DNA of 64,000 bases from Microbacterium sp. LWH7-1.2 (GTDB lineage Bacteria; Actinomycetota; Actinomycetes; Actinomycetales; Microbacteriaceae). The stretch spans positions 1,240,001 to 1,304,000 of the forward strand of contig NZ_CP151637.1 in assembly GCF_038397755.1 (NCBI RefSeq). Reading direction: 5' to 3'. The notes beneath the pieces are model-generated. The model saw only the letters and a program-made list of their open reading frames with translations, was not told the origin of the DNA and ran no database searches. Of this stretch, positions 1 to 64,000 are shown piece after piece. The translations under genes were made by a program, and so were the position numbers. Positions within the stretch are counted from its first letter, which is position 1. Each line of letters opens with the position of its first letter.

Positions 1-131
1 GCGGAGGCGTCGACGACGCCGCCTTCCGCGATGTACAGGCCGAGACCGGCCGACGCCCAGGCGTGCGAAGCGGCTTGCAGCGCGACCAGCGCGCAGATGG
101 TGAACGACAGAATGCGGTAAGTAATGCGCAT
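1..131 (-). CDS. Partial small membrane protein, N-terminal 43 residues
   Basis: The gene runs off the left edge of the window, so only its start is seen. The protein begins MRITYRILSFTICALVALQA and continues with an alanine-rich hydrophobic stretch, so the first 30 residues look like a signal anchor or first membrane helix. An AAGGAG-type ribosome binding site lies about 6 bases before the ATG at 129-131, which supports this start. It resembles small actinobacterial membrane proteins of unknown role. No function can be assigned from the visible part. Confidence 0.6.
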   Translation of the reverse strand, partial: MRITYRILSFTICALVALQAASHAWASAGLGLYIAEGGVVDAS

Positions 132-227
132 GATTGCTCCTTGATGTCGGGATCAACGCATGTGCAGAGTCGTGCGCGCGCTGCACTGATACGTCGAACG
201 ACGGATAGTCCCCACGCTGACCCCCAC

Positions 228-245
228 CGGGTCCCCCAGGACCCG
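228..245 (-). terminator. Hairpin, possible terminator of the 344-1060 gene
   Basis: Two 7-base arms (CGGGTCC and GGACCCG) enclose a four-base loop. The hairpin lies about 100 bases beyond the stop codon of the minus-strand membrane protein gene. There is no T tract, as is common for terminators in high-GC bacteria. The role is inferred from position only. Confidence 0.35.
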
Positions 246-343
246 AGTGCCACCATCACCGGTGTCGGCGGCGATCGGTTCATGCTCCCACTCCGGCCCG
301 GCCGTTACCAGAGCGGATCGGGCGGCGCATCGGGGCGGACGCG

Positions 344-1060
344 TCAGGGTCGTCGCCAGTGCGACGGCGGCTCTTCGCTGCGCCGGAGTGGTCGGTAGGC
401 CCGCCACGTGGAGCTGAAGCGGTAGCCGCCGTATGAGACACCGGCGACCACCACGACGGCGCCCACGACCACGCCCACAGCAACCGAGACCCCGGTCGCC
501 ACGCCGAACGCCGCACATAGGCCTCCTGCACACATGCCGGCGACGGACGCGGTCACGAGGATCGCGAGGACCATCGAGGATCCGAGCAGCTGCTCGATTC
601 CGCTCCGGTAGCGGAGGAAGGAGTACGTGACGGACATGCCGAGCTGGTCATCGCTCGTCGAGGCGAGGAAGTTGCGCGCCGCCGCGGGGTCTACCTCACG
701 GTAGGCGCCACGGATCCGGTTCATCGCGACGACATACATCATGTCCTCCTCGGCCACCGTGATGACCCGGATCAGCGTCAGCAGCCCGACCACCGTCAGA
801 AAGCCGAGGATGCTCAGCGCCGCCACCGGGAACCACGATCCGAACCCACTCGCCTGGCCCAGCAGACCGATCGTGACCAGTCCCGCCGACACGAGCGTGA
901 GGAAGATCGTGATGCGGGTCAGCACCTCGCTCTGCGCGGTGCTGCGTGCTGCGAGCAGCCCCCAGTGCTCGGTCGCCAGGATCTGCAGCCGGCGCGCGAG
1001 CGCCGCGTCGCTCTCGGCCCCGCTCGCCTCGGCCCCACCCCCGTCGGCCCCCGTCCCCAT
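344..1060 (-). CDS. Membrane protein of unknown function, 238 aa
   Basis: No family is recognised. The protein starts with an acidic, glycine/alanine-rich 25-residue tail. Two hydrophobic segments follow (about residues 50-70 and 78-100), then a soluble central region (about 105-155) with an arginine-rich patch. Two more hydrophobic segments (about 160-180 and 185-210) precede a basic C-terminus ending near SEEPPSHWRRP. Four membrane helices with both ends inside is the simplest reading. It stands alone between hmp and the left-edge gene on the same strand, with a 155-base gap from hmp, so it is probably transcribed separately or by read-through. Confidence 0.65.
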   Translation of the reverse strand: MGTGADGGGAEASGAESDAALARRLQILATEHWGLLAARSTAQSEVLTRITIFLTLVSAGLVTIGLLGQASGFGSWFPVAALSILGFLTVVGLLTLIRVITVAEEDMMYVVAMNRIRGAYREVDPAAARNFLASTSDDQLGMSVTYSFLRYRSGIEQLLGSSMVLAILVTASVAGMCAGGLCAAFGVATGVSVAVGVVVGAVVVVAGVSYGGYRFSSTWRAYRPLRRSEEPPSHWRRP

Positions 1061-1120
1061 GGTTCATGGTCCCACCGAGGTCGGGCGGGCGGTAGGCCGC
1101 TCCGGACCGCCCCGCCGAGT

Positions 1121-1202
1121 GCACAGAATCGGAGGTCCGACGCGACACCGCGGGTCGCGGCATCCGTCCCCGGTGTGTCGGTCGAAAGCTCCGACTCTGT
1201 GC
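1121..1202 (-). terminator. Large imperfect stem-loop just 3' of hmp
   Basis: The 14-base arm at 1121-1134 pairs with 1189-1202 at 13 of 14 positions. Inside it, CGACACCG at 1144-1151 pairs with the CGGTGTGTCG block at 1171-1180. The structure begins 14 bases after the hmp stop codon on the transcribed minus strand. The most likely job is transcription termination or 3'-end protection of hmp mRNA. Its size is unusual for a simple terminator. Confidence 0.5.
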
Positions 1203-1215
1203 GAGCAACCCGGGC

Positions 1216-2436
1216 TCAGGCGGCCGCGCCCTCGGGGTTCTGGGCCCACAGGTCGGGGCCGAAGACCTCGTAGTGGATGCGCTCACTCGGGATGCCGCGC
1301 GCCATCAGCGTCGCGCGGGAGACGCGCATGAACGGCAGCGGGCCGCACATGAACACCGTCGCGTCGTCGGGGAGCTCGACGTCGGCGAGGTCCATGAATC
1401 CCGCGCGCGCCGGGTGGAGCGTCGGGGCGGTCTCCGCATCGGTCTCGTACCAGTTCTGGGCCCTCGCGTCGTCCATCGCGAGCACCTGGCGGCGCAGCGA
1501 AGAGTACAGCGCGTGCGAGTCGTGCGCGCGGTCGGCGTGGAACAGGCGCACGGTGCGCTGCGGCTGGCGGCGCGACAGGTCCTCGAGGATCGCGGCGACC
1601 GGCGTGATGCCGATGCCGGCCGACACCAGCACCAGCGGCTGATCGGAGCCGTCGAGCACGACGTCGCCGGACGGCTGCGACACGTCGAGCACTGTGCCGG
1701 GCGTCGCGTTCTCGTACAGCCACGTCGACACCTGGCCGTCGGGCGTACCGGCGGTGCCGCGCACGCGCTTGACGGTGACGCGGAGCGAGTCGCCGCGCGG
1801 TCCCGAGGAGATCGTGTACTGGCGCGGCTGACGCGAGCCGTCGGGCAGGTCGACCGCGATCGCGACGTACTGCCCCGTGTGGTGCGACGGCACCTCACCC
1901 GCGACGGGTGCGAGCAGGAGGGAGAACACGTCGTCGGATTCCTCGAACCGCTCGACCACCCGGTACTCCCGCCACGGGTGCTCGGGGTCGGTGCCGCCCT
2001 GCGCGTAGAGCTTCGCCTCCTCGGCGATGAGCGAGACGCCGAACAGCCAGTACACCTCGTCCCACGCGGCGCGCACCTCGGCCGTGACGGCGTCGCCGAG
2101 CACGGTGCCGACCGCGTCGAGCAGGTGGTGCCCGACGATCGTGTACTGGCGGGCCTGGATGCCGAGCGAGACGTGCTTGTGCGCGATCCGGCGCATCACC
2201 GGGGTGAAGTCGGGCGCGTCGGGGTCGATGAGCTGGACGGCGAACGCGACCACCGATGCGGCGAGCGCCTTCGGCTGCTCCCCCACCGCCTGGTTGGCGC
2301 GGTTGAAGACCCGCAGGAGCTCCGGGTGGGCGGCGAACATCGCCGGGTAGAAGACCTTCGTGATCTCCTCGGCGTGCTCCGCGACGACACCCGCGGTGGC
2401 GCGGACGATGGCTTCGGACTCCGGTGAGAGCTGCAT
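1216..2436 (-). CDS. hmp: Flavohemoglobin, nitric oxide dioxygenase
   Basis: Converts nitric oxide and O2 to nitrate with NAD(P)H in the cytoplasm. The 406-residue length is normal for the family. The globin domain (about 1-145) has the B10 tyrosine Y30 and a proximal histidine at H88 in the AHKHVSLGIQ segment. The reductase half has the FAD motif RQYTIS (205-210) and a nucleotide-binding AGIGITP (273-279), and ends near FGPDL. The open frame extends far upstream, but MQLSPESEAI after an AAGGAA site is the natural start. It is divergent from a winged-helix regulator that probably controls it. All key residues are present. Confidence 0.95.
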   Translation of the reverse strand: MQLSPESEAIVRATAGVVAEHAEEITKVFYPAMFAAHPELLRVFNRANQAVGEQPKALAASVVAFAVQLIDPDAPDFTPVMRRIAHKHVSLGIQARQYTIVGHHLLDAVGTVLGDAVTAEVRAAWDEVYWLFGVSLIAEEAKLYAQGGTDPEHPWREYRVVERFEESDDVFSLLLAPVAGEVPSHHTGQYVAIAVDLPDGSRQPRQYTISSGPRGDSLRVTVKRVRGTAGTPDGQVSTWLYENATPGTVLDVSQPSGDVVLDGSDQPLVLVSAGIGITPVAAILEDLSRRQPQRTVRLFHADRAHDSHALYSSLRRQVLAMDDARAQNWYETDAETAPTLHPARAGFMDLADVELPDDATVFMCGPLPFMRVSRATLMARGIPSERIHYEVFGPDLWAQNPEGAAA

Positions 2437-2509
2437 GGGGTTCCTTTCTCGGACCGGACGCGACGCCTTCGACCTTCCTCCGTCCGCGCGCGGGACGGCG
2501 GGCGTTCCA

Positions 2510-2523
2510 CCGGTTTTATCCGG
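2510..2523. promoter_or_regulatory. Possible operator between hmp and its regulator
   Basis: The 132-base divergent gap contains CCGG-TTTTAT-CCGG, an AT-rich core between repeated CCGG half-sites in otherwise GC-rich DNA. It is the only A/T-rich stretch in the gap, so it is a plausible promoter -10 region or operator. The evidence is weak. Confidence 0.25.
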
Positions 2524-2568
2524 CCCGTCTCCCAGCGCAGCCGGATCCGGGCGGGTTACCGTCGGAGG

Positions 2569-3180
2569 ATGCCCCGCCGCGCGCACGACTTCCGCGGGCT
2601 CACACAGCCCCGCCGCCTGCAGCTGCTGCAGGCGATCCAGCGCGTCCCCGGACGCCGCGCCGGCGAGCTCGCGTCGGAGTGCGGCATCCCGCTCAACACC
2701 GTCCGCGATCACCTTCGCGTGCTCGAAGACGAAGGGCTCATCCGCAGCGAGACGCTTCAGGTCGGCGTGCGCGGGCGCCCGCCGGTGGTGTTCCATCCCG
2801 TGCGGGAGTCGGCGTCGAGCGACGCGGCGAGCGCGCGCGTCGAAGGCGCCGAGACGCGGGGACGGATGCTGCGCGCCGTGACCCGCAGCGACGCTCCGCC
2901 GCTTCCCGCCGACGCCGCGCGTCAGCTCGACGTGCTCTACGAGCACCTGGACGACGCCGGGCTCGACCCCGCCGTGGACGAGACGACGCTGTCGTTCGAC
3001 CTGGCGCCCTGCCGCTACCACGACATGATCGACGAGGACCGCGCCCTCGTGTGCGGCGTCCACGCGCGACTCGTGCAGGACGTGCTGCTGCACACCGAGG
3101 GCCCGCTCGAGCTCCAGCGCCTGGAGCCCTTCGTGACGACGCACCACTGCCGGCTGCTCCTCACCAGCCGCGCCGGATAG
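2569..3180 (+). CDS. Winged-helix regulator with candidate Fe-S cysteines, probable NO/redox sensor
   Basis: The N-terminal 75 residues form a winged helix-turn-helix (LTQPRRLQLLQAI, then a recognition helix near LNTVRDHLRVLEDEGLI) of the ArsR/SufR-like type. The C-terminal domain carries Cys148, Cys162 (LVCGVHARL) and Cys194 (HHCRLLL). This spacing resembles the cluster-binding pattern of SufR-like regulators, with a histidine (151, 192 or 193) as possible fourth ligand. Because hmp is divergent from it, a nitric-oxide-sensing repressor or activator of hmp is the natural guess. The GGAGG directly abuts the ATG, so the message may be translated in an unusual way or start slightly downstream. 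The ligand is inferred. Confidence 0.75.
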   Translation: MPRRAHDFRGLTQPRRLQLLQAIQRVPGRRAGELASECGIPLNTVRDHLRVLEDEGLIRSETLQVGVRGRPPVVFHPVRESASSDAASARVEGAETRGRMLRAVTRSDAPPLPADAARQLDVLYEHLDDAGLDPAVDETTLSFDLAPCRYHDMIDEDRALVCGVHARLVQDVLLHTEGPLELQRLEPFVTTHHCRLLLTSRAG

Positions 3181-3247
3181 CGCTCGCGGGTTCCCGGCGT
3201 GTCGAGAGGACGAGGAGTCTAGGCTGGCGCTGTCGGAGGAGGTTCCC

Positions 3248-3736
3248 ATGACCGTCGACATCGAGGTCGTTCCGCTGGACAAGCCGGACGACGTGAACGT
3301 CATCGTGGGCCAATCGCACTTCATCAAGACCGTGGAGGACCTGCACGAAGCGCTCGCCGGAGTCGGCGGAACGCTCCGGTTCGGCGTCGCGTTCTGCGAG
3401 GCATCCGGTGCGCGGCTCGTGCGCCGCACGGGCAACGACGATGACCTCGTCGCGCTCGCCGTCGATGCGGCGCTGGCGATCGGCGCCGGTCACGCGTTCG
3501 TGATCATGCTGCGCGAGGGGTTTCCGGTGAACGTCCTCAATCAGGTGAAGGCCGTGCCCGAGGTCTGCTCCATCTACTGCGCGACCGCGAACCCGGTGCA
3601 GCTCCTCGTCGCGGTGACCGACGCCGGCCGCGGCGTCGCGGGCGTCATCGACGGTCAGCCGCCGGTCGGCGTCGAGACCGAGCAGGACGTCGCCGACCGG
3701 CGAGATCTGCTGCGCGCCATCGGGTACAAGCTCTGA
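3248..3736 (+). CDS. Adenosine-specific kinase family protein (PF04008)
   Basis: A compact 162-residue cytoplasmic protein. The sequence around VIVGQSHFIKTVEDLHEAL, the central FGVAFCEASG and VIMLREGFPVNVLNQVK match the adenosine-specific kinase (former DUF355) family, known mainly from structural work on archaeal and thermophile members. Length is standard. A strong GGAGGAGG site precedes the ATG by about 5 bases. It follows the hmp regulator on the same strand after 67 bases, but nothing links it to nitric oxide. The physiological substrate of these proteins in actinobacteria is not established. Confidence 0.8.
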   Translation: MTVDIEVVPLDKPDDVNVIVGQSHFIKTVEDLHEALAGVGGTLRFGVAFCEASGARLVRRTGNDDDLVALAVDAALAIGAGHAFVIMLREGFPVNVLNQVKAVPEVCSIYCATANPVQLLVAVTDAGRGVAGVIDGQPPVGVETEQDVADRRDLLRAIGYKL

Positions 3737-3822
3737 CCTCGGCGGCGCCCGTGGATGGGCGACCCGCCGGAAGCCGCTAGCGTCGAAGGGCGCAGCGAAG
3801 CGCCGGCCGGGGAGGATCGCAG

Positions 3823-5151
3823 ATGGATCATTTCGACACGATCGTCGTGGGAGCGGGAGTCGCGGGACTGACCGCTGCGCGCCTGCTGAGCAGGGCCGGC
3901 CGTCGCGTCGTGGTGTTCGAGGCCCGGGACCGCGTGGGCGGCCGCATCTCGACCGACCGCCACTTCCCCGGGACAGTGACCGACATGGGCGCCTCCTGGA
4001 TCCACGGCATCAACGGCTCCCCCGTCGCCGCGGCCGCGGAGGCGTTCGGCATGCGCACCGTCGAGTTCACCGTCGGCGGCTACCAGCCCGACAGCCACCC
4101 CATCGCCTATTACGGCCCCGACGGGAGTCGATTGACGGATGCTGCCGCCCAGGCGTTCATCGACGACATCCACACCGTCGACGCCACGCTGCGGGACGTG
4201 ATCGCCGCCTCCGCCCCCGACGCGTCGTACCGCGACGTGACCGATGCCGCGCTCGCGGCGCAGGGCTGGGACGCGGCGCGCACGCAGCGCGTGCGCGAGT
4301 TCCTCGAGCACCGGTCGGAGGAGCAGTACGGCGCCTGGATCGAGGATCTCGCCGCCCACGGACTCGACGACGACGCCATCGACGGCGACGAGGTCGTGTT
4401 CCCCGAGGGGTACGACCGCCTGCCGCGCCGGCTCGCCGAGGGACTCGACATCCGTCTCATCCATGTCGTGACAGACGTGCAGTGGTCGCCCGAGGGGGTG
4501 CTGGTGACGACCGATCGCGGGCTGTTCGCCGCCGACACCGCGATCGTCACCGTGCCGGTCGGCGTGCTGCAGTCGGACGAGTTCGTGATCGAACCGCCGC
4601 TGCCCGAGCCGGTCGCGGGGGCACTCAGCAGGCTCACGATGAACGCGTTCGAGAAGGTGTTCCTGCGGTTCCCGGCGAAGTTCTGGGACGACGGCGTCTA
4701 CGCGATCCGCCAGCAGGGGCCCGAGAGCCGCTGGTGGCACTCGTGGTACGACCTCACCGCGCTCCACGGTACGCCGACGCTGCTCACGTTCGCCGCCGGT
4801 CCCGCCGCGGTCCAGACGCGCGACTGGACGGAGGACGAGATCGTGGAGTCGGTCCTCGTGCAGCTGCGGCGCCTGTACGGTGACCGTGTCGAGGCGCCGA
4901 CGCACGTGCACGTCACGGACTGGCAGGACGACCCGTGGTCGCACGGCTCGTACGCCTACATGACGGTCGGGTCGACGACGGCCGACCACGACGACCTGGC
5001 GACGCCCGTCGGCGGCGTGCTCCACCTCGCCGGCGAGGCGACCTGGACCGACGACCCGGCGACGGTTCCCGCCGCGATGTTCTCGGGCCACCGAGCCGCC
5101 GAGAACGTCCTGGGACGCAGCATCCCCATCGAAGAAGCCTGGACCGGCTGA
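3823..5151 (+). CDS. FAD-dependent amine oxidase (flavin monoamine oxidase family)
   Basis: Oxidises an amine, probably a polyamine or monoamine, to an imine/aldehyde with FAD and O2. The N-terminus has the dinucleotide-binding GAGVAG (10-15) and the following VVFEARDRVGGRI, typical of the family. The C-terminal LAGEATW near residue 405 is the second FAD contact. The length (442 aa) is normal. No signal peptide is seen, so it is likely cytoplasmic. The start follows a GGGAGGA site 7 bases upstream. It lies 93 bases before the PEP-synthase-like gene on the same strand, and the two may be co-transcribed. The exact substrate is unknown. Confidence 0.85.
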   Translation: MDHFDTIVVGAGVAGLTAARLLSRAGRRVVVFEARDRVGGRISTDRHFPGTVTDMGASWIHGINGSPVAAAAEAFGMRTVEFTVGGYQPDSHPIAYYGPDGSRLTDAAAQAFIDDIHTVDATLRDVIAASAPDASYRDVTDAALAAQGWDAARTQRVREFLEHRSEEQYGAWIEDLAAHGLDDDAIDGDEVVFPEGYDRLPRRLAEGLDIRLIHVVTDVQWSPEGVLVTTDRGLFAADTAIVTVPVGVLQSDEFVIEPPLPEPVAGALSRLTMNAFEKVFLRFPAKFWDDGVYAIRQQGPESRWWHSWYDLTALHGTPTLLTFAAGPAAVQTRDWTEDEIVESVLVQLRRLYGDRVEAPTHVHVTDWQDDPWSHGSYAYMTVGSTTADHDDLATPVGGVLHLAGEATWTDDPATVPAAMFSGHRAAENVLGRSIPIEEAWTG

Positions 5152-5244
5152 CGACATCCGGTCGATCTTGTGGCGAGGTGCGCGGAGTGCGAGTCTGCAC
5201 CTGAGCCCACGAGCGTGGGCCGACCTGGCCGAGAGGACGACACC

Positions 5245-7884
5245 ATGGCCGCGTCCACTCGAGAGGAGCCCGTCGACGCGGGCACGGCCCTGGTCGTCGA
5301 TCTCGCCGAGCTGTCGGCCGACGACCTCGCGACCGTCGGCGGCAAGGCGGCCAACCTCGGCGAGCTGATCCGCGCGGGCTTCGACGTGCCGCCCGGCTTC
5401 TGCGTCACCACCGAGGCCTACCGGCGGGCGGTCCGCGGATCGGCCGTGGAAGCAGGGACGATCACGGATGCTGCGGCCGCCCGTACGGCGGTGCTCGAGG
5501 CGCCGTTCCCCTACGAGGTGGCCCAGGCGGTGCGAGAGGCGTACGACCGGCTGGAGCCCGGGGCGGGTCCCGTCGCCGTCCGGTCCTCGGCGACCGCGGA
5601 GGACCTTCCGGGAGCGAGCTTCGCCGGCCAGCAGGACACCTACCTGAACGTGGTCGGAATCGACGACGTGCTGGACGCGGTCCACCGCTGCTGGGCATCG
5701 CTGTGGACCGACCGGGCGGTCGCGTACCGCACCGCCCAGGGCATCGACGGCGCGGGCGTCGCGCTGGCGGTCGTCGTGCAGCGGATGGTGGACGCCGAAT
5801 CGGCGGGCGTGCTGTTCACCGCCGATCCGGTGACCGGCCGTCGGCGACAGGCGGTGATCGACGCTGCGCGTGGCCTCGGCGAGGCCGTCGTATCGGGCTC
5901 GGTCGACCCGGATCATTTCGTCGTCGACACGGCGACCGGACGGATCCTGGATCGCCGAGCCGGCCGCGACGGCGACCAGGCGGCGAGCGTGACCGATTCC
6001 CAGGTGCGTGCGCTGGCCGCGCTCGGAGACCGTGTCGAGCGCGCGTTCGGCAGTCCGCAGGACATCGAGTGGGCGATCGACGCCGACGGGCACGCGTGGC
6101 TCACGCAGTCCAGGCCGATCACGACGCTGTTCCCGGTACCCGTCCGCGACGCCCCCCTTCCCGCCGCCCACACCCGCGTCTATTTCTGCGTCAGCCTGGC
6201 GCAGGGGCTCCACCGGCCCATCACGCCGATGGGAATCGCCGCTTTCCGGGTGGTCGGCTCGGGGTTCCTCGACCTCATCGGCCGCCGTCCCGCCCGGATC
6301 GCCGACGGACCCGGGGCGTTCGCGATCGGGGGCGACCGCATCTTCGTCGACGCGACGCCGGTCGTGCGATCGACCGTCGGCCGCGAGATCATGCCGCGGG
6401 CGCTCGACGTGATGGAGGCGCGGTCCGCCGTCGTGGTGCGCGGACTCTTCGCCGACCCGAGGTTCTCCGTGCTCCCGCGCTCGCGGCGACGCTTCGCGCG
6501 CGGCGTCCTCCACCTGGCCGCCCGCATCCGGCTCCCGCTCCTGGTCGGGCAGGCGCTCTTCAGTCCGGCAGCGGCGCAGCGACGGGTGCACCGGTTGGCG
6601 AGGGAGGTCCGGACGCGGGACATTCCCGCCGGCGGCGACATCCCGACGCGGGTCGACGGCGTGGTCAATCTGCTCTTCCGTGCGATGCCGCTCGCACCGC
6701 GCAGCCTGCCCGGCGCCCTCGTCGGCTTCGGGATGCTGGGACTCGCCGGGCGTCTGCTGCGTGGTTCGACGCAGCCCGGCGACCTGCAGACGGTGCTCCG
6801 CAGCGTGCCCGACAACGTCACCACCCAGATGGATCTCGAACTGTGGGACGTCGCCGTGCGCGCGCGGCGCGACGCCGAGTCGGCGGCGGCGCTGCGCACC
6901 CGCGACGCCGAAGACCTCGCGGACGCCTATCTCACGGGCGCTTTGCCCGCCGTCCTGCAGCGCGCTATGGCGAACTTCCTCGCCCGCTACGGTCACCGCG
7001 CCGTCGCCGAGATCGACCTCGGCATGCCGCGCTGGGGCGAAGACCCCGCGCACCTGTTCGGTGTGCTGTCGGGATACCTTCGCCTCGACACGGATGCTGC
7101 GACCCCCGCCCAGCACTTCGCCGCCGGTGCGCGCGACGCCGAGGCGATGATCGACACCCTCGTCGCTCGCGCACGTCGGCGCAGCCGGCTCCGCGCCGCG
7201 GCCGTCGGGTTCTGCCTGCGGCGCACTCGGGCGCTCGTCGGAATGCGCGAGATGCCGAAGTTCCTGATCATCACCGCGATGCGCCGGGCCCGGGCGGAGC
7301 TCGTCGACATCGGTGCCGAGCTCGCCGCCGCAGGACGGATCGCAGATCCGGGGGACGTGTTCTTCCTCGACTTCGAAGAGGCCAAGCGGGCGGCCGCGGG
7401 AATCGACATGCGCGCGACGGTGCGCGAGCGCAGAGACCGCTACGGCACCGAGCTGCGACGCCGCCACGTGCCGCGCATGCTGCTCTCCGATGGGACGGAA
7501 CCGGAGGCCGTCGGCGACGGCTCCGCCGCGGATCAGCCCGGGGCGCTGCGGGGCACCCCGGCATCGGCGGGGACCGTCACCGCGCCGGCGCGGGTGATCC
7601 TCGACCCGGTCGGGGCGCGCCTCGAGCCCGGGGAGATCCTCGTCGCCCCATCGACCGATCCGGGCTGGACGCCGCTGTTCCTCACCGCGGGCGGGCTCGT
7701 CATGGAGATGGGCGGCGCCAACAGCCACGGCGCCGTCGTCGCCCGGGAATACGGCATCCCTGCGGTGGTCGGAGTCGCGCGCGCGACCGACACGATCACG
7801 ACCGGCGTCGAGGTGACCGTCGACGGGGCGTCGGGCGTCGTGACGATTCCGCCGGCCGACGAAACTGTTACGTCCGCGCATTGA
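5245..7884 (+). CDS. PEP-synthase-like phosphotransferase, probable rifampin phosphotransferase (RPH family)
   Basis: The protein (879 aa) has an N-terminal ATP-grasp domain (GGKAANLGELIRAGFDVPPGF near 30; AVRSSATAEDLPGASFAGQQ near 115; WLTQSRPI near 290), a long variable middle domain, and a C-terminal swivelling histidine domain. The histidine is His828 in GGANSHGAVVAREYG. Listeria RPH uses His825 in a protein of similar length, and phosphorylates rifampin from ATP through this residue. PEP synthase itself has a different GGRTCHAAI-type motif and a PEP/pyruvate domain after it, which this protein lacks. RPH is therefore the best call. I see no clear rifamycin-associated element upstream, so the native substrate may be something else. 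Confidence 0.75.
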   Translation: MAASTREEPVDAGTALVVDLAELSADDLATVGGKAANLGELIRAGFDVPPGFCVTTEAYRRAVRGSAVEAGTITDAAAARTAVLEAPFPYEVAQAVREAYDRLEPGAGPVAVRSSATAEDLPGASFAGQQDTYLNVVGIDDVLDAVHRCWASLWTDRAVAYRTAQGIDGAGVALAVVVQRMVDAESAGVLFTADPVTGRRRQAVIDAARGLGEAVVSGSVDPDHFVVDTATGRILDRRAGRDGDQAASVTDSQVRALAALGDRVERAFGSPQDIEWAIDADGHAWLTQSRPITTLFPVPVRDAPLPAAHTRVYFCVSLAQGLHRPITPMGIAAFRVVGSGFLDLIGRRPARIADGPGAFAIGGDRIFVDATPVVRSTVGREIMPRALDVMEARSAVVVRGLFADPRFSVLPRSRRRFARGVLHLAARIRLPLLVGQALFSPAAAQRRVHRLAREVRTRDIPAGGDIPTRVDGVVNLLFRAMPLAPRSLPGALVGFGMLGLAGRLLRGSTQPGDLQTVLRSVPDNVTTQMDLELWDVAVRARRDAESAAALRTRDAEDLADAYLTGALPAVLQRAMANFLARYGHRAVAEIDLGMPRWGEDPAHLFGVLSGYLRLDTDAATPAQHFAAGARDAEAMIDTLVARARRRSRLRAAAVGFCLRRTRALVGMREMPKFLIITAMRRARAELVDIGAELAAAGRIADPGDVFFLDFEEAKRAAAGIDMRATVRERRDRYGTELRRRHVPRMLLSDGTEPEAVGDGSAADQPGALRGTPASAGTVTAPARVILDPVGARLEPGEILVAPSTDPGWTPLFLTAGGLVMEMGGANSHGAVVAREYGIPAVVGVARATDTITTGVEVTVDGASGVVTIPPADETVTSAH

Positions 7885-7907
7885 CACACGCTCCGAGATC
7901 GACTTAG

Positions 7908-7926
7908 TTAGGCAAGGCAACCCTAA
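7908..7926. promoter_or_regulatory. DtxR/IdeR iron box before desA
   Basis: TTAGGCAAGGCAACCCTAA matches the 19-base DtxR/IdeR consensus at 15 of 19 positions, including both outer TTAGG/CCTAA-type arms. It overlaps the expected promoter, 18 bases before the desA GTG. Repression by the iron-loaded regulator and derepression under iron starvation follow from the family. Confidence 0.9.
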
Positions 7927-7944
7927 CTGAAGGAGCTCTCCCCC

Positions 7945-9417
7945 GTGCTCGATCTGCTCACGCGTTCCACCGCCGACACCTACCGCTCCCTCATCGCACA
8001 GACCTCGGCGCAGGTCGCCGATCGGTTCGAGGCGACGACGCAGCCGTTCTCGGGCGCGTCCCGCGCCGAGCTCCAGATGCTCGTCGACGACGTCCCCCTC
8101 GACGGCGAAGGCATCGGGTCCTCGCAGGCCGTCCGCGAGATCGACGAGCTGTTCCTCGAGCACGCGGTGTGGTTCCACCACCCCGCATACGCCGCCCACC
8201 TCAACTGTCCGGTCGCGCTGCCCGCTGTCGCGGCCGAGACCGTGCTCGCAGCGGTCAACACGTCGGTCGACACCTACGATCAGTCCGCGGTCGGCACGCT
8301 CATCGAGCGGCGGCTCATCGGCTGGGCCGCCGACCGCGTCGGCTTCACCCACGGCGGCGGTGTCTTCACCTCGGGCGGCACGCAGTCCAACCTTCACGCG
8401 CTGCTGCTGGCCCGCGAGGCCGCCATGGCGGCGACGCCTCTGCCGCGTCCGCACGCGCTCGCACGGCTCGTGATCTTCGCGACGGCGTCGAGTCATTTCA
8501 GCGTGGGCAAGTCCGCTCTGCTGCTGGGGCTCGCCGACGACGCGGTCGTCGAGATCGCCGGCGACGGGCAGGGACGGATGGATGCCGCCGCCCTGGCCCT
8601 CGCGATGCGCGAGGTCGCGGCATCCGGTCGCCTGCCGATGGCCGTCGTGGCGACCGCCGGCACGACCGACCGCGGGGTGATCGACCCGGTCGACGCGATC
8701 GCGGACGTCTGCGACGAGCACGGCGTATGGCTGCACGTGGACGCGGCCTACGGCTGCGGGCTGCTCGTGTCGCGGCGACGCCGGCACCTGCTCGCGGGCG
8801 TGGAGCGTGCTCGATCGGTGACGATCGACTTCCACAAGAGCTTCTTCCAGCCGGTGTCGTCGAGCGCGATCCTGGTGCGCGAGCCGCGCGACCTGGCGGC
8901 GGGCGCCTGGCACGCGGACTACCTCAACCCGCTCGAGAACGACGAGCCCAACCAGGTCGACGTGTCGCTGCAGACCACGCGCCGCTTCGACGCCCTCAAG
9001 CTGTGGGTCACGCTCCGCGCGCTCGGGGCCGACCGCATCGGCGACATGTTCGACACGGTCATCGACCTCGCAGAAATCGTCGGCGACGAGATCGCGGCTG
9101 ATCCCGAGCTCGAGCTCGTCGGCCACACGCAGCTCAGCACGGTGCTGTTCCGCGTGCAGCCCGAAGGGGTCGACGACCGCACGCGGGACGCCCTCGTCGC
9201 GGGCGTCCGGCGCGTGCTGTTCGAATCGGGGCGCGCACTCGTCGCGAAGACCGTGATCGACGGGCGACCCTGTCTCAAGCTGACGCTGCTCAACCCCTCG
9301 ACCACACTCGACGACATCCGTCAGATCCTGGCGATGGTGAAGGATGCCGCCACCACCCTCGCGGGCATCGCGCCCGAGTTCGACGAGGCTCTCGCGGGCG
9401 CGGAGGCGTCCGCATGA
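7945..9417 (+). CDS. desA: Lysine decarboxylase of desferrioxamine synthesis
   Basis: PLP-dependent group II decarboxylase that makes cadaverine from lysine, the first step to desferrioxamine. The PLP lysine is Lys298 in TIDFHKSFFQP, and the cofactor-aspartate segment HVDAAYGCGLL lies at about 265-275. Length 490 aa is right for DesA. The start is GTG with GAAGGAG 9 bases upstream, immediately after the iron box. It is the first gene of a tight operon, and its stop overlaps the desB ATG. A diaminobutyrate decarboxylase is the main alternative by family, but the desBCD context decides for lysine. Confidence 0.92.
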   Translation: MLDLLTRSTADTYRSLIAQTSAQVADRFEATTQPFSGASRAELQMLVDDVPLDGEGIGSSQAVREIDELFLEHAVWFHHPAYAAHLNCPVALPAVAAETVLAAVNTSVDTYDQSAVGTLIERRLIGWAADRVGFTHGGGVFTSGGTQSNLHALLLAREAAMAATPLPRPHALARLVIFATASSHFSVGKSALLLGLADDAVVEIAGDGQGRMDAAALALAMREVAASGRLPMAVVATAGTTDRGVIDPVDAIADVCDEHGVWLHVDAAYGCGLLVSRRRRHLLAGVERARSVTIDFHKSFFQPVSSSAILVREPRDLAAGAWHADYLNPLENDEPNQVDVSLQTTRRFDALKLWVTLRALGADRIGDMFDTVIDLAEIVGDEIAADPELELVGHTQLSTVLFRVQPEGVDDRTRDALVAGVRRVLFESGRALVAKTVIDGRPCLKLTLLNPSTTLDDIRQILAMVKDAATTLAGIAPEFDEALAGAEASA

Positions 9418-10727
9418 GCGCGCACGTGCACGACATCGTCGGTGTCGGGATCGGCCCGTTCAACCTCGGGCTGGCGTGCCTGGCGGAACCCACCGGGCTG
9501 GACGCGGTGTTCCTCGACCGCGCCGAGGGCTTCCGCTGGCATCAGGGCATGATGATCGAGGGCGCCACGATCCAGGTGCCGTTCCTCGCGGACCTCGTCA
9601 CGATGGCCGACCCGACCTCGCCGTTCTCGTTCGTGAACTGGCTGAAGCACACCGGTCGCCTCTACCCGTTCTACATCCGCGAGAGCTTCTACGCGCTGCG
9701 CACCGAGTACGACGCGTACTGCCGGTGGGCGGCCGCGCAGCTGCCGAACCTGCGCTGGAACCACGAGGTGATCGCGGTCGAGCACGACCCCGCCGACGAC
9801 ACGTACGTCGTGCGCGCCATGCGCACCGATACCGGCGAGGAGAGCGAGCTGCGCGCACGGCACGTCGTGCTCGGAGTCGGAACGCAGCCCGTCATCCCAC
9901 CCGCCCTCCGCGGGCTCGACGGCCCGGTGATCCACAGCTCGGAGTACCTGGATCATCGCGACGCGCTGCGCGCGTCGGGCTCGGTCACGGTGGTCGGCAG
10001 CGGCCAGTCGGCCGCCGAGATCTACCGCGACCTGCTGGAGGGCGCGCGGGACCCTGGTTATCGGCTCGACTGGGTCACCCGGTCGCCGCGGTTCTTCCCC
10101 ATGGAGTACACCAAGCTCACGCTCGAGATGACCTCGCCGGAGTACACCGATCACTTCCACGCGCTGCCGATCGGCATCCGCCAGCACCTCGGGCGCGAGC
10201 AGCGGAGCCTGTACAAGGGCATCTCGGCCGACCTCATCGACGACATCTACGACACCCTCTACCGGCTGAGCGCCGACGGGCCCGTGCCCACGACTCTGCT
10301 GACCGACACGGAGGTGACGTCCGCCGAGTGGGACGGCGGTCGCTACCGGCTTCAGCTGCGCCACGCCCAGGTCGACCGCGAGTACGTGCGAGAGACCGCG
10401 TCCCTCGTGCTGGCCACCGGCTACGCCGCGCAGACGCCGCCCTTCCTGGCGCCGATCGCCGACCGCCTCGACCACGACGTGCTCGGCCGCCTCGCGGTGG
10501 CGCGCGACTACAGCGTCGACGGCGGGCGCGGCCGCGTGTTCGTGCAGAACGGAGAGGAGCATACACACGGTCTCACCGCGCCCGACCTGGGCTTCGGCGC
10601 CTGGCGAAACTCGTCGATCCTCGCGTCGATCACCGGCCGCGAGGTGTACCCGATCGAGCGCCGCATCGCCTTCCAGGACTTCGGGGTGCCGGCCGACGCC
10701 ACCGCCGCGATCGGTGCGGCCCGATGA
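9414..10727 (+). CDS. desB: Cadaverine N-monooxygenase (lysine/ornithine N-hydroxylase family)
   Basis: Hydroxylates cadaverine to N-hydroxycadaverine with FAD, NADPH and O2. FAD motif GVGIGPFNLGLA lies at 10-21, and the NADPH motif VTVVGSGQSAAEIY near 190. The C-terminal ATGYAAQTPPFL is typical of the family. The protein is 437 aa. It overlaps desA and desC by four bases on each side (ATGA), so translation is likely coupled. Confidence 0.93.
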   Translation: MSAHVHDIVGVGIGPFNLGLACLAEPTGLDAVFLDRAEGFRWHQGMMIEGATIQVPFLADLVTMADPTSPFSFVNWLKHTGRLYPFYIRESFYALRTEYDAYCRWAAAQLPNLRWNHEVIAVEHDPADDTYVVRAMRTDTGEESELRARHVVLGVGTQPVIPPALRGLDGPVIHSSEYLDHRDALRASGSVTVVGSGQSAAEIYRDLLEGARDPGYRLDWVTRSPRFFPMEYTKLTLEMTSPEYTDHFHALPIGIRQHLGREQRSLYKGISADLIDDIYDTLYRLSADGPVPTTLLTDTEVTSAEWDGGRYRLQLRHAQVDREYVRETASLVLATGYAAQTPPFLAPIADRLDHDVLGRLAVARDYSVDGGRGRVFVQNGEEHTHGLTAPDLGFGAWRNSSILASITGREVYPIERRIAFQDFGVPADATAAIGAAR

Positions 10728-11311
10728 CGTTCACGACCTCGATCGTCGCGGCCGACCCGCAGCGCGACGCCCCCGTGCTGCAGCGATGGCTCGCCGACCC
10801 GCACGCCGCGTTCTGGGGCATGGGCGATCTCGACGTCGACGCCGTGCGTGTCTACCTCGCGGGCGTCGCGGCCGACCCGCACCAGCAGGCCTGGCTCGGA
10901 CTGGTGGACGGCGTGCCCACCTTCTTCGCCGAGACGTACGACCCGGCGCACGTGCTGCTGCGCGGCATCCATGTCCCGCTCCCCAGTGATCTCGGCATGC
11001 ACGTGCTCATCGCACCGCCGAGGGGCGAACCCCGCCATGGCCTCACCGACGCCGTCTTCGCCGCCGTCATGACGTGGTGCTTCGACGGGCTCGGCGCGCA
11101 GCGCGTCGTCGTCGAACCCGATGCGCGCAACGACCGCATCCGGCGCAAGAACCTCCGCGCCGGCTTCACCGAGCTGCGCCACGTCTCCATGGACGAGGGC
11201 GGCCACGCCAAGACCGCGGTGCTGTCGGTGTGCACGCGCGACGACTACGCCCGCTCCGAACTCGCCGCCGTCGCGGCACCCGCACTCGCACGAACAGGGA
11301 TTTCCGCATGA
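10724..11311 (+). CDS. desC: N-hydroxycadaverine acyltransferase (GNAT, IucB/DesC family)
   Basis: Acylates N-hydroxycadaverine with succinyl-CoA or acetyl-CoA to give the hydroxamate units of desferrioxamine. The 195-residue protein has the family features FWGMG (about 31), a central DLGMHVLIAPPRG segment and VVEPDARNDRIRRKNLRAGF near the acetyl-CoA-binding end. It overlaps desB and desD by ATGA. A paralogue sharing all three motifs closes the operon at 15199-15798. Confidence 0.92.
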   Translation: MTFTTSIVAADPQRDAPVLQRWLADPHAAFWGMGDLDVDAVRVYLAGVAADPHQQAWLGLVDGVPTFFAETYDPAHVLLRGIHVPLPSDLGMHVLIAPPRGEPRHGLTDAVFAAVMTWCFDGLGAQRVVVEPDARNDRIRRKNLRAGFTELRHVSMDEGGHAKTAVLSVCTRDDYARSELAAVAAPALARTGISA

Positions 11312-13095
11312 CCGCCGTCGCCGCTCACCTCTCCCCCGCTCACCTCGCCGACGCACAGCGCCACCTCGTGACCAAGGCGATCGCCGAGTTCAGCCACGAA
11401 CGTCTGCTGATTCCCGAACCCGTCGTCGGGGGCTGGCGCGTCACCGTGCCGGACGCCGACGTGCAGTACCGGTTCGAGGCGGTGCGCGCCGAGCTCGATC
11501 ACTGGGTCGTCGATGAGGCGAGCCTGCGTCGGCTCGTGGCCGGCGAGCCCGCCGAGCTCGACGCGCAGGCGTTCATCCTCGAGCTGCAGCCGGCGCTGGG
11601 CTTGTCCGATCAGCTCCTGCCGATCTACCTCGAGGAGATCGCCTCCACGTTGGCGAGCGCAGCGTTCAAGATCGCCCGAGGGGGGCCCTCGGCCGACGAG
11701 CTGCTCACGGCGGACTTCCAGACCATCGAGTCCGCCATGACCGAAGGGCATCCGGGGTTCGTCGCGAACAACGGACGCATCGGCTTCGGCGTCTCGGCCC
11801 ACGCCGCCTACTCGCCCGAGGCGGGGCGTCCGTTCCGGATGGTGTGGCTCGCGGCGCGCCGGTCGCAGTCGCATCTCGCGCTCGGCGCGGGCCTGGACGA
11901 GGCATCCCTCCTCTCCGGCGAGCTCTCGCCCGCCGAGCACGCGCGTTTCGCCGAGCGCGTGACGCAACTCGGCGAGGACCCCGGCGACTACCACCTGCTG
12001 CCGGTGCACCCGTGGCAGTGGGAGAACCGCATCGCGATCACGTTCGCACCCGACGTCGCGCGGCGCGACCTCGTGCTGATCGGCGAGAGCGACGACGAGT
12101 ACCGCGCGCAGCAGTCGGTGCGCACGATGTTCAATGCGACGAACCCCCACCGGCACTACGTGAAGACGGCGCTGGCGGTGCAGAACATGGGGTTCCTGCG
12201 CGGGCTGTCGCCGGCGTACATGCGCGTGACCCCGGCGATCAACGACTGGGTCGCCGAGCTCGTGCCCGGGGACGCCACCCTGCGCGACTCGGGCTTCCGC
12301 GTGCTGCGCGAGCGCGCGTCGATCGGGTACACCGGCGACGCGTACCACCGGACGCCGACGCCGTCTGCGCACCGCAAGATGCTCGCCGCCCTGTGGCGCG
12401 AGAGCCCGGTGCCGCTGATCGCGCCCGGCGAGCGGCTCGCGACGATGGCGGCGCTGCTGCACCGCGACGCAGACGGTCGCTCGTATGCGACGGCGCTGGT
12501 GAAGGCGTCCGGGATGGCCGCGACGACGTGGGTGCGCGCCTGCCTGCGTGCCTACCTGCGCCCGCTCGTCCACTGCCTGCTCGCGCACGACCTCGCGTTC
12601 ATGCCGCACGGCGAGAACCTCATCCTCATCCTCGAGGATCACGTACCGCGCGGCGTCTTCATGAAGGACATCGGAGAAGAGGTCGCGCTGCTCGCCGACC
12701 GCGCCGTGCCGGACGCCGTGCGCCGCATCGTGTCGCCGGTCGACGACGAGGAGAAGGCGCTCGCGATCTTCACCGACGTGTTCGACGGCGTGCTGCGCCA
12801 CCTCGCCGGCATCCTGCACACCGACGGGACGCTGCGCGAGAGCGAGTTCTGGCGGATCGCCGCCGAGATCATCGACGAGCACGAGGCGCAGCATCCGTGG
12901 ATCGACTCCCGGGTGGATCTGCGTGCCGATGCGTTCGCGCACTCGTGCCTGAACCGCCTGCAGCTGCGCAACACGCTGCAGATGGTGGACCTCGCGAACC
13001 AGTCCGCGTCGCTGATGTACGCGGGAACCCTGTCGAACCCGGTCGCCCGGTCGCGCGTCGGCTCGGCCGCGGTGCGGGAGCCTGTGGGAGTCTGA
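11308..13095 (+). CDS. desD: NRPS-independent siderophore synthetase (IucA/IucC family)
   Basis: Joins the hydroxamate units by ATP-dependent amide formation and, in desferrioxamine E producers, closes the ring. The protein (595 aa) has the IucA/IucC domain with EGHPGFVANNGRIGFG (about 145-165), HPWQWENRI (about 235) and the C-terminal FhuF-like part with HGENLILILED (about 435). All are conserved landmarks of the family. It starts by ATGA overlap with desC, and four bases separate its stop from desG. Confidence 0.95.
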   Translation: MTAVAAHLSPAHLADAQRHLVTKAIAEFSHERLLIPEPVVGGWRVTVPDADVQYRFEAVRAELDHWVVDEASLRRLVAGEPAELDAQAFILELQPALGLSDQLLPIYLEEIASTLASAAFKIARGGPSADELLTADFQTIESAMTEGHPGFVANNGRIGFGVSAHAAYSPEAGRPFRMVWLAARRSQSHLALGAGLDEASLLSGELSPAEHARFAERVTQLGEDPGDYHLLPVHPWQWENRIAITFAPDVARRDLVLIGESDDEYRAQQSVRTMFNATNPHRHYVKTALAVQNMGFLRGLSPAYMRVTPAINDWVAELVPGDATLRDSGFRVLRERASIGYTGDAYHRTPTPSAHRKMLAALWRESPVPLIAPGERLATMAALLHRDADGRSYATALVKASGMAATTWVRACLRAYLRPLVHCLLAHDLAFMPHGENLILILEDHVPRGVFMKDIGEEVALLADRAVPDAVRRIVSPVDDEEKALAIFTDVFDGVLRHLAGILHTDGTLRESEFWRIAAEIIDEHEAQHPWIDSRVDLRADAFAHSCLNRLQLRNTLQMVDLANQSASLMYAGTLSNPVARSRVGSAAVREPVGV

Positions 13096-13099
13096 CGCC

Positions 13100-15202
13100 A
13101 TGGCGGAGGTCTATCGCGACGGCCTCGGCATCCCCCACATCCGCGCGACGGATGTCGGGGACCTCGCCGAGGCGCAAGGAGAGGTGACGGCACGCGACCG
13201 CGGCTGGCAGATCGAGGTCGACCGGCTGCGCGCTTCGGGGCGGCTGTCGGAGCTGATCGGCGAGGCAGGCGTGGCGTGGGACGCCTTCGCGCGGCGCGCA
13301 CGCCTCGACGACACCGCCCGCCGGGCGTGGGAGGGGACGGATGCGGAGACCCGCGCCTTCGTGAGCCGCTACGCGGAGGGGGTTCGGCGTGGCATGGCCG
13401 CCGTCGGCGGGGGTGCGATCGAGTTCCGGACGCTCGACGACGTCTTCGGCGACACGCGACCGCTCGAGCCGTGGGCCGATCACGACCCGCTCGGTGTGCT
13501 GCACGTCGCGCACGCGCTGTTCTCGACGTTCCCCGTGATGCTGTGGCGCGAGCACGTCGCCGCGACGCTCGGCGACGCGTGGGTCGATGTGTTCGCGGGG
13601 TACGGCGACGGCGGCGACGAGACGCTTCCGACGTCGGGCAGCAACGGGTGGGCGCTGCACGGCTCGCGGACCGCATCCGGGATGCCACTGGTGGCGGGCG
13701 ACCCGCACCGCATCTTCGAGCTGCCCGGCGTCTACCAGCAGGTGCGGCTGGCGTGCGACGAGTTCGATGTCGTCGGTCTCGCGTTCCCCGGCGTTCCCGG
13801 GACCCCGCACTTCGGGCACGCCGGCGACGCGGCGTGGGGCGTCACGAACGCGATGGCGCACGGCGTCGACGTGTTCCGCGAACGACTGCGACGGGTCGCC
13901 GGCGGCTACGAGGCGCTCGGACCCGACGGCTGGCGCGGCGTCGGCGTCGAGCGCTCGGTGATCCGGGTGCGCGGCGGCGACCCGGTCGCGGTCGAGGCCA
14001 TCGAGACGGAACGGGGCACGGTCGTGACCGAGCTGCGTCCCGATGGCGACGGGCTCGTCGGATGGAGTGTGCGCATGCCCGCTCGCGCGAACGCCGACCT
14101 CGGCGCCGGTGCACTTCTCGGCCTGCTGCGCGCCAGATCCGCCGGCGAGGTCGTCGCCGCGTTCGGGCGATGGGTCGACCCGGTGAACCGGGTGCTCGCC
14201 GCGGACCGCGATGGCGCGGTGCTGTCGGTGACGGCCGGGGTCGCGCCGGACAGGCCGCGTGGCGAGCGTCGGCTGCCGTTGCGCGCTGAGTCGGGGACGG
14301 CTGCGGGGACTCGAGCGGGCGGGCGCCCACTCGCGGTGACCGATGTGGCGGTGGACGCGAACGAACGGCCGGGTCGCGCGGAGATCGACCTCGGATGGGC
14401 GTACTCGTCGTCTCACCGTGCAGAGCGCATCCGTGTCCTGCTCGAGGAGCGCCGACCGGGCTCCGTCGACGAATTCGTGGCCGTCTGGAGCGATACGGCG
14501 AGCGGCTCGGCGGCCGCGCTCCTTCCGTTCCTGCCGCGCGGGCCCCTGCCACCTCGGGCCGCCCGGGTGCGCGACGCGCTCGTGGGCTGGGACGGACGGA
14601 TGGATGCGGCATCCGTCGCCGCCGGCATGTTCGCGGCCTGGCGAGCCACCCTTCTGCGGCGGGTGGCCGCGCATCCGGTGCTGCGACCGCTGCACACGCC
14701 GCACGGCTTCGGCGCGGTCTTCGACCCGTGGCTGGGCGTCACCGGGCAAGTCGCCGCGGCGCTGGCGCGGCTGCTCGCCCACCCCGCCTTGCGCGACGAC
14801 GTCGAGGCGCTGGTGGTGGCCGCGCTCGACGACGCCCCCGACGCGGCCGAGTGGGGTGCGACGCATCGCCTGCTCGCCCTGCACGTGCTCGCCGACGTGC
14901 CCGGGGCCATCGATCCGGGCGCACGCCTCGATGTGCCGCTGTCGGGCGACGGCGACGCGGTGCGGTGCACGGGCTCGACGCCCGGTGTCACCGACCGGTC
15001 GTGGCGGGGCTCGGTCGCACGATGGGCGTGGGACCTCTCCGACCGCGAGAACAGCCTGTGGAGCGTGCCGTTCGGCGCCGCAGGCGACCCCGGCTCACCG
15101 CACTTCTCCGACCAGCTCGCGGCATGGTCCGAGGTCCGACCCACGCGGGTCGTGACCGACTGGGCCCGCCTCCGTCCCGACGTCCCGACAGGAGCCGCAT
15201 GA
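13100..15202 (+). CDS. desG: Penicillin acylase family protein of the des operon (DesG-like)
   Basis: An N-terminal-nucleophile amidase of 700 aa. The autocatalytic serine is Ser181 in TSGSNGWALHG, giving an alpha part of 180 residues and a beta part of about 520. The segment LVAGDPHR follows as usual. Most penicillin acylases have a signal peptide, but this one starts MAEVYRDGLGIPHI, so it should act in the cytoplasm. Penicillin-acylase homologues (DesG) have been reported in actinobacterial des loci, with a proposed role in acyl- or aryl-modified desferrioxamines. Its place between desD and a second acyltransferase, with ATGA coupling to the latter, fits that. Confidence 0.88.
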   Translation: MAEVYRDGLGIPHIRATDVGDLAEAQGEVTARDRGWQIEVDRLRASGRLSELIGEAGVAWDAFARRARLDDTARRAWEGTDAETRAFVSRYAEGVRRGMAAVGGGAIEFRTLDDVFGDTRPLEPWADHDPLGVLHVAHALFSTFPVMLWREHVAATLGDAWVDVFAGYGDGGDETLPTSGSNGWALHGSRTASGMPLVAGDPHRIFELPGVYQQVRLACDEFDVVGLAFPGVPGTPHFGHAGDAAWGVTNAMAHGVDVFRERLRRVAGGYEALGPDGWRGVGVERSVIRVRGGDPVAVEAIETERGTVVTELRPDGDGLVGWSVRMPARANADLGAGALLGLLRARSAGEVVAAFGRWVDPVNRVLAADRDGAVLSVTAGVAPDRPRGERRLPLRAESGTAAGTRAGGRPLAVTDVAVDANERPGRAEIDLGWAYSSSHRAERIRVLLEERRPGSVDEFVAVWSDTASGSAAALLPFLPRGPLPPRAARVRDALVGWDGRMDAASVAAGMFAAWRATLLRRVAAHPVLRPLHTPHGFGAVFDPWLGVTGQVAAALARLLAHPALRDDVEALVVAALDDAPDAAEWGATHRLLALHVLADVPGAIDPGARLDVPLSGDGDAVRCTGSTPGVTDRSWRGSVARWAWDLSDRENSLWSVPFGAAGDPGSPHFSDQLAAWSEVRPTRVVTDWARLRPDVPTGAA

Positions 15203-15798
15203 CCATTCTCACCGCGGACCGCCTCGTGAGCGGACCCGCCGGCGCCGTCGTGCACACGGCCGATGACCCCGTGCTCGGCCGCATCGAGATCGCGGTGCTC
15301 GACCCGGTCGCCGACCTCGACGTGATCCACCGCTGGGTGACGGCCCCGACCGCCCGCTTCTGGGGTCTCGGGCAGCTCACGTCCGCGGAGCTGAGCGAGC
15401 TCTACGCGTACGTCGACGGCCTCTCCACCCATCACGCGTTCCTGATCCGGCGCGACGGCCTCCCGATCGTGCTGTTGCAGACCTACGAGCCCGAGAACGA
15501 CCCGCTCGGCGAGGTGTATGACGCCCAGCCCGGGGATGTCGGCATCCACTTCCTGCTCGGCGACCGCGGCGCACCCGTGCGCGGTCTCACCACGCGCGTG
15601 GCGCACGTGATCACCGGGTTCCTCTTCGCACAGCCCCCGGTCGACCGCATCGTGATCGAGCCCGACGTCGGCAACGACCGCGCCGTCGCCCGCGCCCGCC
15701 TCTTCGGGTTCGCCCTCGGCCCGCAAGTCGAGCTGCCCGGCAAGTCGGGGCAGCTCGCGTTCCTCACCCGGGACGCGTGGGAGTCGGGCGGGGCCTGA
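15199..15798 (+). CDS. Second DesC-like GNAT acyltransferase of the des operon
   Basis: A 199-residue paralogue of DesC sharing FWGLG, QTYEP, DVGIHFLLGDRG and VIEPDVGNDRAVARARLFGF with it. It starts by ATGA overlap with desG and ends the iron-regulated operon. Together with DesG it probably swaps or adds an alternative acyl group on N-hydroxycadaverine, for example a longer or aromatic acid. The acyl donor is not predictable from sequence. The stop lies only 9 bases from the stop of convergent jetC, with no room for a terminator. Confidence 0.85.
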   Translation: MTILTADRLVSGPAGAVVHTADDPVLGRIEIAVLDPVADLDVIHRWVTAPTARFWGLGQLTSAELSELYAYVDGLSTHHAFLIRRDGLPIVLLQTYEPENDPLGEVYDAQPGDVGIHFLLGDRGAPVRGLTTRVAHVITGFLFAQPPVDRIVIEPDVGNDRAVARARLFGFALGPQVELPGKSGQLAFLTRDAWESGGA

Positions 15799-15807
15799 CC
15801 GAAGCCC

Positions 15808-18800
15808 TCAGCCGCGCAGGCCGACCTTGGGCTTGGCCCAGGAGCGTCCCCGCGTGTCTTTGAGGATGTCGTACTCCACGTCGACGTGCGGCTCGATGGC
15901 GCTGTACTTGTCGTTCGGCGCACCGATGACGAGCTGGAACCCGAGGCCCCGCCAGGCGCCGATCGCGCGCTTGGTGAAGTGGGCGTCGGCCTTGATCAGC
16001 GCCTCGTCCATGAACACCGGCGCATAGCGCGGGCGCGCGGCGCCCGCGTCGCCGAGCTGATAGCGCAGGGCCGCGCCCACGATGAAGGCGATCAGCTCCT
16101 GCGACTCGCCGCCGGACTTCTCCCCGATGTGGTCGTAGAGGGCCACGTGCTTCTTGGTCGCCGCGTCGACCCGCTCGGCACTCACCCGCACGTGGTTGCG
16201 CACGTCGATCAGATCGGCGAAGTCGGGCGCCGAGCGCCGCATGTGGCCGATCAGCCGCGACATACGGCGGTACGCCTGCTCCCGCTCGTCGTCGGACGAC
16301 GCCGCCTCGATGAGGGCGCGCACCTCTCGCAGTTCTCGCCGGAAGCGGCGGCGCGCCTCGGACTGGTTCTCTCGCGTCGTGATCTGCAGGCGGTGGTCGT
16401 CGTCGTAGAACGGCAGGTCCTGCATGATCTCGTTGATCGGCTCGATGCGATCGCGGATCTCGCGGATCGAGCGGCTCAGCGTGGAGTCGAGGTTGGTGAG
16501 GTCGTTGCCCGACAGCTTCAGGAGACTGTCGCGCCACTCGGCCTCGAGTTCGTGAAGGCCGCTCGTCCTGAGCGCCTCGAGGATGCGCTCGAAGTCATCG
16601 ATCGACTCGTCGGGGTCGGGCAGGAGGTTCGGGTTGGGCCAGCGCTCCAGGAAGCTCACCATGATGCGCCGCACGCTGTCGCGCTGCTGCTCGAGCGAGT
16701 CGGCCGCCGCCCGGCGGTCGTCGACCAGCCGCTGCGCGGCGGTCGTGAGGGCGGCGACGAAACCTGCCAGCGCGTCCGACGCGCTTTCCGGATTCGACGT
16801 CTCGGCCAGACGGAATCGGTCATCGAGGAACGCGCTCTGCTCGGGGCTCAGCATCCGTCCCGCATCCTCCGCGGCGTCGACGACCGTCTGATCCGAGTCG
16901 ACGTCGTCGATGACGTCGCTCCACTGGGACTCGATCTGCTCGCGCTCCACCGTCGTTCGCGCGATCTCTTCGCGCAGGCGAGCCGCCTTCCCCTTCGCGG
17001 CGGCGATCTGGCCCTGCACGCGGGCGATCTCGGGATTGGACGCCGTCACCTCCTCCTGCACGGCGAGCCACCGGTCCCGCTCAGCGGTGATCGAGGCGAC
17101 GTCGACCTGCTCCCAGGTGAGATCACGAAGCTTGGCGTACACCGCGAAGCGAGCGTCGAGGGCATCCAGCGCGGCATCCGTCCGCTTGCGGTTCTCCACC
17201 GCTCGTCCGAGCCGGGCGCGGGCCTCGTCGAGCTGTCGGGCGAGGTCGGCGAGGCGCCGGTCGTTGGAGAATCCGAGCACGTTGTCGCGTCCATGCCCGC
17301 CGTGGGCGCCGCGGCTCCCCTGCGATATCTGGCCGCTGAGCGTCAGCGCCATGCGGTGCCGCGACAACTCGGCGGCGGAGTCGACGCACACGAAGCCGAA
17401 GCGGTCGTCGAGGCGCTCCTGCAGCCAGCCGGTGAACGGGGTGCTCTGGTAATCGAGTCGCCCCGGAAGCGTGGTCGTGTCACGGAGGTCCACCTCGGCG
17501 AGCCCGGTGTGCACGCCCTCGTAGCGCAGCCGCACCGGCGTGCGGACTGAGTCGATCGCGGTGCGGAACCTCCCGATGTGCGCCACGTCGATGAGGAGCG
17601 TCGTGGCGAACCCGCCCAGCGCGAGGTTGAAGGCCTGGCGCCAGGGCTCGAACTCCGTGCGCACCTCGACGAGCTCACCCACGAACGGCAGGTCCTCGAG
17701 CTCGATCCCCGCGGCGCGCGCCACGAGCTCGCGAGATTCGTGCAGCGCGCTCGGAATGTTGCCCTGCAGCCCGGTCGCCCGCCGCACCTCCGCCTCCAGC
17801 TCGGCGATCTCTCGCGCGATGGACTTCTCCGCCGAGATCGCCTCCGCGTACTCGGCGCGGGCGCCGCCCTTCGCGTCGCGGTCGGCGAGCGTCTCTCGGG
17901 CGCGTTCGACGAGCGTCGTGAACTCGGCGTGCGTGGCCGCCTCCTCACCGATCGCGCGCAGGTCCGCCTCGAGCGCCACGCGCCGGTTCTGGGTCGCGGT
18001 CAGCCGCCGCTCGACTTCGCGGAGCTCGCGCTGCGCGGTCTCGAGGCGACCACCGCCCGACAGCCGCAGCACCTCGACGAGCCCGTCGCGCTCAGCCTCG
18101 GCCGCATCGGCGAGCGCGCGGTTCTCACGCAGCGAGATGTCGGCCGCGTTCTTGCGGTCGCGCAGCTCGGTCTCGACGTCGCGCAGGAGACCCAGCCGGC
18201 GATCTGCGCGCCACAGCGTCGCGAGCGAGGCCGGGTCGGAGAACTCGCCGACCTCGTCGATGAGCTGCAGTCGCTGGATCGCCGCCGCGATCCTCTCGCG
18301 CAGTTCGCGGATCGGCTCGAGGGCGCTCACCTGCTGGCGCGCCGTGAGCATGCGCGTGCGCGTGCTCTCGAGGCCGTCGAAGTGCGCGACGACGGCGTCG
18401 GCGGTGGTCATCGTCTCGGGCTCTTCGAGCACGAGACGCTTGTAGAGGTCGTCGACCGTCGTGATCTGCTGGCCGGCCTGGATGCGGGCGAGCAGGCTCA
18501 TGGCCTTTGACCCCGCCCCCGCCGCGCCGATCCCGAGCACCGCGTGCAGCCGCGCCGAGAACTCCCGATCGGTCCCGACAGGGTCGAGCCCGGCGTTCCT
18601 GATGGAGAGGTCGGAGAGGCGCAGCGCCGCCGCCTGCTGGAGCGAGCTCAGGTCGAACGCACGGTCCGTCGTCGCGCGCACGCGCACGGTGTCTTCGAGA
18701 ACACGCGCGCCGGCCGGGATGTACCAGGCGCGCACCGCGGTGAAGCGGGAGCCGTCGTGGTCGATCCACGTCATCGCGACGGCGGTCCAAGTATCCTCGC

Positions 18801-19158
18801 CGTCGCCGCGGAGCACGCGCATCTTCGTGCCGTCCTCCGTGCGGGACTCGTCGAGCTTGCCGCGGCCGTACGAGAGGATGTTGCGCTGCTCCTCGCCGCG
18901 GGGTCGGCCCGTCACTCCCCCGTTCGACGCGCCGTTGAACGGCGTCGTGTGCGGCATCATGAGGGCGATGTAGGCGTCCATCAGCGTCGACTTGCCCGAG
19001 CCCGACCCACCGCACAGCAGGGTGGCCTCCGGCGAGAACCGCACGCGGTGCGCGCCGTCGTAGCCGCCCCAGTTGACGAGCTGCAGATCCTCGGCGAGCC
19101 ACTGCTGACCCCGGGAAGCTGCCGGGATGAGCCCGAACAGCGTGTCGAGCATCGTCAC
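15808..19158 (-). CDS. jetC: JetC/MksB: SMC-like ATPase of a Wadjet/Mks condensin
   Basis: A 1116-residue SMC-type ATPase. Walker A is GGSGSGKST at 50-58, the ABC signature is [12 protein letters not shown] near 1012-1023, and Walker B is [14 protein letters not shown] near 1045-1058. Between them lie long heptad-rich coiled-coil arms with a compact hinge-like middle. The N-terminal LVNWGGYDG context is typical of JetC/MksB. It acts with the two upstream proteins as a loop-extruding complex. In complete Wadjet systems this complex presents small circular DNA to the JetD nuclease. It overlaps jetB by ATGA. The next gene downstream is the convergent acyltransferase, so no jetD follows. Confidence 0.92.
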
Positions 19159-19865
19159 AGCGCGGCCTCCTCGAGTTCGGGGTCTTCGAGATCCGGAAGG
19201 GGACCCTGTGCGCGCAACCAGTCACGCAGCTCGCGCAGCTTCTCCGCGCTCAGCACGATCTCGACGAGGGGGCTGATGCGGAACCTGCCCGTCGTCTCTT
19301 CGTCGACGATGCCGTCGCGCGCGAGCCGATCCATCGCCTTGCGGATCGACCGCTGACGGCGAGCGGTGTCGCCGTCGGCATCCACGAAGTAGCTCATCAC
19401 CGTCTGTTCGACGTCTTCGATATCGACGCGCGCCGCAGGCTCCCCCGCCGCCGACTCGCGCTGATAGACCGTGCGCAGGTGGACGAGCACGAGCGTCTCG
19501 GAGCGGGTGTACGCGGCATCCCGAAGCAGGATCGGCATCTCGAGCTCGTCGGAGCGCACCTGCTGCTTGTATGCGACGCCGCGATCGTGGTCCACCACGA
19601 GGCGCACGAACAGGTCGTTGAGGCGCGACTCGATGAGCTGCTGGTTGTCGAGCAGCACCGTCCACTCGTCGCGGTTGCGGTCCGCGAGCACGAACCGTCG
19701 CTGGAGCACGTGCACGAAGACACGACGCACGGCCGGGTCGAGGACGCCTCGGTCACCGGGGAAGAGCTCGTCGAGGTCGTCCTCCATCGCGGCGGGCGCG
19801 ATGAACGCCTCGCTCGCATCGACGTCGCCGGTGTCGAGATCGCTCCGTTCAGCGGTCTCAGTCAT
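19155..19865 (-). CDS. jetB: JetB/MksE: DUF4194 winged-helix partner
   Basis: A 236-residue protein of the DUF4194 (MksE/JetB) family. It is a kite-type winged-helix subunit that bridges the JetA kleisin and the SMC arms. It has an acidic N-terminal tail, then the conserved [20 protein letters not shown] (about 52-71) and [20 protein letters not shown], and a C-terminal winged helix around [19 protein letters not shown]. The start overlaps the jetA stop by 8 bases and its stop overlaps jetC by 4, giving a coupled three-gene operon. Confidence 0.92.
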
Positions 19866-21330
19866 CGTCGTGCTCCTTCGCGGTGCGGGCGGTCACGGAT
19901 CCGAACGCGAACCGTCGCGTCGTCCCGTCGGGACGCAGCGCTTCGACGACGGACACCCCGCCGCCTTCGCTCATGCCGTTGCGGTGCGCGATCTCGAGGA
20001 GGCCCACGAGGTCGACCGGGCGTCGGGCGGCGTCGTCGACGCCCTCGAACGCGTCGCCCAGGTCGAACTCGTCGCCGAGACCGGAGACGTACGCCTCGAG
20101 CTCGGCGTACCGGGGTCCGCCCCAGGCGCGGGTGTCAGCATCCGCGAATTCCGCGTCCTCGTCCGAGGCGGTGAGCGGCGCCGGCGCGCCGGGCGGACGG
20201 ATGTCGCTCACCGACTGCCGCAGGTGGCCGATGTCGGCCATGGGGAGGCTGCGCAGCGGCTCGACCCCGGCGTCGGAGGACGAGCTTCGGGTCCACGCCT
20301 GAAGACCCGACATGACGTCGCGCAGGAGGTCGTCGACGTGCCGGTCGCGGATCGGGTCGTGGGTGCGGACCTGCCCGGTGATCACGCGCGAGGCACGGCG
20401 CTGGGCGGTGAGCACCTCCTCCACGCCGAGCTCGACCCGGCGGCCGATGGCATCCAGCTCCCTGCGCTGCTCGGCGTCCATGAGGCGTGTGAACGGCTGT
20501 GCGAGCAGCGTGTGCAGCTGTTCGGTGAGGCTGTCGATGCGCTCCGGATCGCCGATCAGGCGCAGCGCCCCCGCGAAGGCCCGGCCTTCCGCGGTGGACT
20601 GCATGACGTGCTGGCCGCGCTGCAGGTACTCGCGCAGCACCTCGCCGGTCGGCCGGACGTCGCGACGCAGATCCGCGACGACATCGCGCTGCATCGCCTT
20701 GATCGACTCGGCGACGCGGGTGAAATCCGCCGGCAGCTCGCGCGCCAGGTGCAGGACGTTCTCGGCCTCTTCGAGGAGCTGCTCGTCGTCGACCGGCTCG
20801 GACTGCCCGAGCTCGAGGCGCGCGATCTCGGCATCGAGCGCGTCACGCTCCTGGATGAGGCGGGCCCTTCGCACGGCGGGATCGGTCTCGGCGTGATCGG
20901 AGAGGCGGTCCACCGCCTCGAGCAACGTGCGGACGCGGGAGTTCGAGACGCGCGTGCGGCCGCCGGCCGTGCGACCGGTGATCTCGAGGGCGCCCACCGC
21001 GTGCGCGGTCAGGCGGTACACCTCGGTGTCGCCGTCGATCTGCGGCACGAGCCATCCGACTCTCACCCAGTAGCGGCAGATCTCGCGGGCGGTACCGACG
21101 GGGAGTGTGCGGTCGCCCTCGTCATAGCCCGCGGCGCGGAGTTCGTCGAGGATCTCTGCGACTTCGGCGTGGGCGTCGGAGATCTCGACGGACGGGCGAT
21201 CGACCGTGAACACGATCGAGAGAGCCGCGACCACGAAGGGGGCGTATCGACCGTGCAGGAGGTCGAGGGTTGGGGTTCGGAACGCCGCGAGTGAGCGCAG
21301 ATATGCCGCCTCGGCACGAGTGTTCCCCAT
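19858..21330 (-). CDS. jetA: JetA/MksF: DUF3375 kleisin-like subunit
   Basis: A 490-residue DUF3375 protein, the kleisin of Wadjet/Mks complexes. The N-terminal winged helix starts near [20 protein letters not shown]. The middle is rich in heptads ([20 protein letters not shown]), and the C-terminal part contains the RNGMSEGG segment. The frame is open to 21474, but [11 protein letters not shown] gives the family's normal length. A GGAGG lies only two bases before this ATG, which is unusually close. It is first in the operon, divergent from panD with a 97-base shared upstream region. Confidence 0.9.
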
Positions 21331-21427
21331 CGCCTCCAGCCTACCCGGGGCGGCGGGACACCGCGATTCGGGGCGACCTCGCGCGATCGTATTATTGGGC
21401 TCGATCCACTGACCCCTCGGAGTTCCC

Positions 21428-21814
21428 TTGCGTCGCACGCTGCTCAAGTCCAAGATCCACCGCGCCACCGTCACCGGAAGTGACCTGAACTACGTCGGGT
21501 CGATCACGATCGACGCCGACCTCTTGGACCTCGCCGACATCGTCGAGCACGAGCAGGTGCACGTGGTCGACGTCAACAACGGCGCGCGCTTCGAGACGTA
21601 CACGATCGCCGGCGAACGCGGCACCGGCGTGATGCAGATCAACGGCGCCGCGGCGCGCCTCGTCCACACCGGCGACGTCGTGATCGTGATGTCGTACGCC
21701 CAGTACGAGCGCGAAGAGGTGCTCGAGCACCAGCCCGTCGTGGTGAACATCGATGAGTCGACGCCCGGTGCGCCGGCGAACAGCGCCGTGCGCGTGCTCA
21801 CAACCGCGGGCTGA
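21428..21814 (+). CDS. panD: Aspartate 1-decarboxylase
   Basis: Makes beta-alanine from aspartate for pantothenate and coenzyme A. It is translated as a pro-enzyme and self-cleaves between Gly24 and Ser25 (NYVGSIT) to form the pyruvoyl cofactor. Length 128 aa and the [12 protein letters not shown] start are typical. The start codon is TTG, with a CGGAG site about 5 bases upstream. A TATTAT at 21390-21395 in the divergent gap with jetA is a possible -10 element. The gene stands alone and is followed by a strong palindrome. Confidence 0.95.
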
Positions 21815-21843
21815 CCGCGGTCGTCGGGCCAGCGGCCACGCAG

Positions 21844-21887
21844 ACGACGAAGTCCCGGAAGCCGATCGGCTTCCGGGACTTCGTCGT
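21844..21887. terminator. Perfect 44-base palindrome, bidirectional terminator
   Basis: Both arms of 22 bases are exact reverse complements, with outer ends ACGACGAAGTCCCGG and its complement. It lies 29 bases after the panD stop and 4 bases from the 3' end of the tRNA-Pro fragment on the other strand, so it can terminate transcription from both sides. In the ancestral chromosome it was probably the terminator of an intact tRNA-Pro gene. Confidence 0.8.
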
Positions 21888-21891
21888 TCTC

Positions 21892-21926
21892 GTCGGGATG
21901 ACAGGATTTGAACCTGCGACCCCCTG
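21892..21926 (-). other. 3' end of tRNA-Pro without its 5' half: probable att site
   Basis: On the minus strand the block reads as the variable loop, T arm (GCAGGTTCAAATCCTG) and 3' acceptor strand (TCATCCCGA) of an actinobacterial tRNA-Pro. After the CAGGGGGTC end the sequence stops matching a tRNA, so the anticodon and D arms and the 5' acceptor strand are missing. A 35-base tRNA 3' fragment next to the old terminator is what remains at one end when an element integrates into a tRNA gene. The intact tRNA would then be at the other end, outside this window. tRNA identity is from memory of the family pattern. Confidence 0.75.
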
Positions 21927-22697
21927 GAGAGTTCAGGCGATTTCCGAGCTCCACCGGTTGTCATGAGAACCCTCGCGTTCCCTTGTCTTGACAGGGAACC
22001 GGGCGGTTCGAGTTCTCCGATTGTATCCGGTCGGCTCGGGTCGCCCCTGAGTGATTGGGGTGGCGAAGTGATGGCGCACTCCCCCGGCGACTCGTCGGCC
22101 GGCTGAGTGGCCCACATGCACACCTTCCTTATGGAAGGGAGCTGAAAATGAACCGCAGCATCGCCACCTAAACTGCCTCCTTACCTGAGGCGTCGATAGC
22201 ACCGTCCGCCGAGCACCGTTGGATGAGCGTCGTATTCCTGCAAGGCGAGGGGGCCGACGCCGTTCTCCAGATGATCGACCGAGACAGATGCGAGGCTGTG
22301 ATCCGCCACCTGTCCTAATGGGATGTCGGCGACGAGACGAGGGATGCCGCGCTGGGTAACGGAAATGTGTACGACGAGATGATCCCGCAGAGTCCGACCG
22401 ATGAGGTCGTCCCACGTGCGGCGTCGGGCTACGCGCTCGCGAACAACGGGCGCTTCGGGTACGTGTCTCTGCTGCGCACCTTCGCGCCAGTCACCGAGCA
22501 GCCACCTATCCCAGCGACCCCGTCGCCCGCTCGGCTGGAACACGTGCGGATCGCGCCAGTTCGGCACGTCACGTCCAGGCGCGCTACTGGGCACTACCTC
22601 TGACGGGCTCCAGCTCGTTGGCGGGCGAGGCAATCGTGATCGACATGCCCTCCGGATCCCTCTACGCGCCGTCGCTCCCACCGGATCGCCACGAGGG
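21927..22697. other. Gene-poor junction region after the tRNA fragment
   Basis: I see no convincing gene here. Short open frames exist on both strands, but none has a ribosome binding site, normal codon pattern and recognisable product together. Close to the att block there are nested inverted repeats: GTTCCCT at 21977-21983 pairs with AGGGAAC at 21993-21999, and GAGAAC at 21965-21970 pairs with GTTCTC at 22012-22017. These could be integrase arm sites or a terminator. The rest looks like decayed coding DNA. Confidence 0.5.
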
Positions 22698-23297
22698 CTA
22701 GTCGACAGCAAAGAACCTTTCGCAGTACGAGTCGAACACACCGATGATGTCCAGCGTCCGGTCACGCACCCACACGGCTTCGAGTCCATCCCAGAAGGCG
22801 GTGAATTCGGCGGCGGCGATGGCTGGGTCACGTTTCCAGGTGAGCCGCCGCTCCAGTTCGGATCGGGCACCCCGCTCCCGATTGCTGTAGAGCTCGTGCG
22901 CCGGGTGGGTGGGAGACAGGGCCTCCACCGACAGCATCACATGGAGACGGACCAGTTCGGGTTTGCTGATGTTCCTCTCGAACACGGCGGTGTATAGCGC
23001 GCGCACGTCGACCGACGTGCCGGAGTTGTACCGTTTCGCGGCCTCTTGGAAGTAGGTGTACTGGTCCTCGTCGTGGGCGTTGATCACCGCGATGAGCAGG
23101 TCGTCCATCGATGCGAAGTAATGCAGGACGGATGGTCGTCGGATGTCGCATGCCTCGGCCACCGCTGCCAAGGTCACCGCTGTATACCCTGAGTCGCTGA
23201 TCAGGCGGGTTGCGACTTCAAGAATCTGGGCGCGACGTCTTTCGGGACTGAGGCGCACACGCCGGCGCGATGGTGCAAGGGGGGCTGTACCGGTCAT
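22698..23297 (-). CDS. TetR family regulator of the sugar module
   Basis: A 199-residue TetR-type repressor. The DNA-binding domain covers about residues 18-65 (RRAQILEVATRLISDSGYTAVTLAAVAEACDIRRPSVLHYF), followed by an all-helical ligand domain. It is divergent from the MFS transporter. Two similar operator-like repeats lie in the shared upstream region, so it most likely represses the transporter/glucosidase operon and itself, and is released by a plant-type glycoside or its product. The ligand is an inference. Confidence 0.88.
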   Translation of the reverse strand: MTGTAPLAPSRRRVRLSPERRRAQILEVATRLISDSGYTAVTLAAVAEACDIRRPSVLHYFASMDDLLIAVINAHDEDQYTYFQEAAKRYNSGTSVDVRALYTAVFERNISKPELVRLHVMLSVEALSPTHPAHELYSNRERGARSELERRLTWKRDPAIAAAEFTAFWDGLEAVWVRDRTLDIIGVFDSYCERFFAVD

Positions 23298-23328
23298 AGC
23301 CGAGAGCCTACTGGCGTGTCTTGCAATT

Positions 23329-23367
23329 ATCTACACCGTGGTAGATACTATCTTCACCTTGGTAGAT
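23329..23367. promoter_or_regulatory. Tandem TetR operators
   Basis: Two 18-base elements, ATCTACACCGTGGTAGAT at 23329-23346 and ATCTTCACCTTGGTAGAT at 23350-23367, share ATCT-N-CACC-N-TGGTAGAT. Each has ATCTAC/GTAGAT-type arms. They are 21 bases apart, two helical turns, in the only AT-rich part of the TetR/MFS divergent region. Binding by two dimers on one face of the helix is likely. Confidence 0.75.
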
Positions 23368-23399
23368 AAGCCGGGTCCGGAGCAGCGACGCTGACCGGA

Positions 23400-24710
23400 A
23401 TGCCTCGAGTTTGGATGATGATGTCCTCTGAAATCCCTGATCCCTTCGCTCACCCCGACGTTCTCGCAGAACCGACCGGGACGATCGGCGCCCGCCCGGG
23501 TCGCCGAGGAACGGCGCGGCTCGGAACCGCATTCTTCATCGGCGGCCTCGGATGGGTCTTCGCCAATACGGTTCTGACCGGCGTGATCACCGCCGCAAAG
23601 CTGGCCATCCTCGCACCGGAGGACAAGGTGGTGCTACTGGGGCTGATCACCGCACTGACCGCGATCGTTTCGACCGTGATCCTCTTCTTCTGGGGGGCGA
23701 TCTCCGACCTCACCCGGAGTCGGTTTGGGCGCCGCACCCCCTGGATCATCATCGGCGCGATCGGCGGTCTCCTGGGCCTGGTGTTCGTCGCGTTGGCCGA
23801 CACGGTGCCCCTGTTCATCGTCGCGCTAGTGATCTACTCGATCATGTTCAACGCCCTTCCCCCCGCGATGCTGGCGGTCTTCCCGGACAGGGTGCCCCGC
23901 ACGAAGCGAGGGACGATGTCAGCTGTCTACGGCGGAGCACAGCTCGTAGCCGGTTCGGTTGCAGTCATCGTGGCTTCGGGCTTCATCACTGCTCCCGACA
24001 CCGTGCTGTACATCGCTGGCGGGGTGCTCCTGGTCTCGGCGGTCCTTTTCGTCCTGATCGCCCCTGATAGCGACAACAGGGACCAGCCGCGCGAGCGGAT
24101 GAACATGCGCGGGCTGCTGCACGCCTTCCGCTTCCCGGCCAAGGCGCCGGACTTCTACTGGGCCTTCGCCGGTCGATTCCTGCTCCTGCTCGGATTCTTC
24201 ATGGTGACGAACTTCACGCTCTACATCCTCACGGACTTCATCGGGCTCTCCAATGAGGAAGCTGGCGGGATCCTCGCCCTGTCCGGACTCGCGCTGCTGG
24301 TGTCTACGGCCATCGGCACGTTCGTAGCCGGGCCGTTGTCGGATCGGATCGGCCGCCGCAAGATGCCGATCTTCGTGGCTGTGATGCTATTCGTGGTGGC
24401 CCTCGCACTACCGCTGATCTTCCAGACCGGATGGTCGATGATCGCCTTCACGGCGGTCGCAGGGCTGGGCTTGGGGGCCTTCCTCTCCGTCGACACCGCC
24501 CTCATGACAGAGGTCCTGCCGTCGGACGAGGAGGCCGGCAAGGATCTCGGCATCCTCAACACCGCCAACACGGTGCCGGCCATCGTGGCGCCGATCGTCA
24601 CGTCGACTATCGTCGCGTCGGGATTGGGATACCCGCCGGTATTCATCGTTTCCATCGTGATCGTCCTCATCGGCGGGTTCAGCATCTTCAAGATCAAGTC
24701 GGTCCGCTGA
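23400..24710 (+). CDS. MFS sugar/glycoside transporter
   Basis: A 436-residue inner membrane protein with 12 predicted helices. The motif DLTRSRFGRRTPWIIIGA after helix 2-3 and DRIGRRKMP in the second half are MFS A-type signatures. The first one resembles the GPH (glycoside-pentoside-hexuronide) and SLC45-like sugar carriers. It sits directly before a cytoplasmic beta-glucosidase, so it probably imports an intact beta-glucoside by proton symport. Start choices are 23400 or the ATG triplet at 23415-23423, since no site has a strong ribosome binding sequence. Confidence 0.85.
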   Translation: MPRVWMMMSSEIPDPFAHPDVLAEPTGTIGARPGRRGTARLGTAFFIGGLGWVFANTVLTGVITAAKLAILAPEDKVVLLGLITALTAIVSTVILFFWGAISDLTRSRFGRRTPWIIIGAIGGLLGLVFVALADTVPLFIVALVIYSIMFNALPPAMLAVFPDRVPRTKRGTMSAVYGGAQLVAGSVAVIVASGFITAPDTVLYIAGGVLLVSAVLFVLIAPDSDNRDQPRERMNMRGLLHAFRFPAKAPDFYWAFAGRFLLLLGFFMVTNFTLYILTDFIGLSNEEAGGILALSGLALLVSTAIGTFVAGPLSDRIGRRKMPIFVAVMLFVVALALPLIFQTGWSMIAFTAVAGLGLGAFLSVDTALMTEVLPSDEEAGKDLGILNTANTVPAIVAPIVTSTIVASGLGYPPVFIVSIVIVLIGGFSIFKIKSVR

Positions 24711-24738
24711 GCTGGCCCCGAGATCCACGGCACCCACC

Positions 24739-27015
24739 ATGATCGATATCAATCACTTGTCCGTACCGGAACGTGCGGCCCTAACCAGCGGCGGCACGTT
24801 CTGGGAGACCAAGACGGTTCACGGGTATCCGCCCATTGCCTTCTCCGATGGTCCCCACGGTGTTCGGCGACAGCTGGAGAACGCTGACCACCTCGGAATC
24901 GCGGAGAGCGTGCCAGCCACCTGCTTCCCGCCCGCGGCCGCGCTCGCTCAAACGTGGGATCCCTCACTCGTCCGCCGGGTTGGCGCGGCGCTGGGGGTTG
25001 AGGCCAGGAGCCTCTCCGTCGACGTGCTCCTGGGCCCCGGCATCAACATCAAACGCGACCCCCGGGGTGGCAGGAACTTCGAGTATTTCAGTGAGGACCC
25101 GTTCCTCACCGGGGCCCTCGGAGAATGGTGGGTCCGAGGTCTGCAGAGTGAAGGAGTCGGCGCTGCCCTGAAACATTTCGCGGCCTACAGCTCCGAGACG
25201 GACAGGATGCGGGCCAGCTCTGATGTTGACGAGCGGACCCTGCGGGAGATCTACCTCCGCGGCTTCGAACGGATCGTGAAGAAGGCGAAGCCGTGGACGG
25301 TGATGTGCTCCTATAACCGGCTCAACGGTGTGTACACCGCTGAAAACCGTTGGCTGCTCACCGATGTCCTCCGGGGCGAGTGGGATTTCGACGGGGTCGT
25401 CATCAGCGATTGGGGAGGGGTGAGGGACCGCGTCGCCTCCCTCGATGCTGGGCTTGACATCGAGATGCCCGCGAATGGAGGACTTAGCGACGCCTTAGTG
25501 GTGTCCGCCATCGAAGAGGGCCTCATCGGAGCTGATCGGCTCGAAACCGCGGCCCGCCGGGTGGCTGCCCTAGTCGAGAAAGCCGAGGCTGTTGCCGGCG
25601 CGCCCGTCGGGTTCTCGGTCACGGACCATCACACCCTGGCACGGGAAGTCGCGGGACGCTCCATCGTCCTGCTGAAGAACGATGACCGTGTGCTTCCTCT
25701 GCGTAGCGGTGGAAGCATCGCAGTGATCGGCGAATTCGCGAAGAGCCCTCGCATTCAGGGCGGCGGCAGCTCGCGTGTAAACCCGACGATCGTGGACACG
25801 CCGTTCGATGAGATACGCGACCGGAACGGCGGGAGTGCGGTGACCTTCACCGCCGGCTTCGCCACGAACGGATCTGAAGACGCCGACGAGCTGCGCGCCG
25901 ACGCCCTCCGCGCCGCCACAGGTGCAGAAACGGTGGTGCTCTTCCTCGGGCCGGGCGACGCGCAGTCCTCCGAAGGCTTCGACCGCGACAACATCGAACT
26001 CCCCGACGACCAGCTGCACCTCCTGCGCACAATCGCGGCAGTCCACCACCGTGTCGTGGTTGTCCTCACCAGCGGCGGAGTACTCGGCCTGACCGACGTC
26101 ACCGCCCACGCGGCGGGCATCCTCTCAACAAGCCTGCTCGGCCAGGGGGGAGGTCGCGGGATCGCAGACGTCCTTTTCGGCATCGTCAACCCTTCGGCCC
26201 GCCTCACCGAGACCGTCCCGAAACGACTCGAGGACGTTCCCGCCTTCTTGACAGCTTTCGCTGAGAACCAGCACACCGTGTACGGGGAACGTCACTTCGT
26301 CGGCTACCGCTGGTACGACGCACGCCAGATGGACGTCGAATACCCGTTCGGCCATGGCATGTCTTATACGTCGTTCGCCTACGGTGATCTCACGGTGACC
26401 CTCGTCGAGGACCGGCTCTCGGCTTCTTTCGACATCACCAACACCGGCGATAGAGACGGTCGGGAGGTCCCGCAGCTGTACTTCGGCGTATTCGAGTCGG
26501 TGATCTCGCGCGCACCCCGCGCGTTGGTCGGCTTCGACAGTGTTGTTCTCGAGCGTGGTGAGACGCGCCGGATCACGATCGATGTCCCTCTGACTGAGCT
26601 TGCCTACTGGGATAGCCGCATGAGCCGGTGGGTTATCGAAACTGGACGGTACAACTTGTTCGTGGGAGCCTCGAGCCGCGACGTCCGCTCCACGACAACC
26701 GTGATGATCTCAGGTGACGACGCGCCACCGCCACTTACCCTGAGCTCGACGCTCGGTGAGGTCCTGGAGCATCCGGGTGCACAGAATCTCGCCCGCACCC
26801 TCCTTGGCGGCTCTGCCGATGCGATGGCGGACGGTACAAACGAACTCGGCATCGACATGGCCCGGATGATGGCCTCGATCCCCATCGCACGGTGGGTGAC
26901 CCTCTCCGCAGGCGCACTGACGCGAGAAGCCCTCACCCAAGCTCTCGATGCAATCAACACTTCGGGCGCCCCATGGCCAGTCCGTTTCGGGCCCGCCCCC
27001 AGCGCACAGGACTAG
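24739..27015 (+). CDS. GH3 beta-glucosidase, cytoplasmic
   Basis: A 758-residue glycoside hydrolase family 3 enzyme that releases glucose or a related sugar from beta-glycosides. The nucleophile is Asp224 in VVISDWGG, and KHF (145-147) is the substrate-binding motif after GPGINIKRDPRGGRNFEYF. The second domain follows from about 300, and a fibronectin-III-like domain from about 560-650. There is no signal peptide, so it acts on imported substrate, in agreement with the MFS gene 28 bases upstream. Codon usage is less GC-rich than in the siderophore and catabolic regions, which suggests separate acquisition. Confidence 0.92.
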   Translation: MIDINHLSVPERAALTSGGTFWETKTVHGYPPIAFSDGPHGVRRQLENADHLGIAESVPATCFPPAAALAQTWDPSLVRRVGAALGVEARSLSVDVLLGPGINIKRDPRGGRNFEYFSEDPFLTGALGEWWVRGLQSEGVGAALKHFAAYSSETDRMRASSDVDERTLREIYLRGFERIVKKAKPWTVMCSYNRLNGVYTAENRWLLTDVLRGEWDFDGVVISDWGGVRDRVASLDAGLDIEMPANGGLSDALVVSAIEEGLIGADRLETAARRVAALVEKAEAVAGAPVGFSVTDHHTLAREVAGRSIVLLKNDDRVLPLRSGGSIAVIGEFAKSPRIQGGGSSRVNPTIVDTPFDEIRDRNGGSAVTFTAGFATNGSEDADELRADALRAATGAETVVLFLGPGDAQSSEGFDRDNIELPDDQLHLLRTIAAVHHRVVVVLTSGGVLGLTDVTAHAAGILSTSLLGQGGGRGIADVLFGIVNPSARLTETVPKRLEDVPAFLTAFAENQHTVYGERHFVGYRWYDARQMDVEYPFGHGMSYTSFAYGDLTVTLVEDRLSASFDITNTGDRDGREVPQLYFGVFESVISRAPRALVGFDSVVLERGETRRITIDVPLTELAYWDSRMSRWVIETGRYNLFVGASSRDVRSTTTVMISGDDAPPPLTLSSTLGEVLEHPGAQNLARTLLGGSADAMADGTNELGIDMARMMASIPIARWVTLSAGALTREALTQALDAINTSGAPWPVRFGPAPSAQD

Positions 27016-27394
27016 CAACCGTGATGTCAGAAGCTGAATTCGGCCAGGCCGCTGAAAGCTCCGCCGACCGACCCGATGACGGAAGACCCCATGAACGTCA
27101 CCGCCTCCCGTCCGGTGTTCGGCCCTAGCTGCTGACGGAGGCTGACTGGATCGACTCGACCTGCGAGTGAGCCGCTCCACTCTGGCAACAGATCCGGTCG
27201 TCAACGCCAACGCCTACGTCGACGTCGTCGTCCCGTATGGCCGGCACCGATCCCACGTCCAGTGCCGCTCGCCATGTCGCAAAGATCCAAAGCGACGCGC
27301 TCGTGCTCTGACACCATGCGCAATTCGCCGCGGCCTCATCGGTGATCAGTTAAGCGTCCTCCGTCGTCGACAGGCGGTGAAAGTGATCCGCCCA
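27016..27394. other. Intergenic region, nothing recognised
   Basis: This 379-base gap separates the glucosidase from the converging flavin reductase gene. A 34-codon frame from 27024 (MSEAEFGQAAES) has no recognisable product, and an open frame at 27167-27748 is only the reverse of the reductase. No clear terminator hairpin, repeat or RNA gene is visible. Confidence 0.4.
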
Positions 27395-27997
27395 TCACAG
27401 GCGCGAGTGCTCTCCGAGGTGATGCCAAGCACGATTGTGATAGACGAGGGGTCGCGTCGTCTCTGCGTTCGCCTCCGCACTTCCAGCGGCTGGTGCACTC
27501 GTCTGGAGCGCGTGCACGACCATGAGCGTCGAACTGCCTGCCTCCAACTGAGCGATGACCGCGCCGCGGATCCAGGCGTGCGCACCGTGGTACACCGGCT
27601 CGCCGGTGACCAGTCGATTCCAGGAGTCCTCGTCGGCGAACCGGTCCACACCGCTCGTCGCGCACAACTTGGCGATACCGATCTGGTCGGCGCCGAGAAG
27701 ATGGACGACGACTGTCTCGGCGCGTTTGATCGTCGGCGCGCTCGATGAGAGCTCCGAAATCGAGAAGACGAGCAGTGGAGGCTCGGCACTGACCGAGAAG
27801 ACCGACGTCGCAGTCAACCCGACGGGACCGTCGCCCGCATCTGCGGTGACCACCGCTACACCGGCGGGATGGTTGCGGAATGCCCGCTTGAACTCGTCCG
27901 CGCTGACTGTGTTCGGGAGTGTGCGATGCGGCGTCACACTCTCCGGGTTGGTCGCACCGGTCGGATGCGTCTGGTCAGACTCGGCCACCGCGGTCAT
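27395..27997 (-). CDS. Flavin reductase component of a two-component monooxygenase
   Basis: A 200-residue protein of the flavin reductase-like domain family (HpaC/HsaB type). It supplies reduced FMN or FAD to the oxygenase encoded just upstream. The segments FRNHPAGVAVVTAD, GLTATSVFSVSAEPPLLVFSI and the C-terminal LVYHNRAWHHL are characteristic. It starts by ATGA overlap with the oxygenase gene, so the two are made together. Confidence 0.9.
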   Translation of the reverse strand: MTAVAESDQTHPTGATNPESVTPHRTLPNTVSADEFKRAFRNHPAGVAVVTADAGDGPVGLTATSVFSVSAEPPLLVFSISELSSSAPTIKRAETVVVHLLGADQIGIAKLCATSGVDRFADEDSWNRLVTGEPVYHGAHAWIRGAVIAQLEAGSSTLMVVHALQTSAPAAGSAEANAETTRPLVYHNRAWHHLGEHSRL

Positions 27998-29193
27998 GCG
28001 TTCTCTCCCCGCCACTCGGCGAGGATCGGTCCTGCGGCAGGGATGAGCGTCGATTGGTCGACGAGGAGGTGCGTTTTCGCGGTGGCGATGTCGCGGGTGG
28101 CGCGGCCCAACGCGCTCGGGTTGCGGAACGCCTTGCTCCCGCCCCACAGCTGGGTGAACGACGTCAGCTGGTCGGCGACGTTGTGAACCCACGTCGACAC
28201 CTGTCGGACCCGGGCATCGTGATAGTCGGAGAGCCCGCCCTCCAGCGTTGCGGCATCCTCGGCTTCCTGGAAGACCCGGTATGCGAACGCCCTGGCAGCC
28301 TGATACTCCGCTTCGCGGACGGCGAAGTCGTGCGCGAACAGAGGGTGCTCCCCGATCGTGCCGGCGTATCCGAGCCGCGCCTTGTTCTTCGCAACGTCGG
28401 CGATCTCCTCGAGCGCCCGGCCCATGATGCCGAGCGTTACCGCCGCGTGGCCTGCAACGCTCATGCTGATAAGGCTCAGCGAGAAGACACCCTCGGACCG
28501 GTTCGGCTTCGCCGAGGATGCGGTGGAGAATGCGCGCCGCTCCGGGAGGAACTGCTCCGGCACCTCGTAGTCGATGCTTCCGGTGCCGACCATTCCCATG
28601 ACGTCCCAGCCGCCGAGGTACTCCACGTTCTCACGCGGGAAGTAGGCGAACAGGGTGTTCGGCTCGCCGTTGGGCAGCAGCTCCGGCTTCCCTTCGTCAT
28701 CCACCACCATGAGACCCGCAGCGACATACGTCAGGAACGCGGATCCGCTGAGGAACTGCAGCTTCGCCTTCGCTCGGTAGCCCCCCTCTACCCGCACGGC
28801 CTTGCCGAACGGCGCAGAGAATCCGGCGGAGACGGCCTTGTCGTCCCCGCCGTAGAGTTCCTGCGCACCGTCGGTCGGAAGGTATCCCGCGCCGAGGCCG
28901 ATTCCGAGCGTCGGCGCCATCAGTGCCCACCCCGTGGATCCGTCGGCTCGAGAGATCTCCTCAAGCACCGCGACAGTCTCGGTCAGACCTAGGCCGCCGC
29001 CGCCGAGATCGGCGGGGAGGAGCATCCAGTAGAGCCCCTTCTCGCGGAGGGCATCCGCGACCGCGGGGGTGATCGTCGCGGTGCGCTCCATCTCGTCGGC
29101 TTCGCCTCGGATCAGGGGTGCGAGTTCTTTCGCGCGGTCGAGGTAGTCCGCGCCCGCGGACTTCGTGACATCCAACACCGTCTCCAACGACAT
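27994..29193 (-). CDS. Flavin-dependent monooxygenase, oxygenase component (acyl-CoA dehydrogenase fold, HsaA-like)
   Basis: A 399-residue protein with the acyl-CoA dehydrogenase fold. It is most like group D flavin monooxygenases (HsaA, DszC, hydroxyphenylacetate type), which use free reduced flavin and O2. ADLGGGGLGLTETVAVLEEISRADGSTGWALM is typical of that group and not of true acyl-CoA dehydrogenases. The coupled flavin reductase gene confirms the two-component reading. I prefer the ATG at 29191-29193 over the GTG three codons earlier because AAAGGTGG is better spaced. The substrate is unknown. Confidence 0.85.
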   Translation of the reverse strand: MSLETVLDVTKSAGADYLDRAKELAPLIRGEADEMERTATITPAVADALREKGLYWMLLPADLGGGGLGLTETVAVLEEISRADGSTGWALMAPTLGIGLGAGYLPTDGAQELYGGDDKAVSAGFSAPFGKAVRVEGGYRAKAKLQFLSGSAFLTYVAAGLMVVDDEGKPELLPNGEPNTLFAYFPRENVEYLGGWDVMGMVGTGSIDYEVPEQFLPERRAFSTASSAKPNRSEGVFSLSLISMSVAGHAAVTLGIMGRALEEIADVAKNKARLGYAGTIGEHPLFAHDFAVREAEYQAARAFAYRVFQEAEDAATLEGGLSDYHDARVRQVSTWVHNVADQLTSFTQLWGGSKAFRNPSALGRATRDIATAKTHLLVDQSTLIPAAGPILAEWRGENA

Positions 29194-29235
29194 CTCTTCC
29201 ACCTTTCCCGGAACCCGGTCCGGTATCGAGGTCGC

Positions 29236-29337
29236 ACGTCGCGTTCGGCTTCGCCGCAGAACGCGACGTCGCGTTCTTGGTCAACTCATAGTAAGAAGGG
29301 AGTTGAAAAAACGAATAGACAGTTCGGTTATTCGAAC
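29236..29337. promoter_or_regulatory. Divergent promoter region with an 18-base perfect palindrome and other inverted repeats
   Basis: GAACGCGACGTCGCGTTC at 29259-29276 is an exact palindrome. Its right half ACGTCGCGTTC (29266-29276) recurs at 29236-29246, 30 bases away. Further on, TCAACTC (29281-29287) pairs with GAGTTGA (29300-29306), and GTTCG/CGAAC lie at 29322-29337. This is a likely operator array controlling the monooxygenase and the EthD-like gene. The regulator is not identified. Confidence 0.65.
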
Positions 29338-29367
29338 AATGTCCGCCCCGCGGAAGGATGGGAACTC

Positions 29368-30111
29368 ATGTCGGTCTCCCCGTCGTACGTCGCCCTGCCT
29401 ACCACCGGCCCCCTCTCGTCTGCCCTCGGCCATGCCTTGATCACCATGGCCGAGACGACGACCGAGGCGTCCGACCGGTACACGCAGTTCTACGAAGGCG
29501 ACCATTTCGTCCCCGTCGCGATGAGCAGTCCGTGGTTCTTCGCCGGAAGGCGGTGGGAGGGATCTCCGGGCTACACCGCCCAGCAGGGACTGGCAGCCAC
29601 GGCCTCGGCCGGCCGGTGGTTCCTGGGCGTGTACCTGATCGTCGAGGGCCGGCTCGACGACGCCAAGTCCTGGATCATGAGTGCGACGAACCGGGCGAAC
29701 GATGAGGGGCGGTCCTTCGCGGACCGGACACCGCTCATGACCGGGTTCGCCGACTTCGTGGGCTCTCGCCGCAAGCCCGATTTCCCCACGGACGAGTATG
29801 CGCTGATGGACCCCACGAAGGCGCTGTCGGTCGAGGTGGTCATCGACCGTGACGGCCAGGGGGCAGGATGGCTTCTCGATCGCGCGGAGTCGGTGGTCCG
29901 CGACGTGGAGAGCGTGTCCGCGGTCCACATCTTCGGCGACCAGACCCCCGACGGCGAGGCGCGCTTCACGCTGCTGTGGTTCCTCGACTCCGACGCCGAG
30001 GCGCACGCGCCCTCGACGGCGGAGGTGGAGCGCATGGAAGCGGCCGGCTACCCCGTGCAGGTGCTGGCGGCGCTCACGCCCCGCCGCATGGGTGTCGCCG
30101 CGGCCGGGTAG
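29368..30111 (+). CDS. EthD/DUF-type alpha-beta barrel-like protein, 247 aa
   Basis: No firm family is recognised. The segment EASDRYTQFYEGDHFVPVAMSSPWFFAGRRWEG resembles the EthD pattern, in which an acidic start leads to a DxxHxP-like region and then GRRY/GRRW. A second half from about residue 140 (SVEVVIDRDGQGAGWLLDRAESVVRDVESV) could be a second ferredoxin-like domain. Proteins of this type accompany ether- and polyketide-related oxidations, but their role is unclear. It is divergent from the two-component monooxygenase and shares its operator region, so it probably serves the same substrate. Confidence 0.6.
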   Translation: MSVSPSYVALPTTGPLSSALGHALITMAETTTEASDRYTQFYEGDHFVPVAMSSPWFFAGRRWEGSPGYTAQQGLAATASAGRWFLGVYLIVEGRLDDAKSWIMSATNRANDEGRSFADRTPLMTGFADFVGSRRKPDFPTDEYALMDPTKALSVEVVIDRDGQGAGWLLDRAESVVRDVESVSAVHIFGDQTPDGEARFTLLWFLDSDAEAHAPSTAEVERMEAAGYPVQVLAALTPRRMGVAAAG

Positions 30112-30115
30112 TCCT

Positions 30116-30137
30116 GCGCCGGCCGTGGGCCGGGCGC
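30116..30137. terminator. GC-rich hairpin between convergent genes
   Basis: GCGCCGGCC and GGCC-G-GGCGC form a stem with a three-base loop and one bulged base. It fills the 39-base gap between two converging genes, so a shared terminator is likely. Confidence 0.55.
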
Positions 30138-30150
30138 CTGCACGCGGTGA

Positions 30151-30936
30151 TCAGAGCGCGAGGTAGCCTCCGTCCACGGGCAGCGCCACGCCATGGATGT
30201 TGGACGCCGCGTCGGAGGCGAGGAAGAGCACCACCGCTGCCGCTTCCGACGGATCCGCCACCCGGCGCGTGGGATACACGCGATCGACATGCTCCTGCCA
30301 CTCGTCAGGCGTGAAGCGGCTGATGAACTCGTTAAGGATCTCCGTCCGGTGGGCGCCGGGGCAGATCGCGTTCACGCGCACGCCGTGTCGCGCGTAGTCG
30401 ACCGCTGCGGCCTTCGTGAGGCCGATGACCGCCGCCATCGCGGCGCAGTACTCGGCATTGCCCGCCATGCCCACGACACCGGCGATCGAGGACATATTGA
30501 TGATCGCGCCGCCCCCCGACTCGACCATCGCCGGGATCGCGTACTTCATACCGAGGAAAACGCCCTTAGCGTGGATGCCGATGGTCCGGTCGAAGGATTC
30601 CTCATCGACCGCAGCCAGCGGGCGGCCCTGACCGCTGTTGCCGGCGTTGTTGAACAGCACGTCCACCCCGCCCCATTCCCGCGTCGCGCGGTCGACCATG
30701 CTGCGCACCGAACCGGCGCTGAGCACGTCCACCTGCTGACCCTCGATGCTCCCGGGGAGGCCAGCGGCCAGCTCGCGGGTGCGCTCCAGCGGCTGACTGC
30801 GCCGCCCGCCGACGAGCACTCGGGCGCCGCGCGCGGCGAAGGCGAGAGCCGTCGCCTGTCCGACACCAGTCCCTCCGCCCGTGATGAGCACCCGTTTGCC
30901 CTGGAACGCACCCGTGGAGAAGACATCATCGGCCAT
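30151..30936 (-). CDS. SDR family oxidoreductase lacking the catalytic lysine
   Basis: A 261-residue classical short-chain dehydrogenase/reductase. The cofactor motif is GGGTGVG (20-26), NNAG lies at 96-99, and the catalytic serine at about 149-150. The tyrosine Tyr163 is present, but the YxxxK lysine is Met167 (YCAAM). The C-terminal PVDGGYLAL is normal. Loss of the lysine normally abolishes or strongly reduces dehydrogenase activity, so it may be a binding protein, use another mechanism, or be decaying. A GAGGA site precedes the ATG. Confidence 0.85.
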   Translation of the reverse strand: MADDVFSTGAFQGKRVLITGGGTGVGQATALAFAARGARVLVGGRRSQPLERTRELAAGLPGSIEGQQVDVLSAGSVRSMVDRATREWGGVDVLFNNAGNSGQGRPLAAVDEESFDRTIGIHAKGVFLGMKYAIPAMVESGGGAIINMSSIAGVVGMAGNAEYCAAMAAVIGLTKAAAVDYARHGVRVNAICPGAHRTEILNEFISRFTPDEWQEHVDRVYPTRRVADPSEAAAVVLFLASDAASNIHGVALPVDGGYLAL

Positions 30937-31003
30937 AGGCAGATCCTCGCGGGCCGGCGCCGCCGCGTGCGCAAGCCGCTCATCGGGCGGGACGCGACGG
31001 TCG

Positions 31004-31459
31004 CTACCCTCGCGAGTAGGTCGCCACCAGGCGCGCCTGCTCGATCACGTGCGATGCGTACTGGGCGAGAAACTCGGCACGGGACGGCTCCCCACTGACC
31101 GATCGGTCGAGCGCATAGAGCCAGAAGTAGTAGTGATGCTTCCCATGCCCGACGGGAGGACGAGGGCCGAACCATTCGCGTTTTCCGGCGTCGTTCTGGC
31201 CGGTCCGAAACGGCAGGTCGTCCCCGAGGAGTCCGGCACGGGCGGGTATCCCATAGCAGGTCCAGTGCGAGTAGCCGAACGGCAGCGGGGCGTCAGGGTC
31301 ATGCATGATGAGCGCGAGCTCGACGGCGCCACTCGGGACACCTCGGATACTCAGCCGCGGCACCGCGTTGTCGAAATAGGCGGTGAAGCGGTCGGGGAAT
31401 CGACCGCCCCCGGGCAGATCAAGGCTGGTCAATTCAAGATCCCGGATGTTGAGCGCCAC
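31004..31459 (-). CDS. PEBP family protein (YbhB/YbcL type)
   Basis: A phosphatidylethanolamine-binding-protein-like protein of about 151 residues. The DPDAPLPFGYSHWTCYGIP segment near 55-75 and the later GKHHYYFWLYALD are the family's ligand-site motifs. Bacterial members have no settled role. An AGGAGAGGA sits six bases before a GTG at 31459, so I take that as start over the ATG at 31477. Either way it overlaps the 3' end of the oxidase gene on the same strand by at least 26 bases, so the two are co-transcribed. Confidence 0.8.
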   Translation of the reverse strand: MALNIRDLELTSLDLPGGGRFPDRFTAYFDNAVPRLSIRGVPSGAVELALIMHDPDAPLPFGYSHWTCYGIPARAGLLGDDLPFRTGQNDAGKREWFGPRPPVGHGKHHYYFWLYALDRSVSGEPSRAEFLAQYASHVIEQARLVATYSRG

Positions 31460-34400
31460 GACTCGTCCTCTCCTCATGCCGTCGCCGCCCTCGGCGCCGG
31501 ACCGATTTCGTCTCGTTCAAATAGCCCGGCGGGTCGAGGATCTCCGCGAGATGCCAGCCGCGTCGAGCCGGCTCGAGCTGCTGAACCTGCATGGAGCAGC
31601 TGAAGCCGTCGGTGAGGACGGGCGTCTCGGGTCCGGTCCGGTTCAGAGCAGGGATGAGCGCCTGCGCCGCCACTGCCATCGACACGTCGTAGTGGGCGGC
31701 CTCGAAGCCGAAGTTTCCCGCGACGCCGCAGCATCCTGTCGCCTCACGGACGATCGTGACACCCACGGCCTCGAGGGCGGCCCGCTGCACGCCTGCGCCG
31801 AACACCGCGTACTCGTGGCAGTGGGTCTGCACCGTGACCTCGGACGCGACGTGCGCGGGCCTCCAACCCTGCGTCGTCCAGTCGGTCACGGCCTCGGCGA
31901 AGCTCCGGATACGAGCTGCCACGCGCTGCGCCGCCGCGGTGCCGACCAGCTCGGGCCCGTCCTTACGCAGGGCCGCTGCGCAGCTGGGTTCGATCACGAC
32001 GATCGGACGGTCGGTTCCGTCGTCCAGCCTGTCGATCGCGGTCCGCAGCAGCCGCTGGGCTGTGCTGAGCTGACCCGTCGAGATGTACGTGAGCCCGCAG
32101 CAGGCGTCTGCCTCGCACGACACCGTGTGCCCGGCATCCGACACGACCCGCGCCGCCGCTCCCGCCACCTCGGGGCGGAATCCCCTGGTAAAAGAGTCGA
32201 CGAAGAGGACGACATCCCCGTCCGTTCGCTTCGTGCCGTGCACCCCGAGCGCCTGTCGCAGACTGCGCCGTGAGGCGAAGGAGGGCAGGCGCCGGAGTGG
32301 GCTCAGTCCCCCGGCACGGAGGAGGACTCGACGTAGCGGAGTCCTCAGCACGGCGTTGACCACCGGGCTGATGTGCACAGTGAACCGCAGCCACAGCGGC
32401 AGCCATCCGAGAGAGTAGTGCGACATGGGGCGGATCCTGCCGGCGTAGTAGTGCGAGAAGAACTCGGACTTGTACGTCGACATGTCGACGCCGGCCGGAC
32501 AGTCGGTGGAGCACGCCTTGCACGAGAGGCAGAGGTCGAGCGCTCCTCGCACCTCCTCTGACCGCCACCCGGACTCGGCGCCCCGCGCCCCCCGGACCAT
32601 GTCCTGGAGCACTCGCGAACGGCCTCGGGTCGAGTCGGTCTCTTCATGCGTGGCCCGGAAGCTCGGGCACATCACACCGCCGGTGTCCGAGCGGCACCGG
32701 CCCACGCCGATGCAGGACTGCACCGCATGGACCCACGGGTCAATGTCGTCCGGCGCACCGGCAGCCGGCTTCAGGTCGAAGTGCGTGCGCCACGCACGAT
32801 CCGGAACGTCCGCGAGAGCCAGGTCGGCGTCGAACGGGGCGGGGTCGACGATCGAGCCGGGATTGAGCAGGCCGAGACCATCCCACAGCGCGCGGAACCG
32901 CCGGAACGAGTTCATCATCGAGGCGGAGTACATCACAGGGAGCAGCTCCGACCGCGCACGGCCGTCGCCGTGCTCACCCGAGAGCGAGCCGCCATGCCGC
33001 ACCACTAGGCGCGCGGCATCGTGAGTGAAAGCCCGGAACACCTCCCGCCCGGACTCGGTCCGCAGGTCGTACGAGATCCGGATGTGCATGCAACCGGCAC
33101 CGAAGTGGCCGTACATGATGCCCGTGAGACCGTGCGCCTCCAGGAGTCCACGGAAGTCGGCCAGATAGTCAGCCAGGTTCTCAGGCGCGACAGCGGAGTC
33201 CTCCCATCCGGCCATGGTCTCCCCGCCGCGCGCCGGTCTTGACGAGAGACCGGCGCCATCCTCGCGCACGCGCCACAGCGCTGCCCGGTCGGAAGGATCG
33301 CTCACCAGGAGCCCCTCCCGCATCCGTCCCATCGTCTGCAGCCGGCTCAGGAGCCGCTCCGCCTCCGCGACGACCGACGCTCTGTCCTTCCCGTCCAGAT
33401 CCACGTAAAGGAACGCCTTGCCCGCGGGCATCCCAACGACACTCTGCGGCCCTCGGCGCATGCGCATCGTCTCAACGATGTCCTCGTCGATCCCCTCGAC
33501 CGCGGCGGGCCGGAACGTCAGGATCTCCGGGATGTCGCGCGCGGCGTCGACGACGTCGGCGTAGCCGAGGCAGACGAGTAGCGCGCTCGCCGGTCTGGGC
33601 ACCAGTTTCATGCGCGCCCGCACGACGACGGCGCATGTGCCCTCGGAGCCGACCAGCGCCCTTGCTGCGTCGAAGCCGTTCTCCGGCAGCAGGTGCGCGA
33701 GGTGGTAGCCGGAAACCTGTCGCGGGATGCGGCCGAGCTCCAGTCGAAATTCCGCGAGGTTGCCGAGGGCCAGGTCTCGCAGGCCGTTCTCCAACTCCTC
33801 TGCGCGGCGGAGCGAGTACTCGTCGTCAGCGCGAGTCGCGCGGATTCCGCCGGCGGACGCAGTCAGCGCGGCCCCGTCGGACGTGACCACGTCGAGTTCG
33901 ATCACGTGGTCGGTCGTTCGCCCGTACCGGACCGAGTGGTTCCCGCAGGCGTCGTTGCCGATCGCGCCCCCGACTGTCGCACGGTTGCGCGACGACGGAT
34001 CGGGGGCGAACGTCGCCGCCCCGCCGCTCGCATCCTCGACTGCACGGGTCAGGTCGGACAGCACCACCCCGGGGTCGACGTCCGCGAGCATGGCGTCCGT
34101 GTCGATGCGGTGGATGCGCGTCATATACCGGGACACATCCATGACGACTCCCGCGCCGACCGCGTTCCCCGCCATCGACGTCCCGCCGCCCCGCGTCACC
34201 AGGCTGGTTCCTGTGGAGCGACATGCGGCGATGACCCCACGCACCTGCTCGGGGTCCCGGGGGTACACGACGACAAGCGGGGGGACTCGGTAGTTGGACG
34301 CGTCATACGAGTACGCCGCGAGCGTCGCGCCCGAGCGGTCGACGATGACGCCGGTCGCCTCCAGCAGATCCAGCAGCGCCGTGCGCTCTCGCGTCAGACT

Positions 34401-34460
34401 CACCTGTTCTCCGATCTCAGCCGGCGCGCTCGATCCCCGTTGCCCCGAGATGGTCCGCAC
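31434..34460 (-). CDS. FAD/Fe-S D-2-hydroxyacid dehydrogenase (YdiJ-like fusion)
   Basis: A 1008-residue fusion of the size of E. coli YdiJ, a D-2-hydroxyglutarate dehydrogenase. The N-terminal FAD_binding_4 domain (VTRGGGTSMAGNAVG near 90) is followed by the substrate/FAD-linked C domain (GEHGDGRARSELLP near 495). A [4Fe-4S] module (CLSCKACSTDCP near 665) and two CCG-type cysteine segments (HCHEYAVFG, GCCGVAGNFG) complete it. The start is GTG three bases after the upstream stop; an in-frame GTG at codon 20 with GGAGAA is an alternative. In this cluster it may oxidise a D-2-hydroxyacid made during side-chain degradation. Confidence 0.88.
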   Translation of the reverse strand: MRTISGQRGSSAPAEIGEQVSLTRERTALLDLLEATGVIVDRSGATLAAYSYDASNYRVPPLVVVYPRDPEQVRGVIAACRSTGTSLVTRGGGTSMAGNAVGAGVVMDVSRYMTRIHRIDTDAMLADVDPGVVLSDLTRAVEDASGGAATFAPDPSSRNRATVGGAIGNDACGNHSVRYGRTTDHVIELDVVTSDGAALTASAGGIRATRADDEYSLRRAEELENGLRDLALGNLAEFRLELGRIPRQVSGYHLAHLLPENGFDAARALVGSEGTCAVVVRARMKLVPRPASALLVCLGYADVVDAARDIPEILTFRPAAVEGIDEDIVETMRMRRGPQSVVGMPAGKAFLYVDLDGKDRASVVAEAERLLSRLQTMGRMREGLLVSDPSDRAALWRVREDGAGLSSRPARGGETMAGWEDSAVAPENLADYLADFRGLLEAHGLTGIMYGHFGAGCMHIRISYDLRTESGREVFRAFTHDAARLVVRHGGSLSGEHGDGRARSELLPVMYSASMMNSFRRFRALWDGLGLLNPGSIVDPAPFDADLALADVPDRAWRTHFDLKPAAGAPDDIDPWVHAVQSCIGVGRCRSDTGGVMCPSFRATHEETDSTRGRSRVLQDMVRGARGAESGWRSEEVRGALDLCLSCKACSTDCPAGVDMSTYKSEFFSHYYAGRIRPMSHYSLGWLPLWLRFTVHISPVVNAVLRTPLRRVLLRAGGLSPLRRLPSFASRRSLRQALGVHGTKRTDGDVVLFVDSFTRGFRPEVAGAAARVVSDAGHTVSCEADACCGLTYISTGQLSTAQRLLRTAIDRLDDGTDRPIVVIEPSCAAALRKDGPELVGTAAAQRVAARIRSFAEAVTDWTTQGWRPAHVASEVTVQTHCHEYAVFGAGVQRAALEAVGVTIVREATGCCGVAGNFGFEAAHYDVSMAVAAQALIPALNRTGPETPVLTDGFSCSMQVQQLEPARRGWHLAEILDPPGYLNETKSVRRRGRRRHEERTSRGAQHPGS

Positions 34461-34463
34461 GGG

Positions 34464-35411
34464 TCAGTGCGACCCGGCCCGTACTCGCGTCATATGCATC
34501 TCGGTCTGCGCGAGGGCAGCCACCAGCCGGGGGCCGACGAGGGTGCTCAGGCCCGCGGTCCACGGGATGCGCTGTGCGGTCCCCCACACCGAATCAGCGG
34601 GTCTGTCGCGCATCGCCCGGGCGACCGCTCGAGTGCGGGCCTCATGGTGCTCTGCGATTTGGGCGCTGCGCTCCGCCAGGCCCGTGAAGCGATACCCGTG
34701 CCCGGGGCTGACGACGAGGTGGTCGTAGCGAACCGTCTTCCGCAGTGAATCCAGATAGCAGTCGAGAGGATTCTCACCGTCGCCCACCCAGTGCCCGATG
34801 CCGGGATTCACGATCGGCAGCACATGATCTCCCGAGAAGAAGAGACCCGAGCCCTCCTCGACGAGGCACACGTGCCCCGCCGTGTGGCCGGGCGTGTCGA
34901 CGACCACGACCTCCCGACCGGGTATGGGCAGGACATCGCCCTCCTCGACCCGCACGTCCACGTGGATATCGGCTGCGCGCATACTCGATTGCGAGACACG
35001 AGCGCGAAGCTCGCCGCGCGACTTGTCGGGCACTCCCCACCTGGCAAGCGCGCCCTCGTCGGGGAATGCGACGTTCTCCTTCAACTGGCGCGCCTCTCGG
35101 GCACCCATGACGGTGGCGGCTCCATGATCGCGGAGGCGGTGCGCCATCCCCAGATGATCGAGGTGCAGGTGCGTGACGATGCAGGACCGCACTGATCCTC
35201 GGTCGCGACCGATGTCGGTCAGGAAATCCGTGAGGATGCGGACGTTATCCTCCGAGTCTGCACCGGGGTCGATAAGGTGGATGCCCCGCTCGGCGTCTTC
35301 GAGGACATAGCAAAGCGTGAAGCGCACGGACCCGTTCGGGAAGTCGATCGGAAGGGGAAGGCACCAGGTGCGCTCATCGATCCGCTCCGGCATGGGAAGC
35401 TCTCCGCGCAT
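34464..35411 (-). CDS. Metallo-beta-lactamase fold hydrolase
   Basis: An MBL-fold protein with the metal motif THLHLDHLG and further ligands in DTPGHTAGHV and SPGHG. The family hydrolyses thioesters, lactones and many other bonds. Here a lactonase or acyl-CoA thioesterase role is plausible but not shown. The frame opens at 35459. I prefer 35411 (MRGELPMPERID) with GAGG upstream, and 35393 (MPERID) after GGAG is equally possible. It lies between the LLM oxidoreductase and the YdiJ-like gene in one operon with gaps of a few bases. Confidence 0.82.
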   Translation of the reverse strand: MRGELPMPERIDERTWCLPLPIDFPNGSVRFTLCYVLEDAERGIHLIDPGADSEDNVRILTDFLTDIGRDRGSVRSCIVTHLHLDHLGMAHRLRDHGAATVMGAREARQLKENVAFPDEGALARWGVPDKSRGELRARVSQSSMRAADIHVDVRVEEGDVLPIPGREVVVVDTPGHTAGHVCLVEEGSGLFFSGDHVLPIVNPGIGHWVGDGENPLDCYLDSLRKTVRYDHLVVSPGHGYRFTGLAERSAQIAEHHEARTRAVARAMRDRPADSVWGTAQRIPWTAGLSTLVGPRLVAALAQTEMHMTRVRAGSH

Positions 35412-35465
35412 CGCGGCCTCTTCGCGGCTGCGGGTCACGGCGGAGTGGGACGCGCGCATACGGCC

Positions 35466-36557
35466 TCAGCTCCGGGATTCCCGCGCCGCGGGCCTGACCT
35501 GCTGATCGCCGTCGGCGCCGGACAGCGTGGACGCGGCGTCGTCGGCGACTCCCGCGCGCCATCGGTCGAAGAAGCCGACGAGGTCCGGCTGGGCGTAGCC
35601 GCCCCACAGGTTCGAGACGCCATCGGCGACGAGAGTGCGGAGGCGATCGCGCACCTCGTCTGGGCGACCCATCACGCCGAACTGCTCGAGGAGATAGTCC
35701 CGCAACCCGAGCTCCTTGATCAGCGCCGCATTCGGATTCTCCAGCTCGCCATCCGCATGGTGCACGTAGGAATAGCGCTGCGCCAGTTCTGTGAACGCCC
35801 CACGCAGCGAATCGGGGATGACGCTTCGCCCTCCACCCTTGACCAAGAGGTTGCCGGCGACCGCCAGAACCGAGCCCGACGCGTCGGCGGCGAGATCGCC
35901 CGACTCGGCGACGTCCAGGCAGACGTAGTGCCAGACCTCGATCTCTGAGGGATCCCTGCCCACGGAACGGGCGCCGAGGGCGATGTGCTCCGCCGCGAAC
36001 TCGCGCGACCGCTCCCCCACCCCGAGCCCGACGACGACGCCGTCGGCCACCCGGCCCGCGGCCTGCAGAGATCTCGGTCCGTGCGCCGACATGAGGATCG
36101 GAATCCGTCCGCCCGACCACCACTGGAGCCGTGCGGTCTCGCCGCGATACTCGGCCCGCCCCGTCTCGTGCATGCTGCGGATGGCCAGGATGCATTCCTC
36201 GAGCTCGGCGAGTGTTGTCGACCGCGCTCCGGAGTTGCGCAGGGCACTGTCCCCCGTGCCGATGCCGAGCACGGCGCGGCCGCCGGAGAACTCGTGCAGG
36301 CTGGCGATCGCAGAGGCAGTGACAGTGGGATGCCGGGTCACCGGGTTCGTCACGCCCGGACCGAACAAAATCGACGTCGTTGCCGCGGCGATCATCGTCA
36401 GTGTCGTGTAGAGCTCCCGGGCGGTCGACTGCATGTCCCCGACGCGGAGGGCGCTGAACCCGGCACTCTCAGCTGCCTGGGCTACCGTGCCGATGTCGCG
36501 CAGCGCAGTGGCCGGAAGGTTCACGCTCACCCGCGCAGTGGTCCGCCCGGCGGTCAT
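35466..36557 (-). CDS. LLM-class flavin/F420-dependent oxidoreductase
   Basis: A 363-residue luciferase-like TIM-barrel protein. TNPVTRHPTVTASAIASLHEFSGGRAVLGIGTGDS (about 70-105) is typical of F420-dependent members of the family, such as methylene-H4MPT reductase-like enzymes. It could be an F420-dependent dehydrogenase/reductase or an FMNH2 monooxygenase of the type that forms lactones from ketones. Its start overlaps the LivF stop by one base, so it belongs to the transporter operon. Confidence 0.85.
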   Translation of the reverse strand: MTAGRTTARVSVNLPATALRDIGTVAQAAESAGFSALRVGDMQSTARELYTTLTMIAAATTSILFGPGVTNPVTRHPTVTASAIASLHEFSGGRAVLGIGTGDSALRNSGARSTTLAELEECILAIRSMHETGRAEYRGETARLQWWSGGRIPILMSAHGPRSLQAAGRVADGVVVGLGVGERSREFAAEHIALGARSVGRDPSEIEVWHYVCLDVAESGDLAADASGSVLAVAGNLLVKGGGRSVIPDSLRGAFTELAQRYSYVHHADGELENPNAALIKELGLRDYLLEQFGVMGRPDEVRDRLRTLVADGVSNLWGGYAQPDLVGFFDRWRAGVADDAASTLSGADGDQQVRPAARESRS

Positions 36558-37285
36558 CAGACGGCGCCAAGGATCATCGATGCGATCGCGTCCGCCGACA
36601 CCTCACTCGCCGGAGCATTGAGCACGACGCGACCCTGGTCGATCACCACGATGTCGTCCGCGTTGCCGTTGAGGACCTCGTCGATCTGCTGCTCGACAAG
36701 CAGGATCGCTAGGCCGGACTTCTTCAGGCTCGCGATGACCTCGAAGACCTGCTCGACCGCCACTGGCGACAGGCCAGAGGACGGCTCGTCGATCAGCAGT
36801 ACGTCGGGCTCGCGGCAGACAGCAGTGGCTATGCTGAGCATCTGCTGCTGCCCGCCGCTCAGCTCGGCCCCGAGCTGCGTGCGACGCTCGGCGAGGACCG
36901 GGAAATTCTCCCACGTCTTCTCCAGCAGCTCCGCGTGCCGGCCCCGCCCGCTGCCGCCCGGAAGGGAGACGATGAGATTCTCCTGCACAGTCAGGTTGCG
37001 GAACACCCGCTTGCCCTCCTGCACGAGGCCGATCCCCATCCCCACGCGCTTCCACGGCTTCTTGCGGGTGACGTCGGTGCCGCGGAACGTTACCGAGCCC
37101 GACTTCACGGGGAGCAGTCCGAGCAGGCCGGACAGGAGGGTCGTCTTCCCTGCGCCGTTCCGGCCGAGGAGGGCGGTCGTGCGGCCCGGGGAGACTTCGA
37201 TGTCGGCGCCCCATACGGCGATCAGGTCCCCGTAGCCGAGGCGGAGGTCCTTCGCGACGAGGATCGGTTCCGTCTGGGTGCTCAC
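36557..37285 (-). CDS. ABC importer ATPase, LivF type
   Basis: A 242-residue ATPase of branched-chain amino-acid-type importers. Walker A is GRNGAGKTT (about 38-46), the signature LSGGQQQM near 140, and Walker B VLLIDEPSSG near 160. It overlaps the fused LivM-LivG gene by ATGA and acts with it, LivH and the lipoprotein. In catabolic clusters this transporter class often carries aromatic or alicyclic acids and not amino acids. Confidence 0.92.
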   Translation of the reverse strand: MSTQTEPILVAKDLRLGYGDLIAVWGADIEVSPGRTTALLGRNGAGKTTLLSGLLGLLPVKSGSVTFRGTDVTRKKPWKRVGMGIGLVQEGKRVFRNLTVQENLIVSLPGGSGRGRHAELLEKTWENFPVLAERRTQLGAELSGGQQQMLSIATAVCREPDVLLIDEPSSGLSPVAVEQVFEVIASLKKSGLAILLVEQQIDEVLNGNADDIVVIDQGRVVLNAPASEVSADAIASMILGAV

Positions 37286-39132
37286 GTCGTCACATCCTCT
37301 GGGGTAGCGGTGTCGGCCGCGCCGTGGCGGCTTCCGAGGTAGCTCGCGATCACGGCCGGGTTCGATCGGATCGCGGCCGGTGTCCCAGTGGCGAGAGTCG
37401 CGCCGAGCTCCATCACGTAGACGTCGTCGGCGAGGCCGAGGACGAACGAGATGTTGTGCTCGATCAGCACGATGGTGGCGCCGGCGTCCCGCAGGCGCAG
37501 GAGCAGGTCGCGCAGCTCTCCCAGAGCATCGTCGTCCATGCCGGCGGCGGGCTCGTCGAGGAGGAGCACCTTGGGCCTGCCGGCCACCGCCCTCACCACC
37601 TCGAGGAGGCGACGGGTGCTCAGCGGAAGGCTGGACGCCACCGACTCGGCGCGGTCGGACAGCCCGACGATGTCGAGTGCCCCCAGAGCGACGGCGGTGT
37701 CGTGACGCCGGGTTCGCCAGAACCGGGGCAGTCGCAGGATCGATGAGACCATCATCAGCCTGCCGTCGATCATCGCTCCGGAGCGGGCGACCTCGAGCAC
37801 GGACATCGTCTCGGGGATGAGCGGTGTCTGGAACGTCCGCCCGACCCCCGACCGGGCTCTCTCGGCCGGTCGCTGAGCGGTGATCTCGACGTCCTCGATC
37901 TCGACGCGGCCTTCATCGAGGGTGATCACACCCGACACGGCGTTCAAGAGGGTGGTCTTACCCGCTCCGTTGGCGCCGATAAGGCCGGTGATCCGGCCGG
38001 GCTGCGCCTCGAAGTCGACGCCGCGCAGCGCCTTGACCGCACCGAACGCCCGGCTGGCGCCACTCACCGTGAGCCGCTTCCCCGCGATGCTCGCGAGCAG
38101 TTCGTCGCGTGCCGCCGCCGCAGCGCCCGAGGAGAGGGTCGCCGCCGCACCCCAGCGCGCCCTGGCACGACTGCGGACCCATTCGAGCCCCTTGCGCCCC
38201 CACCCGGCCAGCCCGATCGCGAAGACCGTGCCCACCAGTAGGAGGAAGACGCCGTAGACGAGCATCGAGTATCGCTGGAACTCCTGCGAGCTCAGCGGTC
38301 CGAGGACGAGAAGGGTCGCTCCGATCGCCGCGCCGTAAATGCTCTGCGCTCCGCCGACGACCGCCGCGGCGAGCACGGCGACCGACAGCGTGAGCGTGAA
38401 GGAAGACGGACCGACGTAGCCGGTGATGTAGGCGAAGAGCGCGCCGGCCACGCCGGCCGGGATGCCGGCGATGAGGTAGGCGCTCAGTCGCAGGCGCAGC
38501 GACGACTGGCCCAGAGAAGCCGCCAGGACGGGACTCTTCTTGAGCACGAGGAGCGCGGTCCCGTAGCGCGAGAGCACGAGGTTGCGGAAGATCATGATCC
38601 AGATCGCCGTGATCAGCACGCAGAACACGAAGAACGCATCCGGATCGGCCAGGCTGATCCCGAAGATGGTGGGAGCGGTGATCCCGAAGAGGCCCGTGTA
38701 TCCGCCCGTGTACTCCTCGAATGCGACCGCCAGAGGCGGAACCAGCATCACGAGGAAGAACGTGGCAAGCCCGAGAGACAGGTGCGACAGCCTCAGTCCC
38801 GGCAGGCCGGTGATGAGGCCGATCACGGCGGACATGAGAATGACCACGACGAGGATGACGGCGAAGTCCTTCTGCCCGGCCTGGGCGAGGAGCGCCGTGG
38901 CATAAGCCCCGAACGCCATCATCGCGACCTGGCCCAGGATCACCTCGCCCGCATATCCGAAGGCGAGGCTCAGTCCGCTCACCATGAGGGTGTAGACGGT
39001 GATCAGCATGATCTGACGCTGAACGCCACCGCCCATGCCCAACGACGGCAGGAGGAGGATGAATATCAGCACGACGAGCGGGATTACCCAGCCGAAACGT
39101 GCCAGCGGACTGGCTTTGAGGAAGCTGCGCAT
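37282..39132 (-). CDS. Fused permease-ATPase, LivM-LivG type
   Basis: The first 330 or so residues are a LivM permease with about nine membrane helices. After a linker near residue 350 a LivG ATPase follows, with GANGAGKTT and LLLDEPAAGMDDD. The ABC signature is SLPLSTRRLLEV and not the usual LSGGQ-like sequence, a variation known from other actinobacterial liv-type fusions but worth noting. The start may be the ATG at 39130-39132 or a GTG at 39141 that overlaps the LivH stop (GTGA). Length is about 616 aa. Confidence 0.88.
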   Translation of the reverse strand: MRSFLKASPLARFGWVIPLVVLIFILLLPSLGMGGGVQRQIMLITVYTLMVSGLSLAFGYAGEVILGQVAMMAFGAYATALLAQAGQKDFAVILVVVILMSAVIGLITGLPGLRLSHLSLGLATFFLVMLVPPLAVAFEEYTGGYTGLFGITAPTIFGISLADPDAFFVFCVLITAIWIMIFRNLVLSRYGTALLVLKKSPVLAASLGQSSLRLRLSAYLIAGIPAGVAGALFAYITGYVGPSSFTLTLSVAVLAAAVVGGAQSIYGAAIGATLLVLGPLSSQEFQRYSMLVYGVFLLLVGTVFAIGLAGWGRKGLEWVRSRARARWGAAATLSSGAAAAARDELLASIAGKRLTVSGASRAFGAVKALRGVDFEAQPGRITGLIGANGAGKTTLLNAVSGVITLDEGRVEIEDVEITAQRPAERARSGVGRTFQTPLIPETMSVLEVARSGAMIDGRLMMVSSILRLPRFWRTRRHDTAVALGALDIVGLSDRAESVASSLPLSTRRLLEVVRAVAGRPKVLLLDEPAAGMDDDALGELRDLLLRLRDAGATIVLIEHNISFVLGLADDVYVMELGATLATGTPAAIRSNPAVIASYLGSRHGAADTATPEDVTT

Positions 39133-39137
39133 GAGTA

Positions 39138-39998
39138 TCACACCAATCGCATTCGCCGGTCGCCGAACAGACCCGTTGGCTTGAACAGGAGAACCGCGAG
39201 CAGGAGGACGAACAGGACGAGAAGAGGGAAGCTGGAGCCGAGGTAGCGCTCGGTGAGCGCCTGGACGAGGCCGACGACGAGCCCCCCGATCCAGCACCCG
39301 AGGTAGCTCCCAAAGCCGCCGATGGTGAGCGCGACGAAGCCGAAGATGACGAGCGTCGAGCCCAGGCTGAACACCACGGACACCTTCGGTGCGACGACGA
39401 AACCGAGCGCGCCGCCGATGGCGCCAGCAATGATGAAGCCGTTGACGGTGAGACGGGACACGTTGATACCGCGGGATGCCGCCGCCTGCTGGTCGCTCGT
39501 GACGGCTCGGCCCATGAGGCCCCATCGCGTGCGCTGCTGAATCCACGTGCCGGCAGCGGTGAGGATGATCGCGATGCCGATGAGCCACACGTCGACGACG
39601 GTGAGAGTGCCTCCGGCGATGTGAATGATCGAGTCCGGCATGAAAAACGGCACGGTGCGCGGGTCGCCGCCCCAGATGGCATAGACGACACCCTCGACGA
39701 CCACGCCGAATCCGACGGTCGTGACCAAAGCTGCCCAGCCGGTCTTGTCCGACAAGGGTCGGATGGCCAGCAGCTCGGTTAGGTACCCGAGAAGGCCGCC
39801 CACGACCGCGCCGGCGGGAATCGCCAAGAGGGGTGAGAACCCCGCCTGGGTGACGACGAGGCTGACGAATGTCCCGGCCATCAGGTACTGCGCGGTCGCG
39901 AAGCTGAAGATGCCGGACGACGCGATCGTGATGTTGTAGAGCATCGCGGTGATGGCATAGAGCGATCCGATCGCGATCCCGGCGAAGAGTACGGTCAT
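39138..39998 (-). CDS. ABC importer permease, LivH type
   Basis: A 286-residue membrane protein with about eight helices, starting MTVLFAGIAIGSLYAITAM. The segment GWAALVTTVGFGVVVEGVVYAIWG and the C-terminal LTIGGFGSYLGCWIGGLVVGL are typical of LivH. A GAGGA site lies five bases before this ATG, so the longer upstream frame is not used. It forms the transport channel with the LivM part of the neighbouring fusion. Confidence 0.92.
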   Translation of the reverse strand: MTVLFAGIAIGSLYAITAMLYNITIASSGIFSFATAQYLMAGTFVSLVVTQAGFSPLLAIPAGAVVGGLLGYLTELLAIRPLSDKTGWAALVTTVGFGVVVEGVVYAIWGGDPRTVPFFMPDSIIHIAGGTLTVVDVWLIGIAIILTAAGTWIQQRTRWGLMGRAVTSDQQAAASRGINVSRLTVNGFIIAGAIGGALGFVVAPKVSVVFSLGSTLVIFGFVALTIGGFGSYLGCWIGGLVVGLVQALTERYLGSSFPLLVLFVLLLAVLLFKPTGLFGDRRMRLV

Positions 39999-40081
39999 CG
40001 TGTCCTCATCGTTGTTGGAAGCGGGCGGGTGCCGCAGCGTTGCTGCTGTATCGCTACGGCACCCGATGTTGCGTGTCCCGT

Positions 40082-41338
40082 CTAGGGGGTTACCATCCCG
40101 TCGACGAGGGGTCCCGCCGGGGTGTACTCGAAGAACTCCGGTGTCCACGCGTAGTTGGCGTGAGTCTCGGTGTCGTACTCGAACGTCGGCGGCCCAATCC
40201 ACCACTTCGAGATGGAGTCCGGGATCGGCTCTCCCTTGAGGCCCTCAAGCGCTGCGACCAGGTCTGCCACTTCATCGCTGTCGCTCGCCTCGTAGGCGGC
40301 CTTGATCGCGAGAATCGCCTCGGTGCCTGAAATCTGGCTCGTGAAACCGTTCTCGATGGGGCCGTAGTCCTCGATGTACCGGGACTGGATCGACTCGAAC
40401 GCCTCGCCGTCCGTCCACTCACTGGGGTAGATCCCGTAAAGGCCGGTCTGCACGAAGAGGTTGTTCCAGTCCTCCGGCTTCGAGATCACGCCGAGGTCCT
40501 GGGAGGCGAACCCGCCGCCCTCGCCGTACGAGACGACATCCCATCCGATCTTCGTCCGCGCTGCGAGGATCGCCGTAGCGACCGCTCCGGTCCCGTTGAT
40601 GATGAGTGCATCGGGATCCTCCGCGCGCACCGCCTCCAGTGCCGCCGTGGCGTCGACGGACGTCGTCGGCACGAATCCGCTGACGACGTCGAGGTCGTAC
40701 TCCCCTGCCACCTCAGTGAATCCGTCGACGGCACTGCGACCGCTTTCATCGTCCGCGGCGATGTAGCCGACCTTCTCGTATCCCTCGTCGGCCATCTTCT
40801 TGGCGAGGGCCTCCACGATCACCGGGTTCGGGATCGCCACCTGAAAGGTGTAAGGGAAGTTGGCCACGTTCGTGACCTCCGGGCTCACCGACGTCGAGGT
40901 GGAGAAGATCTCCGCCTGCGTCGTGATTGGGGCGAGAGCGAGCGCCTCGAAGCTGTACTGACCCGCGAAGATGGCGTCGGGCGCGTCATTGCTGGAGAGG
41001 TAGGTCTGAAGGTTGTTGACGGCCTGGGCCGCGTCCCCTGCACTGTCGACGAACGTCAGGTTCACCTGACGGCCGTCGATGCCGCCGTCCTCGTTGATCA
41101 GATCGACGATCGTGCGCACACCATTGGACTGCGGGATACCGCCGGTCGCTGCGAGCGGGCCGCTCTGGGACGACACGACGACGAGTTCGAACGCACCATC
41201 TCCGCCGTCGGTCGGCGTTTCGCCGCCTCCCTGTGAAGCGCAGCTTCCTAGCATTACGGCGGACGTCACGACAGCGACGGATGCGAGCGCGCGCCGCCGC
41301 ACATCTCCATGTCCGCGCCGAATCTTGTTTGCTGTCAA
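40082..41338 (-). CDS. ABC importer substrate-binding lipoprotein, LivK type
   Basis: A 418-residue extracellular lipoprotein. The signal peptide ends in the lipobox LGSC (about residue 33), followed by a serine/glycine/aspartate-rich linker. The mature part has the two-lobed type I fold (LVVVSSQSGPLAATGG, FIFAGQYSFEAL-like region). The best start is TTG at 41338, eight bases after AGAGAGG. The open frame to 41629 upstream is non-coding. It captures the cluster's growth substrate and feeds LivHMGF. The ligand is unknown. Confidence 0.9.
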   Translation of the reverse strand: MTANKIRRGHGDVRRRALASVAVVTSAVMLGSCASQGGGETPTDGGDGAFELVVVSSQSGPLAATGGIPQSNGVRTIVDLINEDGGIDGRQVNLTFVDSAGDAAQAVNNLQTYLSSNDAPDAIFAGQYSFEALALAPITTQAEIFSTSTSVSPEVTNVANFPYTFQVAIPNPVIVEALAKKMADEGYEKVGYIAADDESGRSAVDGFTEVAGEYDLDVVSGFVPTTSVDATAALEAVRAEDPDALIINGTGAVATAILAARTKIGWDVVSYGEGGGFASQDLGVISKPEDWNNLFVQTGLYGIYPSEWTDGEAFESIQSRYIEDYGPIENGFTSQISGTEAILAIKAAYEASDSDEVADLVAALEGLKGEPIPDSISKWWIGPPTFEYDTETHANYAWTPEFFEYTPAGPLVDGMVTP

Positions 41339-41715
41339 CGGAATCACCTCTCTGTGATCGACTCTCGGGTTCTCTGACCGGCAGCTGTGTCGGCTGGATT
41401 GACTGCCTGCCGCTGGCGGATGCCCAGAGTCAACGCCCCACGCACGCAGTCGACGCGCAAGCGTCCCATTCCATGAGACTCGCACCGCCGGCGGCAGGTG
41501 TGAGACCGGCTGCCCGAGCAGGTTTCGAGCCGCGTGCGAGCTCCAGCGTCCCGCGGAATGAGACTGGTTCGGCCTTGCGGCGGACGCGGCCGGAGACTCG
41601 GATGCACGGCTTGAGCGCGGCTCAGGCATGAGGAGGGAAACAGCGTGGTTTCTTCACGAGACGAGCCGACCCCGCCGATCGAACGGACCGGATTCAACCT
41701 GGAGGACCGCGAGTC
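41339..41715. promoter_or_regulatory. Divergent promoter region with a 20-base direct repeat
   Basis: No gene is visible in these 377 bases between the importer and the aldolase. GCGTCCC-N5-ATGAGACT occurs at 41461-41480 and 41546-41565, 85 bases apart (about eight helical turns), with 15 of 20 bases shared. Such spacing suits two regulator dimers joined by a loop. The IclR or MarR protein encoded nearby is a candidate. Confidence 0.55.
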
Positions 41716-42516
41716 GTGACGAGCAGATTGCGAAAGAAGCTGGACGATGGCGCCCCCGCCCTCGGTGTGATTGTGGGACTGCCGTCCCCGGCGGTGGTCG
41801 AGTATGTGGCCGTCGCCGGATACGATTTCGCCGTCGTCGACACGGAGCACGGCGCGATCTCCGCTGAGACGGTCGAGCACATGATTCGCGCGGGCAACGC
41901 CTTCGGGCTCGACGTCGTCGTCCGCGTCGGGGCGAACGACCGCGCTCCGATCCAGGTGGCTCTCGATGCCGGAGCGGCCGGAGTTCAGATCCCGATGGTC
42001 GAATCCCGCGAGCAGGCTGAACGGGCGGTGCGCTTCGCGCGGTACGCGCCCTACGGCAGCCGGGGCCTCGCCGGCAACCGCGCCGCCGCCTACGCGCCGA
42101 TGAACGCAGAGCTGATGGCAGACGCGAACAGCTCGGTCATCGTGATCGCGCAGATCGAGACGGTGGCGGGCAAGGCGGTTGCGGCGGAGATCGCTGCGGT
42201 CCCTGGGGTCGACGTGGTCTTCGTGGGACCGACCGATCTGTCCCAGTCGATGGGCTATCCCGGCGCCATCGAATCGTCGGAGGTCAATGCAGCGATTGAT
42301 GAGATCGCTGCGGCGGCAGCGCGCGATTCGATACTGGGAACGCTCGCTCGCTCCCCCGGGAGTGCTGGATCGTTCCTGGAGCGCGGGTTCCAAGTCATCG
42401 AAGTCGCCGCCAATTCGCTTATCCTTCGCGCTCTGAAGGACTACATCGAGCCGATTCGCGGCCTGCATGGCGCGAGCGTGCCGCTCCCCGAGCTCGACGC
42501 GTCGTCGTCTCGCTGA
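41716..42516 (+). CDS. HpcH/HpaI family aldolase or citrate-lyase-like enzyme
   Basis: A 266-residue class II aldolase that cleaves or forms 2-keto-3-deoxy or 4-hydroxy-2-keto acids with a divalent metal. VVDTEHGAIS (about 38-47), the metal glutamate in AQIETVAGK and the metal aspartate in VGPTDLSQSMGYPG are present. The start is GTG with GGAGGA 9 bases upstream. It is divergent from the importer. In a catabolic role it would release pyruvate or an aldehyde late in the pathway. Confidence 0.9.
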   Translation: MTSRLRKKLDDGAPALGVIVGLPSPAVVEYVAVAGYDFAVVDTEHGAISAETVEHMIRAGNAFGLDVVVRVGANDRAPIQVALDAGAAGVQIPMVESREQAERAVRFARYAPYGSRGLAGNRAAAYAPMNAELMADANSSVIVIAQIETVAGKAVAAEIAAVPGVDVVFVGPTDLSQSMGYPGAIESSEVNAAIDEIAAAAARDSILGTLARSPGSAGSFLERGFQVIEVAANSLILRALKDYIEPIRGLHGASVPLPELDASSSR

Positions 42517-42559
42517 CGTCCGCATCATCTTCGACGCCCCTTCGCGACCCGGGCAATAG

Positions 42560-42572
42560 TTGCCGTTGGCAA
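42560..42572. promoter_or_regulatory. Inverted repeat before the MarR gene
   Basis: TTGCC-GTT-GGCAA, extended by AG and GT on the outside, lies 14 bases before the MarR start. MarR proteins commonly bind such repeats to repress their own gene. The function is inferred. Confidence 0.5.
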
Positions 42573-42585
42573 GTATATCGTTCCG

Positions 42586-43071
42586 ATGCAGACTGATTGG
42601 GTGACCGCGCAACCCCTCCATCACGGCAACCCGCTGGCGACGACCCTGTACGACATCGTGCGTGTCCTTCAGTCGCACGAGATCAGCCAGCTCGTCGGTG
42701 ACCTGCAGGGGACGCCCTTGTCGGCATCTTCGGTGCGGGCGCTCTGGTTCCTCGGCCGCGGCTCCGACCCCACGCAGTCGGAACTCGCGCGCGAGATGGG
42801 GGTGAGCGATCCGACGGCTAGCAAGCTGCTCGGACGGCTGGAGGAACTCGGCCTGGTGCGGAGGGTGCGCGGCAGCGATCGCCGGACCCGACGAGTCGCC
42901 CTGACGACGGCGGGAGTCGCCGCGGCGCGCGCGGTGTACGAGTCCGGCGATCAACTCCTAGACAGCGCGCTCGGCGAGCTCAGGCCCGACGCCGTCGCGC
43001 GACTGATCGACCAGCTCGAAGTGCTCCGGGCCGGACTCCGCGCCCAGCTCCCGGGCGGCGACCTCTCCTGA
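42586..43071 (+). CDS. MarR family regulator
   Basis: A 161-residue winged-helix regulator. The recognition region LAREMGVSDPTASKLLGRLEELGLVRR and wing GSDRRTRRVALT are typical. N- and C-terminal helices form the dimer. MarR proteins usually repress catabolic or efflux genes and are released by a small, often aromatic or phenolic, ligand. It stands between the aldolase and the IclR gene, whose stop converges on its own with three bases between. Confidence 0.9.
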   Translation: MQTDWVTAQPLHHGNPLATTLYDIVRVLQSHEISQLVGDLQGTPLSASSVRALWFLGRGSDPTQSELAREMGVSDPTASKLLGRLEELGLVRRVRGSDRRTRRVALTTAGVAAARAVYESGDQLLDSALGELRPDAVARLIDQLEVLRAGLRAQLPGGDLS

Positions 43072-43074
43072 TTC

Positions 43075-43893
43075 TCAGTCCGTGAGCGGGCTGGCCGACT
43101 CGCCGCGGGTCTGCCGCTCGAGCATGGCCAGACCGTAGTTCCGTGACAGGCTCCGGGCGTTCTCGAGGACGACTGGGGCGGCGCGCTCGAGCGACTTCAG
43201 ATCGGGGAATCCGGTGACCGAGATTGCTGCCAGCGGCTTTCCCGCGAAGTCGAGGATCGGTGCCGCGACGCAGAAATTGATGTTGTTCGACTCGTGCACG
43301 TCGAAGGCGACCTGACGTCGGCGCACCTCTGCCAGATGAGCACGGAAGCGTCCAGGGTCCGTGATCGTGTTGGGTCCGCGCGGGTCCAGGCCCTTCTCGA
43401 TCACCTTCTCCGCGATCGAAGGCGGGCCCATCGCGAGCAGGATCTTCCCGAGCGCCGTGCAGTGCGCAGGGAGCCGGCTGCCGATCCCCGAAGACATGCG
43501 GGCGTCGCGCTTCGCGTGCAGACGGTCGACGTAGACCACCTCTGTCCCGTCGAGCACGGCGAGGTTCACGACCTGCCGGGTGAGCTCGAGGAGGCGGCCG
43601 AGGTAGGGCAGCGCGATCTCCGAGAGACTGGCCGATCGCGCGGCGCGATTGCCGATCTCGAAGATGGCGAGGCCCAGTTCGTAGCCTTCGTTTGTCCGTC
43701 GGAGGAGCCCCAGTTCGATGAGCTCGTTGGCGATGCGGTGGGTCGTCGACCGAGGGATGCCGGTGCGCTCGGCGAGCTGGTTGAGAGTCAGGAAGTCCTC
43801 ACGAAGCCGGAAGGCGTCGAGGATGGCGAACCCCCTCCCGAGCACCGATTTCGCCGTCGATTCGCTCTCCTCCACCGCCATGGTGCACATCAT
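43075..43893 (-). CDS. IclR family regulator
   Basis: An IclR-type regulator of about 270 residues. The helix-turn-helix is near LTLNQLAERTGIPRSTTHRI (about 35-55), and the ligand domain carries RLPAHCTALGKILLA and the conserved NINFCVAAPIL. IclR proteins control aromatic and acid catabolism as activators or repressors, with the pathway substrate as effector. ATGs at 43893, 43890 and 43881 are possible starts; none has a strong ribosome binding site. It is divergent from an SDR, and probably governs the catabolic operon that starts there. Confidence 0.88.
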   Translation of the reverse strand: MMCTMAVEESESTAKSVLGRGFAILDAFRLREDFLTLNQLAERTGIPRSTTHRIANELIELGLLRRTNEGYELGLAIFEIGNRAARSASLSEIALPYLGRLLELTRQVVNLAVLDGTEVVYVDRLHAKRDARMSSGIGSRLPAHCTALGKILLAMGPPSIAEKVIEKGLDPRGPNTITDPGRFRAHLAEVRRRQVAFDVHESNNINFCVAAPILDFAGKPLAAISVTGFPDLKSLERAAPVVLENARSLSRNYGLAMLERQTRGESASPLTD

Positions 43894-43972
43894 ACGTCCG
43901 CCCGCCAGGTGGGACGGCCAGGCCGCCACGCACCCGCTCGTCCTAGTGTCGTCGGCGACGGAGGAGGTCGAG

Positions 43973-44740
43973 ATGGCCGATCGGCTGGCGGGAAAGGTGG
44001 CGCTCATCAGCGGCGCCGCACGTGGGATGGGGGCCGCCTTCGCGCGTGCAATGGTCGCCGAGGGCGCGTACGTCGTCGTCGCCGACGTGCTCGACGCCGC
44101 CTGTCGCGAGCTCGCGTCCGAGCTGGGCGCGAGAGCGAGGTTCGCGGCACTCGACGTGCGGGAGAGCGCGCAGTGGGACGCCGCGGTCGCCGTTGCCGTC
44201 GCCGAGTTCGGCGGGCTCAGTGTGCTCGTGAACAACGCCGGCATCATCCGCAGCGCCGCGACGGCGGACACGACGGATGCCGACTGGGACGACGTGCTCG
44301 CGATCAACCTGACCGGCGCGTTCCGTGGCATCCGCGCTTCCCTTCCCGCGCTGACCCGATCCGCGCCGAGCTCGATCGTCAACATCTCCTCCACCGCCGG
44401 AATGAAGGGGATGGCGCGGATCCCGGCGTACACGGCCTCGAAGTTCGGACTCCGAGGTCTCACCAAGTCCCTGGCGGTCGAGCTCGGCACGACCGGAGTT
44501 CGGGTTAACTCCGTTCATCCGGGGAACATCCGCACCGACATGCTCACCCGCACCGGGCCCTTCCCGCTCGTGCCGGCCGGCCGCGCCGGCACCGCCGAAG
44601 AGGTCGCTAGGGTCGTCGTCTTCCTGGCGAGCGACGAGAGCTCCTTCGTCACCGGCGCGGAGTACGCGGTCGACGGCGGAGAGACAGCCGGAGTCGCCGG
44701 CGATCAGCGAGACGAGCGCCCCCGCCATCCCGAAGAGTGA
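43973..44740 (+). CDS. SDR family oxidoreductase
   Basis: A 255-residue short-chain dehydrogenase with GAARGMG (14-20), NNAG (about 85), catalytic serine in NISST and YTASK. The C-terminal AEYAVDGGETAG is typical. It probably interconverts an alcohol and ketone in the pathway. A GGAGGAGG site gives the start. It leads the plus-strand operon and is divergent from the IclR gene. Confidence 0.9.
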   Translation: MADRLAGKVALISGAARGMGAAFARAMVAEGAYVVVADVLDAACRELASELGARARFAALDVRESAQWDAAVAVAVAEFGGLSVLVNNAGIIRSAATADTTDADWDDVLAINLTGAFRGIRASLPALTRSAPSSIVNISSTAGMKGMARIPAYTASKFGLRGLTKSLAVELGTTGVRVNSVHPGNIRTDMLTRTGPFPLVPAGRAGTAEEVARVVVFLASDESSFVTGAEYAVDGGETAGVAGDQRDERPRHPEE

Positions 44741-44784
44741 GACAATCAACCCCTCGCGCCCCGTCTCCGCGCACAGTGGTTTCA

Positions 44785-44800
44785 GGGCGCGGTCGCGCCC
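44785..44800. promoter_or_regulatory. GC-rich palindrome before the acyl-CoA ligase
   Basis: GGGCGCG-GT-CGCGCCC forms a 7-base-arm palindrome 25 bases before the ligase start, in a short gap after the SDR. It may be an operator or an attenuator-like hairpin. The DNA is GC-rich enough for chance, so confidence is low. Confidence 0.35.
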
Positions 44801-44825
44801 CCACGATCGATTGAAGAGTGACAGC

Positions 44826-46463
44826 GTGGTTGCTGAATCCGCACCGTTCGACCCGACGCGCGAGGTCCGATACGACCTCGAGTTCGCGAACATCCCCGAC
44901 GTCCTGAGGCGCCGGGCGCATGACATGCCCGACAAGGTCGCCGTCATCGACGAGGGCTCCGAGTACACCTACGGACAGGTCTGGGACCTGGTCCGCCGGG
45001 CAGCGGGCGGCTTCCGGGACCTCGGCCTCGAAAAGGGCGACCGGTTCGCCGTGATGCTGGAGAATCGCCTGGAATGGATCGTGGGTGTCCTCGGCGGACT
45101 GGTGAACGGCGGGATCCTCGTTCCGATCAGCACCCGATTCGTGGGCGCCGAGGTGCGGCTCCTCCTCGAGCTGAGCGGTGCGCGCGTAATGCTGACCTCG
45201 TGCGACGGCGCACGGGACTACCACCGTCTGATCTGCGACGACCTGGGTACCGCGCCCGTGGAGAGGGTCGTCGTCGTCGGCGCGAGTTCCTCCGGCGAGA
45301 TCACGAGCTGGGACGACCTCCTCGCGAACCCGCTCGGCGCTGCCGAGCTCGACGCCCTCGTCGACGGCATCACGGGCGACGACATCTCCGACATCATGTT
45401 CACCTCGGGGACGACGGGCACTCCGAAGGGCGTCGTCGCCCGGCACGGCCAGAGCGTCCGCGCCCACGGCCAGCTGATCACGTCGGCGGGCTATCGGGGC
45501 GACGATCGCGTCGTGGTGATCCCGCCCTTCTTCCACACCTGGGGCTACAAGTCGGGATGGCTCGGGTGCATGCTGCTCGGCAGCACGTCGATCCCGGTCA
45601 GGCGCCACGATGCCGTCTCGACCATGGCGCTCATCGAGCGATTCGGCGCCACCGCACTCCCCGGGCCGCCGACCGTCTTCCACGACATCCTCGACTCACC
45701 GGAGCGCGGCGACTACGACCTCACGAGTCTCCGACTCGCATTCCCGGCGGCAACGACCGTGCCCGCCTCGCTGGTGCTGCGCATCCGGAACGAGCTGGGC
45801 ATCGCGCTCGTGACGACGGCCTACGGCCTGACCGAGACCATGGCCACGGTGACCGCGAACAATCCGACCGACACGGTCGAGCGGATCACCGAGACGGTCG
45901 GCCGACCGATCCCCGGCTGCGAGGTGAGGATCGTCGACGTCGCGACGAACGCCGTCGTGGGCCCCGGTGAGACCGGCGAGATCGAGGTGCGCGGATTCAA
46001 CGTCACCTCCGGCTACTGGGACAACCCCGCAGCGACGCAGGAGCTGTTCGACGGCCAGTGGGCGCGGAGCGGCGACATCGGGACGATGGACGCCGACGGC
46101 TACGTCCGCGTCACGGATCGCAAGAAGGACATGTTCATCATGGGCGGATTCAACGCGTATCCCGCGGAGATCGAGCACGTGCTCAGCGAGTATCCGGGGC
46201 TCCAGCGCGTGTCTGTGATCGGCGTCCCCGACGAACGCTCCGGCGAGGTCGGTGCGGCGTTCGTCGTCCCGAGGCCCGGTGCCGTCATTGACGAGGCTGC
46301 CGTGATCGCCTGGTCGCGGGAGCGGATGGCGAACTTCAAGGTCCCGCGGTACGTGCACGTCGTCGACGACCTGGTCTACAACGCGAGCGGGAAGGTCCTC
46401 AAGGGAGCGCTCCGCGAGCAGCATCGGCGCATCGTCGAGCCGTCGCCGGGAGTCCTGTCATGA
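44826..46463 (+). CDS. Acyl-CoA synthetase (AMP-forming), FadD3/FadD17-like
   Basis: Activates a carboxylic acid to its CoA thioester with ATP. The AMP-binding P-loop is MFTSGTTGTPKGV (about 195-207), the A5 motif TTAYGLTETMA near 330, A8 near GYVRVTDRKKDM and the catalytic lysine near residue 530 in NASGKVLKG. Its length (545 aa) and style resemble fatty- and steroid-acid ligases of actinobacteria. The GTG at 44826 is preferred; TTG at 44811 is an alternative. It is the gateway enzyme of the following CoA operon. Confidence 0.9.
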   Translation: MVAESAPFDPTREVRYDLEFANIPDVLRRRAHDMPDKVAVIDEGSEYTYGQVWDLVRRAAGGFRDLGLEKGDRFAVMLENRLEWIVGVLGGLVNGGILVPISTRFVGAEVRLLLELSGARVMLTSCDGARDYHRLICDDLGTAPVERVVVVGASSSGEITSWDDLLANPLGAAELDALVDGITGDDISDIMFTSGTTGTPKGVVARHGQSVRAHGQLITSAGYRGDDRVVVIPPFFHTWGYKSGWLGCMLLGSTSIPVRRHDAVSTMALIERFGATALPGPPTVFHDILDSPERGDYDLTSLRLAFPAATTVPASLVLRIRNELGIALVTTAYGLTETMATVTANNPTDTVERITETVGRPIPGCEVRIVDVATNAVVGPGETGEIEVRGFNVTSGYWDNPAATQELFDGQWARSGDIGTMDADGYVRVTDRKKDMFIMGGFNAYPAEIEHVLSEYPGLQRVSVIGVPDERSGEVGAAFVVPRPGAVIDEAAVIAWSRERMANFKVPRYVHVVDDLVYNASGKVLKGALREQHRRIVEPSPGVLS

Positions 46464-47590
46464 CCGCCGGCGGCCTGCCGCGCGTGGTCATCGTCGAGGA
46501 GGGGATGCGCGATGGCCTGCAGATCGAGTCGAGCGACGTCACCGTCGACGAGCGCGTGCGCCTCCTCGACACCCTGTCTCGGTCGGGGCTCCAGCGCATC
46601 GTGGTGGGCGCATTCGTCAGCCCTCGATGGAGCCCGTCGATGGCCGGCACCGACGAGGTGATCCGGAGGATGCACGTCGAGCCGGGCGTGGAGTACACCG
46701 CGCTCGCCCTCAACGCGAAGGGCGTCGAGCTGCAGCAGGAGTTCATCCCGCCGCTCACCCGCAAGAACGCGGCACGCACGATCGTCCACGCCTGCGACGT
46801 CTTCGTCCAGCGCAACACCAACCGCGATCAGGCAGCGGAGATCGCGGCGTGGCCGGGCGTCATCGGCCGCGCGGTCCGCGCCGGCGCCGAGACGGCGACG
46901 ATCGCCCTCAACGCCGGATTCGGCTCGAACTGGCTGGGCGATTTCTCCCACGAGGAGCGGATGAGCTACCTCGAGCGTCAGCACGATCTCTGGACGGCCG
47001 CAGGCGTCGAGGTCGACACCGTGTGGCTCGGCGACCCGATGGGGTGGAACACGCCGGGGATCGCGACCGAGATGATCTCGGCGATCCGCGCGCGCTGGCC
47101 CGCGGTGCGCACGTTCCACTTCCACCTGCACAATCAGCGCGGGGCGGCGATCGTAACCGCCTACGCGGCGATCATGAGCCTGGGCGCGGAGCACACGGCG
47201 GTCTTCGACACCGCCATCGGCGGGATCGGCGGATGCCCCTACTGCGGCAACGGGCGAGCCACCGGCATGATCCCCACAGAGGACTTCGTCGACATGCTCG
47301 AGGAGATGGGCATCGACACCGGCGTGGACCGGGCCGTGCTCATCGAGGCCGCACGGCTACTGTCTGAGATCCTCGGGCGGCAGGTTCCGGGCAAACTCAG
47401 CCAGGCCGGACCGCGACCTCGCGGAGCGGACCTCTACCCGATGGACATGCCGTTCGTCGAGACCTTCGCCGAGGCATCCCACTTCGTCGACGGCCCCGCC
47501 GCCTACGCGCACCAGCGCTCCCCCTGGCCGGAGCCCATCCACAGCGATGCCCGGGACGCCGTCGAGTCGACACTGAGGAGCGCGGAGTGA
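46460..47590 (+). CDS. HMG-CoA lyase-like enzyme (pyruvate carboxyltransferase fold)
   Basis: A 376-residue metal-dependent lyase of the DRE-TIM/HMG-CoA lyase group. EEGMRDGLQIE (about 13-23), TFHFHLHNQRG (metal histidines) and GGIGGCPYCGNG (active-site cysteine loop) are conserved. HMG-CoA lyase splits a 3-hydroxy-3-methylacyl-CoA into acetyl-CoA and an acid. This protein is longer than standard HMG-CoA lyases (about 300), so the substrate may be a larger 3-hydroxy-3-alkyl acyl-CoA. It overlaps the ligase by ATGA. Confidence 0.87.
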   Translation: MTAGGLPRVVIVEEGMRDGLQIESSDVTVDERVRLLDTLSRSGLQRIVVGAFVSPRWSPSMAGTDEVIRRMHVEPGVEYTALALNAKGVELQQEFIPPLTRKNAARTIVHACDVFVQRNTNRDQAAEIAAWPGVIGRAVRAGAETATIALNAGFGSNWLGDFSHEERMSYLERQHDLWTAAGVEVDTVWLGDPMGWNTPGIATEMISAIRARWPAVRTFHFHLHNQRGAAIVTAYAAIMSLGAEHTAVFDTAIGGIGGCPYCGNGRATGMIPTEDFVDMLEEMGIDTGVDRAVLIEAARLLSEILGRQVPGKLSQAGPRPRGADLYPMDMPFVETFAEASHFVDGPAAYAHQRSPWPEPIHSDARDAVESTLRSAE

Positions 47591-48720
47591 GCGGCGCGCT
47601 GGAGGGCGTGCGGGTCGTCGACGTGACCAGCAACGTGGCCGGCCCGTTCGCGACGCACATCCTCGCCGCCCTGGGCGCCGAGGTCGTGAAGGTCGAGCGT
47701 CCCCACACCGGTGACGACACCCGCGGCTGGGGGCCCCCGTTCTGGGACGAGGTGGGCCTCACCTTCCTCGACCTGAACCGCCGCAAGGAGAGCGTCGAAC
47801 TGGACCTGAAAGATGCCGCCGACCGCGAGCGCCTCCTCGATCTCATCGCCTCGGCCGACGTGCTGGTGCAGAACCTCCGCCCGCAGAGCCTCGCACGCGC
47901 AGGCTTCGGCCCCGACGAGATGACCGCGCGATTCCCGCGGCTCGTCTACTGCGACATCTCTGGCTTCGGCTTCACCGGACCACTCGCCGACAGCCCGGCT
48001 TTCGATCCGCTGATGCAGGCGTACTCCGGCCTGATGTCCATCACAGGGCACGATGACGCGGCACCCGCGCGCATCCCGGTCTCGATGCTCGACAAGGGAG
48101 CGGGGATGTGGGCTGCGATCGGCGTGCTGGCCGCGCTGCGCGACCGGGAGACCACCGGGCGCGGTCAGGTCGTCCGCACGTCCCTGCTCGAGACGGCGTT
48201 CGGCTTCCAGGCCGTCCAGGCGATGAGCTACCTGGCGACCGACGTCGTGCCGACCCGGCTCGGATCCGGGACCACCGGGATCGCACCGTACGAGGCCTTC
48301 CCCACGCTCGACGGGCACGTGGTCATCGCCGCCGCGAACGACCGACTGTTCCGCGGTGTCTGCGCCGCCCTCGACCGCAGCGATCTCGCGACCGAACCCC
48401 GGTACGCGTCCAATGCGCAGCGCTTCGCCGCGCGCGCTGAGCTGCGTGACGCGCTGACGGAGCTTACGAAGGTGCTCAGCACCGCAGACCTCATGGAGCG
48501 GCTCGGGGCGCACAGCGTCCCCGCCCACCCGGTGAACACGATCGCCGACGCGGTGACCAGCCCTCAGGTCGACGCGATGCGCCTGTTCCAGCCCGTCGAC
48601 GGGATGGCCGACGGCGTCGTCGCGATGCGGCTCCCGGTGACCTTCGACGGCGAGCTCGACAGTCCCGCCACCGCCCCGCCGACACTCGGCGGCACGACTC
48701 GGAAGGAGACCGGTCGATGA
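47587..48720 (+). CDS. CaiB/BaiF family CoA-transferase
   Basis: A 377-residue family III CoA-transferase that moves CoA between acids. The N-terminal LEGVRVVDVTSNVAGPFATHILAALGAEVVKVE and the active-site region DISGFGFTGPLADSPAFDPLMQAYSGLM, including the catalytic aspartate (about 139), are present. It starts GTG with GTGA overlap from the lyase and ends ATGA into the hydratase. It could recycle CoA from a product acid to an incoming one. Confidence 0.92.
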   Translation: MSGALEGVRVVDVTSNVAGPFATHILAALGAEVVKVERPHTGDDTRGWGPPFWDEVGLTFLDLNRRKESVELDLKDAADRERLLDLIASADVLVQNLRPQSLARAGFGPDEMTARFPRLVYCDISGFGFTGPLADSPAFDPLMQAYSGLMSITGHDDAAPARIPVSMLDKGAGMWAAIGVLAALRDRETTGRGQVVRTSLLETAFGFQAVQAMSYLATDVVPTRLGSGTTGIAPYEAFPTLDGHVVIAAANDRLFRGVCAALDRSDLATEPRYASNAQRFAARAELRDALTELTKVLSTADLMERLGAHSVPAHPVNTIADAVTSPQVDAMRLFQPVDGMADGVVAMRLPVTFDGELDSPATAPPTLGGTTRKETGR

Positions 48721-49520
48721 CCGAATCGACGGATGCCGGCACGGACGGGCTTGTCTACGAGGTACGCAACCGCGTCGCGTGGCTGACACTCGACCGGCCC
48801 CACCGGCTCAACGCGCTCAGCACGAAGCTCTCCGCCGACATCGCTGCCGCGGCGGCGGAGGCGACCGAGGACCCGGATGTCTGGGCCGTCGTGATCCGCG
48901 GAGCGGGCGGCCGATCCTTCTCGGTCGGGAAGGACCTCAAGGAGCTCAACCAGAACGACGTCACGGGGCGCCCGCCGGCGACGCCGATGATCGGCTCGGC
49001 CCGCAACAACATCTTCGAGTCCGTCCTGGAGATCCCGAAGCCGGTCATCGCCTCCATCGACGGGTACTGCCTCGCCGGAGGGTTCGAGCTCGCGCTGGCC
49101 TGCGACATCCGCATTGCATCGGAGCCTTCGACGTTCGGCATGCCCGAGTCCCGTATCGGAATGGGCGGCAACTTCGCGTCGGTCGTGCTCCCGCGGATCA
49201 TCCCGCGTGCGATCGCCGCGGAGATGCTCTACTTCAGCCGGCGGATCGACGCGCGGCGCGCCGAGCAGATCGGCCTCGTCAACCACGTCGTCCCGGCGGA
49301 GGAGATCGCCGCGTACACCGATGCGTTCGTGGCCGAACTCATGACGTACGCCCCCCTGTCGCTGCGGCGGTACAAGGAGATGATGACGAAGGGCTGGGAG
49401 CTGCCCATCCCGACCGCACTCCGCCTCAACGTCGGTCCGAACCCCTACACCTCCGCCGATCGCGTCGAGGGCGTCTTGGCGTTCCTCGAGAAGCGCCCGC
49501 CCGTCTGGCGCGCCGAATAG
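48717..49520 (+). CDS. Enoyl-CoA hydratase/isomerase family
   Basis: A 267-residue crotonase. The oxyanion-hole segments are SFSVGKDLKEL (about 65) and IDGYCLAGGFELALACD (about 105-122). The glutamate in GMPESRIGMG (about 144) is at the catalytic position. It probably hydrates or isomerises an unsaturated acyl-CoA intermediate. ATGA overlap with the CoA-transferase. Confidence 0.92.
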   Translation: MTESTDAGTDGLVYEVRNRVAWLTLDRPHRLNALSTKLSADIAAAAAEATEDPDVWAVVIRGAGGRSFSVGKDLKELNQNDVTGRPPATPMIGSARNNIFESVLEIPKPVIASIDGYCLAGGFELALACDIRIASEPSTFGMPESRIGMGGNFASVVLPRIIPRAIAAEMLYFSRRIDARRAEQIGLVNHVVPAEEIAAYTDAFVAELMTYAPLSLRRYKEMMTKGWELPIPTALRLNVGPNPYTSADRVEGVLAFLEKRPPVWRAE

Positions 49521-49540
49521 ACCTCCCGAAAGGATCATCC

Positions 49541-50716
49541 ATGCTCGACTTCGACGACTCCATCTACCTCGACGAGGACCTGCTCGCCATCCGCGAGGCC
49601 ATCACCGAGCTCTGCGCCCGCTTCCCGATGCAGTACTGGATCGACAAGGACACCGCGGGCACCTACCCGGAGGAGTTCGTGGATGCGCTGCAGGAGGGCG
49701 GCTGGCTCTCCGTCCTCATCCCGGAGGAGTACGGTGGTGGCGGCATGGGCGTGCGCGCCGCGGCGGTCATCCTGGAGACCATCAACCGCTGCGGCGGAAG
49801 CGCGAACCAGGTGCACGCGCAGATGTACACCATGACGATGGTCGTTCGGCACGGGTCCGAGGAGCTCAAGCAGCGACTGCTCCCGCGAATCGCGTCGGGC
49901 GAGCTGCGCATGCAGGCGTTCGGGCTCACCGAGCCCGACGCAGGCTCCGACACGACCAAGATGCGCACGCGGGCCGTCCGCGACGGCGACCACTATGTCC
50001 TCAACGGCGGCAAGATCTACAGCTCACGCTTCTTCCACTCCGACATCTACCTCGTGATGGCGCGGACGACGCCGCTCGAAGACGTTCAGAAGAAGATCGA
50101 CGGGATCAGCGCCTTCGTCGTCGACATCAAGGACGCCGGCGACGCCTTGCGCGCGACCGCCATCGACACGATGCTCAACCACGAGACCGCGCAGGTCTTC
50201 ATCGACAACCTACGGATCCCCGCCGAGAACCTGATCGGCGAGGAGGGCAAGGGCTACCGCTACCTGATGAGCGGTCTGAACGCGGAGCGCATCATCGTCG
50301 CCTCGGAGCACGTCGGCTCGGCGTTCTGGTTCCTCGACCGCGCCACGGAGTACGCGAATGAGCGCGTCGTCTTCGATCGTCCGATCGGCCAGAACCAGGG
50401 CGTGCAGTTCCCGCTCGCCAAGGCCTACCTCGACACCTCGGCCGCCTCCCTGTTCCGCTGGCACGCCGCAGCGCTCTTCGACACCGGGGCGCAGGCCGGA
50501 TTCGAGGCCACCGCCGCGAAGTACCTCTCGTCGCAGGCGCAGTGGGCGGCGGCAAACGCCGCCATGGACACCTTCGGCGGCGCCGGCCTCACGACCGAGT
50601 ACGGCATCGAGCGGAAGTTCCGCGAGGCGCGGCTGTCGATGGTAGCGCCGGTGAGCAACAACCTCGTACTGAGCTACGTCGCGACGCAGCAGCTCCAGCT
50701 TCCGCGGTCCTACTGA
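49541..50716 (+). CDS. Acyl-CoA dehydrogenase
   Basis: A 391-residue flavoprotein that introduces a 2,3-double bond into an acyl-CoA. PEEYGGGGMGVRAAAVILE (about 64-82), QAFGLTEPDAGSDTTKMRT (about 126-144) and FGGAGLTTEYGIERKFREARL (about 345) are family landmarks. A GAAAGGA site precedes the ATG; the long frame that begins inside the hydratase is spurious. It differs from the paired dehydrogenases at 58-60 kb and should work alone as a homotetramer. Confidence 0.92.
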   Translation: MLDFDDSIYLDEDLLAIREAITELCARFPMQYWIDKDTAGTYPEEFVDALQEGGWLSVLIPEEYGGGGMGVRAAAVILETINRCGGSANQVHAQMYTMTMVVRHGSEELKQRLLPRIASGELRMQAFGLTEPDAGSDTTKMRTRAVRDGDHYVLNGGKIYSSRFFHSDIYLVMARTTPLEDVQKKIDGISAFVVDIKDAGDALRATAIDTMLNHETAQVFIDNLRIPAENLIGEEGKGYRYLMSGLNAERIIVASEHVGSAFWFLDRATEYANERVVFDRPIGQNQGVQFPLAKAYLDTSAASLFRWHAAALFDTGAQAGFEATAAKYLSSQAQWAAANAAMDTFGGAGLTTEYGIERKFREARLSMVAPVSNNLVLSYVATQQLQLPRSY

Positions 50717-50718
50717 CA

Positions 50719-51099
50719 ATGGCCGACGTCCTCTTCGACGAGATCGAGGTCGGCACGGTCCTGCCGTCTCGGACCTATACGATCGAGGCCGGCGAGGTCG
50801 CGGCGTACCGCGCCTCGCTGGGCCTCGCGGAGGGCGACGACGTCCCGCCCACCTTCTGCGTGCTGCTGCTGCGGGAGATGCGGACACTGCTTCCGGCGCC
50901 CCCTGGCGGCATCCATGCGGAGCAGCGGTTCGATTTCCACTCGCCGCTTCGCATCGGCGACAGGATCGTGGTGACCTCGACCGTGACGGAGAAGTACATC
51001 CGCAACGAAAGGCGGAACGTGGTGATCACGACCGACTTCGCCCGCGAGGGCGGCGACCTCGCGATCCGGGGAGTGGCCAGGAGGATCTGGGCACGATGA
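50719..51099 (+). CDS. MaoC-like hot-dog protein without the catalytic motif
   Basis: A 126-residue hot-dog-fold protein of the MaoC N-terminal type (PSRTYTIEAGEVAAYRASLGL, then IHAEQRFDFHSPLRIGDRI). It lacks the DxNPxH catalytic motif that the next gene has. Two such halves usually pair as a heterodimer, so it is probably the structural or substrate-tunnel subunit of the hydratase. It starts two bases after the dehydrogenase stop and overlaps the next gene by ATGA. Confidence 0.82.
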   Translation: MADVLFDEIEVGTVLPSRTYTIEAGEVAAYRASLGLAEGDDVPPTFCVLLLREMRTLLPAPPGGIHAEQRFDFHSPLRIGDRIVVTSTVTEKYIRNERRNVVITTDFAREGGDLAIRGVARRIWAR

Positions 51100-51476
51100 G
51101 CGAGCCGATCCATCAGGAGTTCGAGATCACGAGGGAGCAGGTGACTCGCTACGCCGACGTCGCCGTCGACCACAACCCCCTCCACCTGGACGACGAGTTC
51201 GCGCGCGAGCGAGGGTTTCCCGGAGCGATCGCCCACGGGCTCCTCACGCTCGGGCTGATCTCGTCGGCGCTGGAGGCATCCTTCGGATCCGCGTGGACTA
51301 GCGGCGGGAGGATCGAGGCCCGCTTCTCCGCGCCGGTTCCGGTGGGCGCGCGAGTTCGGGTGGATGCTGCGCCCATCGACTCATCCGAGGCCTCGGAGCT
51401 GCACTACTCTCTCGAGGCCCGCGTAGCGGACGCGATCGTCGTGAAGGCGACCGTGTCGGTTCCGGTGACATCGTGA
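51096..51476 (+). CDS. MaoC-like (R)-specific enoyl-CoA hydratase, catalytic half
   Basis: A 126-residue hot-dog hydratase. The catalytic Asp25 and His30 lie in DHNPLHLDDEFA, and GFPGAIAHGLLTLG follows, as in R-hydratases. Together with the preceding non-catalytic half it forms a functional unit similar to the ChsH1-ChsH2 pair of steroid side-chain degradation. It hydrates an enoyl-CoA to the 3-hydroxyacyl-CoA that the following aldolase can split. Confidence 0.87.
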   Translation: MSEPIHQEFEITREQVTRYADVAVDHNPLHLDDEFARERGFPGAIAHGLLTLGLISSALEASFGSAWTSGGRIEARFSAPVPVGARVRVDAAPIDSSEASELHYSLEARVADAIVVKATVSVPVTS

Positions 51477-52639
51477 CGGACGGTCGCAGGGCGGTCATCG
51501 TCGGCGTCGCCGACGCGCCGCTGACGGACGGCCGGGTCGCGCCCGAGCAGACCGTCCTCCAGATCCTGGCGACGACGGGAGCCGCGGCCCTCGCCACGGC
51601 TGGCCTGTCGTGGCAGGACGTCGACGGCCTTGCCACCACCGGCGCGTGGGGGCTGTCGGGGGTCGGACAGTGGCCGACGCTCACGCTGGCGGAGTATCTG
51701 CGGCTCGCGCCGACCTGGATGGACTCCACCGCACTCGGAGGCTCGTCATTCGAGGTGCATGTCGCCCACGCCGCGGCCGCGATCGAGCGCGGCGACTGCG
51801 AGACCGTCGTCATCACCTATGCCAGCACCCAGCGCAGTCAGCGCAGCCGGAGTCTCGGCGGCCGGCCGCCCGAGCTGAGCGCGCAGTACGAAACGATCTG
51901 GGGGCTGCTGTCCCCCGCAGGCAGCTACGCTCTCGCGGCCCAGCGTCATATGCACGAGTTCGGCACCACCTCGGAGCACCTCGCCGCGGTCGCCGTCGCC
52001 GCGCACCAGTGGGCGGCTCTCACTCCGGGAGCCACGACCGGTGCGATCACGATGGACGAGGCGATGTCGAGCCCGCTGCTGAGCGACCCGCTGCGGAAAG
52101 TGGACTGCTGCCTCGTCACTGACGGCGGCGGCGCCATTGTGCTCACGACCGCGGAGCGCGCCCGCGATCTCGACGCGACCCCCATCGCCGTGAGCGGGAC
52201 AGGCTCGGTGATGACGCACCAGTTCATCAGTCAGATGCCGGACCTCGCCAGATCGACGGCGGGGGTCAGCGCGGGCCGCGCGCTGGCCGCGGCAGGTCTG
52301 AGCATCGACGACATGGACGTCGTCGAGGTCTACGACTCCTTCACGATCTCGGTACTGCTCGCCCTCGAGGCTCTCGGAGTGTGCGCCCCGGGCGAGGCCG
52401 GACCGCTCGCCCTGAGCGGGGGTCTCGGCCCCGGCGGCGATCGTCCCGTGAACACCAACGGCGGCGGGCTGGCCCATTCCCATCCGGGCATGTACGGCAT
52501 CTTCCTGCTGATCGAGGCGTATCGGCAGCTCACCGGGCAGGCTGGCGTCCGTCAGCTCCCTCGCGCCGAGACGGCGATCGTCAACGGGACCGGCGGCGTG
52601 CTCTCCAGCAACGGAACGGTGGTGCTCACCCGTGCCTGA
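51473..52639 (+). CDS. Thiolase-fold retro-aldolase, Ltp2-like
   Basis: A 388-residue SCP-x/thiolase-fold protein. The thiolase nucleophile cysteine is not present: the segment reads STALGGSSFEVHV, so it is not a thiolase. Tyr287 (VEVYDSFT) and Tyr341 (HPGMYGI) lie where the catalytic tyrosines of Ltp2-type aldolases are expected. Ltp2 splits a 3-hydroxyacyl-CoA to a ketone plus acetyl- or propionyl-CoA, and it needs a DUF35 partner, which is the next gene. The start is GTG with GTGA overlap. Confidence 0.85.
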   Translation: MTDGRRAVIVGVADAPLTDGRVAPEQTVLQILATTGAAALATAGLSWQDVDGLATTGAWGLSGVGQWPTLTLAEYLRLAPTWMDSTALGGSSFEVHVAHAAAAIERGDCETVVITYASTQRSQRSRSLGGRPPELSAQYETIWGLLSPAGSYALAAQRHMHEFGTTSEHLAAVAVAAHQWAALTPGATTGAITMDEAMSSPLLSDPLRKVDCCLVTDGGGAIVLTTAERARDLDATPIAVSGTGSVMTHQFISQMPDLARSTAGVSAGRALAAAGLSIDDMDVVEVYDSFTISVLLALEALGVCAPGEAGPLALSGGLGPGGDRPVNTNGGGLAHSHPGMYGIFLLIEAYRQLTGQAGVRQLPRAETAIVNGTGGVLSSNGTVVLTRA

Positions 52640-53042
52640 ATACCCGATCCGCCCGCTCCCGATCGTCGACGCGGAGTCCGCGCCGTTCTGGGCCGCGCTG
52701 CGCGAGCACCGGTACAGCGCCCAGCGCTGCCACGCGTGCGGGACGATCTACCTGTACCCCCGCGTGCTGTGCCCCGAGTGCCATTCCCCCGACGTCGGTT
52801 GGGTGGCGCTGGGCGGAGGCGGCGAGATCTACTCGTTCACGGTCTCCCGCAGACCCGCCGCACCTGGGTTCGCCTCACTCGTCCCCCTCGTGGTCGCCCT
52901 GATCATGCTGGACGAGGGGCCGCGGGTCATGTCGAACATCGTCCGAGCCGACCCGGAAGGGATCCGCATCGGGGCGCGCGTCGAACTGGAGTACCTCGAC
53001 GTCACCGAAGAGATCACGCTGCCGGTGTTCCGGCTGGCCTGA
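52632..53042 (+). CDS. DUF35 OB-fold, zinc-ribbon partner of the aldolase
   Basis: A 136-residue acyl-CoA-associated protein. The zinc ribbon uses Cys33, Cys36, Cys47 and Cys50 (CHACG ... CPEC), and an OB-fold follows. In the steroid system DUF35 is fused to a MaoC domain (ChsH2) and activates the Ltp2 aldolase. Here it is a separate gene overlapping the aldolase by 8 bases, so the same complex is probably assembled from four polypeptides. Confidence 0.88.
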   Translation: MPEYPIRPLPIVDAESAPFWAALREHRYSAQRCHACGTIYLYPRVLCPECHSPDVGWVALGGGGEIYSFTVSRRPAAPGFASLVPLVVALIMLDEGPRVMSNIVRADPEGIRIGARVELEYLDVTEEITLPVFRLA

Positions 53043-53074
53043 GCAGCAGCAAGCAGTACGAGAGAGGGAGCAGC

Positions 53075-53989
53075 ATGTCAGGTCTCGGCGGAAAGGTCGT
53101 CCTGGTCACCGGAGGCGGCGGCGGAATCGGCGCGGCGATCGCGGAGCGGCTCGCGACCGACGGCGCACGCGTCATCGTCCACGACCTCGGCGTCTCGCTG
53201 GACGGTCAGAGCACGGGCGACCCGGGACCCGCCCAGAGCGTGGCCGACGGCATCGTCCGCGCCGGCGGCGAGGCCGTCGCCGAGTTCGGCGACGTGACGG
53301 ACTACGACGCCATGGGCGCCGTGTTCGAGCGCGCGATCGACCGCTGGGGCAGCGTCGACGTCGTCGTCCCGGTGGCGGGCATCCTCCGCGACCGCATGAT
53401 CTTCAACATGACCCCCGAGGAGTGGGACGCCGTCATCAAAGTCCATCTGCGCGGCCTGTACACCGTGACCTCGCACGCCTCGCGTCACTGGCGCGCCCAA
53501 GAGGCGACGGTGGGAGGCCGACGGCTCATCGCCGTGACCTCCCGATCCGGACTGTTCGGTGCAGCCACGCAGCCGAACTACTCCGCGGCCAAGCTGGGCG
53601 GCGTCGGCTTCGTCTACTCCTGCGCGAAGGCGCTGAGCAAGTACGACGTCGCGTCGATGGCGATCGCCCCCACCGCGGCCACCCGCATGACGGCGACTCA
53701 GCCCGGCGACCGGGCCACCGCGCGCGCCGACGACGAGGAGTTCTCGCCCGACAACGTCGCACGCGTCGTCTCCTACCTGGCCGGCGATCGCTCATCCTGG
53801 CTGAACGGTCAGGTCGTCGGCTCGAACGGCTATCAGATCGACCTCTACACGCGCCCCCGGGTCGGAGCGTCCGTGCGCCGCGACGCGCCGTGGGACGCGG
53901 ACGACCTCGCCACGACACTGGAAGCCGAGTTCCAGGCACTCGCGGACTCGCAGAGCGCGCTGGGAATGGCGGCACGCTCCGATGGATGA
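53075..53989 (+). CDS. SDR family dehydrogenase, HSD17B4-like
   Basis: A 304-residue SDR with TGGGGGIG (13-20) and YSAAK. The DLGVSLDGQSTGDPGPAQSVADGI insert after the cofactor site is typical of the 3-hydroxyacyl-CoA dehydrogenase part of multifunctional enzyme type 2. It likely oxidises a 3-hydroxyacyl-CoA. The start follows GAGAGGGAG. It overlaps the next hydratase by 8 bases. A C-terminal tail of about 50 residues goes beyond the usual SDR core. Confidence 0.9.
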   Translation: MSGLGGKVVLVTGGGGGIGAAIAERLATDGARVIVHDLGVSLDGQSTGDPGPAQSVADGIVRAGGEAVAEFGDVTDYDAMGAVFERAIDRWGSVDVVVPVAGILRDRMIFNMTPEEWDAVIKVHLRGLYTVTSHASRHWRAQEATVGGRRLIAVTSRSGLFGAATQPNYSAAKLGGVGFVYSCAKALSKYDVASMAIAPTAATRMTATQPGDRATARADDEEFSPDNVARVVSYLAGDRSSWLNGQVVGSNGYQIDLYTRPRVGASVRRDAPWDADDLATTLEAEFQALADSQSALGMAARSDG

Positions 53990-54764
53990 GCGTTCGCTGC
54001 TCCGGACCTCCGCCGAGGGCGCGGTCCTCGTGCTCACGCTCGATGACGCCGAGACCCGCAACGCCTTCACCCCCACCCTCCGCGATCAACTGGCCGGCGC
54101 CCTCGCGGCGGCCGTCGAAGACGACTCCATCAGGGCGGTCGTCCTGACCGGCGCCGGCAGGGGGTTCTGCTCCGGCGGCAACACGCGCGCGATGGGGACG
54201 GTGACCGAAGCGCAGAAGCGCGCCAGCATGCTGCGCACGGCGGAGTTCGTCGAGCAGCTCGTCACCTTCCCGAAGCCGGTCGTCGCCGCCGTCCACGGAT
54301 ACGCGGTCGGGGCGGGCATCCCCCTGGCACTCGCGTGCGATGTCGTCGTCGCCGAGCAGAGCACGCGCTTCATCGTGGGCTTCACCGCCCTCGGGCTGGT
54401 CCCCGACCTGGGTGCGCACTTCTTCCTCGTGCAGGCGCTCGGACCGCGCGGCGCCAAGCGCCTCCTGTGGTCGGACGGCGAGGTCGACGCCGACGAGGCT
54501 CACCGCCGAGGGCTGGTGGATGAGCTCGCCGGCGACGGCGATGGCCTCAGCCGAGCGGTCGCGCTGGCCTCCGGGCTCGCCGCCGGACCGACCTTGGCCA
54601 TGGGGGCCACGAAGCGCATCATCGCCGACGCCGACCTCGACGACCTGCGCCGGACGCTGCGCGCCGAGGCCGAGGCATCCGCCCGCCTGCGCAGCAGCGA
54701 GGACCACATCGAGGGCGTCGCGGCGCTGCGCGAGAAGCGCCGCGCCCGTTTCACCGGGCGCTGA
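53982..54764 (+). CDS. Enoyl-CoA hydratase/isomerase family
   Basis: A 260-residue crotonase with GAGRGFCSGGN (about 54-64) and VHGYAVGAGIPLALACDVVVA (about 103-123). The usual second glutamate near GLVPDLGAHFF is replaced by aspartate, as in some isomerase or beta-keto-hydrolase-like members. The gene ends inside the 3' end of the convergent monooxygenase gene, 14 bases shared on opposite strands, so no terminator separates the operons. Confidence 0.88.
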   Translation: MDERSLLRTSAEGAVLVLTLDDAETRNAFTPTLRDQLAGALAAAVEDDSIRAVVLTGAGRGFCSGGNTRAMGTVTEAQKRASMLRTAEFVEQLVTFPKPVVAAVHGYAVGAGIPLALACDVVVAEQSTRFIVGFTALGLVPDLGAHFFLVQALGPRGAKRLLWSDGEVDADEAHRRGLVDELAGDGDGLSRAVALASGLAAGPTLAMGATKRIIADADLDDLRRTLRAEAEASARLRSSEDHIEGVAALREKRRARFTGR

Positions 54765-56703
54765 CGCGGCTCTCGACCCGGAAGTCCTCCGGCAGGAACT
54801 GGTGCGCCAATAGCCAGTAGTCGCTGATGCGCCAGGGCAGGAAGATCACGACGCGCCCGGCCGAGTTCTTCACGTAGCTGCGCACGAGATCGGTGCCCCA
54901 CACCATGCCGGCGTTCATCGAGTCGACCTCCGCTTGATACTCCTGGAGGATCTCCGGACGCACGGCGAGCGTGCCGCCGCCCTGCTCCTCGAGGAACTCC
55001 ACCGCATCCGCGATGTATCCCGCGGAGACCTCCGCGATGAAGAGGTAGCTGCCGCCCGGACCGGGGTGCGTGTTGGGGCCGTACATGATGAAGAGATTGG
55101 GAAAGCCGGGCACGGTCATCCCCAGATAGGCCGAGGCATCGTCCTTGTTCCAGGCGTCGCCGAGCCGCACGCCACCGGGTCCTGTGACCGGGAGGGTGGC
55201 GAGGTACTCGGTCGCGGAGTACCCGGTCGCGAAGATCACGATGTCGACCTCGTGCTCCTCTGCGTCCTCCGCGACGACGGCGTGGGGGCGGATCGCCGAC
55301 ACGCCCCGCGGGACGACGCGGACGTGGTCCTTCCGGATGGCGGCGAACCAGCCGTTGTCCAGCAGCAGCCGCTTGGCGAACGGCGGGTAGTCGGGGAGCG
55401 AGATCTCGATGAGATCGTCCCGGCCCTCGAGCTGCTGCCGCAGATAGCGCTCGTAGTAGCGCCGCTGCGAGGCGTTCACCCGGTTCACCGAGCGCGGGAA
55501 CTCCTCCCAGCCCTCCTCGACGAGCAGCGCGGGGAAAGCTCCGTCGTTCCAGATCGTCGCGAGCCGGAATCGCCACCACTCCCGATAGCTCGGCACCCAG
55601 CGGTTGAGCTGGTCGATCTCCGGAGGGAACTGCTCGAAGTAGTCCTCGACGGGGGCGATCCACTGCGGCGTGCGCTGGAAGAGCACCAGCTCGTCCACCT
55701 GATCCACGATCGCCGGGACGAGCTGCATGGCGCTCGCGCCCGCGCCGATCACCGCCACCCGCTTTCCGCGCAGATCCACGCCCTCGGGCCATTGGGCCGT
55801 GTGGATGACCTCCCCCGCGAAGTCGTCGATGCCCGGCATCGCCGGCATCGCCGCGGTCGCGAACGTGCCGACCGCGCTGACGAGGACTCGCGGCGTGAGG
55901 ACCTCCGTGCCGCCGTCGGGGATTCGCAGCTCGATCCGCCAGCGCTCGCCCTCGTCATCCCAGACCGCGCTGGTCACCTCGGTGCCGAACCGGATCGACT
56001 CGTGCAGCGCGTGGCGCTCGGCGACGGACCGCGCGTAGTCCAGCATCTCGGGCTGCCGGGCGAACACCCCCGACCACGGGTACGGATCGGTGGCGAGCGA
56101 GTAGAGCTGTGTCGGCGTGTCGACGCCCGCGCCGGGGTAGTTGCTGGTCAGCCAGACACCGCCGACGTCGGAGTTGCGCTCGATGATCGTGAACGGGATG
56201 CCGCGTTCCTGGAACTCGATACCGGCCCGCAGTCCCGAGAAGCCCGCCCCCACGACCACGACGTCGGTCTCGATGAGCCGTTGCTCCCCCGGCACCGCCT
56301 CCGACGGCGACTCTTCGACACGCCCATCGACGGACTCGTCGATGGCCAGATCCGCGGCGAAGATGTCGGCGTACTCGATCCGCGCCGGCTGTCCGATCGC
56401 CGCCGACATCAGCGCGCGCAGGGTGTCGCGGTCGGGCCTGCTCATCGCGGCGGGCCGGCCGGCGTGCCACTCGAGCACGGCATCCAGCGCCGCCTCGCGG
56501 ACCTTCGCCTGCAACTCCGGCGCGAGGCCGCCCGAGGGGTTCTCGACGAGCCCCCGCACGCGCTCCACCGTGTACGGCGGCTCGATCCACGACCGGTCTC
56601 CGGTCAGCTGCACCAGCACGGGCAGGAGGGTCGGGATGCTCGCGTGCTCGAGAGCCTGCGCGAGTTCCGCGCGGCCGATGGCCTGACGAGGGAGTTCAGT
56701 CAT
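54751..56703 (-). CDS. Baeyer-Villiger monooxygenase, HAPMO type
   Basis: Inserts one oxygen atom next to a ketone, giving an ester or lactone, with FAD, NADPH and O2. The 650-residue length includes an N-terminal extension of about 145 residues before the FAD motif GAGFSG (152-157), as in 4-hydroxyacetophenone monooxygenases. The BVMO fingerprint FAGEVIHTAQW is at 295-305 and the NADPH motif GAGASAM near 320. The start overlaps the lactonase stop by 8 bases. Together with that lactonase it forms a ketone-to-hydroxyacid step. Confidence 0.92.
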   Translation of the reverse strand: MTELPRQAIGRAELAQALEHASIPTLLPVLVQLTGDRSWIEPPYTVERVRGLVENPSGGLAPELQAKVREAALDAVLEWHAGRPAAMSRPDRDTLRALMSAAIGQPARIEYADIFAADLAIDESVDGRVEESPSEAVPGEQRLIETDVVVVGAGFSGLRAGIEFQERGIPFTIIERNSDVGGVWLTSNYPGAGVDTPTQLYSLATDPYPWSGVFARQPEMLDYARSVAERHALHESIRFGTEVTSAVWDDEGERWRIELRIPDGGTEVLTPRVLVSAVGTFATAAMPAMPGIDDFAGEVIHTAQWPEGVDLRGKRVAVIGAGASAMQLVPAIVDQVDELVLFQRTPQWIAPVEDYFEQFPPEIDQLNRWVPSYREWWRFRLATIWNDGAFPALLVEEGWEEFPRSVNRVNASQRRYYERYLRQQLEGRDDLIEISLPDYPPFAKRLLLDNGWFAAIRKDHVRVVPRGVSAIRPHAVVAEDAEEHEVDIVIFATGYSATEYLATLPVTGPGGVRLGDAWNKDDASAYLGMTVPGFPNLFIMYGPNTHPGPGGSYLFIAEVSAGYIADAVEFLEEQGGGTLAVRPEILQEYQAEVDSMNAGMVWGTDLVRSYVKNSAGRVVIFLPWRISDYWLLAHQFLPEDFRVESRVSAR

Positions 56704-57550
56704 GCGTTCGCTGTCCATTCCTGCCGATGCTGAGGGGATCGGCGACCTCCACGCGACCCGGACGCCGGTCGAGCTCGGCGATGTCGAGCCCCGACGACGT
56801 GCAGATGTAGAGGAGTCCGTCGCCGCCGAGCCGGCACGCCCAGGCCGGCTGCGAGGCCGTGAGGCTCTCGACCTCCACTCCCGTCGCGTCGACATGACGG
56901 ACGACGGCGGATCCCATCGCGGCGTACCAGATCCCGCCCGATGCGTCACGGTCGATTCCGTCCGGTCGGGTGCCGGGCGGGAGCTGGACGAGCGTCTCGC
57001 GGTCGGTCAGCTCGCCGCCGGCGTCGATGCGGAAACGCGTGATCCGGTCGGCGAAGGTCTCCGCGAGCACCAGTTCTGTCCCGTCCGGCGACACCGCCAT
57101 GCCGTTGGGCCCGAGGAGGTCCTCGGCGACGACCACGGCCGCCCCGTCGGCGTCGACGTGGACGAGGACCGTCGGCCGCGGCGGCTCCTTCGTCAGGCTG
57201 AATCCGACGTTGCCGACGAAGAAGCCGCCTCGCCGGTCGGACTCGAGCTCGTTGGTCCGGGAGGAGGAAAACGGACGGATGTCGATGTGCCGGACGGGCT
57301 CGCCGCCGTCCCACCGGTAGACGGCCCGGTCGGTCATGCTGACGGCGAGCGCGCCGACGTCGTCCCAGCCGAGTCCGGCCGCCGAACCCGGGACGCGGAA
57401 TCGCACGCGGACCGAGCCGCTTCGCGGGTCGATCGACGACACCTCCCCGGTGTGCATGTCGGAGACCCACACTTCGCCGTCGTGCCAGCGCGGGCACTCC
57501 GGGAAGGCGAACCCGGCGGCGAGGATCCTGGTGTCGACCGGGTCAGTCAT
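56696..57550 (-). CDS. SMP-30/gluconolactonase-like lactone hydrolase
   Basis: A 284-residue six-bladed beta-propeller hydrolase. FPECPRWHDGEVWVSDM (metal glutamate near 18), LLGPNGMAVSPDGTELVLAE (metal asparagine) and RPDGIDRDASGGIW (metal aspartate) are the calcium-site segments. It is placed before the Baeyer-Villiger enzyme in the same operon, so it most likely opens the lactone formed by it. ATGA-type overlaps on both sides couple it to neighbours. Confidence 0.9.
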   Translation of the reverse strand: MTDPVDTRILAAGFAFPECPRWHDGEVWVSDMHTGEVSSIDPRSGSVRVRFRVPGSAAGLGWDDVGALAVSMTDRAVYRWDGGEPVRHIDIRPFSSSRTNELESDRRGGFFVGNVGFSLTKEPPRPTVLVHVDADGAAVVVAEDLLGPNGMAVSPDGTELVLAETFADRITRFRIDAGGELTDRETLVQLPPGTRPDGIDRDASGGIWYAAMGSAVVRHVDATGVEVESLTASQPAWACRLGGDGLLYICTSSGLDIAELDRRPGRVEVADPLSIGRNGQRTHD

Positions 57551-58310
57551 GGAATCTCGGCTCCCGGCGCTCCGCGAAGGCGGCCATCGCCTCGCGTGAG
57601 TCGGGGTGTCCGCGCAGGCGCGCGGTGAATGTCTGCTCGTGTCGGTAGCCCGCTCGCAGCTCCATGAACTCCACGTCGTTGAGGGACGCCTTCGCCAGCC
57701 TGACGGCGGCCGGGCTCTTGCGCGCGATCAGCTCGGCGAGCTCGAAGGCGGCGGCCAGCGGGTCCTCGGCCGACTCGGCGGCGGGGAACGATCCGCTCGC
57801 GAGCAACTCGGATGCGGGAACGGCGGCTCCCGTGAGCGTCATGCGTCGCGCCCAGCGGCTTCCGAACAGTCGCGCCGCCCAGACGCCGCCGCCGAGGAGT
57901 CCGACGTTGATCTCGGGCAGACCGAAGGCCGCGCGCTCCCCCACGACGACGATGTCGGATGCCGCGACCAGGCAGAGTCCGCCTCCGAGCGCCGGGCCGT
58001 CGACGGCGGTGACCACCGGCACGGGGCAGTCCGCGATCGACGCGTTGAGCTCGCGTGCCAGCCGGTTGTAGGCGCTCTCCTCGCCGGACCCGGGGTCGCT
58101 CTCCCGGCGTGCTTTGACGTCGCTGCCGGCGCAGAACACGCGGCCCTCGGCGGAGAGGACCGCTGCACGGACGCCGCTCGTTCCGCCGATCCGGTCGAAC
58201 ACGTCGACGATGTCGGACATCGTCTGCGCAGTCAGCGCGTTCACCGGCGGGCGGTTCAGCACGACATGGGCGACATGGCCCGTCACGTTCATCGTGACCT
58301 CTGACGACAC
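57543..58310 (-). CDS. Enoyl-CoA hydratase/isomerase family
   Basis: A 255-residue crotonase, first gene of the minus-strand operon. VVLNRPPVNALTAQTM opens the domain, GRVFCAGSDVKA (about 56-67) and VDGPALGGGLCLVAASD (about 98-114) form the oxyanion hole, and GLPEINVGLLGGG carries the expected glutamate. I take GTG at 58310 after AAGGTGG as start; ATG at 58292 is an alternative. It overlaps the lactonase gene by 8 bases. Confidence 0.88.
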   Translation of the reverse strand: MSSEVTMNVTGHVAHVVLNRPPVNALTAQTMSDIVDVFDRIGGTSGVRAAVLSAEGRVFCAGSDVKARRESDPGSGEESAYNRLARELNASIADCPVPVVTAVDGPALGGGLCLVAASDIVVVGERAAFGLPEINVGLLGGGVWAARLFGSRWARRMTLTGAAVPASELLASGSFPAAESAEDPLAAAFELAELIARKSPAAVRLAKASLNDVEFMELRAGYRHEQTFTARLRGHPDSREAMAAFAERREPRFHD

Positions 58311-58341
58311 TGGCGCCACCTTCTTTCCTCGCGCGGTCTCA

Positions 58342-58395
58342 TGTTGCTCGCAACACGGACGGGAAATCGCGTCCATCCCACCTGGCGGGATGGAC
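58342..58395. promoter_or_regulatory. Two palindromes in a divergent promoter
   Basis: TGTTGC-TC-GCAACA at 58342-58355 and GTCCATCCC-N7-GGGATGGAC at 58371-58395 lie in the 139-base gap between two catabolic operons. Both are better than expected by chance and are spaced by about 3 helical turns centre to centre. They look like operators for two dimers of a regulator, or for two regulators. No regulator gene is adjacent. Confidence 0.65.
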
Positions 58396-58449
58396 GGGGG
58401 CCCGTTGGGGAGCGACTCGTAGCCTGGCCGATGGATACAGAGGGGTGAC

Positions 58450-59586
58450 ATGTCAGCAACGGCGCGCGATACGGAGCTTACGGCGACCGAACTCGCCCTG
58501 CAGAGCGAGGTCCGCGAGTTCCTCGCGGCAGAGCTTCCGAGGGGCAGCTTCGTCCCCGGACTCGGGATGGTCGGCGGACGCGACCCGGAGTTCTCGAGGA
58601 AGCTGGCCCAGCGGGGATGGCTGGGGATGTCGATCCCCGCGGAGCACGGCGGGGCGGGGCGTTCGGCGGTGGAGCGATTCATCGTCGTGGAGGAGCTGCT
58701 GCGATGGGGCGCGCCGGTCGAGCACCACTGGAACGCCGACCGCCAGATCGCGCCGATCCTCGCCCGCTACGGCACCCCCGAGCAGCGCCGTCGGTTCGTG
58801 GATCCCATCTGCGCGGGTGAGCTGTCGTTCGCCCTCGGGATGAGTGAACCGGATGCCGGCAGCGACCTCGCCGCCGTCGCCACCCGCGCTGTCAAGGTCG
58901 AGCGCGGCTGGCGGGTCAACGGCACCAAGATCTGGACGAGCGGAGCGCACGAGAGCGACTGGTTCATCATCCTGTGCCGCACCAGCGACGAGGAGGACCG
59001 CAGGCAGGGCCTGTCGCGCCTTATCGTCGACCTCCACGGGGAGGGCGTGACGGTGAAGCCGATCGAGTTCCTCGACGGGACCTCGGAGTTCAACGAGGTG
59101 TCGATGGTTGACGTCTTCGTGCCCGATGACCTCCTGGTCGGCGAGGTGGGGGCGGGCTGGAGCCAGAACGTCGCGGAGCTCGTGTACGAGCGGGGCGGAC
59201 CCGAGCGGTGGCTGTCGCCGTACCTCCTCGTCGAGCAGCTGCTCCGCGAGCACGCCGACGGGCTTCCGGATGCCTACGCCGCTGTCGTCGCGGACGCCAC
59301 GGCGGCCTGGTGGGCGATGCGGCGGCTCTCCCTGCAGATCGCACGCAAGATCGATCGGGGGGAGGCTCCCGCTCACGAGTCGGCGCTCGTCAAGGACATC
59401 GGGACGCGGTTCGAGCAGAAGCTCGTCGCCGACCTGCTGGACGTCGCCGAGCAGGACGTGGTCGAGGACGAACCCGGATCGTTCCGCGGGCTCCTCTTCG
59501 CCGCCGTCCTCAATAACCCGGCCTGGACACTCCGCGGAGGGACCACCGAGATCCTCCGCACCATCATCACGAGGGGGCTGCGATGA
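58450..59586 (+). CDS. Acyl-CoA dehydrogenase, large subunit of a two-subunit enzyme
   Basis: A 378-residue acyl-CoA dehydrogenase with SIPAEHGGAGRSAVERFIVVEELLRWGAPVEHHW, GMSEPDAGSDLAAVATRA and the GGPERWLS segment typical of steroid-type (ChsE/FadE) dehydrogenases. In these a catalytic and a cofactor-binding subunit form an alpha2-beta2 tetramer. The next gene, overlapping by ATGA, is a shorter partner. The substrate is expected to be a bulky cyclic or branched acyl-CoA. Confidence 0.9.
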   Translation: MSATARDTELTATELALQSEVREFLAAELPRGSFVPGLGMVGGRDPEFSRKLAQRGWLGMSIPAEHGGAGRSAVERFIVVEELLRWGAPVEHHWNADRQIAPILARYGTPEQRRRFVDPICAGELSFALGMSEPDAGSDLAAVATRAVKVERGWRVNGTKIWTSGAHESDWFIILCRTSDEEDRRQGLSRLIVDLHGEGVTVKPIEFLDGTSEFNEVSMVDVFVPDDLLVGEVGAGWSQNVAELVYERGGPERWLSPYLLVEQLLREHADGLPDAYAAVVADATAAWWAMRRLSLQIARKIDRGEAPAHESALVKDIGTRFEQKLVADLLDVAEQDVVEDEPGSFRGLLFAAVLNNPAWTLRGGTTEILRTIITRGLR

Positions 59587-60635
59587 GCGACGACAGCGAC
59601 CAGATCGCCGAGGTCGTCGACGAGGTGCTCAGCGCGTGGGGACCGGCCGACCAGGCGAAGCCCGAGACGAGCCTCGCCGCGTGGGAGGCCCTGCTCGAGC
59701 TCGGCTTCCCGTACGTGTCGCTCGATGAGGATCTCGGCGGCTCCGGCGGCTCGCACGAGGACGCGTTCGCCGTCCTCCGGGCGCTGGGCGCCCATGGCTC
59801 GGGTGCGCCGATCGCCGAGTCCGGGCTGCTCGCCGGGTGGCTGCTCACCCAGGCGGGGCTCGAGATCGAACCCCGACTGGTGGCGTTCGCACCCCCGCTC
59901 GGCGGGACGCTGACCTACGACGGCCGGACCGTCGCCGGAGAGGTGTCGGGTGTCGCCTGGGCGGAGCACGCCGCGTACCTCGTCGCTCTGGCCGAAGGAC
60001 CCGACGGTCCGGTGGTCGTGGAGGTGCCCGCGGAGGCGCTGGCGGTGAGCGCGACCGCGCACACCCTCGCCGGCACACCGCGCAGCAGAGTCGTGCTCGA
60101 CCAGGCAGCGCCCGCCCGCGTCGCACCCAGCACGGTCGATGCGGGCCGGCTCCTCCGGCGGGCGGCGGCCACCCGCGTCGCACTCATCGCCGGCGGACTG
60201 GAGCGGGCCCGCGATCTCAGCGTCCGGTACACCGCCGAGAGGGTCCAGTTCGGGCAGCCCGTCGCCAAGTTCCAAGCGGTCCAGGTGCATCTGGCACGCC
60301 TCGCCGAAGATGCGGCGCTCGTCGGGATGACGGCCGATCTCGTGGCATCCGCTCTCGATTCCTCCCCCGATCCCGCTTTCGACATCGCCGCCGCCACCCT
60401 CGTGGCGCGGGCGTCGACGAGGGAGTCCACCAAGGCGGCGCACCAGGCGCACGGCGCTATGGGCGTCACCCGGGAGTACCCGCTGCACGTCGTGACCCGC
60501 CACCTCTGGCAGTGGGCGCACGACTACGGCTCGCTGAGCCTGTGGCGCGGCGTCGTCCTCGACGCGGTGCGCGCGGGGGGTGCCGACGGCTACTACCCGC
60601 TGATCGCGGCCGAGACGAACGGCCCCGGGAGATGA
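59583..60635 (+). CDS. Acyl-CoA dehydrogenase, small partner subunit
   Basis: A 350-residue acyl-CoA dehydrogenase-like protein with a weakened N-terminal domain (LGFPYVSLDEDLGGSGGS). Its C-terminal part RVQFGQPVAKFQAVQVHLARLAEDA and HQAHGAMGVTREYPLHVVTRHLWQW is well conserved. These features match the beta subunits of FadE-type heterotetramers. It overlaps its partner and the following SDR by four bases. Confidence 0.9.
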   Translation: MSDDSDQIAEVVDEVLSAWGPADQAKPETSLAAWEALLELGFPYVSLDEDLGGSGGSHEDAFAVLRALGAHGSGAPIAESGLLAGWLLTQAGLEIEPRLVAFAPPLGGTLTYDGRTVAGEVSGVAWAEHAAYLVALAEGPDGPVVVEVPAEALAVSATAHTLAGTPRSRVVLDQAAPARVAPSTVDAGRLLRRAAATRVALIAGGLERARDLSVRYTAERVQFGQPVAKFQAVQVHLARLAEDAALVGMTADLVASALDSSPDPAFDIAAATLVARASTRESTKAAHQAHGAMGVTREYPLHVVTRHLWQWAHDYGSLSLWRGVVLDAVRAGGADGYYPLIAAETNGPGR

Positions 60636-61495
60636 CGCTGCTCGAGGGAAAGTCCGTCATCGTCACGGGTGCCGGCCGCGGGCTCGGGCGAGCATATGCG
60701 TTCGCCGCCGGAGCAGCCGGCGCCTCGATCGTCGTCAACGACATCGACTCCGTCTCCGCCGACCGCACCGTGGCCGACCTTTCCGCCGCAGGGTTCCCGG
60801 CCGTCGCCGCGCCCGGCGCCACGGATGAGACGCGCGTCGGCGTCAGGCTCGTCGACACGGCGCTCGGCGAGTTCGGCCGACTGGACGGGGTCGTGGCCAA
60901 TGCCGGGGTCATGCGTGCGGCGTCGATCTGGGAGGAGACCACCGCGAACCTCGAGTGGCACTTCCGGGTGAACGTCGTCGGCGTCGCGAACGTCGTCGTG
61001 CCCGCCGCGAAGGCCATGCGCGACAGCGGCGGCGGATCGGTCGTGCTGGTCACATCGGGGGCGCGCACCGGCTTGCCGGGGATCGGCGCCTACGGAGCCA
61101 GCAAGGGTGCGGTCGCGACGCTCGCGTGGACCTGGGCGACCGAATTGGCGGATGCCGGCATCCGTGTCAATGCGATCTCCCCGGTCGCCAACACCGACAT
61201 GTTCGCGCTGGCCGTCAACCAGCTCGCCCCGCCTCCCGACCCCGAGCAGATCGCACCGGTCGTGACCTATCTCCTCTCCGATCGCTCACGACGGATCACC
61301 GGTCAGATCGTCCGGTTCACCGGCACCGTCGCCGGGCTCTATCCCTCGCCGGTCCCGCTGTCGGCGGAGGCGTCGGCGGACGGATGGACCGCGGAGGAGA
61401 TCGCGGACGCCATCGAGGGTCCGCTCGCCCACGGCATCGCGGATGTCTCCTCGGGCGCCGACCTGCTGCGCGTGCCGCTGGAGCCGACCCGGTGA
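60632..61495 (+). CDS. SDR family oxidoreductase with C-terminal extension
   Basis: A 287-residue SDR with TGAGRGLG (11-18), NAG (about 90-92) and YGASK. After the usual C-terminal region it continues with a tail (LSAEASADGWTAEEIADAIEGPLAHG) seen in acyl-CoA-linked SDRs of the HSD17B4 type. It probably oxidises a 3-hydroxyacyl-CoA or alcohol intermediate. ATGA overlap from the dehydrogenase pair. Confidence 0.88.
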   Translation: MTLLEGKSVIVTGAGRGLGRAYAFAAGAAGASIVVNDIDSVSADRTVADLSAAGFPAVAAPGATDETRVGVRLVDTALGEFGRLDGVVANAGVMRAASIWEETTANLEWHFRVNVVGVANVVVPAAKAMRDSGGGSVVLVTSGARTGLPGIGAYGASKGAVATLAWTWATELADAGIRVNAISPVANTDMFALAVNQLAPPPDPEQIAPVVTYLLSDRSRRITGQIVRFTGTVAGLYPSPVPLSAEASADGWTAEEIADAIEGPLAHGIADVSSGADLLRVPLEPTR

Positions 61496-62247
61496 CCGAG
61501 CGCCTCGCGGAGAAGGTGGTCGTCGTCACGGGAGCCGCCCAGGGGATGGGCCAGACGCACGCACGCCGTCTCGTCGCCGAAGGAGCGCTGGTCGTGCTCG
61601 CGGACATCGACGAGGAGGGCACCGCGGTGCTTGCCCGCGAACTCGGCGAGGCAGCCCTGCCGGTGAGGCTGGACGTGACCCGGGAGGCCGACTGGTCGGA
61701 CGCGCTCGATCGTGCGGTCGAGCGGTTCGGGCGCGTCGACGCGCTCATTAACAACGCGGGGCTCCTTGCCCGGGGTGACGTGGACTCGACCCCGCGCGAG
61801 ACCTGGGAGCGGGTGATGAACGTGAACGCCACCGGCGTGTACCTCGGCACGGCAGCTGTCATGCCGCTCCTGAAGGCGCAGTCCTCCGGGTCGATCGTCA
61901 ACATCTCCTCGGTCGACGGGCTGCGCGGCACCGACCACCTCTTCGCCTATACGGCGAGCAAGTGGGCGGTGACGGGAATGACCAAGGCGGCGGCCATGGA
62001 ATGCGCGCCGTGGGGAATCCGCGTCAACTCGGTGCATCCGGGGCTGATCCTGACCCCGATGTCCGAGTCCCTGGGCCCGACGCGCCTCGCGATCCCGATG
62101 GGGCGAGGGGCCCGGCCCGAAGAGGTCTCGGCGATGGTGGCGTTCCTCGCCTCGGACGAGTCCGCGTACTGCACGGGGGCGGAGTTCGTGATCGACGGCG
62201 GCCTGACCGCCGGCATCCCGCACCGCGACCCCAGCGCCGTCGCCTGA
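61492..62247 (+). CDS. SDR family oxidoreductase
   Basis: A 251-residue short-chain dehydrogenase with TGAAQGMG (13-20), NNAG, catalytic serine in NISSVDG and YTASK. It is closest within the window to the SDR at 43973, sharing the VRVNSVHPG-type C-terminal part. It starts GTG with GTGA overlap. Probable role: alcohol/ketone step early in the pathway. Confidence 0.9.
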   Translation: MTERLAEKVVVVTGAAQGMGQTHARRLVAEGALVVLADIDEEGTAVLARELGEAALPVRLDVTREADWSDALDRAVERFGRVDALINNAGLLARGDVDSTPRETWERVMNVNATGVYLGTAAVMPLLKAQSSGSIVNISSVDGLRGTDHLFAYTASKWAVTGMTKAAAMECAPWGIRVNSVHPGLILTPMSESLGPTRLAIPMGRGARPEEVSAMVAFLASDESAYCTGAEFVIDGGLTAGIPHRDPSAVA

Positions 62248-62253
62248 AGAGCC

Positions 62254-63492
62254 ATGGACTCCCACCGACCTCGCCCGCATCTCAGCCGGAGCGCGGCGTT
62301 CTGGACCTCGAGCGGGATCATCGTCACCATCCTCGCCGCCTCGAGCGCGCCATCCCCTCTCTATCCCTTCTACGAGGAGACGATCGGGCTCACTCACATC
62401 GACATCTCGTTCGCCTTCAGCGGCTACCCGATCGGGCTGCTGCTCGCTCTTCTCATCGCCGGATCAATCTCGGATCACCTCGGCCGCAAGCCGGTGATCA
62501 TCGTCTCGCTGGCGGGACTCATCTGCTCGATGGTCCTCCTGCTCGTCGCCACGGCGACGCCGGTCCTGATAGCGGGTCGCCTGCTGCAGGGACTGTCGAC
62601 CGGGGTCGCCCTGGGCGCGGTCGGCGCGTATCTCGTCGAGCTCGCACCCGTCGGGCGTCCCCACCTGGCCAGTCTGGTCAACAGCGCGGGGGCGGTGATC
62701 GGCACCGCGGTCGGCGCCATTCTCGGGAGCGTGGCGGCGCTGGTCTGGCCCTCGACGCCGATGGTTGTCTTCGGCCTCCTCCTCGTGATCTTCGCCGGCG
62801 AATTGGTCAGCATCTCGTTGTCGCCGGAGTCCTGGCGCCGCGTGCCGGGGCTGGCCGCCTCGCTCGTTCCCCGTATCCACATCCCCCGGCGGGTTCGTCG
62901 CGAAGCGCCCTGGACGATGCTTGGCCTCTTCCTCGCGTGGGCGGCATCCAGCGTGACCCTCTCTCTGGCGCCCGTGCTGCTCAGCGACCTCGTGGGCGGT
63001 TCCGGGGCGATCCTCGGCGCAGTCGTTGTCCTGACGATGTGCCTGCCGGGGGCGGTCGCGGCCTTCGTGCTCGCGAAGCAGTCTGCGGCCACCATCATGA
63101 TCGTGACCGTGATCAGCCTCATCCCGGGCGCAGGACTCACGATCCTCGGCACGTCGCTGAGCTCCCTGACCGCCTATCTCGCGGGCACCGCGATCGCAGG
63201 CATCGGCGTCGGTGCGTCCCTGCTGGGCGCCCTCCGGATGCTGACGACAGCAGCCGACCCCGAACACCGGGCGGGCGCGATCAGCGCGGTGTACGTCGCG
63301 GCGTACGTCGGACTCGCGCTCCCCACCATCCTCGTCGGCGCACTGGCGTCCACGCTGGGCCTCGCAAACGCCTTTCTGGCGTTCGAGGCGGCTGTCGTGG
63401 CATTCGCGGTGGTCAGCCTGATCGGACTCGTCCTCACCACCCGGCCAGGTCCGCCGGGACCCGCCAGTGCGCAGTTCAAGGAGGCAACATGA
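62254..63492 (+). CDS. MFS transporter
   Basis: A 412-residue 12-helix membrane protein. GSISDHLGRKPVIIVS is the MFS loop 2-3 motif. The family resembles drug/proton antiporter-like and acid symporters, so import of the substrate or export of a toxic intermediate are both possible. It lies 6 bases after the SDR and overlaps the aldehyde dehydrogenase by ATGA. Confidence 0.87.
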   Translation: MDSHRPRPHLSRSAAFWTSSGIIVTILAASSAPSPLYPFYEETIGLTHIDISFAFSGYPIGLLLALLIAGSISDHLGRKPVIIVSLAGLICSMVLLLVATATPVLIAGRLLQGLSTGVALGAVGAYLVELAPVGRPHLASLVNSAGAVIGTAVGAILGSVAALVWPSTPMVVFGLLLVIFAGELVSISLSPESWRRVPGLAASLVPRIHIPRRVRREAPWTMLGLFLAWAASSVTLSLAPVLLSDLVGGSGAILGAVVVLTMCLPGAVAAFVLAKQSAATIMIVTVISLIPGAGLTILGTSLSSLTAYLAGTAIAGIGVGASLLGALRMLTTAADPEHRAGAISAVYVAAYVGLALPTILVGALASTLGLANAFLAFEAAVVAFAVVSLIGLVLTTRPGPPGPASAQFKEAT

Positions 63493-64000
63493 CCATCGCT
63501 ACCTCGCTCGACGAGCGTTCCGTCATCGCGGACGTCCCCGACGGCCTCTTCATCGGAGGACGCTGGGTCCAGACTGAAGCGCGCATCGCCGTGCGCGACC
63601 CGTCGTCGGGCAAGACGCTGGCCGCCATAGCCGACGCCGGCGCCCGCGAGGGCGTCGCGGCCCTCGACGCCGCCTCCGGCGCTCAGCGCGGGTGGGCGAG
63701 GTCGAGCGCCCGCGACAGAGCGCGGGTGCTGACCCGGGCGTACGAACTGGTGCAGCAGCGCCGTGACGAGTTCGCCCTCCTCATGACCCTGGAGATGGGA
63801 AAGCCGCTCCCGCAGTCGTACGCGGAGGTGGACTACGCCAGCGAGTTTCTCCGCTGGTACGCCGAGGAGGCGGTCCGCATCGGCGGGTGGTACGGCAGCA
63901 ATCCCGAGAACACTGGGCGGATGATCCTGTCGCATCACCCAGTCGGTCCGGCCCTTCTCATCACCCCGTGGAACTTCCCGCTGGCGATGGCTACGCGCAA
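63489..64000 (+). CDS. Aldehyde dehydrogenase, partial (N-terminal 170 aa)
   Basis: The gene continues past the right edge. DGLFIGGRWVQTEARIAVRDPSSGKTLAAIADAG opens the domain, and LLMTLEMGKPLPQSYAEVDYASEFLRWYAEEAVRI and the cofactor segment LITPWNFPLAMATRK are typical of succinate-semialdehyde dehydrogenase-like members. It would oxidise an aldehyde formed in the pathway to the acid. The catalytic cysteine and glutamate lie outside the window. Confidence 0.9.
   Translation, partial: MTIATSLDERSVIADVPDGLFIGGRWVQTEARIAVRDPSSGKTLAAIADAGAREGVAALDAASGAQRGWARSSARDRARVLTRAYELVQQRRDEFALLMTLEMGKPLPQSYAEVDYASEFLRWYAEEAVRIGGWYGSNPENTGRMILSHHPVGPALLITPWNFPLAMATR

Follow-up and report, generated by a model that had tools for sequence, protein, structure and literature searches.

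ICEclc is a tRNA-integrated element of proteobacteria that carries a degradation pathway, belongs to another transfer family and is self-transmissible. It is named in a passage of PMC3158045, and T4SS-type ICEs of Actinobacteria with a MOBF (TrwC) relaxase are treated in Ghinet et al. 2011 (PMC3218068). Here we describe a locus in the window (the whole stretch of 64,000 nucleotides analysed) that we read, with a probability of about 90%, as a decayed T4SS-type ICE of Microbacteriaceae in tRNA-Pro(GGG), with cargo where a relaxase and the first part of the transfer operon would otherwise lie, probably excisable and not self-transmissible. The reading is carried by the att sites, the integrase, the sister elements, the truncated transfer operon and a second island in the same genome. 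Features within the window are collected in Table 1.

Table 1. Features of the left part of the element and its host flank (window positions).
Feature	Position	Strand	Basis
panD, putative aspartate 1-decarboxylase, final host gene before the element	21428..21814	+	96% identical protein in G062
Palindrome, probable former terminator of the interrupted tRNA-Pro	21844..21887	-	Perfect over 44 nt; fold; hairpins in relatives
attL core, displaced 3' half of tRNA-Pro(GGG)	21892..21926	-	Exact 35-bp repeat of the copy in the intact tRNA-Pro
Conserved left end, probable attachment-site arm	21927..22073		Similar sequence after the block in sister elements
Relic of the first element gene	22148..22492	+	Interrupted by two in-frame stops; lacks the C-terminus
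Sugar module: TetR regulator, MFS transporter, GH3 glycosidase	22698..27015		Pfam; GC 0.638
Catabolic cargo I	27395..42516		Pfam; NCBIfam below cut-offs
Catabolic cargo II	42586..64000		Pfam

An earlier note on this DNA had recognised a 35-base tRNA-Pro 3' end beside a 44-base palindrome, and had predicted from them an island of at least 42 kb, with an intact tRNA-Pro of like orientation, and probably an integrase, rightward beyond 64 kb. These expectations were borne out. The block equals the 3' half of the tRNA exactly, and a genome search for it, which could have found no second copy, located an exact one in the same orientation at G000:C1:1344860-1344894 (window-extended 104860-104894), 82,968 bp rightward and inside an intact tRNA-Pro(GGG) called by ARAGORN (L005:859-934). 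The island thus measures about 83 kb, with 42 kb in the window and its end 41 kb past the window edge; no tRNA gene was found within the window itself. The 35-bp repeat is not a product of chance, since roughly 4e-9 such repeats would be expected in the 124 kb examined (a rough estimate) and a 33-base form of the block, with up to three mismatches allowed, occurs at only two places in the 4.45-Mb genome. Joining the flanks in silico across the island yields one intact tRNA-Pro, and the GC content of the element is 0.677 against 0.715 for the host (means of 3-kb windows).

The palindrome, read by hand and perfect throughout, is probably the former transcription terminator of the interrupted tRNA—positions 21846-21891 have a folding energy of -37.6 kcal/mol, and inspection by eye of 30 loci from relatives showed hairpins in the equivalent position next to tRNA-Pro in many of them. 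The sole match in an Rfam scan of the window, a microRNA model on the palindrome, lay far below its cut-off and was taken as chance. To the right of the block, the 'degraded junction' of the earlier note proved to be two different things: the first stretch is a conserved element end, with related sequence after the block in each of the six sister elements read at this end (the similarity is lowest in G029), and is probably an arm of the attachment site; the term fits only the ORF relic behind it. Over 115 aa this relic shares 61% identity with an intact ORF of 144 aa in the corresponding position of the sister G325, and that ORF is also present in G148 as an 84% copy.

On the host side, G062, the closest of the sampled relatives, has DNA that aligns up to window position 21830 and differs beyond. 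A 38-bp match to G062 on the right of the block had been taken for native host sequence; this was dropped, as the stretch is element end. G062 itself holds a relic of such an end, because 46 bp there are 93% identical to the element in G087, and 8.3 kb of other DNA plus this relic lie between its panD and tRNA-Pro. The predicted empty site, with panD beside an intact tRNA-Pro, was accordingly not found in exact form among relatives, even G062 being occupied. Of 30 tRNA-Pro loci in relatives, 28 have a GNAT gene after the tRNA, and the left side varies. In 15 relatives tRNA-Pro and the host gene that lies left of panD are within 100 kb of each other on one contig, and in 12 of these the orientation of that gene with respect to tRNA-Pro is inverted. 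The left flank is therefore comparable only in close relatives, and the spacing between that gene and tRNA-Pro was dropped as a measure of a hotspot.

Beside the intact tRNA-Pro lie a tyrosine integrase (PF00589) and an excisionase-like HTH_17 protein. The integrase is full length with no stop, and is 86-89% identical to those of five of the six sisters and 77% to that of G029. Related integrases (E <= 1e-100) occur in 33 of 366 genus genomes, our own included; among the 80 best loci (named genomes), tRNA-Pro lies within 700 bp of the integrase in 45 and no tRNA is near in 27. A pair of blocks 10.7-77.0 kb apart brackets the integrase in five of eight sister genomes searched. A transfer module of 20 genes is common to G325, G087 and G051 and includes a relaxase of 1165-1168 aa (the TrwC assignment was tested in G051); three of six sisters inspected keep the module and three do not.

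Measured against the 20 genes of G325 by tblastn, the present element keeps seven, has one reduced to the C-terminal 82 of its 456 aa, and gives no match for 12, the relaxase among them. The kept genes include SCO6880, VirB4-like, VirD4 and SSB proteins: L004:1534-2925 matches SCO6880_fam above its cut-off; L004:3532-4989 matches four VirB4-type models below their cut-offs (E 3e-17 to 1e-8) and has no Pfam match; and L004:5561-7333 is a VirD4-type coupling protein (PF12696/PF02534). No relaxase Pfam domain was found in 68 of the 69 called genes of the element, and a genome search with the G051 relaxase gave a single homologue, which lies outside the element (C1:548065-551556). An integrative mobilizable element (IME) would carry a relaxase of its own or an oriT that a helper could use; no oriT was located in the element.

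Where three sisters have transfer genes, this element has about 62 kb of genes for catabolism and sugar use, which continue past the window as far as roughly extended position 84182. The sugar module has a distantly similar TetR/MFS/GH3 trio in the sister G051 (GH3, 51%). By Pfam, cargo I contains a flavin reductase and an acyl-CoA-dehydrogenase-like protein, an SDR, an FAD/Fe-S oxidase and a metallo-hydrolase, and further includes a luciferase-like oxidoreductase, a branched-chain-type ABC transporter and an HpcH/HpaI aldolase. Cargo II comprises MarR, SDRs, an acyl-CoA ligase, an HMG-CoA-lyase-like protein, a CoA-transferase, enoyl-CoA hydratases and acyl-CoA dehydrogenases, along with a MaoC pair, a thiolase with a ChsH2-like OB protein, an FMO-like flavin monooxygenase, an SMP-30 lactonase and an MFS protein (Pfam). 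For seven cargo proteins compared with NCBIfam, the thiolase-like one alone exceeds a cut-off among the matches listed. Pfam showed no transposase in 68 of the 69 called genes.

The earlier note had also held that the catabolic genes were acquired as one element. This stands to the extent that all of them lie between one attL/attR pair, whether they came in one step or several. We consider it improbable that the 83 kb arose by accretion of at least two elements entering tRNA-Pro successively, rather than by one element gaining cargo. Tandem arrays at this site do exist (on one contig of G081 the block occurs three times in 13.5 kb, once with a single mismatch), and GC is uneven along the island, from 0.638 to 0.699 over larger segments; however, there is no third block, the best internal matches to the 35-mer being identical at 21 (forward) and 22 (reverse) of 35 positions against 20 in one shuffle, and the left-end relic, transfer remnant and integrase module are ordered as in single sister elements.

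Conservation of gene order from 22 to 64 kb in all relatives, which would have spoken against an island, was not seen: the G062 locus differs, and DNA of 43.8-63.5 kb (the part used as query; best one or two candidates per genome scored) matches eight of 365 other genus genomes, each through one or two stretches no longer than 1.7 kb, at 66-69% identity. The HMG-CoA-lyase-like gene has relatives at E <= 1e-60 in two of these 365 genomes (52-53% identity). G095 and G041 share four genes around it at 41-55% identity, with lyase, CoA-transferase and hydratase ordered as here and the dehydrogenase on the opposite side; Rhodococcus USK10 shares less of this neighbourhood. A 655-aa cargo monooxygenase has relatives at E <= 1e-150 in three of 395 other genomes of the order (44-45% identity; best three candidates per genome scored), and a search for the cargo on plasmids gave short matches or low-identity homologues only. 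A long-standing chromosomal origin of the catabolic genes, with the tRNA fragment as an unrelated leftover, is already disfavoured and very improbable: the GC of 0.699 at 41.7-64.0 kb is near that of the host, but the search with 43.8-63.5 kb gave no long DNA-level match in relatives, the lyase-like gene is as rare as just described, and att copies bracket the genes.

We therefore return to the decayed ICE, and infer its history as follows. The tyrosine integrase would have recombined the 35-bp tRNA 3' half of the host with a matching copy on a circular element, leaving that half and the host terminator at the left end and restoring a full tRNA-Pro at the right end, next to the element's own terminator-like hairpin. 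The cargo would later have come to stand where the relaxase and the front half of the operon for transfer had been, and the ability for self-transfer was presumably lost with them. The element can probably still excise, because the integrase, the excisionase-like gene and both att sites are intact.

Another island of the same genome, at tRNA-Gln, has the full set of 20 transfer genes. Its tRNA-Gln repeat was found by script; a repeat search on one 20-kb stretch of it gave nothing. At the DNA level the two elements share only two blocks, with 95.6% identity over the shared 7.2 kb. A two-part system is conceivable, if unlikely, in which the stripped and cargo-laden tRNA-Pro ICE, with its own coupling and channel genes kept, would use the relaxase and missing channel parts of a tRNA-Gln helper ICE, the transfer module having been recently exchanged and the trade of transfer genes for cargo being recurrent in the family. 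With all the missing transfer genes on it, the second island offers a clear test of a possible rescue of broken ICEs by relatives in one cell.

The tRNA-Pro element is of a known kind—ordinary horizontal gene transfer whose history can be read unusually well. A Microbacteriaceae family of tRNA-Pro elements now has its exact ends, integrase, target and sister elements described, and one member of the family carries a large set of degradation genes. It resembles ICEclc in having degradation genes on a tRNA-integrated element; unlike it, ICEclc is proteobacterial, uses a different transfer family and is self-transmissible. No Pfam match to an FtsK/SpoIIIE-like Tra protein was found among 68 of the 69 called genes, and the element does not group with FtsK/SpoIIIE-type AICEs. 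With T4SS-type ICEs of Actinobacteria (PMC3218068) it shares a tyrosine integrase with att direct repeats at a defined target (a tRNA 3' end), a VirD4 coupling protein and a VirB4-like ATPase, the last by similarity and not by curated threshold; like them, the sisters G325, G087 and G051 also have a relaxase, whereas here the relaxase and a complete mating-channel operon are absent (12 of the 20 module genes missing, one truncated) and cargo stands in their place. Like the CIMEs and decayed ICEs treated in Guedon et al. 2017 (PMC5704250), it keeps its att sites, has lost or broken transfer genes and might be mobilised by a related element; unlike a strict CIME, it retains its integrase and excisionase-like gene.

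The genomic island that the earlier note had placed at a tRNA-Pro 3' end is real, and its interpretation is sound: the intact tRNA-Pro expected beyond 64 kb, the integrase next to it, and the second copy of the 35-base block are all present (Table). The genome is a single contig of 4,446,169 bp, on which the window is G000:C1:1240001-1304000; adding 1,240,000 to an extended window position gives the contig position. The left block recurs exactly as the 3' half of the intact tRNA-Pro(GGG), and a genome-wide search with its 33-base form, allowing up to 3 mismatches, hits these two blocks only, 82,968 bp apart. ARAGORN reports no tRNA within the window or in 64001-104000, and flanks joined by script yield one intact tRNA-Pro.

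Features of the tRNA-Pro element (extended window positions), the related transfer module, and the second island (positions on contig C1)
Feature	Position	Strand	Remark
Left block (attL)	21892-21926		35 bases
Relic of first ORF	22148-22492		two in-frame stops; 61% identity to the G325 ORF across 115 aa
Module DNA homology	85177-92371		
VirB6-like remnant	85223-85465		last 82 of 456 aa
DUF488 protein, its neighbour, and NACHT-like protein	95638-101108		L004:11638-17108
Tyrosine integrase	103247-104434	minus	PF00589, E 1.2e-19
Helix-turn-helix protein	104439-104678	minus	excisionase size and place
Right block	104860-104894		exact copy of left block
tRNA-Pro(GGG)	104859-104934	minus	intact
Module: relaxase			TrwC, PF08751, E 5.8e-88, tested in G051
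Module: ArdC-like, Prim-Pol, DUF2637, ParB-like, M23 peptidase			
Module: TrbL/VirB6-like			weak match, E 0.0094
Module: SCO6880 family, VirB4-like, VirD4 coupling protein, SSB			tested in tRNA-Pro element
Second island	502411-575776		73.3 kb; loci L232, L227-L229
tRNA-Gln(CTG)	502411-502483		
Copy of tRNA-Gln 3' half	575741-575776		exact, 36 bp
Matches to G325 module proteins	523973-551987		all 20
tRNA-Arg(CCT)	544304-544376		within second island
Relaxase	548065-551556		open frame, 1170 aa; 85% identical to that of G051

Among 366 genomes of the genus, 33, this one included, encode a relative of the integrase at E <= 1e-100. When named genomes were scanned, the best 80 of 110 integrase loci were kept, and these come from Microbacterium, Leucobacter, Sinomonas, Cryobacterium, and others; among these 80, a tRNA-Pro lies within 700 bp of the integrase in 45, no tRNA is near in 27, 5 begin at the end of a contig, 2 show a tRNA-Thr, and 1 has an improbable tRNA-Ser call inside the integrase gene. 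The block was looked for in eight sister genomes, and in five of them two copies flank the integrase—G148 (47.7 kb between blocks), G325 (54.1 kb), G087 (77.0 kb), G149 (10.7 kb), and G029 (15.4 kb)—and these, with G051, are the six sisters inspected further. G291 has two block copies 572 kb apart, and G349 has one. In G081, also one of the eight, three copies within 13.5 kb (G081:C23:22198-35658), beside an 86% identical integrase, are likely a tandem array of elements at one site. Plasmid A from Microbacterium sp. No. 7 encodes a 73% identical integrase (NZ_CP012698.1:36410-37585, L246); a helix-turn-helix gene and genes with transporter and metabolic-enzyme annotations adjoin it.

Both ends of the element can be followed in these sisters. 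The "degraded junction" noted at the left end is a decayed relic of a 144-aa first ORF that is intact in G325 and G148; the sequence before it, however, is not simply degraded, as DNA alignable with 21893-22073 comes after the block in all six sisters (on a separate contig in G051). At the right end, the tRNA lies 180 bp from the end of the helix-turn-helix gene, and a second hairpin (-24.6 kcal/mol) stands left of the tRNA. Since a near-identical hairpin occupies the same spot in five of six sisters, with a variant in G029, the rebuilt tRNA appears to be served by a terminator that the element brings—a function that we infer—and the old host terminator appears to remain at the left end.

Of 99 genomes sampled from the genus, 63 show the tRNA-Pro pattern, counting this one. 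Across the 30 loci kept, the site is variable to the left of the tRNA and stable to the right: the GNAT gene on the right has a match in 28 (absent in L011 and L023; partial and more distant in L020), sequences left of the tRNA hairpin differ, and panD is found in none. Four relatives are seen to preserve the orientation, with respect to tRNA-Pro, of the host gene on the left of panD (19858-21330): it lies 5.7 kb (G028), 7.8 kb (G065), and 8.3 kb (G062) from the tRNA, and in G148 its distance to the left block of an element is 137 bp. The gene is inverted and 14-97 kb off in 12 further genomes (a hand count from listed rows, with gene and tRNA-Pro at most 100 kb apart on one contig), which are therefore not comparable on the left side; the inversion hints at an old rearrangement at the site.

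G062, the closest relative in the sample (panD DNA identity 89%), aligns up to 21830 on the left and again from 104860 on the right. The site is not strictly empty: between the flanks lie 8.3 kb that resemble no part of the island at DNA level, and right after panD a 46-bp stretch matches the G087 element's left end at 93% identity. Given this relic (L069:5937-5985, without the attL core), G062 seems to have formerly held an element of the same family here.

Most of a 20-gene transfer module is common to G325, G087, and G051, three of the six sisters; module genes were not seen in G148, G149, or G029, though G148 retains a relaxase fragment. By tblastn with the G325 proteins, the tRNA-Pro element keeps 7 of the 20 genes, 12 are without a match, and only the end of the VirB6-like gene is left. 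The missing transfer genes have visibly been replaced by cargo.

This cargo amounts to 53 genes, called with our own simple gene caller, in the stretch from the left relic to 85177. The sugar module comes first, followed by oxidoreductases, CoA-thioester enzymes, transporters, regulators, and three FMO-like flavin monooxygenases, perhaps of the Baeyer-Villiger type (our own label). Pfam found no transposase in the 68 of 69 called element genes that it covered (the one omitted is a 151-aa call at 31004-31459). In a second cargo stretch, at 92.8-101.1 kb, a DUF488 protein and its neighbour match two PADLOC candidate models, PDC-M19A and PDC-M19B; a further protein, of 1206 aa, is NACHT-like, with a Pfam score under the cut-off. 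Together these are possible defence cargo. Judged from DNA matches, genomes of the genus rarely carry the catabolic cargo, and gene order shared across relatives is not seen: when the best 1-2 candidates in each genome were scored, 43.8-63.5 kb matched 8 of 365 other genomes, and only over short stretches. GC is 0.638 in the sugar module, 0.699 at 41.7-64 kb, and 0.643 at 92.4-101.6 kb; host values are 0.713-0.715, and 67 of 80 overlapping 3-kb island windows fall under the lowest host window. This pattern is consistent with acquisition, and also with more than one source; hence arrival of the cargo in one step is not shown.

That the genome also carries a related module in full, on a second island delimited by tRNA-Gln repeats, adds interest to the element. 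Over 7.2 kb (523981-531175 against 85177-92371) the two islands are 95.6% identical, where sisters reach 77-80%, and the second carries two integrase-like genes only 36% and 40% identical to that of the tRNA-Pro element; on these identities, the elements have a module in common and different integrases. They share two DNA blocks only. In this relaxase class the transfer origin usually adjoins the relaxase. If so here, the tRNA-Pro element has lost its origin, which argues against simple trans help and leaves cis help following accretion, a route described for other elements (PMC5704250).

Among the titles listed in searches of literature outside subscription, none concerns a tRNA-Pro element of Microbacterium, nothing on the subject was found in PMC9903846, and "Microbacterium" is absent from the main text of Ghinet et al. 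2011 (PMC3218068), who list 17 putative T4SS-type ICEs among 275 actinobacterial genomes. Guglielmini et al. 2011 (PMC3158045) describe T4SS as few in actinobacteria, many T4SS being without a relaxase nearby, and a Leucobacter strain has TrwC, VirB4, and VirD4 genes together on one contig (PMC6868719). The tRNA-Pro element is a new member of a type already known.
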